DNA from: a virus
Virus record (IMG/VR): IMGVR_UViG_3300037189_010277
Location: 1-30,123 of that record
Direction: 5' to 3' (one strand)
Length of the DNA: 30,123 nt
Shown in pieces: positions 1 through 30,123 of this stretch. Numbering within the stretch: the stretch's first letter is position 1; the number at the start of each line of letters is the position of its first letter. Under the pieces are notes generated by a model that saw only the letters and a program-made list of their open reading frames with translations, was not told the DNA's origin and did no database searches. Position numbers and translations under genes: made by a program.

Positions 1-182
1 CATAAGCTAGACCATACGTCAACACCCTTTGAGCGTTTAAATCGCTTTTTTCTGTCCGCCCCTCCCCGTTTAAATCGCACCCCCCGCACCCTCTGAGCGC
101 GCCCCCTATCCGTCCGGGGGTAGAGCGCACCCCACAATGCCCCGTAGTGACACAGAGAAGCCCATACAGGCCTATAGAGGGG

Positions 183-200
183 AGGGGGTGCTATCCCCCT
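183..200 (+). other. GC hairpin in non-coding region
   Basis: AGGGGG at 183-188 and CCCCCT at 195-200 form a perfect 6-bp inverted repeat around a six-base loop. There is no T-tract after it, so it is not a typical terminator. Its function is unknown. Confidence 0.4.
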
Positions 201-246
201 AGCCAGAGGCCGGAAAAGCCTGTCCAGCGGCCTCCCTCGCGGTTTT

Positions 247-264
247 CCCCTGTCAGGGGTTTTT
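247..264 (+). terminator. Short terminator-like hairpin
   Basis: CCCCT at 247-251 pairs with AGGGG at 255-259 around a three-base loop, followed directly by five T (260-264). The shape is that of an intrinsic terminator, but the stem is only 5 bp. No gene is seen just upstream in the window, so it may end a transcript entering from the left or a small RNA. Confidence 0.35.
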
Positions 265-400
265 GCCGCCACCACTCGCCAAGGGGGGGAGATATTCGGC
301 CCTCGCCCGTCCGCTTGACACCTTGGAAGGGTTCCGGTTTCACCCCCGCGAATACTTGGTGCGCCCCTCTCACGTGTTCCGATTTAAACGCTGTCAGGGG
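250..400 (+). repeat. Direct repeat CTGTCAGGGG (two copies)
   Basis: The decamer CTGTCAGGGG occurs at 250-259 and again at 391-400. Each copy is followed by a short T-run and then a GCGG/GCCGCC sequence. The second copy lies two bases after the ATTTAAACG at 382-390. The range given spans both copies. Confidence 0.5.
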
Positions 401-656
401 AATTTTTCAGGGGTTGCGGCGAAAACGCCCGGAAACCGGGGGATAGTATTTGGCGCGAATAGTCATGCAAGTATTAGTGCAATGAATACAGTGCAAGCAT
501 TGCTTCGCTAGCAAATACAGACAAGCGCAAGTAAAGCCTAAGTAAACCCTCATTTCGAGAAAAACGGAAATTGCGCTACACGGCAAAGTCGGGGGTGCCC
601 CTTGTCTTTCTACCTCCCCGGCCTGATGGCGCTGTACGGCCTTCCTAGGGGCTTGG

Positions 657-672
657 CGGGGGTCCGCCCCCG
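657..672 (+). other. Strong GC hairpin with a TCCG loop
   Basis: CGGGGG at 657-662 and CCCCCG at 667-672 form a perfect 6-bp stem closing the tetraloop TCCG. It sits at the left edge of the C-rich tract. No T-tract follows, so termination is unlikely. Confidence 0.45.
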
Positions 673-860
673 GGCCGCTAGCGCATGGCCCGGTCTATGC
701 TAACCCCTTGTTCCATAGGTTTTTTCTATGGCCCCCCGCCCCCCGGTTCCGCCCCCTGCAACGGCCCCGGACTGTTGCGCGACGGCCCCGCCGCACCGGC
801 TCCGCCCCCCGCCCCCTCTCAGGCAAGCCCGCCCCCGCACCGCATCCGCCCCCCTCACGT
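661..860. repeat. C-rich tract with repeated CCGCCCCC units
   Basis: At least six copies of CCGCCCCC are spread through this stretch, near 664, 736, 747, 804, 829 and 846. The - strand therefore carries many runs of four to six G with short spacers, the arrangement needed for G-quadruplexes; the + strand could form i-motifs. I see no protein-coding signal in it. Confidence 0.55.
713..731 (+). repeat. Inverted repeat CCATAG/CTATGG around T6, sharing a 12-mer with 4266-4277
   Basis: CCATAG at 713-718 and CTATGG at 726-731 flank a loop of G plus six T. The right part, TTTTTTCTATGG at 720-731, recurs exactly at 4266-4277 in the other large non-coding gap, and partly at 46-57 as TTTTTTCTGTCC. A shared regulatory element is possible. 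Confidence 0.45.
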
Positions 861-1042
861 ATCAGGACAAGGCACACACACAGGACACAGAGAGGGACAC
901 AGAGACGCATATGCATTCCTGACAATCCTGTCTGAGAGAAACCGCATTCAATAGCAATCTGATATCAGGACATAGGAGAGCTATAGATAGGGATAATCCA
1001 CAGACAGAGAGTGAGGAGAGTAAGAGCACGCTATCAGACACA
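860..1042 (+). repeat. Repeated TATCAGGACA-type elements in a purine/CA-rich stretch
   Basis: TATCAGGACA occurs at 860-869 and 963-972, with a related TATCAGACACA at 1032-1042. The intervening DNA is rich in ACACAG and GACACAG units. The second copy overlaps the palindrome CTGATATCAG (959-968). Repeats of this kind suit protein binding near an origin or promoter, but nothing proves it. Confidence 0.35.
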
Positions 1043-1233
1043 TACAGGCATGAGGGTACGCACATGACAGCGCGTACAGACACAGAAGGCCAGCACACAG
1101 TGCAACAGCCGGTGATGTGACAGAGCGCAACGGTTCAGGACTATAGCCTTTGGTCCTCGCCACGGTCGCTGTCGTGGGACACCACCCCAACTTCCCCCAA
1201 AAAAGTTTTTGCCTTTTGCCTACCTTTGAGAGC

Positions 1234-1282
1234 GAATTGGCGTTTAAGGAAGATCGCCTTAACTCGGGCTAGTACCCAATTC
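1234..1282 (+). promoter_or_regulatory. Nested hairpin in the leader of the HNH gene
   Basis: GAATTGG at 1234-1240 pairs with CCAATTC at 1276-1282 (7 bp). It encloses a second perfect inverted repeat, TTAAGG at 1244-1249 with CCTTAA at 1257-1262. The structure ends nine bases before the SD CGGAGG at 1291-1296 of the GTG-started gene at 1305, so it would lie in that gene's 5' leader. It could be an RNA control element or a protein operator. The pairings are seen directly; the role is inferred. Confidence 0.45.
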
Positions 1283-1304
1283 TTACCAACCGGAGGTAGA
1301 AAAC

Positions 1305-1766
1305 GTGTCTTTTGAAATGCCTGAACATCATCAAAAATGGCTTGAGCAGCATCCCGAGCGGTCTGCGGAATGGCTGCGTGAGCGGCTGCGGGACGGGTTT
1401 GACGTGCATCATCTGGACGGGGATCACGGCAATAACACCCCGGACAACCTCGTCTTGATTGAGCATGGAGATCACATGCGGCTGCACGGGTTGAAGCTCG
1501 ACATGTCCAAGGCGCTGAAGAACCGACAGGCTTCTGAAAGGTTTGTTCGGGACACTGAAGACCCGGAAGCGATCTACGCGCTCAGGCGGTCGGGTGTGGA
1601 CTACGATGAGATCGACAAGCTGACGTATGTGTGGGGGTCATCTCGGCGGCGGCGCATGTTGCGGGCCAACGTGATTGCGTGGCGATACGCCAAAGCCAAC
1701 GAACTTCCCTACGAGCCGATCTGGAACATCCCCGGTTTTGACCCTCGCCGGAAGCGATTGAACTAG
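1305..1766 (+). CDS. HNH endonuclease family protein
   Basis: This 153-residue protein carries an HNH nuclease core at residues about 33-61: a VHHLDGDHGNNTPDNL motif (H35, H36, D38, H41, N43, N44, D47, N48) followed by LIEHGDHMRLH with H54, H57 and H61. In this family the histidines and asparagine hold a divalent metal and cut DNA. The C-terminal half (about 65-153) is basic, with an RRRR run near 114-117 suited to DNA binding. The start is GTG with the SD CGGAGG eight bases upstream; the in-frame ATG at codon 5 is less well placed. It is probably a free-standing homing or nicking nuclease of the phage. The family is clear from the motif, but the target is unknown. Confidence 0.8.
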   Translation: MSFEMPEHHQKWLEQHPERSAEWLRERLRDGFDVHHLDGDHGNNTPDNLVLIEHGDHMRLHGLKLDMSKALKNRQASERFVRDTEDPEAIYALRRSGVDYDEIDKLTYVWGSSRRRRMLRANVIAWRYAKANELPYEPIWNIPGFDPRRKRLN

Positions 1767-1826
1767 CTTGACCATTGGTGTGGGGGGTGTATTGCTAATG
1801 CGTTGTTAATTGTTTGGGAGGGCCTG

Positions 1827-2051
1827 ATGGCTCGTGGTCCGAAGGTTGAGACTGTTGAAGCTGAGGTTGAGGCTTCGTCGGTGGCTATGACGGTTGAGGA
1901 GGGTGCTGCGCGCGAGTTCAATTGCGTGCTGGGTCGTCGCGCGGTGTCTTCAGTCCATGAGTGCTTGGGCGGCAAGTGCATGGCGTGGCGGGTTGATGCC
2001 GTGGTTGAGGGTCGGCGCTACGGCTATTGCGGTCTTGCGGGCAAGCCATGA
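1827..2051 (+). CDS. Small Cys-rich phage protein
   Basis: This is a 74-residue protein with the SD GGGAGG at 1816-1821, which selects the ATG at 1827 over an upstream in-frame start. Its C-terminal half has four cysteines (C33, C46, C51, C68) in the pattern C-x12-C-x4-CMAWR-x13-GYCGL, which suggests a small metal-binding fold. I recall similar CMAWR...GYCGLA proteins from other phages, but no function for them. The N-terminus is rich in Val and Glu and has no recognisable domain. The stop overlaps the next start as ATGA. The call rests on a good SD, coding-like codon use and gene packing. Confidence 0.7.
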   Translation: MARGPKVETVEAEVEASSVAMTVEEGAAREFNCVLGRRAVSSVHECLGGKCMAWRVDAVVEGRRYGYCGLAGKP

Positions 2052-2512
2052 GGGCAAGGCTGCTGAAGACGACCGCGTTGGGCACGGGGCCGACGAAGCC
2101 CGGTAGTCCGTCTCAGATGATGATTGGTTGGACCGCGAAGACGGTTGAGAAGGAACAGGTGATGACGAAGCAGATCAAGCGCGTGCATGTGACGTGGATG
2201 GACAAGGTCGCGATTGGGCAGTTCCTGTCGGATGATCAGGTGCTGCTGAAGCGCAGCGACGGGACGTGTTCGTATCTGGGAGATCGCAGTGACAAGTCGG
2301 TTGCGGAGGTGATGACCGTTGCGCTGGGCAAGCCGGTGACGGAACACAACGTGGCGGCTGTGCGGAAGGATCGGTACGGGGTGCTGGCTGTTCTGGTTGC
2401 GCCCAAGCAGTTGACGATCAGGGAGCAGTTGCAGAACCTGTCCGCGCTTCTGGAACGGGTCTGTGACCGCGTTGATCACCTTGAGGCGCGCGTTCGTGAA
2501 CTGGAGGGATGA
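2048..2512 (+). CDS. Hypothetical protein with C-terminal coiled coil
   Basis: The frame is open for 154 codons from an ATGA overlap with the previous gene. A second start, ATG at 2162, has a much better SD (AGGA at 2151-2154) and would give 116 residues beginning MTKQIKRVHVTWMD; it may be the true start. The conserved-looking part has alternating beta-type segments (about 40-115 of the long form) and ends in a leucine/glutamate coiled coil, roughly residues 120-154, closing with VRELEG. No known domain is recognised. Codon use is GC3-rich like its neighbours. Certainty that it is a gene is good; certainty about the start is low. Confidence 0.65.
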   Translation: MRARLLKTTALGTGPTKPGSPSQMMIGWTAKTVEKEQVMTKQIKRVHVTWMDKVAIGQFLSDDQVLLKRSDGTCSYLGDRSDKSVAEVMTVALGKPVTEHNVAAVRKDRYGVLAVLVAPKQLTIREQLQNLSALLERVCDRVDHLEARVRELEG

Positions 2513-2513
2513 G

Positions 2514-2687
2514 ATGCTGACAGAGGGCGCGCACGAGGCGTTCAAGGAAGCGCAGCGTCGTCTTGCCGAGAAGGAACGCGCTGAACGGCTGTATCTGGTC
2601 TATGAGCGCGCCCTGATCCGCATTGCGGAAGGGTGCGACAACCCGGTGGAGTTTGCGATCAAGACCCTGATGGGGGCCGCGTCATGA
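2514..2687 (+). CDS. Small helical hypothetical protein
   Basis: This is a 57-residue protein starting one base after the previous stop, with the SD GGAGG at 2503-2507. An upstream in-frame start at 2463 would run deep into the preceding gene and has no SD. The sequence is highly charged and helical (AFKEAQRRLAEKERAERLY), like a short amphipathic helix pair, with no cysteines and no membrane segment. It sits in a run of small genes upstream of the winged-helix protein. Function unknown. Confidence 0.65.
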   Translation: MLTEGAHEAFKEAQRRLAEKERAERLYLVYERALIRIAEGCDNPVEFAIKTLMGAAS

Positions 2688-2697
2688 GGGATGGGAC

Positions 2698-3090
2698 ATG
2701 GAGTGTGAGCGGTGCGAGGAACTGCTGGAGCGCATCGCGTGGCTTGAGGAGGAACTGGGCTTGCGGGTGCGCGACGCCATCACCGAACGGGTGATGAAGG
2801 CGTTTCGGCTGACACCCGCAGAAGCGTGGTTCGTCATCGCGCTCTGGTCCGCCAAGGGCCGTCCGGTGGAAAGGCACTGGCTCTTGGACAACAAGCCCAG
2901 CGTCCGCGAGCGGGTGTCGGAATACCCCTCCCTCAACATGCTGCGCGTCTACATCAACAAGGTGCGCGGCCAACTGGGCAAGGACGCCATCAGGTCGGTG
3001 TGGGGGATCGGCTATGCCATGACCCCCATCGGCGTCGAACGGGTCAACAAGGTCATAGAACAGGAAATCCCCAATGGTCATCAAGGTTGA
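2698..3090 (+). CDS. Winged-helix DNA-binding protein, OmpR/Trans_reg_C type without a receiver
   Basis: This is a 130-residue protein. Residues 1-25 carry a CERC pair and a short Glu/Leu coiled coil. Residues about 38-109 match the OmpR-family winged helix: LTPAEAWFVIALW corresponds to the first helix, LNMLRVYINKVRGQLG (about 79-94) to the recognition helix, and IRSVWGIGYAM (98-108) to the wing, normally IRTVRGVGY. No phospho-receiver domain is present, so it is not a normal response regulator and probably dimerises through the coiled coil. It could control phage late genes or be a small DNA-binding structural protein. The SD is GAGGG at 2686-2690. The 3' end overlaps the next gene by 17 bases. 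The fold call is fairly sure; the target is unknown. Confidence 0.7.
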   Translation: MECERCEELLERIAWLEEELGLRVRDAITERVMKAFRLTPAEAWFVIALWSAKGRPVERHWLLDNKPSVRERVSEYPSLNMLRVYINKVRGQLGKDAIRSVWGIGYAMTPIGVERVNKVIEQEIPNGHQG

Positions 3091-3364
3091 AGGCGTGACG
3101 CCGGTTCACGAGAGGGAAGTGGTTGTGCCCGAAGCGGCTCCCGTCTGGGGGCCGATCATCAGACTGAAAGCCCTTCAACTGGCTGTGGTCGGCAACAACG
3201 CCAACCTCAATGCCGATACGATTGTGGTCAGAGCCAAGGTCTTTGAGGAGTACATGCTGAACGGGATCGACAGTCCCGCTGCGCGCATACCCTCAATGCA
3301 AGAGCAGATCACGACCGCGTTCCTCAATCTCACAGGGAACTTGGACGGCACAACTGGATTGTGA
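3074..3364 (+). CDS. Hypothetical protein
   Basis: This is a 96-residue protein overlapping the winged-helix gene, with a weak SD AGGAAA near 3061. The sequence is mixed: a beta-rich first third with many valines (VVVPEAAPVWGPIIRLK), then a Lys/Glu-containing helix and a polar tail. I recognise no domain, signal peptide or membrane segment. It is the last ordinary-size gene before the tiny basic peptides and is separated from the first of them by 30 bases. Function unknown. Confidence 0.6.
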   Translation: MVIKVEGVTPVHEREVVVPEAAPVWGPIIRLKALQLAVVGNNANLNADTIVVRAKVFEEYMLNGIDSPAARIPSMQEQITTAFLNLTGNLDGTTGL

Positions 3365-3394
3365 TATTGTTGATCTCTGTGATTGGAGGGCAAA

Positions 3395-3463
3395 ATGGCT
3401 GCAAAAGGTAGAACCGTCCACGGGTCGAGGCCTTCGCCCTCCACCCGCAAGCGGAGAAAGTAA
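3395..3463 (+). CDS. Tiny basic peptide, 22 residues
   Basis: The frame starts at ATG 3395 after a strong SD, GGAGG at 3385-3389, and ends at TAA 3461-3463. The peptide has eight Arg/Lys, one His and no acidic residue, and closes with STRKRRK. It has no hydrophobic core, so it should be unfolded alone and bind nucleic acid or an acidic partner. It is the first of three similar peptides in 300 bases. Very short basic virion peptides that condense DNA are known in other viruses (adenovirus protein mu is an example), but any likeness here is by composition only. Confidence 0.55.
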   Translation: MAAKGRTVHGSRPSPSTRKRRK

Positions 3464-3468
3464 CAACC

Positions 3469-3543
3469 ATGATCACCAAGAGGTCCTGTGGGGGTCGTGG
3501 CGGCAATCTGGGCCGCAGAAGTGTCAAGCGCTCGCGCTCTTGA
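3469..3543 (+). CDS. Tiny basic peptide, 24 residues
   Basis: The ATG at 3469 lies five bases after the previous stop and the frame ends at TGA 3541-3543. It has eight Arg/Lys, one Cys, five Gly and no acidic residue, with GRGG and GRRSVKRSRS segments like RNA-binding RGG/SR sequence. No SD is well spaced (GGAG at 3453-3456 is 12 bases away), so translation would depend on coupling to the upstream peptide. This is the least certain of the set. Confidence 0.42.
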   Translation: MITKRSCGGRGGNLGRRSVKRSRS

Positions 3544-3588
3544 CTGTCGTTCAACAACGCCCGCTGGGGCTGATCTAGGAGATTGAAT

Positions 3589-3690
3589 ATGGCTGGTAAG
3601 GCACCGGCGACCACGGGTCGCTCGTCTGGTTATCGTGGTGGCACCGCTGTTGGTGGTCGCGCCTCTGCTCGTCGCAAGACGCGCGCCTAA
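3589..3690 (+). CDS. Tiny basic Gly/Arg-rich peptide, 33 residues
   Basis: The ATG at 3589 follows a good SD, AGGAG at 3577-3581, and the frame ends at TAA 3688-3690. It has eight Arg/Lys and no acidic residue, a Gly/Ser/Thr-rich centre (GRSSGYRGGTAVGGR) and a basic end (ASARRKTRA). It is closely followed by a terminator-like hairpin. Composition and position pair it with the two peptides before it. A DNA-binding virion or regulatory peptide is a guess from charge alone. Confidence 0.58.
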   Translation: MAGKAPATTGRSSGYRGGTAVGGRASARRKTRA

Positions 3691-3699
3691 TACCTACGG

Positions 3700-3724
3700 C
3701 CCTTTGCCCCCAAGGGTTCTTTTT
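3700..3724 (+). terminator. Weak intrinsic terminator after the basic peptides
   Basis: CCCTT at 3700-3704 pairs with AAGGG at 3712-3716 around a seven-base loop, followed by TTCTTTTT at 3717-3724. The stem is short, so it would be a partial terminator reducing read-through into the gene at 3752. Confidence 0.5.
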
Positions 3725-3751
3725 ACAACCCCTTAGCCTCTGGAGGCATCA

Positions 3752-4129
3752 ATGGCCGCTGCGCCCGTTACTGGTTCCCTGTCGTCGCTGTACACCACTG
3801 CCTCGACCGGCATTTCGTCTAGCTTCTCCCCTTCGACCGCTCCGGGCGGCACCGCCGCCGTTGTGTCGAACCCCATCACCCTGAACCTGACCGTTGATAC
3901 CCTTCGCGGTTCGTTCGTGGGCACCCTCGTTGTCCAGCGTTCCGTGGACGGTGGTACTAGCTGGGGCGCGGTGATCTTCCCCGCTGCCACCTCGCAGAAC
4001 TCCACCGCGTTCTCCGGTACGTCCTTTGGTCTGTCCGTGCAGCTTACCGAAACGCAATCTGGCGCGCTCTACCGCGTGATTGTTTCGGCCTACACGTCGG
4101 GCACCGCGTACTACTTCTTCGGTCAGTAA
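3752..4129 (+). CDS. Small beta-sandwich phage protein (decoration or tail-like)
   Basis: This is a 125-residue protein with the SD GGAGG at 3742-3746. After a Ser/Thr/Ala-rich first 40 residues it shows a beta-strand pattern I associate with small phage surface proteins: GSFVGTLVVQRSVDGGTSW at about 51-69, then SGALYRVIVSAYTSGTAYYFFGQ at the C-terminus. Short proteins with this SGTW/QRSxDGG...YR...SGT pattern are common among phage structural genes, usually without an assigned role. A related pattern is in the gene at 29678, at the other end of this structural block. It stands alone between a weak upstream and a strong downstream terminator, so it may be highly expressed. Confidence 0.7.
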   Translation: MAAAPVTGSLSSLYTTASTGISSSFSPSTAPGGTAAVVSNPITLNLTVDTLRGSFVGTLVVQRSVDGGTSWGAVIFPAATSQNSTAFSGTSFGLSVQLTETQSGALYRVIVSAYTSGTAYYFFGQ

Positions 4130-4174
4130 GCTCCTCCCCGGAGACGCTCCGGGCCGCAACCCAGAGCGACGAAG

Positions 4175-4203
4175 CCCCTCGGCCCTCAAGCCGGGGGGTT
4201 TTT
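4175..4203 (+). terminator. Strong intrinsic terminator
   Basis: CCCCTCGGC at 4175-4183 pairs with GCCGGGGGG at 4190-4198 (9 bp with one G-U pair) around CCTCAA, followed by TTTTT at 4199-4203. This is a textbook rho-independent terminator and closes the transcription unit ending with the gene at 3752-4129. Confidence 0.88.
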
Positions 4204-4349
4204 GTTTGACCCAACCGCACAGTTTAAAAATTTTGGCAAAACCCCCGGCAATTTAAACGCCATGTTTTTTTCTATGGGGATTGCGCTTACCAATGATTTT
4301 ATACATGGTCCTGTCCCGTCTTGATGGTTGATTTGGCCCCCCGCAAACC
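4204..4349 (+). promoter_or_regulatory. Intergenic gap with an ATTTAAAC octamer and TTTTTTCTATGG element
   Basis: The gap between the strong terminator and the gene at 4350 is the natural place for a promoter serving the packaging genes. It holds ATTTAAACGC at 4251-4260 and, six bases later, a T-run with CTATGG (4265-4277). The 12-mer TTTTTTCTATGG is also found at 720-731. A TATACAT at about 4299-4305 could be a -10 box, but no -35 lies at the right distance. Promoter function is inference from position and repeated elements. Confidence 0.35.
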
Positions 4350-4967
4350 ATGCCCGACTTGATCCTGAAATGCGGCCAGACTGTCGTCATCGACGACGAA
4401 GACTATGATTTTGTTCAGGAAAAAACGTGGTACGTCCGAGACCGGCCTGATCGCTCCCGCCGGATCATCCGTGACGAGTGGGCGGGGGGGCGCATGTTTC
4501 GCATCTTTTTGCACCGCGCAATCGCCATCCGCGTCCGCCCTGATCTGATCCCATACGTCGCAAATTTGAAGGTCAAAGCCCGCAACGGAGACTACACCGA
4601 TGTCCGACGTGCCAATCTGGAAATCTATCTTTCAAAAAGGGACGGGGGAGACCCACGGCGAAAGCCCGAAGGATACATCCACAAGAAGACCCCCAAGCGC
4701 CTCCGAGGAACCATCAGCATTGACAGCCTCCCCACCGACAAATCTCCCCTCTGGGGAGGAGGAATCGCCAAGGTCAGAACCCACAAGACCCCCGGAAAGT
4801 CCGGTCGGCGGTGGGTCAGGACCTACGCTGGACGAGTTATTGTTGGAGCAGATGGACTTAGCCGTCGTGGCCTTCTCCGAGATCATGCGCGACAAGACGA
4901 TGGTGGTGAACGAGAAGGGGGAACTGAAGCCTCAGTACACCTTTGGGGAGAAGATGAAGGCGGCTGA
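4350..4967 (+). CDS. Degenerate AP2/HNH homing-endonuclease-like protein
   Basis: The frame is open for 205 codons. Residues 11-29 (VVIDDEDYDFVQEKTWYV) and 52-91 (FLHRAIAI ... NGDYTDVRRANLE) follow the layout of phage HNH/AP2-type homing endonucleases, where one expects VDDEDY..W, LHRLI, and VDHINGD..DNRRANLR. The catalytic DH of that last motif is missing: KARNGDYTDVRRANLE stands in its place, so it is probably inactive or a DNA-binding remnant. There is no clear SD. From 4600 it overlaps the next gene in another frame. By hand count, GC3 in this frame is about 68% to 4825 and then falls to about 24%, so the last 47 or so codons are probably not selected for protein. Confidence 0.55.
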   Translation: MPDLILKCGQTVVIDDEDYDFVQEKTWYVRDRPDRSRRIIRDEWAGGRMFRIFLHRAIAIRVRPDLIPYVANLKVKARNGDYTDVRRANLEIYLSKRDGGDPRRKPEGYIHKKTPKRLRGTISIDSLPTDKSPLWGGGIAKVRTHKTPGKSGRRWVRTYAGRVIVGADGLSRRGLLRDHARQDDGGEREGGTEASVHLWGEDEGG

Positions 4968-5271
4968 ATTTGTGCGCGATTGGGTCGTGCGCCGTCGCAA
5001 GCTCCAGCCTGTCAGCCTTGATGACGACGCCCCCAACATCACCGCTCTGCGTCAGGCCATTCAGGAAGAAATGATGAAGACCCTTGAGCGCGAGCGCGTC
5101 GTGCGTCTGCCGCCCAAGAAGAACGGTCGTCCCACCAAGGAGGAAGCCGCCAAGAAGAAGGAGGCCTTGGAGGCTGCGGCAAAAGCCCAGTATGAGGCCG
5201 AACAGCATGACGACGTGCTACAATCGACCGGCGACGACGACGAACTCAAGCGCGCACTGAGGGGCAAATGA
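4600..5271 (+). CDS. Putative terminase small subunit (start uncertain)
   Basis: The frame gives 223 residues. Residues 1-75 are Ser/Pro/Glu-rich and disordered. The structured part begins near TLDELLLEQMDLAVVAFSEI (76-95) and is followed by helical segments, a GRPTKEEAAKKKE basic helix near 177-190 and an acidic tail. Small terminases bind the packaging site and feed DNA to the large subunit; this call rests on its place four genes upstream of the large terminase and its helical basic make-up, not on a recognised motif. The ATG at 4600 has GGAG nine bases upstream. GC3 in this frame is only about 55% before 4825 and about 87% after it, so a start at ATG 4852 (140 residues) is a serious alternative. 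The stop overlaps the next start as ATGA. Confidence 0.55.
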   Translation: MSDVPIWKSIFQKGTGETHGESPKDTSTRRPPSASEEPSALTASPPTNLPSGEEESPRSEPTRPPESPVGGGSGPTLDELLLEQMDLAVVAFSEIMRDKTMVVNEKGELKPQYTFGEKMKAAEFVRDWVVRRRKLQPVSLDDDAPNITALRQAIQEEMMKTLERERVVRLPPKKNGRPTKEEAAKKKEALEAAAKAQYEAEQHDDVLQSTGDDDELKRALRGK

Positions 5272-5561
5272 GCAATTCTTCCATCTGGTGGATTGAGATC
5301 AACATCGTCAACAACCGCACTACGCGGTTGCGCACCGACAAGATCGTGGAACTCCGCGACGACTTCATGAGCGAAGGCAAGGGCAAGGAGAAGGTGCCCG
5401 TGGTCCGCATCATTCTTGAAGGCGGCAACAGCGTGGTGGCCGAGGGAGAGGCAATGGCGTCTCTGTGGCAGCGGATGCAAGAGGCCATGCAGCGCAAGTT
5501 CTACATCTGCGAAGCCCCCGCCAGAACCGCAACAGAAAGTGGGGCGGATGAGGTTCAGTGA
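5268..5561 (+). CDS. Hypothetical protein, small alpha/beta
   Basis: This is a 97-residue protein in ATGA overlap with the putative small terminase. Its layout is a beta strand (WWIEINIV), TTRLRTDKIVELRDDF, then VPVVRIILEGGNSVVAEGEAMASLWQRM. That order (residues that position a helix, a strand ending in an I-x-L-x-GG turn, a short strand, then a helix) resembles FlbD-like small proteins and the gene two places downstream at 5736. No catalytic motif is visible. The last 20 residues are polar. Function unknown; the fold comparison is weak. Confidence 0.6.
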   Translation: MSNSSIWWIEINIVNNRTTRLRTDKIVELRDDFMSEGKGKEKVPVVRIILEGGNSVVAEGEAMASLWQRMQEAMQRKFYICEAPARTATESGADEVQ

Positions 5562-5739
5562 CGCCCTCCTCCACGCTCTGGAAGGGGCGATTGTGAGAAG
5601 GGCGGGATGGACCGACCCCGAAAGGGTAGCCTACCGCGTTTTGGTGGGCGACCACGACGACAGTAGATACTACACGATGAACGTCACTGAAGAAGATACG
5701 CAACATGATGATTGGTATTTTTGCGGGTGGCTCCATTGA
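5548..5739 (+). CDS. DUF2829/Tad2-like small protein (possible anti-Thoeris)
   Basis: The 63-residue protein starts at ATG 5548, inside the end of the previous gene; an upstream ATG at 5416 would add 44 residues of off-frame-looking sequence. The N-terminus, MRFSDALLHALEGAIVRRAGW, fits the DUF2829 signature (F-x-x-ALEALKxGKKVxRxGW), and the C-terminus TEEDTQHDDWYF fits its usual DI-A-DW-V ending. The middle is shorter than usual, since family members are often 70-90 residues. Members of this family include Tad2, which binds the signalling nucleotide of Thoeris defence and blocks it. Whether this short one can bind a nucleotide is unknown. Confidence 0.5.
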   Translation: MRFSDALLHALEGAIVRRAGWTDPERVAYRVLVGDHDDSRYYTMNVTEEDTQHDDWYFCGWLH

Positions 5740-5978
5740 AAGCGTATGTTGAACTGCTGGTGAAGGGTGGTCGAAGGGCTGTGATCGACATTGCGTCCAT
5801 CAAGGCCATCTTCACCGCACAGGACATTGACTGCTTTGCTATTGCACCACCGGAATCCTGTCACACCATGTTGCTGAGTGATGGGACTGAATTTGACTTT
5901 TACGGCATCAGCGTGGACCGCCTTTTGGGTCAGTTGAAGATGCACCAGAGGATCGACGGATGGCTACCGCACCCGTAG
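5736..5978 (+). CDS. Hypothetical protein, FlbD-like layout
   Basis: The best start is TTG at 5736, overlapping the previous TGA as TTGA and giving 80 residues; a TTG at 5712 would add eight. Neither has a strong SD. The core reads AVIDIASIKAIFTA ... CHTMLLSDGTEFDFYGISVDRLLGQLK: a strand, a helix, a strand with an L-x-DG turn, a strand, then a helix. That is the order seen in FlbD-type and related small regulatory proteins. It overlaps the large terminase start by 19 bases. Function unknown. Confidence 0.55.
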   Translation: MKAYVELLVKGGRRAVIDIASIKAIFTAQDIDCFAIAPPESCHTMLLSDGTEFDFYGISVDRLLGQLKMHQRIDGWLPHP

Positions 5979-7816
5979 AAGACGATGTCGATGTTGACCG
6001 CATCCCCAGTTGGCTCCCGGCCTTCCGCGTCTTCCTGTCCAAAGTGAAGATCGCGTCGAAAGAAACCAAGGAGCCGGGACCGATCACCCTTTACCGCGCT
6101 CAGGAGATGTTCCTTGAGGGCATGGCTGAAGGCATCCGCAACGGCACCCGGCACTTCGTCATCCTGAAAGCCCGTCAGTTGGGCATCTCCACCGTGATGC
6201 TCGTGCTGGACCTGTTCTGGCTCTACATGAACCCCGGTCTCCAAGGGGCCATGATTGCGGACACTGCCGACAACCGCGAGAACTTCCGCAAGATGATCGG
6301 GGACATCATCGAGTCTCTGCCCAAAGGCTGGCGCATTCCCATCGTCGCCCACAACCGCAATGAACTGCGCCTCGCCAATGGGTCGGTGCTTCAGTACATG
6401 AGCGCCGGTAAGGGACGGAACTCAGGTCTTGGCCGCTCACGCGCGCTGAATTTTGTACACGCCACGGAAATTTCCTCGTGGGGCGACCAGAAGGGCATCG
6501 ACTCCCTGATGGCCGCGCTGGCGACTGAGAACCCCAACCGCCTGTACATCTTTGAGAGCACGGCGCTGGGTTACAACGTCTTCTTCGACATGTGGCAAGA
6601 GGCCAAGGCCAGCCAGCCTACGCAAAAGGCCATCTTCATCGGCTGGTGGGCGAAGGACGTTTACCGCTACAAGGAAGGCACACCGGAGTTTGAGCGGTGG
6701 TGGGGTCAGTATCCCCAGATGGATGAGTTTGAGGAACAGACCTTCAATCTGGTGAAGGAGGTCTACAACTGGGAAATCACGCCTGAGCAATGGGCGTGGT
6801 ATCGCGACAAGGCCGACAAACGGTCGCGTGAGAGCCTTCAGGAAGAATTTCCGTCTGATGAGGAGGAGGCATTTGTGGCCTCCGGGCACTCGTTCTTCAA
6901 CCTCAAGCGGATCAACGAAGACCTTCAGTTCATTCACCAGCACCGCCCCGGCTTCAGCGGCTGGAACTACAGGCTGGGAGACAATTTCCTCTCCATGAAG
7001 ATGGACGAGGCCTATGACGTAGACGGTCTTGATCTGCGCGTGTGGGAACCGCCCAAGCGCAACGGGGTCTATGTGCTGGGTGTTGATCCGGCCTACGGTC
7101 GAGACGACAATGCTGACAGATCGGTCATCAGCGTTTGGCGCTGCTTTTCCGACAAGGTCATACAGGTGGCTGAATATGCGACCCCATTGCCCGAAACACG
7201 TCAAGTGGCGTGGGTCATGGCCCATCTCGCCTCTGAGTACCGGGACTGCATCATCAATCTGGAAATTTCCGGCCCCGGATCGCAGATCATGCAGGAACTC
7301 ACCTCGCTGAAGCAGCACCTTCAGTGGGGACACTTAAAGGACACCGCGCGCAGCCTGAGAGCAGAAGATTGTCTGGAAGGGGCCAAATGGTTCCTGTGGC
7401 ATCGCCCGGACAGCATGGGGTCTGGCTACGCCTACAACTGGCGTACCAACTATGACAACAAGGTGCTGATCTTCAACAAGTTCAGAGACTACTACGGCAC
7501 CGAGGCCGCGATTGTCCGCTCCAAGCATCTGCTGGAGGAGATGGCGACCCTCGTTCAAGACGGCGACCGCATCGGCGCGTCAGGCCGCAACAAGGACGAC
7601 CGGGTCTTTTCCGCCTGTCTGGCGATCTACGCTTGGGACATGTGGCGGCGCGTGCCCATGATGGCCGAGAACCGCTCCCACGAGCGCGAGATGGCCGAAC
7701 AGAAACGAATGGAATCGACAAATGGCGACCATGTCATGGGCCACATCATTCCTGAATTTTTTCAGCAGCAAGCGGCCAACAGGCGGCAAGCGTACCTCAA
7801 CTCATTGGACGACTGA
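5960..7816 (+). CDS. terL: Terminase large subunit
   Basis: This 618-residue protein is the packaging motor: an ATPase that drives DNA through the portal and a nuclease that cuts concatemers. The ATPase domain has a Walker-A-like LKARQLGIST (69-78) and a Walker-B/catalytic stretch ALNFVHATEISSW (162-174, E170 the likely catalytic acid). This non-canonical form is found in several podovirus-type terminases. ESTALG (199-204) fits the coupling motif. The RNase-H-like nuclease domain begins at YVLGVDPAYG (371-380, D376), with further acids at E435 in NLEISGPG and at D546/D547 in KDDRVFSACLA. Length is normal. The ATG at 5960 has AGAGGA about eight bases upstream. Confidence 0.95.
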   Translation: MATAPVEDDVDVDRIPSWLPAFRVFLSKVKIASKETKEPGPITLYRAQEMFLEGMAEGIRNGTRHFVILKARQLGISTVMLVLDLFWLYMNPGLQGAMIADTADNRENFRKMIGDIIESLPKGWRIPIVAHNRNELRLANGSVLQYMSAGKGRNSGLGRSRALNFVHATEISSWGDQKGIDSLMAALATENPNRLYIFESTALGYNVFFDMWQEAKASQPTQKAIFIGWWAKDVYRYKEGTPEFERWWGQYPQMDEFEEQTFNLVKEVYNWEITPEQWAWYRDKADKRSRESLQEEFPSDEEEAFVASGHSFFNLKRINEDLQFIHQHRPGFSGWNYRLGDNFLSMKMDEAYDVDGLDLRVWEPPKRNGVYVLGVDPAYGRDDNADRSVISVWRCFSDKVIQVAEYATPLPETRQVAWVMAHLASEYRDCIINLEISGPGSQIMQELTSLKQHLQWGHLKDTARSLRAEDCLEGAKWFLWHRPDSMGSGYAYNWRTNYDNKVLIFNKFRDYYGTEAAIVRSKHLLEEMATLVQDGDRIGASGRNKDDRVFSACLAIYAWDMWRRVPMMAENRSHEREMAEQKRMESTNGDHVMGHIIPEFFQQQAANRRQAYLNSLDD

Positions 7817-7817
7817 C

Positions 7818-8372
7818 ATGCCCCGCTACAAGTACGGCACCTACCACTGCGACGAGTGCGACCTGACGTTTAAATCGTTCCGCGAGCTTGATGGCCCCAT
7901 GCCTGACTGCCCGATCTGCGTGCCCGATAACACGCCGTTTGAGGCCAAGGCCCCGGCGCTGCTGACCAACAAGGCCAAGGCCATCGACATTGCCCAGAAG
8001 GTTGCGGAGGAGAGCTTCGGCCTGACGGACATGAACGACAACAACCGCCCCGGTGACATTGTCGCCAAAGGCCCTGCGCCGATCCAGACCGCAGAGGCAG
8101 AGGCCATCACGCGCGAGATGATCCAAGCGGGCATGGGCACGCCAGAGGTTGGACCGGAACTGAAGCAATATGTTGAAGGTTTCTTTGGCGCGGCAACCCC
8201 ACAAAGCCTTGCCGCCCAAGCTCAACAAGCTGCGCAACAGGCCGCACCGCAAGCCGCAGCGGAGACCCGTGCTATGGGCTTGGACCCCATCGCGCTTCTG
8301 CACAAGTCAAAAGGCGGACATGGTGGTATAAACAAGATCGTGCCGATCAATAAACCCAAGGCAACCACATGA
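7818..8372 (+). CDS. Zinc-ribbon protein between terminase and portal
   Basis: The start is ATG 7818, one base after the large terminase stop, giving 184 residues; the longer frame from 7722 runs through the end of the terminase gene. Residues 10-34 form an FmdB-like zinc ribbon: YHCDECDLTF with C11 and C14, and DCPIC with C31 and C34. The rest is helical, then an Ala/Gln-rich segment (about 132-154), and ends in a basic Gly/Lys tail. Zinc-ribbon proteins at this place occur in some podovirus genomes; a head or packaging accessory role is an inference from position. The stop overlaps the portal start as ATGA. Confidence 0.7.
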   Translation: MPRYKYGTYHCDECDLTFKSFRELDGPMPDCPICVPDNTPFEAKAPALLTNKAKAIDIAQKVAEESFGLTDMNDNNRPGDIVAKGPAPIQTAEAEAITREMIQAGMGTPEVGPELKQYVEGFFGAATPQSLAAQAQQAAQQAAPQAAAETRAMGLDPIALLHKSKGGHGGINKIVPINKPKATT

Positions 8373-10045
8373 AACTGCCTCCCAGACACATTGGGCCGTG
8401 GACCCGCGAGATTATTGATGAGTGCATGGTGAGCCGGGAAACCCGTCGCTCCCAATATAACTACCATCATAATCTTTACTATTCGGGGTCTGACGGCGCT
8501 GTTGCCAAGGACAACTTGTGCTACGCGCATGTGGACAAGCTGTCGTCGTACCTGTTCAGCCCTGCTGACGTGCGTTTTGACGTGTCTTTCGATACAGACG
8601 AGACGCCGCGCTGGCACGGTGCGGCTGACTTGTCATCGCGCTACATGACCCGCGAGTTCCGCCGCACCGGATGCGGCCTCCTGTTTGCTCAGGGCGTGGA
8701 CATGAGCTTGGTGAAGGGTTGTTCCCTCATCAAGCTGACTTGGGGGTCTCGCGGCTGGCAACCCTTCCTTGTCAAACCTGAAATGTTTGGCGTGATGCGG
8801 GAAGACCTGAACACGCTGGATGAACAGGACGCCTTCAACTTTTGCTACTACGTCACCCCCGCCCAGTTTGAGCGAATGATGTACGGCCACCCGAAGGCCA
8901 CCGCTCTGGTCGAGGAAGTCAGGACAGCGTCCATTGCTCGCGCGCGGGATGACTTTGAACAGGAATATTTCCACGAGATCGTGGCGGGGGGTATCAGCCC
9001 CATTGGTTTGACGGCAGCAAGCGGACAGCGCGCCAACGTCAGCTACTCCTCCATCCCCATGCCGCTCCTTTCTCCTCAGATAGCCGAGAAGCTGATCCGC
9101 ATCGACGAATGCTGGATCATGAACGACGAGGCTCGCGACGGTTTAGGCGATTGGACAACCATCCGCATGGTGGGAGATGTCGTCATCGACGGCGAGTACC
9201 GCTATCGGAACATGTGCGACATCCCCGGCCAGAACCCGTTCATCAAGATTTGCCCAAACGAGGTTGCCGGGTACTTCTGGGGTCGGTCTGAACTCGCAAC
9301 GGTCGCCCAACCGCAACTGTGGTTGAACGAGCGTCTGGATGACATCGACCGCATCTTCCGTCGTCAGGCGCAGCCCGCGCGAGCCTTCACCGGGTTCTCG
9401 TCCATCACTGACGAAAAGGCGCGCATCCTGAACTCTCCCGGCGGCATCCTGACTGACGCTCAGGCCCCGAACGCCAAGATTGAAACCCTGTCGCCGCAGA
9501 TGCCCCCGAACGCGATGGAATACATTGGCATGATCAGGAAGGTGTTTGAGGAGTCGGGTGGTTTTACCCCCATGACTTCAGGTCATGGCGAAGCGGGCAT
9601 TCGGTCTGGCGCTCAGGCCCAGACGATGCTGAAGACCTCGTCCCCTCGCCTTCGTGACCGCGCCCTGATCGTGGAGGATCAGTGCTCCATGTTTGGAGAC
9701 CTTTGCCTGAAGATGTCTCAGGTGAAAGACCCGCGCGTCTTTACCCAGCCCAAGAAGGGTGTGTTCGGCAAGGTCAACGAGTTCACCCTGAGCCAGCTTC
9801 CAGACGATGTTCAGGTCACCGTGGACAGCCACACCTCCTCGCCCGCCTTCAGTGGTGACAACATGCAGTTGGCTTTTGCTCTGGCGGCTCGCGGGGCCAT
9901 CGACGGCGAGGCCCTGATCAAGATGACCCACCCGCCGTATCAGGATGAGCTTGTTCTGTCCTATCGCCAGCGCGAGGAGGCTAAGGCCGAGTTCATTAAA
10001 CAGCACCCTGAACTGGCTGTCCCCAAAGGCAAGGGCAAGAAGTAA
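8369..10045 (+). CDS. Portal protein (head-tail connector)
   Basis: This 558-residue protein matches podovirus portal proteins in length (T7 gp8 is about 536) and place, directly after the large terminase. Typical features are the N-terminal helical region with NLCYAHVDKLSSYLFSP (about 49-65), and WGRSELATVAQPQLWLNERLDDI at about 304-326, which fits the portal pattern of a G-x-S-x-x-x pair followed by QxxLNxRxD. RSGAQAQTMLKTSSPRLRDRA (about 410-430) is the stem/clip-side helix. A basic GKGKK tail ends it. Twelve copies would form the ring through which DNA enters and leaves. The start overlaps the zinc-ribbon gene. Confidence 0.92.
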   Translation: MKLPPRHIGPWTREIIDECMVSRETRRSQYNYHHNLYYSGSDGAVAKDNLCYAHVDKLSSYLFSPADVRFDVSFDTDETPRWHGAADLSSRYMTREFRRTGCGLLFAQGVDMSLVKGCSLIKLTWGSRGWQPFLVKPEMFGVMREDLNTLDEQDAFNFCYYVTPAQFERMMYGHPKATALVEEVRTASIARARDDFEQEYFHEIVAGGISPIGLTAASGQRANVSYSSIPMPLLSPQIAEKLIRIDECWIMNDEARDGLGDWTTIRMVGDVVIDGEYRYRNMCDIPGQNPFIKICPNEVAGYFWGRSELATVAQPQLWLNERLDDIDRIFRRQAQPARAFTGFSSITDEKARILNSPGGILTDAQAPNAKIETLSPQMPPNAMEYIGMIRKVFEESGGFTPMTSGHGEAGIRSGAQAQTMLKTSSPRLRDRALIVEDQCSMFGDLCLKMSQVKDPRVFTQPKKGVFGKVNEFTLSQLPDDVQVTVDSHTSSPAFSGDNMQLAFALAARGAIDGEALIKMTHPPYQDELVLSYRQREEAKAEFIKQHPELAVPKGKGKK

Positions 10046-10235
10046 TAAAGAAATACCTGTCCTGTCCCAGAATATCTGTTGATTTGTCAAGTAGCGGTTT
10101 GATTGACCCAAGATGAATTCAGAGGTATTTTTGATGTGTGCAGGTCGAGGGGTTTCCCACGGTGACTGCTGGTCAGCCGGGGGTCGTAGTAATGCGAACT
10201 CCTCCCCCCGGTGTTTCTAATAAGGAGACCGCCCA
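10046..10235 (+). other. Intergenic leader of the tiny peptide, with a GC inverted repeat
   Basis: The 190 bases after the portal hold no convincing gene. A 36-codon frame from about 10112 has no SD. CCGGGGG at 10177-10183 pairs with CCCCCGG at 10205-10211 across 21 bases, followed by TGTTTCT, which could be a weak terminator or an RNA element. The first 80 bases are AT-richer than their surroundings and could hold a promoter for the head genes, but no clear -35/-10 pair is seen. Confidence 0.4.
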
Positions 10236-10268
10236 ATGCGCAAGGGTCGTAAGCACCGCCGGAAGTAA
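10236..10268 (+). CDS. Tiny basic peptide MRKGRKHRRK
   Basis: The frame is ATG at 10236 to TAA 10266-10268, ten codons. Seven residues are Arg/Lys and one is His. The SD AAGGAG at 10222-10227 is one of the best in the window, with eight bases to the ATG, which argues for real translation. The stop codon is the first part of a strong hairpin at 10267-10297. The peptide could bind nucleic acid, or the frame could act as a leader whose translation controls the downstream head genes. Both are inference. Confidence 0.55.
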   Translation: MRKGRKHRRK

Positions 10269-10297
10269 TCCCGTGCAGCGTTATGCTGCACCGGATT
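10267..10297 (+). promoter_or_regulatory. Strong hairpin at the stop of the tiny peptide
   Basis: AATCC (10267-10271) plus GTGCAGC (10273-10279) pair exactly with GCTGCAC (10285-10291) plus GGATT (10293-10297), with one C-C mismatch and a GTTAT loop: 12 pairs in all. No T-run follows, so it is not an intrinsic terminator. It ends 22 bases before the next ATG, at 10320. Ribosomes ending on the tiny frame would open its left arm, so it could be a translation-linked switch or an mRNA processing site. Confidence 0.6.
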
Positions 10298-10319
10298 CTC
10301 ACAACTTTAGGAACCTCTA

Positions 10320-10706
10320 ATGGCACTGCCTCCCCTACCAATGACGAATCCCGCTATCGGCTCTGCCGGTCCAGCGGGACCGCGTACCGCTAATCCCGGT
10401 ATGGCGGCTGACGCCATGACGAAGGTGAGGGAGGCGGTCCACCTCCTTGAAATGGCTCTCCCCGGTCTGCCGGTGGGTTCAGAGCCTCACAAGGCGGTTC
10501 TCAAGATGATCACGGACGGCGCGAAAATCGCCCCTGCTGGTCAGGAGAACCAAGGAATTCAGCAGACCGCCCTTTTGGGCCTGATGGACCGCGCAAAGCA
10601 GATGCAGCAGATGCAAGCCTTGCAGGGTTCGATGGCTGGTGGCGGTCAGCCTCCCGCTGGCGGTCCTCCCGCTGGTGGTCCGCCGTCGCCCCCTCCTGAG
10701 ATGTAA
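10320..10706 (+). CDS. Small head-region protein with a Pro/Gly-rich tail
   Basis: This is a 128-residue protein with an AGGA-type SD. It has a Pro/Ala/Gly-rich N-terminus (1-30), a helical middle (about 30-68 and 76-105, the latter Gln/Met-rich: RAKQMQQMQALQG) and a C-terminal tail of repeated PPAGG units ending PPSPPPEM. Small proteins of this type between portal and scaffold are common in podoviruses and are often head-assembly accessories, but I cannot name a family. Good codon bias and spacing support the gene. Confidence 0.65.
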   Translation: MALPPLPMTNPAIGSAGPAGPRTANPGMAADAMTKVREAVHLLEMALPGLPVGSEPHKAVLKMITDGAKIAPAGQENQGIQQTALLGLMDRAKQMQQMQALQGSMAGGGQPPAGGPPAGGPPSPPPEM

Positions 10707-10715
10707 GGAACCAAC

Positions 10716-10889
10716 ATGGCTACTCTGCCCACCTCGCCCGCTTTCACCCCGCCGACCCCGTCGCTGGACCCGGATGCGTCCATCGTCCGCGTCAACCTGA
10801 ATCTGGTTGAAATCGGCAACCGCATGTCTCAGCAGCCGAAGGACGCCAAGAACGCCTTCCCGCTGACGAACATTCCCAACGGCAAGTAA
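10716..10889 (+). CDS. Small hypothetical head-region protein, 57 residues
   Basis: The ATG at 10716 follows the SD AAGGAA at 10705-10710, and the frame ends at TAA 10887-10889. Residues 1-20 are Pro/Thr-rich, followed by SIVRVNLNLVEIGNRMSQQPKDAKNAFPL. It lies between the Pro/Gly-tailed protein and the scaffold, ten bases after the former and 29 bases before the latter. No domain is recognised, and it is shorter than 60 codons. Codon use is strongly GC3, as in the capsid genes. Confidence 0.65.
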   Translation: MATLPTSPAFTPPTPSLDPDASIVRVNLNLVEIGNRMSQQPKDAKNAFPLTNIPNGK

Positions 10890-10918
10890 GCCGTTTCAAC
10901 ACAACGTAGGATGCCCCC

Positions 10919-11494
10919 ATGGCCGAAGTTGTAATTGACGAAGCCCAGTTGAACGCGCTCACCGCAGCCCAGAAGCTGCTGGAGCAGATCAACAGCGACC
11001 CAAAGACCCGCCCGCTTCTGACCAAGGCAATCAAGGCGCACTACCCCAACACCCGCACCGACGAGGATGTGGCAGAGGAAGTGGCGCGCCCGTACATCGA
11101 AAAGGTCGAGGCTACCGCGTCCAAGCTGGAGGAGATGTTCTCCAAGATTGCTGAACGCGAGGCGAAGGACTCTGAGGCCCGTGCGCTGTCGCAACTGGAG
11201 TCGTCGTTCTCCCGGCTCAAGAGCACCTACGGCTACAACGACGAAGGCATCGACAAGATCAAGGCGCTGATGGTGGATCGGAGCATTCCTGATCCCGACG
11301 CTGCTGCTGCCCTCTTTGAGCGCCAGAACCCCAAGCCCACCGAAGTGCGTTCTTCGTGGGAGCCGGATAGCTGGAATCTGCGTGAAGACGCGGTGGCTGT
11401 CGATGTTCAGGGTCTGTTTGCAGACCCGGATCGCTGGGCTGACAAGGAAGTTGGCAAGATTCTTTTCGACATCCGCAGTCAGAACCAATCCTGA
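10919..11494 (+). CDS. Putative capsid scaffolding protein
   Basis: This is a 191-residue, acidic, mainly helical protein directly upstream of the major capsid gene, the classic scaffold position. Residues about 46-102 form a charged coiled coil (VAEEVARPYIEKVEATASKLEEMFSKI and on). The last 40 residues hold aromatic and charged groups (DPDRWADKEVGKILFDIRSQ) that could be the coat-binding end, as scaffolds usually bind coat through a short C-terminal helix. There is no protease motif. The SD is a modest AGG at 10908-10910. The role is inferred from position and composition. Confidence 0.72.
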   Translation: MAEVVIDEAQLNALTAAQKLLEQINSDPKTRPLLTKAIKAHYPNTRTDEDVAEEVARPYIEKVEATASKLEEMFSKIAEREAKDSEARALSQLESSFSRLKSTYGYNDEGIDKIKALMVDRSIPDPDAAAALFERQNPKPTEVRSSWEPDSWNLREDAVAVDVQGLFADPDRWADKEVGKILFDIRSQNQS

Positions 11495-11522
11495 TTTCTT
11501 TGGCAATTAAAGGGGAGTACCT

Positions 11523-12533
11523 ATGCCAGTCTACGGGTCCGGGGTAGTCCCCGCCACAGGTTCTATCACGAACGAACTGACCGCAGTCATGCGGCGCGCG
11601 TTTGTTCCCAAGCTCGTCGTGCAGATTTACTCTGCTGCGCCGATCCTGTCTCTGCTGATGCGGAACGCCCAGCGCGCTCGCGGCGGTCTGTCCCAAGTCA
11701 CCGTGCCGGTGCAGGGATCGTCCTTCGTGAACTTCAACTGGACGGGTTATGACGGCGGCTTCCCGCAGCCTCAAGTTCTTGCCGCGACCCAACAGGCCGC
11801 GTGGAACCTGAGCGTTGGCACCGTGCCGATCCCGCTGCTGGGCATGGAAAGCCTCCTCCAGCAGACTGAAACCATCATTCCGCTGGTCAAGGCCCGTATG
11901 GCCGACGCCAAGACGGTGGCGGTTCAGGCAATCTCGTCGGCGCTGTTTGGTTCGTCGGGTTCCAACGCCCTTGCGATCAACGGCTTCCTCGACGTGTACG
12001 ACGACGGCGCGACCGTCGCGAACTACGGCGGTCTGAACCGCACGTCGAACCCGTTCTGGAAATCGACCAAGATTTCCACTTCGATCACGCCGTCGCGTAC
12101 CACTCTGATGACCCGCATCATGCAACTGACGAAGCTGGCCGGTGGTGAAAGCCCCGACTTCGTCATCATGTCGCTGTCGGATTGGACCACGCTTCTGACT
12201 GACTTCATGTCGGTGGAACAGTTCAACACCGATCCGGGCATCAAGTACGGCAACGACGACGCCGTGAACGCCGGTTTCCGCGCTCTGATGCTGGGCAATG
12301 TTCCGATCCTCGCAGACCCGTTCTGCCCGGTCGGCACCGCCTACATCATCAACTCCAAGTACCTCGGCCTGTACATTTCTGAAGACGCGAACTTCGCGTT
12401 CTCGGGCTGGCACTCGCTGATCGCCAACAACCAGATCGCCAACGTAGGGGTCATCATCGCCGCGCTCGCCTTGGTCTGCACCAAGCCGTCGTCGGGGATG
12501 CAGCTGTCCTCCATCGCTGGCGCCAGCTTCTAA
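11523..12533 (+). CDS. Major capsid protein
   Basis: This 336-residue protein has one of the strongest SDs in the window (AGGGGAG at 11511-11517), as expected for the most abundant virion protein, and strongly biased GC3 codons. The N-terminal helix (AVMRRAFVPKLVVQIYSAAPILSLLMRNAQR), the following beta-rich arm (LSQVTVPVQGSSFVNFNWTGYDG) and the central helix (TETIIPLVKARMADAKTVAVQAISSALFG) are as in HK97-fold capsid proteins. The later SPDFVIMSLSDWTTLLTDFM and IKYGNDDAVNAGFRALMLGNVPILADPFCPVGTAYIINSKYLGLYI segments fit the A-domain and spine of that fold. Length is normal for a podovirus coat protein. Scaffold lies before it and a decoration-like gene after it. Confidence 0.9.
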   Translation: MPVYGSGVVPATGSITNELTAVMRRAFVPKLVVQIYSAAPILSLLMRNAQRARGGLSQVTVPVQGSSFVNFNWTGYDGGFPQPQVLAATQQAAWNLSVGTVPIPLLGMESLLQQTETIIPLVKARMADAKTVAVQAISSALFGSSGSNALAINGFLDVYDDGATVANYGGLNRTSNPFWKSTKISTSITPSRTTLMTRIMQLTKLAGGESPDFVIMSLSDWTTLLTDFMSVEQFNTDPGIKYGNDDAVNAGFRALMLGNVPILADPFCPVGTAYIINSKYLGLYISEDANFAFSGWHSLIANNQIANVGVIIAALALVCTKPSSGMQLSSIAGASF

Positions 12534-12545
12534 GGGGACCAGACA

Positions 12546-13721
12546 ATGGCTATCACTCGTCAGGCCGGGCTGGGGATGAACCTTGCCACCACCGTGCCTA
12601 TTCTCGACCCGAACCCGCCGGTTGCGGGTCTGAACCCGTTCCTGACCAACACGGGCAACCAGACCCTGTCGGCTGGCGAGGCGTGGGTTCTCCCCGCTGG
12701 TCAGTGGTACATTGATCCGGGTGCGGTGTCGGCGCTTCAGGTGTACGACGCGATCCTCGGCATTTGGCTGCAACTCGGCACTCCGACCAACGACCTCAAG
12801 TTCATCACCTCTGACGGTGTGAACGTGCGTCTTGCCAATCAGTCGGGCTGCGCGGTTGGTGCGGTTATCACCAACGCGGGGTCGGGTTACACCTCGGCTC
12901 CGACCGTGACCGCTTCGGTGGGTAACTCTCAGTGGCGCGCGATTGTCGGTGGTTCGATCTCGACCACTGTCACCATCACGACTGCTGGTGCGGGTTACAA
13001 CTACCCGCCGGAAGTTTGGATTGCTCCGCCCCCGGCTGGTGGCATTCCGGCAACCGCTATCGCGACCCTGTCGTCGGGCGTTCCGTCGATCACCGTGGTC
13101 AATCAGGGCGCGGGTTATACCTCGGCCCCGGCCATCCGCATCACCCCGGACAGCCGTGAACCGCTGGCTTCTGTGCCGGGTCCGACGACCACGGCTGTTG
13201 CTACGACCACGCTGACCGGCTCTGGTACGATCACGGGTCTGGTTTGCACCAACCACGGTACGGCCACCACGCTGGCATACAACGGTACGTACCCGACGCT
13301 GACCTTTGCGGGCGGTGGTGGTTCGTCGGCTGCTGCGACCCCGCTGTTCAACTGGGCTGCTACCGGCTTCACCGTGATCTCGGCGGGTTCGGGCTACTCG
13401 AACAACGTCCCGTTCGTGGTGCAGGGCTTCCAAGGCCCGCTGCCGACCGCTGCTGGTTCTGCGAACCCGCAACTGTACACCAACCTTCTGACGCCGCGTA
13501 TGTCGCAGATCGTTGGTAACACGGCTGCTGGTACGACCATCGTGAACACGGGTGCCGTGGTGAACGATCCGGGTGCGATCCTGTACCCGTCGTATGTGTC
13601 CTCCGGTACGGTGACCAACACGGGTATCCTCGTGGCTGGTCAGGCCGCGCCGACGACCTACGGTACTGCTGGTGTGAACCTTGGCGGTGTCACCGACACT
13701 GTCGGCCTGTACGCCTTCTAA
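12546..13721 (+). CDS. Head decoration/fibre-like protein with GYTSAP repeats
   Basis: This 391-residue protein begins 12 bases after the capsid gene with a GGGG SD, so it is probably made in large amounts. Residues 1-100 look like a capsid-binding or decoration domain (LSAGEAWVLPAGQWYIDPGAVSALQVYD and a SDGVNVRLAN strand pair). Residues about 105-295 hold four or five beta repeats marked by [10 protein letters not shown] (112-121), GAGYNYPPEV (148-157), [10 protein letters not shown] (188-197), a degenerate unit with TFAGGGGSSAAA (253-264) and GSGYSNNVPF (281-290). The C-terminus is Gly/Thr/Val-rich. The same repeat is in the adaptor at 13817 and the nozzle at 15530. A surface-exposed head protein is the best reading. 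Confidence 0.68.
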   Translation: MAITRQAGLGMNLATTVPILDPNPPVAGLNPFLTNTGNQTLSAGEAWVLPAGQWYIDPGAVSALQVYDAILGIWLQLGTPTNDLKFITSDGVNVRLANQSGCAVGAVITNAGSGYTSAPTVTASVGNSQWRAIVGGSISTTVTITTAGAGYNYPPEVWIAPPPAGGIPATAIATLSSGVPSITVVNQGAGYTSAPAIRITPDSREPLASVPGPTTTAVATTTLTGSGTITGLVCTNHGTATTLAYNGTYPTLTFAGGGGSSAAATPLFNWAATGFTVISAGSGYSNNVPFVVQGFQGPLPTAAGSANPQLYTNLLTPRMSQIVGNTAAGTTIVNTGAVVNDPGAILYPSYVSSGTVTNTGILVAGQAAPTTYGTAGVNLGGVTDTVGLYAF

Positions 13722-13738
13722 GGCTAAACGATCTCTTA

Positions 13739-13795
13739 GCGTGGGGGCACGCGAGGGGCATGATGGGGGATCGGTGCGGCAACGTGCCGGTCCCC
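13739..13795 (+). other. Two tandem hairpins between head and tail genes
   Basis: GCGTG at 13739-13743 pairs with CACGC at 13748-13752 around GGGG. A longer stem follows: GGGGATCGGTGC at 13766-13777 against the strand ending GGTCCCC at 13795, about 12 pairs with several G-U. No clean T-run follows, so this may be a partial terminator or an mRNA stability or processing element separating the abundant head proteins from the tail genes. Confidence 0.5.
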
Positions 13796-13816
13796 TGACT
13801 GTTTGAGGGTTAACCA

Positions 13817-14752
13817 ATGGCGCTGAACCAGTATCTGATCGACACGGCGTTGTTGCTGAACGACCCCAGCAATCTGTTTTTCTCTCAGGGCACGCTGACC
13901 AACTTCATCAACAAGGCGCGCAACCGGATTGCTGAAGACACGCAGTGTGTGCGCGTCATTCTGCCCTCTCAGGGCACGATCAAGTCGATTGCAGTGGCAA
14001 ATGGTGGCGCGGGATACACTTCTGCGCCGACTGTGACGATCAGCTACCCGGACGCGCTGGGTGTGGTCGTACAGGCCACTGCGACCGCTGTGATCACCTC
14101 TGGTCAGGTCACGGCCATCAATGTGACCAACCCAACCACCAACTCCGGTTACGTCCTGACGCCTACGGTGACGCTTACGGGTGGTGGCTACGTCACCGCA
14201 GCAACCGTTGGGGCAATCACGGTCACGCCGTATGTGACGACCGTGGTCAATCAGGAAACCTACCCGATTGCCAACTACAACGGCGCGGTGCAGCAGTACG
14301 CTCCCGGCGCGCAGAACATCATTGGCATCCAGAGCGTGTCGGTGTCGTGGGGGTCATTTAAACCCACCCTTCAGAACGTGTCGTGGACGACGTTTCAGGC
14401 GCGCTACCGCTCGTACAACATCGGCCAGCAGAACTACCCCAGCGTATGGTCACGCTATGGGCGCGGTCAGGCCGCAGTGATCTATCTGTGGCCGATCCCG
14501 GCTGTGGTGAGCCAGATGGACCTCGACACCTACTGTCAGGTGATCCCTCTGGTGAATGACAGCACCGTGGAGGCGATCCCTGAGCCGTGGACCAACGCGG
14601 TGAAGTACTACGCGGCGTATCTGGCTTATCTGAACGCGCAGCGACGCGACGACGCCATGTTCATGCGTCAGTTGTACGTTGACCACCTGATCTCGAATGG
14701 CGTGGCTGATACGCCGTCTATGTCCCCCAGCGCCTATGATGGAGATTGGTGA
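13817..14752 (+). CDS. Tail adaptor (gp11/gp4-like) with an inserted GYTSAP module
   Basis: This 311-residue protein has the frame of a podovirus head-tail adaptor. Residues 1-48 ([24 protein letters not shown]) match the N-terminal helix pair of such adaptors, and the C-terminal half includes [23 protein letters not shown] (223-245) and [31 protein letters not shown] (257-287), a common adaptor ending. Residues about 50-145 are a foreign-looking beta insert with [14 protein letters not shown] (63-76) and a second unit ending [13 protein letters not shown]. Usual adaptors lack this and are near 200 residues. It would dock under the portal ring, with the insert projecting outward. Confidence 0.78.
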
Positions 14753-15522
14753 TGGCGATTTCGTTCCCCAACACGTTTCAGACTGCCAGCGGAAACGTCG
14801 CGGCAAAGGGTCTGGACGACAACTTCAACTACACCACGACGCTGGCGGCAAACGCGACCCTTGCGTCCAGCCTGACCGGGTCTGAACTGATCCTTCTGTC
14901 GCAGGGTGGTTTGCCGTACGCGGCGAGCATCAGTTCTATTGTGACCGCTGTGGGCACAGGGACGGCCACACAGGCCAACAAGCTGACCACTGGCCGTACC
15001 ATCTCCCTCAGTGGTGATGTGACCTACACAAGCCCCCTGTTTGACGGCACCGCAAACATCACCAACACCGCGACGGTGATCTCCGCGTCTACGTCCACGG
15101 CGGGTAAGGTCCAGCTCGCTCAGGCGTCTGACGTGACGACCGCTACGTCCACGACGCTGGCCGTGACGCCCGCCTCTCTGTCTGGACTGCCCAATGGCGT
15201 GAAGGCGTGGGTGGCGTTCTCCGGTCGGACCAGCAATGGCGCTAGCACCATCCTCGCGTCATACAATGTCTCTGCTGTGAACCGCACGGGAGGTGGCGCG
15301 TACAGCATCTCGTTTGCCAACAATCTGGCGGACGGGAACTACGCGATGGTCTGCTCTGGCTCAGGCAATCTGACTGGCAGCGGCGGTCCCACGATCATCG
15401 AACCCGGCAGCACCAACAACGGCAACACGTTGGCTAACACTGCCTCGACCGCGTACCTTGTGGCGACGAACACAGGTTCTGCGTTGGACCCGGCGTTTGT
15501 CTTCTGCATCTTCTGTCGATAG
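14752..15522 (+). CDS. Tail fibre-like protein
   Basis: The start is ATG 14752 in TGATG overlap with the adaptor stop, with the SD GGAGAT six bases upstream, giving 256 residues. The sequence is Thr/Ser/Ala-rich and beta-type. TISLSGDVTYTSPLFDGTANI (about 83-103) and AGKVQLAQASDVTTATSTTLAVTPASL (about 117-143) are phrases typical of trimeric phage tail fibres. The C-terminal part (about 150-256) starts VKAWVAFSGRTSNG and looks like a small receptor-binding or knob domain. It sits between adaptor and nozzle, so it may be a tail-attached spike or fibre. Confidence 0.72.
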   Translation: MAISFPNTFQTASGNVAAKGLDDNFNYTTTLAANATLASSLTGSELILLSQGGLPYAASISSIVTAVGTGTATQANKLTTGRTISLSGDVTYTSPLFDGTANITNTATVISASTSTAGKVQLAQASDVTTATSTTLAVTPASLSGLPNGVKAWVAFSGRTSNGASTILASYNVSAVNRTGGGAYSISFANNLADGNYAMVCSGSGNLTGSGGPTIIEPGSTNNGNTLANTASTAYLVATNTGSALDPAFVFCIFCR

Positions 15523-15529
15523 GTGATGG

Positions 15530-17821
15530 ATGCCGTTACCGCGCGCGGGGAATAATCCAGAAACACCGATTGAAGAATGGGTGTTTGAGGACTTTGGGAC
15601 ACTGAACACCAAGGTCACCCGCCCTGCGGTTGGTGAAACGGAGTTCTACTGGACGCAGAACCTGATGCCCATCGCGACGGGGCGTCTGCGGACCCTGTAC
15701 GCTGAAGGGGCCACTATCTACACCGCGTCTGGCTCTACGGTCGTCTACATCTACAGCTACATCATTCAAGGGACGGCCTACTGGGCGGTCTTTCTGTCTG
15801 ACGGGAGCGCCGTTCAGGTGCTCGCGACTTCGCCGTACACGACCACGACGATTGCGGCATCTGGGACGTTCTACAGTTCGTCTACGCCCACCCTGCTCCC
15901 CGCGTGTGCGCAATTCCAGAACAAGTACCTCGCTATCGTCAACACCCTCAACACCAGCAACTACTGGCTGTGGGATGGAACGCGCCTATACGGCAGCACC
16001 ACGACTTCGGGGACGACCACGACCTCTCTTAGCCCTGACTACACGATCCTGAATGGTGGCACCGGGTACACGTCAAACCCTACGGTCACGGTTTACGGCG
16101 GCGGCGGTACGGCGACGGCCACCGCAAAGGTCAAGAACGGGTCGGTCACCGAGCTTACGATTTCTCCCGGTAGCGGGTTCGCGCTGAACGATCAGCCGAT
16201 CATCTATTTCTCCGGTGGTGGATCGGACAATCAGGCCGCAGCCGTGCCCATTGTGAGCACGAGTACCGGCTCTGTGAGCGCGATCACCATTCTGGCGGGT
16301 GGGTCAGGCTACACAACCGCCAGCGCCATCAGCTTCAGCGGAGGCGGCGGCACTGGCGCTACCGCCACCATTACCGGACTGACCAACACAGCCGGTGGGG
16401 CCATTACCTCTATCGCCATCACGCAGGGCGGATCGGGTTACACCTCCTCTCCCACCATTGCCGTGACTGTCGGAACAGGCGCTCAGTTCAACGTCCAGAT
16501 ATCGTCGGGCGTCATTACAGGCATGACTCTAATCTCTGGCGGCTCAGGGTATTTCGGTGACCCTCAAGTCACCATCGTGGGGGCCGGTACTGGGGCTGTG
16601 GTGAACGCCAAGCTCAGTGGAACGGGCACGATCACGGGCTTTGACATCATTTCACCGGGAAAAAACTACACTTCGGCCACTTCAGCGGTGATTTCCGGCG
16701 GCAACAAGTCCGCTTCAGCCACGATTTCGCTCATGCCCATCGGCGTGAGCGGTACAACGGTCGAAACGTACCAAAACCGCGTCTGGATCGCCAACGGCAT
16801 CAATTTTTACGCCACAGGGGCAAACACGGTGGCGAACTTCGCCACGTCAACTGGCGGCGTTTTGGCTCAAATCACCGATAACAGCCTCAGAAGCCAGATT
16901 ACGCGCTTGGCGCAGTCTTCGGGCTATCTGTACATTTTTGGCGATTCTTCGATCACGGTGCTCACAAACGTCCAAACGTCCACAACGGGCGTAACGACGT
17001 ACAATTTGTCGAATGTGGACCCACAGGTGGGCACGTCGTGGCGCGATTGTGTGACCGCTTTTGGCCGAGCGCTCGTTTTTGCCAACCCTTCAGGGGTCTA
17101 CGCGCTCTACGGCGGGTCCGCAGAGAAGGTTTCGCCCATGTTGGACGGCCTTTTCCTCAAGGCGAACTGGACGAGCACCATTCCGACCGCCGCCGTGGCG
17201 ACGATCTACAACATCCGCGTCTTCATGATGAACTTTACCACCGTCAACCCTTACACGGGTGCTACGGTCACGCTTATGGCTATGTGGGACGGCCAGAAGT
17301 GGTTCATCGGGACGCAGAACAAGCAGCCGAACTTCATCCAGACCCAAGAGATCAATTCGGTCATTCAGGCGTGGGGCACGGATGGCACAAACCTGTACCC
17401 CATGTACCAAACCGCGTCCTCGACCTTGCAGAAGGTGTTCCAGACCAAAATCCGCAAGGCCCCGAACTACACCTCATTTAAACGCGCTCTGCGCCTGTAC
17501 TTCGTGGCGACGAACAACGGTGCAGACAGCAGTCCGTCCTTCAGTCTGTCCGCTGACACTGACGCCAACTATGGCGTACCGATCAATCTGACGCTCCAGC
17601 AGTTGGCGCTAAACTTCGTGAACAACTCCAACGGCGCGATCCAGTTCCAATCGAACTCAAACCAGAACATCAACTTCTTCTCGTCGCCGCCTGTGAACAT
17701 CATCGGTACTGCGGTCAGCACCTATGGCCGGATGATCGGGTACACGCTAACGACAACCGCGTCAGATTTGGATATAATCAGCTTTACAACCCAATTTGGC
17801 GAGTTCGCGCCCTTCGGGTAG
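15530..17821 (+). CDS. Tail nozzle / tubular tail protein B-like, with six GSGYT repeats
   Basis: This 763-residue protein matches T7 gp12-type nozzle proteins in length (about 794) and place after the adaptor. Residues 1-165 and about 405-763 form the beta-propeller-like body, with AQFQNKYLAIVNTLNTSNYWLWDG (127-150), LVFANPSGVYALYGGSAEKVSPMLDGLF and the terminal YGRMIGYTLTTTASDLDI...GEFAPFG. Between them, residues about 171-404 are six tandem repeats of 33-44 residues marked by GGTGYTSNPTV, GSGFALNDQPI, GSGYTTASAI, GSGYTSSPTI, GSGYFGDPQV and GKNYTSATSA. They would form a side domain on the nozzle. The SD AGGTGATGG lies just before ATG 15530. Confidence 0.82.
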   Translation: MPLPRAGNNPETPIEEWVFEDFGTLNTKVTRPAVGETEFYWTQNLMPIATGRLRTLYAEGATIYTASGSTVVYIYSYIIQGTAYWAVFLSDGSAVQVLATSPYTTTTIAASGTFYSSSTPTLLPACAQFQNKYLAIVNTLNTSNYWLWDGTRLYGSTTTSGTTTTSLSPDYTILNGGTGYTSNPTVTVYGGGGTATATAKVKNGSVTELTISPGSGFALNDQPIIYFSGGGSDNQAAAVPIVSTSTGSVSAITILAGGSGYTTASAISFSGGGGTGATATITGLTNTAGGAITSIAITQGGSGYTSSPTIAVTVGTGAQFNVQISSGVITGMTLISGGSGYFGDPQVTIVGAGTGAVVNAKLSGTGTITGFDIISPGKNYTSATSAVISGGNKSASATISLMPIGVSGTTVETYQNRVWIANGINFYATGANTVANFATSTGGVLAQITDNSLRSQITRLAQSSGYLYIFGDSSITVLTNVQTSTTGVTTYNLSNVDPQVGTSWRDCVTAFGRALVFANPSGVYALYGGSAEKVSPMLDGLFLKANWTSTIPTAAVATIYNIRVFMMNFTTVNPYTGATVTLMAMWDGQKWFIGTQNKQPNFIQTQEINSVIQAWGTDGTNLYPMYQTASSTLQKVFQTKIRKAPNYTSFKRALRLYFVATNNGADSSPSFSLSADTDANYGVPINLTLQQLALNFVNNSNGAIQFQSNSNQNINFFSSPPVNIIGTAVSTYGRMIGYTLTTTASDLDIISFTTQFGEFAPFG

Positions 17822-17830
17822 GAGAACAGC

Positions 17831-18055
17831 ATGTCGCGCTACAACGAGTTCAAGGCGTGGAACCGGATGCCGGAAGGCAAGTGCATGGTTGATGCCCCGG
17901 ACGGCACCGTGGAGGTGTTTGAGACGGGCCTGAGCACCAGCACCCTGTACAACAACACCAACCATCCGCTGATCCAGAGCGGTGATTGGCAAGTTCGTCA
18001 CCAGCGGTATGGTCAAGGTAACGCGCCCACCTCGCGGAACAAGAATGGTCGCTGA
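17831..18055 (+). CDS. Small hypothetical tail-region protein
   Basis: This 74-residue protein has GGAG at 17821-17824 and begins nine bases after the nozzle stop. It is polar, begins MSRYNEFKAWNRMPEGK and has a basic Asn/Arg tail ending SRNKNGR; a beta segment VDAPDGTVEVFETG is near the centre. Its N-terminus is faintly like that of the truncated gene at 30023 (MSRYG). No family is recognised. The stop overlaps the next start as TGATG. Confidence 0.62.
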   Translation: MSRYNEFKAWNRMPEGKCMVDAPDGTVEVFETGLSTSTLYNNTNHPLIQSGDWQVRHQRYGQGNAPTSRNKNGR

Positions 18056-18393
18056 TGGGTCTTGCCCAGATCATCTATCCCAGACCTACCCCACAGGGGT
18101 TTGAGGAGTGGGTCTGGGACCATTACCAGCACCATATCGCGATCATTCAGCGTGCTCAGGTGCTGGGCTACAAGCTGAACCAGTACAACATCTGGCCGGT
18201 GCGACAGGAGAACCTGAAGGACTTCCTTGACCAGCATCAGCAGATGCACACTGAGATGAACGCGATTGCGAATGTGCAAGGCGGCGACCTTCAAGACCTT
18301 GACTTCAAGGACAAGAAGAAAGCTGACGCTTGGTACTACATCCAGTACGTCGAGCATCAATCGGTCGCGCAGTTCCTCGGGGGTGGTATCTGA
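18055..18393 (+). CDS. Hypothetical helical tail-region protein
   Basis: This is a 112-residue, mainly helical protein rich in Gln, His and aromatic residues (FEEWVWDHYQHHIAIIQRAQVLGYKLNQYN). It has a Lys/Asp-rich stretch (DLDFKDKKKADAWYYIQY) and a Gly-rich end. It is translationally coupled on both sides, to the gene before and the Ig-like gene after. Its place among tail genes suggests an assembly or structural role, but nothing in it identifies one. Confidence 0.62.
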   Translation: MGLAQIIYPRPTPQGFEEWVWDHYQHHIAIIQRAQVLGYKLNQYNIWPVRQENLKDFLDQHQQMHTEMNAIANVQGGDLQDLDFKDKKKADAWYYIQYVEHQSVAQFLGGGI

Positions 18394-18815
18394 TGTCTGA
18401 CGCCTTCGCCACCCTTCACTCCGCGCCTTCAGGCAACTGGAGAAGCCCTCAGATCAGCAAGAAGGGGCCTAGCGCCAACACGCTGAGTGGGGGCATCCAC
18501 AACAAGTACATCCTGTTGCGTCCGGTGGTTCCCGCTACGGGACTTGTGGGTCAGTTGTACGGCCCCGGCGTCATCGTCGCGCAGGGTGGTCGCCCCTACT
18601 ACACGTTCAGCATTGCCTCTGGGTCTCTGCCGCCGGGTCTCGCGCTCAACTCGTCGTCTGGCACGATCACAGGAACACCGACCACAGTCGGAACGTACAA
18701 TTTTGTGGTAAGGGTAGTGGACTCTCATGCGGTGACCAACAACACCGCGACGCTTCAAATTCAAACCGGGTACGGCTGGAACATCGCGCTGTGGGATCAG
18801 GCCAGTTGGGCGTAG
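18393..18815 (+). CDS. Ig-like (He_PIG/cadherin-type) tail protein
   Basis: The start is ATG 18393 in TGATG overlap with the previous stop, giving 140 residues. Residues about 62-126 match the putative-Ig (He_PIG) pattern: YTFSIASGSLPPGLALNSSSG, then TITGTPTTVGTYNFVVRVVD, in which LPPGL...GTITGTPT..GTY.F.V.V.D is diagnostic. Such domains are common accessory modules on phage surface proteins and often bind carbohydrate weakly. The N-terminal 40 residues are basic and may attach it to the virion. It ends with a Trp-rich tail (WNIALWDQASWA). Confidence 0.72.
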   Translation: MSDAFATLHSAPSGNWRSPQISKKGPSANTLSGGIHNKYILLRPVVPATGLVGQLYGPGVIVAQGGRPYYTFSIASGSLPPGLALNSSSGTITGTPTTVGTYNFVVRVVDSHAVTNNTATLQIQTGYGWNIALWDQASWA

Positions 18816-18835
18816 TCATATAGGAGCATTCGCAC

Positions 18836-21505
18836 ATGGCCCTGCCGTATATCTTCTCGCCCAACACCATCATCCTGTCGTCCCAAGCGAACGCCAATTT
18901 TGCGGCGGTGGCCCTGACCGACCTGTCCAACGTGTCCAACACGGGGACGGGTCTGAACGTCCTTCAGAGCGGCGCTTCGATCAACACGCCGACCATCACG
19001 GGCGCGACGCTTACGGGGTCGTTTGTCTCCTCCACCGGGTTGAGCTTCTTTGGCACGACCAATTCTGTCGTGCTTCGCGCAGCAGCCGCTACGTCGGTCT
19101 ACAACTTCACGCTTCCGCCCAACGCGGGCACGGCGGGTTATGTCCTTGCCACTGACGGTGCGGGCAATACGTCGTGGGCAGCGGGTGGTGGCGGTGGCGG
19201 CGGTGGCCTTGTCATCGGCTCGTCCACCATCACGGGCGGCTCCACCGGGTACATCCTGTACAACAACGGCGGGTTCCTTGGGAACTTGCAGACCATTCCT
19301 GTCTCAGCGGGCGGTACGGGCACCAGCACCACGCTGTCGCAAGGGTCTGTGGTGTTTGCGGGTCTCAGCGGCACCTACAGCCAGAACAACGCGCAGTTCT
19401 TCTGGGACAACACGAACAACAGGCTGGGGATAGGGACAAACAGCCCCACAACGCGCCTCGCAATAGCGGGCGACAGCACTACCGCCAACATGATTGCCCT
19501 TTCCGACACCGCCACGGGCGGTAAAAGCTGGGGGATCGGCCCGTCTGCGGGCACGGCCAACCCCGCCATATTCTCCATTTACGACTATACCAATAGCCAA
19601 TCGGCCCTCGGTTACACCGCAGGGGCGTCCGGTTTTTGGCAGTTCTATACTGCTGGCACTGAAAAGATGCGGATCGGCACCAGCGGCGGTGTGGCTATCG
19701 GATCAACCGATACGACCACGGCTAAGCTGCTCATCAATGACACGTCAACTGCCCCGTTCTATGCCGTATCGGACAATGCTGCCACCGTCTTCGGTGTTAT
19801 CCGCAATCTGAACACGGCGAATTGCGCAGGGCTGTCGCTGTCGTCATGGTCTACGTGGACGACCGCAAAAACAGTTGGTCAGCTCCGCTATGATGGCCTG
19901 ACCTCGACCGGCACCTATACTGAATACGCCGCCATCTATGCGTCCGCCGGTACAAACACGGCCAACGGCGCTCCCACTTCCCTTGTTTTCAGGACGGGCG
20001 ATGGTTCGTCGATTACTTCGAGCGGCGAAAAGATGCGGCTCGACCAGAACGGCAACCTGATGGTGGGCATTTCGTCCTCCACCGCCAAGTTCATGGCGAG
20101 CGGGACCGTTGTCTCTGGATCAGTCGTCAGCCAAGTACAAAATCTGGATACTGGCGCGTCTTCGCTGGCGAGCTTGACGGCATACCACGGGTCCACGAAC
20201 AGCATTTCTGTAACGGCAGCAAGCGGTTACACCTCTGTAGGGACAAATGGCACGGCGGTTAACTTTGTAATTGGCACAACTCCAGCCGCGCCATTGCTTT
20301 TCAATACCACCAACACCGAGCGCATGCGGATCGCGGCCAGCGGTCAGGTCGCCATTGGCACCACCACGACGCCAGCCGGTTCCATTCTGAGCACGTCTGG
20401 CGGCGCGATCCAGAGCAACGGCCTTGGCAACATCGGCCAGTTCGAGATGCCTAACGGATCGGCATCGACTTGGTACAACGCCGGGTGGCGCAACGATGGC
20501 AGCAGCACCTATCTTCTTGTTTCTGATGTTCAAACGACCCAAGCCGCCGCACAGACTGCGGTCTACAACACTTCGGCTCGCCCATTCGCTGTAAACAACA
20601 ACTCTCAAGGGGTAACCATTGGCCCGCCGCGCACGGCCACAGCCGCCCTGACGATTACCGGCCTATCTGCCGCTAACATCTCGGCCTTTACGGTGAACGG
20701 GCAGAATACCGGCGGCTCCGTCACGGCTGCTTTTGCAGATGGCAGCAATCCAAACGGCGTCAATATTGCCCTTTACGGTAATGGAACCACTACGCAAAAC
20801 AAGTTTTTGCGGGTTATCAGTGGTAATTTGCAGTGGGTCAACAGCGTCTACGGCAGTGTCATCTGGCAGATGGACGATGGCGGCAACACAGATAACTACG
20901 GTAACTTCTCAGTCGGCACTGGTGCGACGCGGAATGCCGAAGTTGATCTTTTCTTCAAAACCAACGCCATCAGCAATTTCTACTGGTACAACACCGGAAC
21001 CGCCGGTCAAACACTCGCACTTGCCTACTGCAACTCCTCCGGCGTTTTCGTTGGAACCTCGTTCAGTGTCGATAAGACCGCCGGAACCGTGACGTTTAGC
21101 AGCGCAACTAATTTTAGTAGCGACGCCAATTTCAACGGTTCCTACGGCCCCACCAGCCCCCTGTCGATTGGGTATCGCGGCATCCCGGTTAACAGCCCCG
21201 GCGGAAACTACACGGGCGTTCTGTCTGACGCGGGCAAGACCATCGTCATGCCGGGTGGTTCGACTTTCACGATCCCGGCCAACAGCGGCGGCGGTTCAGT
21301 TGCTTTCCCCATTGGCACCACGCTGACCATCATCAACGGCAACCCCGCCAGCGGTAACGTCGCCATCGCCATCACCACCGACACCATGTATCTCGCCAAT
21401 ACTGCCGGTACGACCGGGTCGCGCACATTGTCCCCTCTGGGTGTTGCTACGGCCATCAAGACGACCGCGACAGTGTGGGTCATTTCTGGCAACGGGTTGA
21501 ACTGA
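18836..21505 (+). CDS. Long tail fibre protein
   Basis: This 889-residue protein has TAGGAG at 18821-18826. It is rich in Thr, Ser, Gly, Ala and Asn, with repeated fibre phrases: NFTLPPNAGTAGYVLATDGAGNTSW near 86-111, NRLGIGTNSPTTRLAI, and several units of the form EKMRIGTSGGVAIG and ERMRIAASGQVAIG that are typical of trimeric fibres. The N-terminus (ALPYIFSPNTIILSSQANANF) resembles virion-attachment ends. The C-terminal 110 residues form a separate beta domain from NYTGVLSDAGKTIVM to TVWVISGNGLN. I see no self-cleaving S74 chaperone domain. It is probably the main host-recognition fibre. Confidence 0.82.
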   Translation: MALPYIFSPNTIILSSQANANFAAVALTDLSNVSNTGTGLNVLQSGASINTPTITGATLTGSFVSSTGLSFFGTTNSVVLRAAAATSVYNFTLPPNAGTAGYVLATDGAGNTSWAAGGGGGGGGLVIGSSTITGGSTGYILYNNGGFLGNLQTIPVSAGGTGTSTTLSQGSVVFAGLSGTYSQNNAQFFWDNTNNRLGIGTNSPTTRLAIAGDSTTANMIALSDTATGGKSWGIGPSAGTANPAIFSIYDYTNSQSALGYTAGASGFWQFYTAGTEKMRIGTSGGVAIGSTDTTTAKLLINDTSTAPFYAVSDNAATVFGVIRNLNTANCAGLSLSSWSTWTTAKTVGQLRYDGLTSTGTYTEYAAIYASAGTNTANGAPTSLVFRTGDGSSITSSGEKMRLDQNGNLMVGISSSTAKFMASGTVVSGSVVSQVQNLDTGASSLASLTAYHGSTNSISVTAASGYTSVGTNGTAVNFVIGTTPAAPLLFNTTNTERMRIAASGQVAIGTTTTPAGSILSTSGGAIQSNGLGNIGQFEMPNGSASTWYNAGWRNDGSSTYLLVSDVQTTQAAAQTAVYNTSARPFAVNNNSQGVTIGPPRTATAALTITGLSAANISAFTVNGQNTGGSVTAAFADGSNPNGVNIALYGNGTTTQNKFLRVISGNLQWVNSVYGSVIWQMDDGGNTDNYGNFSVGTGATRNAEVDLFFKTNAISNFYWYNTGTAGQTLALAYCNSSGVFVGTSFSVDKTAGTVTFSSATNFSSDANFNGSYGPTSPLSIGYRGIPVNSPGGNYTGVLSDAGKTIVMPGGSTFTIPANSGGGSVAFPIGTTLTIINGNPASGNVAIAITTDTMYLANTAGTTGSRTLSPLGVATAIKTTATVWVISGNGLN

Positions 21506-22158
21506 TGTCTGGCGTTGTCCAAGGCCTTCTGGCGTCTGTGGCGTCAAAGTTGACGCAGGGTTTCACCTCTGGGTCTGGCACTGTCACGGCTCCGAATAGC
21601 GCGAAGAACGTCACCATCTACCTGTGGGGCGCTGGTGGGGGCGGGGGGAACGATGGCAGCGCGTTCACTCCGAAGGGCGCTGGCGGGGGTGGTGGCGCGT
21701 ATGCGTTCTACACGATGGCCGTCACAGGCGGGACGACCTCATTCACCTACAGCATCGGCGCGGGTGGCTCTGGTATACTCAATGGTACTGCGGGCACTGG
21801 GGGTGTTGGGGGTAATAGCACTGTGACCGGAGGCGTCTCCCTGACGGCTCGTGGCGGTGGTGGTGGTACAGCCCTTGGTTCGGGTGGCGCGGGTGGCACA
21901 CAGACCGGCGGTCAGGCGGGGAGCGCGAACGGCGTTACAGGGTCTGGCTTCAATGTCGGGTCGGGCGGCGACGCGGGCGGCACTGCTGTCGTCGTGTTTG
22001 CAAACAGCCCAACGCCCGCAACCTTCTCTGGCGGCGGGGGCGACACCTTGGGCTTGAGCGGGGGTGGACCTTACGGCGGTGGCGGCGCTGGCGCTGTCGT
22101 CGGCGGGTCTAGCGGGACAAACGGCGCTGGTGGCGCAGTCGTATTTGCTTGGAGCTAA
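21505..22158 (+). CDS. Glycine-rich tail-tip adhesin candidate
   Basis: The true start is ATG 21505, in TGATG overlap with the fibre stop, giving 217 residues. After a short helix and a VTAPNSAKNVTIYLWGAGGGGG segment, nearly the whole chain is Gly-rich, with runs such as GAGGGGGAY, RGGGGGT, SGGGGD and YGGGGAGA separated by small beta segments, ending AGGAVVFAWS. Polyglycine-rich distal domains of this kind are known in T-even gp38 adhesins, where loops between glycine helices bind the receptor. Here it directly follows the long fibre. Adhesin function is a reasonable inference. Confidence 0.7.
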   Translation: MSGVVQGLLASVASKLTQGFTSGSGTVTAPNSAKNVTIYLWGAGGGGGNDGSAFTPKGAGGGGGAYAFYTMAVTGGTTSFTYSIGAGGSGILNGTAGTGGVGGNSTVTGGVSLTARGGGGGTALGSGGAGGTQTGGQAGSANGVTGSGFNVGSGGDAGGTAVVVFANSPTPATFSGGGGDTLGLSGGGPYGGGGAGAVVGGSSGTNGAGGAVVFAWS

Positions 22159-22169
22159 AGGGAAACATC

Positions 22170-22499
22170 ATGTCGATCACATACACTTGGACATTTCCGC
22201 AACTTGACGTGCAGACTACCGCCTATGGACAGACAGATGTGGTCTACAACGTCCACTACGTTGTGAGCGGGGACGACGGTCAGGGTCACACCGCGCAAGC
22301 CTACGGGACTTGCACGGTTCCGTATGTCGCTGAAGACCCGTTCATCCTGTACCCGGACCTGACGCAGTCTGAGGTACTGTCGTGGACCACGGCCAATCTG
22401 GGCGCGGAACAGGTCACCAACATTGAGAACTACATCTCGACCCAGATCGCAGATCAGATTAATCCTCCTACCGCATCTTTGCCCCCACCGTGGAACTAA
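22170..22499 (+). CDS. Small phage protein of a common ~110-residue type
   Basis: The start is ATG 22170 with AGGGAAA upstream, giving 109 residues; the ATG at 22149 lies inside the previous gene. It begins SITYTWTFPQLDVQTTAYGQTDVVYNVHYVVSG and ends TQIADQINPPTASLPPPWN. I recall phage proteins of this size with the same plan (FTWtFp..., DVVy.VhW..., ILYPDLT, ..NP...LPW), often near tail genes and of unknown function. It is probably a beta domain followed by two helices. Confidence 0.68.
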   Translation: MSITYTWTFPQLDVQTTAYGQTDVVYNVHYVVSGDDGQGHTAQAYGTCTVPYVAEDPFILYPDLTQSEVLSWTTANLGAEQVTNIENYISTQIADQINPPTASLPPPWN

Positions 22500-22510
22500 G
22501 GGAGACCTCT

Positions 22511-22660
22511 ATGGACACGACTGCTGAACACCGGGTCAAAATGACCATTGGTGACCTCATCTTTCAGGTCGAACTGCTGCGCGATGAAGTTGCGCGACTG
22601 ACTGCCGATCTTGAGGCCGAAAAGGCCAAGAACGCGCCGAAGACCGCTGAAGAAGCGTGA
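22511..22660 (+). CDS. Small coiled-coil protein, 49 residues
   Basis: The ATG at 22511 follows the SD GGGAGA at 22500-22505, and the frame ends at TGA 22658-22660. A central heptad-like helix (IGDLIFQVELLRDEVARLTA) runs into a Glu/Lys/Ala tail. Its stop overlaps the GTG of the next gene as GTGA, so the two are translationally coupled. It resembles the short coiled-coil proteins often placed before the internal virion genes, with no assigned role. Confidence 0.68.
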   Translation: MDTTAEHRVKMTIGDLIFQVELLRDEVARLTADLEAEKAKNAPKTAEEA

Positions 22661-23055
22661 TCAGACCGGCTACTGCGGGCGATTTCGACTACATCTTTGA
22701 GATCGCCCGCAGCGCTTACCCAGAGTTCAACGAAGAAACATCTCGCCTGTGGGGTTTAAATGCCCTCCAGAAGCCCTCTGTGCTCATTGCCGTAGGTGAG
22801 AGAGGGTTTGGCGTTTGTGGGGTCTCAGCGCCCTTCTACGCGCCTCACAAGCCCAAGGCTGTCATGCTGTTTTTGGCCTCGACAGAACGCGCTGGTTATG
22901 AACCGTGCGCGATCCTCCGCTACATGATAAAGTGGTCTCAAGAGAGAGGCGCTGTGTCGTTTCACTTTGGTGAAGACACCGGGGTCAATCTCGCACCACT
23001 CGCCAAGCGCGTCAGGGCCACCAAGGACAGGGACTCCTACGCGATCAAGTTCTAG
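22657..23055 (+). CDS. GNAT acetyltransferase-like internal virion protein (T7 gp13-like place)
   Basis: This 132-residue protein starts at GTG 22657 in GTGA overlap. The N-terminus IRPATAGDFDYIFEIARSAYPEF is a standard GNAT start, and the order strand, helix, strand pair, then GYEPCAILRYMIKWSQERGA (about 83-102) matches the acetyl-CoA loop and helix of the fold, though the R/Q-x-x-G-x-G/A loop is not clear. In T7-type phages a GNAT-like protein (gp13) precedes the ejection proteins, and this gene has the same place. It may be structural rather than enzymatic. Confidence 0.68.
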   Translation: MIRPATAGDFDYIFEIARSAYPEFNEETSRLWGLNALQKPSVLIAVGERGFGVCGVSAPFYAPHKPKAVMLFLASTERAGYEPCAILRYMIKWSQERGAVSFHFGEDTGVNLAPLAKRVRATKDRDSYAIKF

Positions 23056-23064
23056 GAGAAGCCC

Positions 23065-23688
23065 GTGGGTCGTAGTGTTGATGAGATTGCGTCGGTGTTG
23101 GGCGATATCGCCAGCATCGTGACGCTGAACCCGACCTTCGCGATGGCGGCAAATGCCGGTGCGGCTGCGGACGCCAAGATTGGCGGTCGAGACAAGGACG
23201 CGCTGGGTTTTGCGCTTCAATCCATTGCTGCGCCTGTGGCGTCGGCTGTGGGCGGTGCGGTTGGCGGTGGTCTTGAAAAGGCCATGCTTCCCGCCGCGTC
23301 TGGCGAAACAACCGCTGACTTTCTTGCCTCTGGTGGGGCGGGCTTTGGTCAAGGTTTCAACGCCGTTCAGAATGCCACTCGACTTGGCTCCACCGTGGGT
23401 GGGCTTGCCGGAAGGGAGGCCGCAAAGGGCGTGAAGGACACGCTTGAGCCGGGTCTGGCAAAGATGTTGGGTGTCACTCAAGGCCCGACGCCGACCGCAG
23501 CACCCAGCAGCACTCTGACAGCGCCCAAGACCGGCACAGGCGGTGGTGCTGGACCGTCCACGGGTCCGGGTGGACTTGATGTTCAGGGCGGCACCGCGCC
23601 GCAGATTTACCCATACGTCAAGTCGTCGCCCGGTGGCTCCGCGCCTCAAGGCCAGCAGATGCAGCAACAACAGCCGAAGGGGATTTAA
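23065..23688 (+). CDS. Putative internal virion (ejection) protein, gp14-like
   Basis: This 207-residue protein starts at GTG 23065 with AGGAGAAG upstream. Residues about 10-135 are small-residue helices (SIAAPVASAVGGAVGGGLEKAML; GSTVGGLAGREAAKGVKDTL) of the kind that can insert in membranes. The last 70 residues are a disordered Pro/Gly/Thr/Gln tail ending in QQQPKGI. A T7 gp14-like role, forming the outer-membrane part of the ejection conduit, is inferred from place, size and composition. Its TAA stop lies within an ATTTAAAC octamer (23683-23690). Confidence 0.6.
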   Translation: MGRSVDEIASVLGDIASIVTLNPTFAMAANAGAAADAKIGGRDKDALGFALQSIAAPVASAVGGAVGGGLEKAMLPAASGETTADFLASGGAGFGQGFNAVQNATRLGSTVGGLAGREAAKGVKDTLEPGLAKMLGVTQGPTPTAAPSSTLTAPKTGTGGGAGPSTGPGGLDVQGGTAPQIYPYVKSSPGGSAPQGQQMQQQQPKGI

Positions 23689-23690
23689 AC

Positions 23691-24851
23691 GTGGGCGCAG
23701 CAGCAGATGTGCTTGGGCAGGGCCTGACGGCTATTGAAGGTGCCGGAAGCCAAGCCTTGAAGTTTGGCGGTGATGTGCTGGGCGGTATCGGCAAGGAGGC
23801 TATGGCGCTTCCCGGCCAGATTGAGCACGGCATTGAGGGCCTGTTCGGCATGAACAAAGGCGCTGGAGCCACTGGCGCGAACACGGGGCCAACAGGTGCC
23901 TCCATGACCAATGTGGTGCCGAATGTGGAGAAGGCTGCTGGCGCAGTTGTCACTCCCGGCGCGAGTTCAATCGTGGCTGCTGACCCGGCCATGCTCAATG
24001 TTGATCCGACCAAGGTGCTGGGCGACACCAGCAACCTGAGCACCAATCTGTTTGCGTCTCCAACGGGCGGTCCCACGGACCAACTTTCGGCGTACACGAT
24101 GAATGCGCCCAAGACGCTGGGGGCGACGGTGACGCCTCCGTCTTCGATTTTGGAACGCCCCGCTGCTGCGCCCGCAGAAGCAGCAATCACTCCCGCTGAT
24201 GTCATGAGCGGACGTGCGACAAACCCGATGGCTAACCCGCTTGATCAGGCGATTGGGCAGTTGCGGCAACCGTATCAAAACATCGGTCACGTCACTGATC
24301 TGGCACATCAGCCGAATGCCGTTCAGGGTCTGATCAACAACCTGATGGGTGGTGATACGCTGAAGTATGCCCTGCCCGCCGGGATGTTGGCTATGAACAT
24401 TGCCAACGCGACCAAGACCCCTCCCGGCGTCAAGGCCATGAAGGAAGAAATGGCCCGCGCGCAGGGCGAGCGGAACATGTTGGGCGCGCGTACCGCTGCC
24501 GAACAAGCCGGTCAGCTACCACAGGCGGCTCAAGACACCGTGGACCGCGCTGTTCAACAGAACATTGCCGGAATCCGCCAGAAGTACGCCGCTGCGGGCA
24601 TGTCCGGGTCATCTGCCGAACAGGCTGACATCGCCAACGCACAGGCTCAGGGCCTACAGGAGTCCTTCGCGCTGGGTCAGAGCATGGCGGCGCAGGGTCT
24701 GCAACAGATCACTGGGGCCGACGCGACGGTCAGTCGGCTTCTGGAGCAAATCCTGAGCGCCGAGACCGCTCAAGGCTCTGAACTGGGCAACACGCTGGCC
24801 GAACTCGCGTTCATGAGCGCGGGCGGTAATCCGTTTGGAAGGAGCAAGTGA
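23691..24851 (+). CDS. Putative internal virion (ejection) protein, Ala/Gly-rich
   Basis: This 386-residue protein starts at GTG 23691; the SD AAGGGG (23677-23682) and the start are separated by the octamer ATTTAAAC. Residues 1-60 have Gly-rich amphipathic helices, the middle is Pro/Thr-rich, and the C-terminal 150 residues hold EEMARAQGERNMLGARTAAEQAG and VQQNIAGIRQKYAAAGMSGSSAEQADIANAQAQGL. The IRQKYAAxGMSGS phrase occurs in ejection-protein families of short-tailed phages. It has no signal peptide and no enzyme motif. Confidence 0.62.
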   Translation: MGAAADVLGQGLTAIEGAGSQALKFGGDVLGGIGKEAMALPGQIEHGIEGLFGMNKGAGATGANTGPTGASMTNVVPNVEKAAGAVVTPGASSIVAADPAMLNVDPTKVLGDTSNLSTNLFASPTGGPTDQLSAYTMNAPKTLGATVTPPSSILERPAAAPAEAAITPADVMSGRATNPMANPLDQAIGQLRQPYQNIGHVTDLAHQPNAVQGLINNLMGGDTLKYALPAGMLAMNIANATKTPPGVKAMKEEMARAQGERNMLGARTAAEQAGQLPQAAQDTVDRAVQQNIAGIRQKYAAAGMSGSSAEQADIANAQAQGLQESFALGQSMAAQGLQQITGADATVSRLLEQILSAETAQGSELGNTLAELAFMSAGGNPFGRSK

Positions 24852-24852
24852 C

Positions 24853-26367
24853 GTGGCAGTGGCTGATCCAGCAAGCGCAGCGGCACGTCTGGCGAGGCGT
24901 CCGCCTACCCTGAGCAGCATCATGGCTCAGACGCAGGGTCTGATGACCCCCGGCAAGGATGAGGTTGCCGCTCAGAAGGAAGTTCAGGCGCGCGAGGCAG
25001 AGCAATCCGCCGCGCTTGAGCGCAACCGCTCAGAGCGCCAGCGCATCACGGGTGCAGAGGCCGAACGCGCTGAGAAGGCCGAAGCTGCCCTTCCTGATCT
25101 GCCCACCGTGCCGAAGGCGGAAAAGGAAGAAATTCCGCCTGACCACAACCCCATGCAAGCGATGCAGAAGTTCATGCCCATGCTGATCATGCTGGGCGGG
25201 GCCGCGAACAAGCATCTGGGCATGGCCGCGCTCAAGTCGGCTGTGGGGGCCATGAAGGGTCAGAAGTCTGGTGATCTGGAGGCTCAGGAAGCGGCCCACC
25301 AGAAGTGGCTGGACGACACCAAGGCGGCGATGGAAGCCTATGAGCTTCAGTCCAAGAACTACCAGAACGTCTTGGAAAAGTTCAAGATCACTGACGAGTC
25401 AGCCAAGAACCGCGTCAACGCGCAGCTTCAGGCGCTTGCCGCTGACAATGGGGACTTTGTGACCCGCACGGCACTCGCCAAAGGCAACTATCAGGAACTG
25501 TTTGCGGCCCGCACGGCCCAGCAGAACGCCCTGAAAGAGATGCACTCCATGCTGACGGCAGAGCAGCAGTTGGCGAACGAGCGTTCGCGTATTGGCCTTG
25601 AGAGCAAGCGGCTTCAAGAGGAAGAACGATACCACAAGGCTGAAGAAGAATTTAAACGCCTTGGCCTCGACCCGGTCAAGGGCACTTACAACCGCGCGCT
25701 TGAAGATGGGAAGACTCCCGAAGAAGCAGCCAAGATTGCCGGTAAGGTCGCCCTGTCTGTCCACCCGGAGATTAAGACCCGTCTGGCAAAGGACATTGAG
25801 CGGTCTATCGCCATCAACCCGACCTACAAGGCGGAAATGAAGGTGATTGAAGGCGCAGACACGGTAGATACTATAAAGAAAAAGTTTCTGGAAGCCCGTG
25901 CCAAGGGACAGAACATCAGCGCACAAGATCAGGGTCTAATTCTCGACCAATTTATTGTGGCGGCAACGGGTCGTTCTCCCACTTACCAGCAGTTGAACCT
26001 TCAAAAGAACTACAGCGGTGCTTCGGCAAAGGTTGCTGAAATGCAACAATATCTTGGGAAGGGTGGTGTCCTTGGTCCAGATCAGGTTAAAAATCTGCTT
26101 GATGACTTTGACCTCTTGAGGACCAAGGCCGAGGCCAACATTGAGAAAATCCGCCAAGGCGCTGCGGAGGAATTGGCTATGGGCGAGATGAGTATCATGC
26201 CCCCCGATTACCCCTTGGCGAGAGGAGAGTCGGGCGGGTATCCGACGCCGCCGCAAGAATATGTAGACATGCTCCTCAAGAGTCCTGACGACATCCACAA
26301 GCAAGCGTTTGACTTCCGATTTGGTGCGGGTGCGGCGGACGCCGTTCTGAGGGAACACAAGAAGTGA
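24853..26367 (+). CDS. Putative internal virion (ejection) protein, gp15-like
   Basis: The start chosen is GTG 24853, one base after the previous stop, with AAGGAG eight bases away, giving 504 residues; a TTG at 24835 would lie inside the previous gene. Residues 36-80 form a charged coiled coil. Residues about 101-138 hold a Met-rich hydrophobic patch (MQAMQKFMPMLIMLGGAANKHLGM), and a long helical region follows with QQLANERSRIGLESKRLQEEERYHKAEEEF. Its size and place before a very large internal protein match T7 gp15. An ATTTAAAC octamer at 25650-25657 lies within the coding sequence as part of Glu-Phe-Lys-Arg. Confidence 0.62.
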   Translation: MAVADPASAAARLARRPPTLSSIMAQTQGLMTPGKDEVAAQKEVQAREAEQSAALERNRSERQRITGAEAERAEKAEAALPDLPTVPKAEKEEIPPDHNPMQAMQKFMPMLIMLGGAANKHLGMAALKSAVGAMKGQKSGDLEAQEAAHQKWLDDTKAAMEAYELQSKNYQNVLEKFKITDESAKNRVNAQLQALAADNGDFVTRTALAKGNYQELFAARTAQQNALKEMHSMLTAEQQLANERSRIGLESKRLQEEERYHKAEEEFKRLGLDPVKGTYNRALEDGKTPEEAAKIAGKVALSVHPEIKTRLAKDIERSIAINPTYKAEMKVIEGADTVDTIKKKFLEARAKGQNISAQDQGLILDQFIVAATGRSPTYQQLNLQKNYSGASAKVAEMQQYLGKGGVLGPDQVKNLLDDFDLLRTKAEANIEKIRQGAAEELAMGEMSIMPPDYPLARGESGGYPTPPQEYVDMLLKSPDDIHKQAFDFRFGAGAADAVLREHKK

Positions 26368-29285
26368 CCACCGATCCGTTTGCCGATCTTGACGCGAAGC
26401 ACGGCATTTCCCCGAAAGCTCGGGGGGCAAGCGGTGACCCGTTTGGCGATCTTGACGCCAAATACGGCATCGGTGCCGCCAGAAAGCCATCTACCACCGT
26501 TGCGCCGAAGACCGCCGAAAAGCCTCTTACTCCGGGTCACGCCGTTTCTGCGTTTCACGAGGTTGAACGGGCTGTGGCTCCTACAGCCGCTGGTCTGGCG
26601 GGAGCGGCTGCGGGCGCTGAGGCGGTTGCTCCACTGGCGGCAGCGTCTTTGGCGATTCCTGTAGCTGGAGAGTTCGCTGCGCCCTTGATTGAAGCGGGTG
26701 GTGCCTTGGCCGGTGGCATGGGCATGGGTCTTGGTGCCGAAGGTCTTCTGTCGGGCGCGTCTCATCTGGTGTCTGAAGCCACTTCCAAAATGCCGCCTTG
26801 GGCGGCGAACTTCGTGGAAGGGGCGCAGAGTTTGATCGGTGGATCGGAGCGGCAGACCGAAGCCGAACGTCGCCGTCATCCGCATCTGACAGAAGCGGCG
26901 GGGTTTGTTCCGGCTCTGGCGACGGGCCGGATTGATCTGAAGAAGGGCGCGAAACTGCTGCCCCATGCGATTGGGGGCGGCATTGCTGGCGTCACCGATC
27001 TCGCGCAGCAGATCGCGTCCGGTAAGCCGTTTGACCCAACTGAATTTGCGATCAACGTGGCGGGTGGTGCTGCTACGGGCAAGCAGAACAAGATGGTCGG
27101 TGATCGGATCACCAAGCCCATTGAGGAGGGCGTCCGCGCTGTTGCCTCAAGAGACCCCAAGGTCGCCGCGTACCACGCCACCAAGGCCAAGTCTGCCGCC
27201 ATGACACCGCAACAGCGGAGCGACCAGAATGCCCGCTACAAGGCGGCGAGGGCGGCACTGGACGTGCTTGATCCAGCGACAACGAGGTTCATGTTGGCCG
27301 AAGCCAAAAGGCTTGGGGTTGATGCGGTCACGCTTTTGGGCGCGGGTGGAGAGCACTTCCAGAACTTTGTGCAAGAGGTCACGGGGGCGAACATTGAGGC
27401 CAAGAACCGTTTGATCGCGGCCCGTGAACACTACAACGACCACCTTCCCGCACGGCTTGGTGGCCGTCTGGACGCGGAGAAACCGTTTAAGAACTTGCCC
27501 GCGAGCGAGAGAGCCAAGGCCAACCGCAAATTCAACGCCCAGAAGGCGTCGAAGCCGTTTTATCTGTCCGTTGACACCATCCCCGTTCAGTTGAGCGAGA
27601 ACATTGGTGAAATGGCGCGCCAGCGTCAGCGCGGCACACCCGGCCCCGAAGCGGGACAACAGGCGCTGGACGACGCCATTCAGACCGCTACCGAATTTGC
27701 TCAGGCGGGAGACACAGCGGCGCAGCGTCACGCTGTGGAGCTTCAATCTCTGAAAGATTGGCACGATGCTCGCCGCAGCGCGGAAAAAGAGGTCGAGCTT
27801 CACGACACCAATATCGCCAAAGAGAACGAACGACAGAAAAAGGCTCACGCCAAAAGGGTTGAGAATGCGCAGAAGGCGCACGACCGCCTCGTGGCAAGTG
27901 AAAAGGCCGAATACGAAAGCGCAGTAGACAAGCGCGAAAAAAGATACCGCAAACAGGTTGCCGATTGGGAGGAAAACCAACGGAAGCTACGCGCGAAGGG
28001 TGAGCCAAAGCCGCCCATCATGCGACCAAAGCCTGTCCCAAAGCCTGTGAAGGAACCCGGCCCCAACCCTACAGTGGTGGGCAAGGAAACCGTTGAACAG
28101 GCGAAAGCGCGGCACCAGCGCGAGGTCGAAGTCGCCAACTTCAAGAAAGAGCAAAACCGCGTTGCTCTTGAGAAGTGGGAAAGAGAGGCGGCGGAAAAGC
28201 AGAGGGCGCATCAGGAAGCGGTTGATGAGTACCGCAAGGGCTTTACGAACAAGCCTGAACCGCCCCCTGAAATCGCAAAGCCGCCTCAGCGGACCTATAC
28301 GCCTGAGCCACCGCCGCCTGAACTGGTTGTGGGGGGCTTTGTACCCGCTGATGTGGGCGATCCCCCGATCATGTCTGTTGGGTCTCTGGACATGTGGCAT
28401 CGCGCTTTGCGCGAGGAGGCCGCTGCTCAAAAGAAGAAAGGCTTGCAGGATTCGGCCACGGCTGTGGCGAATGCTCTTGATGACTTCATCAAAGGTCATG
28501 GCGGTCTAGACCTTCAGCGCGCACGGGCGGTCTATGAAGACCACATGGTCCGCGCTGAGATGGCCGAAACCGCTGAGGGAATTGCCGAGCGCAATCCTGA
28601 CGAGTTCAAGGCCCTCGTGGACGGTGTCAAAGCCGATCCCGTTAACGGAATTGAAGGCACACCACCTCTCAGCGGACCTCAAAAGCTCGAGCTTACTCAA
28701 AAGATCATTGGTGATTTGAGGGAGAAGGCCACCGCGAACGAGGCGGGCGTCAAGGCGTTCCTCCGTCTGCTGCGTCCCGGCCTGAACGTGACTGAGAACC
28801 TCAAGACCCTCATGGGCACCGATAAGGTGGAGGACTTGGCCGCAACTCTCGACCTGATGGAACGGGAGATGAAGGCCCGCGAAAAGGCCGCGAGCGGCAA
28901 GCTGGAGAGCAAGCAGAAGGGTGCTGAAGCTGGCCCTCTGCGGTGGGGCGCTCGCTCCTTGAGCTTCTTGGGTGGCGGATTCAAAGGCGTGGCTGCGGAG
29001 TTGGGTGCGGAGAAGTTGTTTGACCACATCCGCGATCAGTTCAGGTTGAACGACCAAGACACACTCCAGATCACGCGCTGGGCCACAAACGAGAGCGACC
29101 CGGCTGCGGCCCTGACGCAGATGGAGCAAGCGGTCAAAACGGGTCGTATACCAAATACACTGCCCAAAGACGTCCGCGACATCATTGTGCGGATGGCGGG
29201 CACCAGCGCGCTCGCCAAGTCCTACGGATCAAACAACAGCGCGCTTGATCAGGCCCTGCCTCAAGTGCCTGTTGCCCCTCGGTAG
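26364..29285 (+). CDS. Large putative internal virion protein (gp16-like place)
   Basis: This 973-residue protein starts at GTG 26364 in GTGA overlap. The N-terminus has a tandem duplication, DPFADLDAKHGI (4-15) and DPFGDLDAKYGI (25-36). Residues about 60-145 are Ala/Gly-rich, membrane-active-looking helices. A highly charged coiled coil lies at about 455-550, interrupted and followed by Pro-rich linkers (PPIMRPKPVPKPVKEPGPNP; PEPPPEIAKPP). The C-terminal third is helical with a short Gly-rich patch (WGARSLSFLGGGFKG). T7 gp16 has an N-terminal transglycosylase; I see no such motif here. Function as the long ejection-conduit protein is inferred from order and size. Confidence 0.66.
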   Translation: MTTDPFADLDAKHGISPKARGASGDPFGDLDAKYGIGAARKPSTTVAPKTAEKPLTPGHAVSAFHEVERAVAPTAAGLAGAAAGAEAVAPLAAASLAIPVAGEFAAPLIEAGGALAGGMGMGLGAEGLLSGASHLVSEATSKMPPWAANFVEGAQSLIGGSERQTEAERRRHPHLTEAAGFVPALATGRIDLKKGAKLLPHAIGGGIAGVTDLAQQIASGKPFDPTEFAINVAGGAATGKQNKMVGDRITKPIEEGVRAVASRDPKVAAYHATKAKSAAMTPQQRSDQNARYKAARAALDVLDPATTRFMLAEAKRLGVDAVTLLGAGGEHFQNFVQEVTGANIEAKNRLIAAREHYNDHLPARLGGRLDAEKPFKNLPASERAKANRKFNAQKASKPFYLSVDTIPVQLSENIGEMARQRQRGTPGPEAGQQALDDAIQTATEFAQAGDTAAQRHAVELQSLKDWHDARRSAEKEVELHDTNIAKENERQKKAHAKRVENAQKAHDRLVASEKAEYESAVDKREKRYRKQVADWEENQRKLRAKGEPKPPIMRPKPVPKPVKEPGPNPTVVGKETVEQAKARHQREVEVANFKKEQNRVALEKWEREAAEKQRAHQEAVDEYRKGFTNKPEPPPEIAKPPQRTYTPEPPPPELVVGGFVPADVGDPPIMSVGSLDMWHRALREEAAAQKKKGLQDSATAVANALDDFIKGHGGLDLQRARAVYEDHMVRAEMAETAEGIAERNPDEFKALVDGVKADPVNGIEGTPPLSGPQKLELTQKIIGDLREKATANEAGVKAFLRLLRPGLNVTENLKTLMGTDKVEDLAATLDLMEREMKAREKAASGKLESKQKGAEAGPLRWGARSLSFLGGGFKGVAAELGAEKLFDHIRDQFRLNDQDTLQITRWATNESDPAAALTQMEQAVKTGRIPNTLPKDVRDIIVRMAGTSALAKSYGSNNSALDQALPQVPVAPR

Positions 29286-29310
29286 CGATTTAAACGGGTC
29301 TGCTGTATGA

Positions 29311-29328
29311 TCTCCCCGAACCGGGAGA
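29311..29328 (+). promoter_or_regulatory. Hairpin that buries the Shine-Dalgarno of the holin candidate
   Basis: TCTCCC at 29311-29316 and GGGAGA at 29323-29328 are exact complements around CGAACC. The right arm is the SD of the ATG at 29334. A competing pairing, GGTCT at 29297-29301 with AGACC at 29326-29330, also covers the SD. Translation would thus be low until the structure is opened. An ATTTAAAC octamer lies just upstream at 29288-29295. Confidence 0.6.
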
Positions 29329-29333
29329 CCAAA

Positions 29334-29681
29334 ATGGCTGTACGCGCGATCAATGAAGCTGAACCTGAGTCATCTAGGGTTCTCCGGTTCACCCCCCCTG
29401 ATGACGTTCGGCCACAGGACGCGCCTGAACAGCCGCAGCCGAAGCCCGTCAGACCCGTGCGTGTTGTTGAGTTCCCGACCGCTGAAATGGTCGCGGTTAT
29501 GTCCCTTCTGCTGAAGGTTCTTGCGGCGCGGATGATCCTGTTGTTCGCGGGGATCGGGGCCTTTGTCCTCGCGCTGATCGCGCTCCAGCACAACACCATC
29601 CAATCCATCATCACCAGCGCGTTGTACGATGCTCTCGTCTTTGCGCCCTGCATCTATCTGGCCCTGCGGAGGGAAGCATGA
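29334..29681 (+). CDS. Two-helix membrane protein, holin candidate
   Basis: The start is ATG 29334, chosen for the SD GGGAGA six to eleven bases upstream, giving 115 residues; an ATG at 29307 would add nine residues but has no SD. Residues 1-50 are soluble and Pro/Glu-rich. Two membrane segments follow: RMILLFAGIGAFVLALIAL (about 66-84) and SIITSALYDALVFAPCIYLAL (91-111), with a basic end RREA. Two hydrophobic helices and late-gene position suit a holin, which makes the inner-membrane hole for lysis. No endolysin or spanin is in the window to support this; another small phage membrane protein is possible. Confidence 0.58.
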   Translation: MAVRAINEAEPESSRVLRFTPPDDVRPQDAPEQPQPKPVRPVRVVEFPTAEMVAVMSLLLKVLAARMILLFAGIGAFVLALIALQHNTIQSIITSALYDALVFAPCIYLALRREA

Positions 29682-30022
29682 GCACGTCGTCCGTCTATTG
29701 GACTGAAACCACTACGGCGCTGACCGCGAACGGCACGTTCACGGGTACGAGCCGCGATGCCTACGGTGTGGGTACTGCGGCGGGCGTGAGCCAGTTCGCG
29801 TACTTCAATGTCGCGTACTACAGCGATCAGGCCGGGACCGCGTACATCGACTACTCGACTGACGGTTCCACGTGGACCCTGATGGCGACTTCTGCCCTGA
29901 CGGCAGCGTCCAGCATCATCCTGTCGGTGCCGGTGAACGCGCAGTTCTTCCGGGCGCGTTACGTCAACGGCGCGACCAACCAAGCCACCTTTGTTGTGCG
30001 ATCCTCCTTCACGGTGTCCTAA
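29678..30022 (+). CDS. Small beta-sandwich phage structural protein
   Basis: This 114-residue protein is in ATGA overlap with the membrane-protein gene. It is Thr/Ala/Ser-rich and beta-type, with AGTAYIDYSTDGSTWTLMATSAL at about 49-71 followed by LSVPVNAQFFRARYVNGATNQATFVVRSSF. The plan STDGSTW...FRxRYVNG is one I know from small surface or tail proteins of phages. The gene at 3752 has a comparable SVDGGTSW...YRVIV layout. It may be a decoration, tail or fibre-tip protein; the precise role is unknown. Confidence 0.68.
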   Translation: MSTSSVYWTETTTALTANGTFTGTSRDAYGVGTAAGVSQFAYFNVAYYSDQAGTAYIDYSTDGSTWTLMATSALTAASSIILSVPVNAQFFRARYVNGATNQATFVVRSSFTVS

Positions 30023-30123
30023 ATGTCGCGTTACGGGTCTGTCAGCCGCACCACGTTGATGAACACAACGTGGCTTGCCTCCAACGGGCGTCAAGGACGG
30101 CGTGCGCAGAGCTATGTGCCCCC
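30023..30123 (+). CDS. Truncated hypothetical protein (5' end only)
   Basis: The frame opens at ATG 30023, directly after the preceding TAA, and runs off the window after 33 codons. The visible part starts MSRYGSVSRTTLMNTTWL and continues with a basic NGRQGRRAQSY segment. It has five Arg, no Lys and no acidic residue. There is no good SD, so it is likely coupled to the gene before it. Too little is present for a family call. Confidence 0.45.
   Translation, partial: MSRYGSVSRTTLMNTTWLASNGRQGRRAQSYVP

Follow-up and report, generated by a model that had tools for sequence, protein, structure and literature searches.

The window analysed here, a virus record of 30,123 bases (G000) to whose full length all window counts below refer, has a GC content of 59.3% and belongs to a tailed phage. 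It encodes a terminase (5960-7816) and a major head protein (11523-12533), has a long gene in the portal position (8369-10045), and carries its structural genes on the right. Positions 1-1300 are non-coding and C-rich, with a GC skew of -0.13 in the first kb and a repeated CTGTCAGGGG; this part is possibly an origin or control region. Two ORFs, at 4350-4967 and 4600-5271, share about 370 bases but are read in different frames. Each is about 86% identical in the related contigs L010 and L011, and together they could be a true pair of overlapping genes or else a single gene linked by a frameshift.

The feature under study is the octamer GTTTAAAT/ATTTAAAC. The initial annotation had placed 11 of the 12 TTTAAA of the window inside this word and had read nine of these 11 copies as CGTTTAAAT; our recount returned the same two figures and agreed at every coordinate (Table 1). 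The single TTTAAA outside the octamer, at position 4222, reads GTTTAAAA. Four copies are on the plus strand and seven on the minus strand. In the non-coding left region, the sites at 35 and 68 form a 12-bp direct repeat, CGTTTAAATCGC, with a spacing of 33 bp, and those at 382 and 35 form a 20-nt inverted repeat that is 85% complementary.

Table 1. Octamer sites and genes of candidate readers in the window.
Feature	Position	Strand	Context or basis
GTTTAAAT site	35..42	+	non-coding left region
GTTTAAAT site	68..75	+	non-coding left region
GTTTAAAT site	382..389	-	non-coding left region
GTTTAAAT site	4251..4258	-	upstream of gene at 4350
GTTTAAAT site	7868..7875	+	within gene 7722-8372, T-F-K-S
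GTTTAAAT site	14356..14363	-	within gene 13817-14752, S-F-K-P
GTTTAAAT site	17476..17483	-	within gene 15530-17821, S-F-K-R
GTTTAAAT site	22754..22761	+	within gene 22657-23055, G-L-N, rare Leu codon TTA
GTTTAAAT site	23683..23690	-	gene junction 23688/23691
GTTTAAAT site	25650..25657	-	within gene 24835-26367, E-F-K-R
GTTTAAAT site	29288..29295	-	directly past stop of gene 26364-29285
Candidate reader 1: HNH_3 endonuclease gene, 153 aa	1305..1766	+	clade distribution
Candidate reader 2: 130-aa OmpR-type winged helix (PF00486) with N-terminal helical stretch	2698..3090	+	

The expectation, roughly put at well under one copy in the initial annotation, is 0.07 under a second-order Markov model, against 11 observed. 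Dinucleotide shuffles give 0.23 copies, and 11 was not attained in any of 100 shuffles. Corrected for the testing of all octamers, P is about 1e-16, and GTTTAAAT provides the strongest 8-mer, 9-mer and 10-mer of the window. The count against a codon-shuffled background that the annotation had suggested was run on the window genes and gave 0.087 expected sites for five observed. An origin by chance, by codon bias or as a mutational or insertion artefact has in its favour only that the word was chosen post hoc, and we consider it negligible in view of these figures. Also, the word is carried by independent contigs gathered without its use, which refutes this reading, and point substitutions rather than insertions gave rise to the sites, so that a mobile octamer insertion was rejected.

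The octamer is restricted to one clade of freshwater phages. Relatives were gathered by protein similarity, the octamer playing no part in their selection, and the word was present in the related contigs L009, L010 (three copies vs. 0.005 expected), L011, L012, L030, and L031 (five vs. 0.03); a further contig, L028, is 99.96% identical to the window. In the early-region contig L184, which was reached via the primase of a sister phage (71% identity), all six TTTAAA are in the octamer, with 0.04 expected. Its octamers and its distance to the sister indicate that L184 is probably a member of the octamer clade. The octamer contigs group together in the tree of the portal protein (8369-10045; support 99/96) and in that of TerL (81/87), and both trees provide supporting evidence for a single origin of the word.

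In about 92 kb from the sister lineages G004, G029, and G003 (capsid protein 93-94% identical), the last two of which overlap in part, TTTAAA does not occur. As 1.8 would be expected in this length, the absence is not significant, and avoidance of TTTAAA in the sisters was rejected. So was a different word doing the same job there, since contiguous and gapped scans of the sister genomes found none of comparable strength. A search of 2.9 million viral contigs for the paired CGTTTAAATC returned 58 matches, almost all of them in AT-rich coding DNA. The word occurs only twice in the 87.5 kb of the GC-rich contig L144, which carries no related genes, and it is absent from the three phages whose winged-helix protein is nearest. 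The RecT of the octamer clade was rejected as a marker, as 78 further RecT relatives showed no enrichment. Repeats were also noted in two contigs. In contig 3300010397_000043 (L188-L192; 87.5 kb), a non-coding region has two GTTTAAAT that are separated by 20 bp, and there are repeated words such as ACCAGTGGTA (eight copies vs. 0.18 expected). A related phage contig has 42 copies of the 12-bp tandem repeat GAGCCCCGACCT at one of its ends (L078:1-507).

Pooled sequence of the octamer clade (75 kb) contains 27 exact copies against 0.13 expected. In the same 75 kb all one-mismatch variants (24/24) are at background, and the palindromic look-alikes ATTTAAAT (no copy) and GTTTAAAC (one copy) are not enriched. 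The flanks also show a preference: C precedes the word in 19 of 23 cases and A follows it in none of the 23. Inside genes, the initial annotation had described an override of codon habit, with Phe-Lys written TTT AAA and a rare Leu TTA at 22754. Four genic sites are indeed written in this way, and the site at 22754 reads TTA AAT, TTA being used for 6 of 598 Leu codons. The window genes offer 18 synonymous opportunities for the octamer, of which 5 are used; seven look-alike words have 72 such opportunities, and none is taken (P = 2e-4).

The sister phages allow these codons to be compared directly. T-F-K-S at 7868, which G004 codes as ACG TTC AAG TCG, is ACG TTT AAA TCG in the clade, D-L-N of the primase is GAT TTA AAC in the clade and GAC CTG AAC in the sister, and S-F-K-R at 17476 has TTT AAA in the clade where the sister reads AGC TTC AAA CGA; for the S-F-K-P at 14356, the sisters have S-M-K-P. 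Where the residues are the same, codon choice is bent to accommodate the octamer. The octamer is exact, asymmetric and selected at the DNA level, and the selected recognition site that the initial annotation had proposed is supported by independent clade contigs, mismatch intolerance, synonymous recoding and conservation. It is presumably read by a protein, which the phage itself probably encodes. Three other roles were considered and rejected: a frameshift slippery site (T TTA AAC), as the frames do not fit and TTT AAA is what stands at four of the five genic sites; a promoter, as positions 1-5000 hold no sigma-70-like match and orientation is mixed; and an RNA element, as an Rfam search gave none.

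Conservation of the sites between relatives, another test put forward at the outset, held in part. The sites at 7868 (L009, L010, L031), 14356 (L030, L031) and 17476 (L031) are kept exactly in close relatives, but L012, a more distant one, lacks the site at 7868. In the region aligned with L031, three of three sites are perfectly kept, against 25% for a random same-frame octamer. At the 4251 locus, L010 and L011 carry the word in the opposite orientation, and sites absent from the window are present in L009/L031 at window position 8806 and in L012 at 8867. Despite this turnover, density is similar among contigs, at about one site per 2-3 kb, and gaps between the window sites are more even than random (P = 0.02, with the left cluster merged to one). 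Selection thus seems to act on the number of sites rather than on their place.

As first counted, six of the 11 window copies are intergenic or at gene junctions, in about 10% of the window sequence (P = 4e-4). Such an excess would be expected if the octamers were dispersed operators or stoperators, to which a phage DNA-binding protein binds and silences transcription, as in the cluster A mycobacteriophages, whose stoperators resemble the octamer in density and asymmetry (PMC9283540, PMC6550527). The putative binder would be the winged-helix protein of Table 1, a YdaS/Cro-like protein of L184, or an unseen repressor elsewhere in the genome. The winged-helix protein is present in both clades (about 46% identity), its recognition helix differs between the octamer clade and the sisters, and among solved chains PmrA/BasR is closest. 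The YdaS/Cro-like protein (100 aa; a match below the curated cut-off) is encoded beside the exonuclease gene and is also found in both clades, with 51% identity. However, the sisters, which have homologues of both DNA-binding proteins, have no comparable word; the divergent HTH/exo region of L184 has no site; and no phage repressor was found among the proteins scanned, which cover the early region of the octamer clade only in part.

The cluster A stoperators likewise occur in many dispersed asymmetric copies, often in short intergenic gaps, but they are 13 bp long, somewhat variable and oriented with transcription, and their repressor is known (PMC9283540, PMC6550527), whereas the octamer is an invariant 8 bp in mixed orientation. 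Read on the coding strand, the sites of the late region are ATTTAAAC in about 11 cases and GTTTAAAT in four, and those in the exo/RecT operon of L184 have the opposite orientation, so that orientation is inconsistent relative to transcription. Beside the intergenic copies, synonymous opportunities are heavily used in mid-gene, within structural genes. Stoperators would therefore explain the intergenic excess, but not the exactness with its zero mismatch tolerance, the mixed orientation or the in-gene sites, and we regard operators as a serious but doubtful explanation. The C1 operators of phage P1 are asymmetric, scattered genome-wide and in both orientations; they share these traits with the octamer and differ from it in being longer, degenerate and linked to promoters, with a known repressor.

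We favour, tentatively and at rather less than even chance, the reading of the octamer as a landmark for a DNA-processing enzyme, taken as a class. Such an enzyme would have to find the octamer at many places along the genome, so that number and coverage would matter more than position. Such exactness is commonly seen with enzymes and DNA motors, but seldom with repressor operators. Together, the exactness, the asymmetry and the much-used synonymous opportunities in mid-gene point to a landmark needed in number genome-wide, and it is on exactness, asymmetry and in-gene use that we prefer a landmark to ordinary operators. What counts against it is the intergenic location of about half of the sites, for which regulators would account too.

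In one version of the landmark, a phage-encoded site-specific nickase or endonuclease would read the octamer, the best suspect being the HNH gene at 1305-1766. As the octamer is present in one clade and lacking in the sisters, some of which come from the same sample series, a comparison of gene content can be used to look for the reader. The HNH_3 gene is present in both octamer contigs that cover the locus (the window and L012) and absent from both sister lineages that cover it (G004/L021 and L014), and its distribution matches that of the octamer where checkable. The AlphaFold model of the protein was poor (mean pLDDT 59) and was left unused, and a PDB sequence search returned spurious antibody matches only. 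A correlation of two octamer contigs against two sister lineages and a poor model both count against this version, which taken alone we hold to be rather unlikely. Other readers may exist in the early region of the octamer clade, because this region is only partly covered.

The closest published anatomy is that of the localized nicks of phage tf, the phiKMV-like phages and T5, where a near-exact asymmetric word of 8-9 bp is likewise used in one lineage (PMC3517423). In the 46 kb of phage tf, a near-exact 9-mer marks 14 nick sites, while three further sequences that differ from it by one substitution are not nicked (PMC3517423). Nick words of this type recur about 10-15 times per 40-50 kb, and in tf at about one per 3 kb, to be compared with 11 octamers in 30 kb with no variants enriched; they occupy similar positions in relatives, and most of their one-substitution neighbours are unused, as with the octamer. 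The nick words are all on one strand, with nicks demonstrated by experiment, whereas the octamer is on both (4+/7-) and is known from sequence alone. This difference in strandedness counts against a nick reading. If the octamer is a nick word, it would provide a further lineage, with both strands marked, for work on what phage nicks do, a question still unsolved.

The second version of the landmark is a Chi-like mark of self, in which the octamer would direct a host nuclease of RecBCD/AddAB type from degradation to recombination and its copies would protect the phage. None of these roles is proven; we rank a clade-specific reader of HNH nickase type slightly ahead of the Chi-like one, which we consider unlikely. 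An exact asymmetric octamer spread across coding and non-coding DNA would suit it, and Chi is over-represented in lambdoid phages (PMC3784561). For most Proteobacteria no Chi word is known, and Alphaproteobacteria depend on an AddBC-type enzyme (PMC8022716); a Chi-like octamer would supply a word for a bacterial group without a known one. Site orientation also tends to change from the early arc to the late one. The early arc has seven plus and no minus sites, and the best split fits 15 of 17 sites, the arcs lying on different contigs whose joint order is taken from sister G004. With the split chosen freely, however, this change does not reach significance (permutation P 0.06, coin-flip 0.13).

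The word itself is atypical of Chi. Known Chi words are rich in G, whereas the octamer is AT-dominated and near-palindromic. Furthermore, the phage encodes its own exonuclease and RecT. Chi GCTGGTGG in lambdoid phages without a RecBCD inhibitor is likewise exact, asymmetric, selected and flexible in position, but the enrichment of the octamer is far stronger than the 2-3 fold excess of Chi in these phages (PMC3784561), and the sampled bacterial genomes show none. Against a reversed control, CGTTTAAATCG was not in excess in 289 genomes of the class of an alphaproteobacterial MAG nor in 151 of the class of a betaproteobacterial MAG, and the best candidates, rechecked with CGTTTAAAT, were near the control too. 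A motif spread over the host genome is unsupported in these 440 genomes, although the sampled classes may not include that of the host. Of the closest relatives of the winged-helix protein for which a host is named, most are from phages of Brevundimonas, a hint, and only a hint, of an alphaproteobacterial host.

Modification of the octamer by a phage or host methyltransferase, with methylation marking the DNA or gating packaging or replication, would agree with a non-degenerate exact recognition, which is typical of methyltransferases. It gives by itself no reason for multiplied sites, and no methyltransferase was found among the proteins scanned; we judge it very improbable.

Dispersed exact words are rare and informative, as Chi, KOPS, nick words and stoperators each revealed a distinct DNA-reading machine. 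KOPS, a near-exact asymmetric octamer read by the winged-helix domains of the DNA motor FtsK, resembles the present word in length, exactness and asymmetry, but is chromosomal with a strong strand polarity, and no FtsK-like motor was found in the phage. It is possible, though we would not put it higher, that the clade acquired a previously undescribed genome-marking system, lacking in its nearest relatives, in which selection on intergenic DNA and synonymous codons would hold a new exact octamer at a set density; the octamer would be read by a phage-encoded enzyme, or would be a first Chi-like word for a non-enteric proteobacterial host.

Some observations on other genes of these phages were also made. 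The RecT-family proteins of L184:1198-2082 and L182:268-1239 (the latter from the sister clade) are 28% identical, beside exonucleases that are 64% identical; between the sister clades, the recombinase has been swapped. A pooled scan of sister and more distant relatives (L085, L092, L094-L096) contained a Mom-like DNA modification protein, seen once, and a DNA invertase. Finally, L184:6511-8088 encodes a protein with an ADP-ribosyltransferase polyvalent domain (PF18760), and the N-terminal part of this protein is common to the sister phages.
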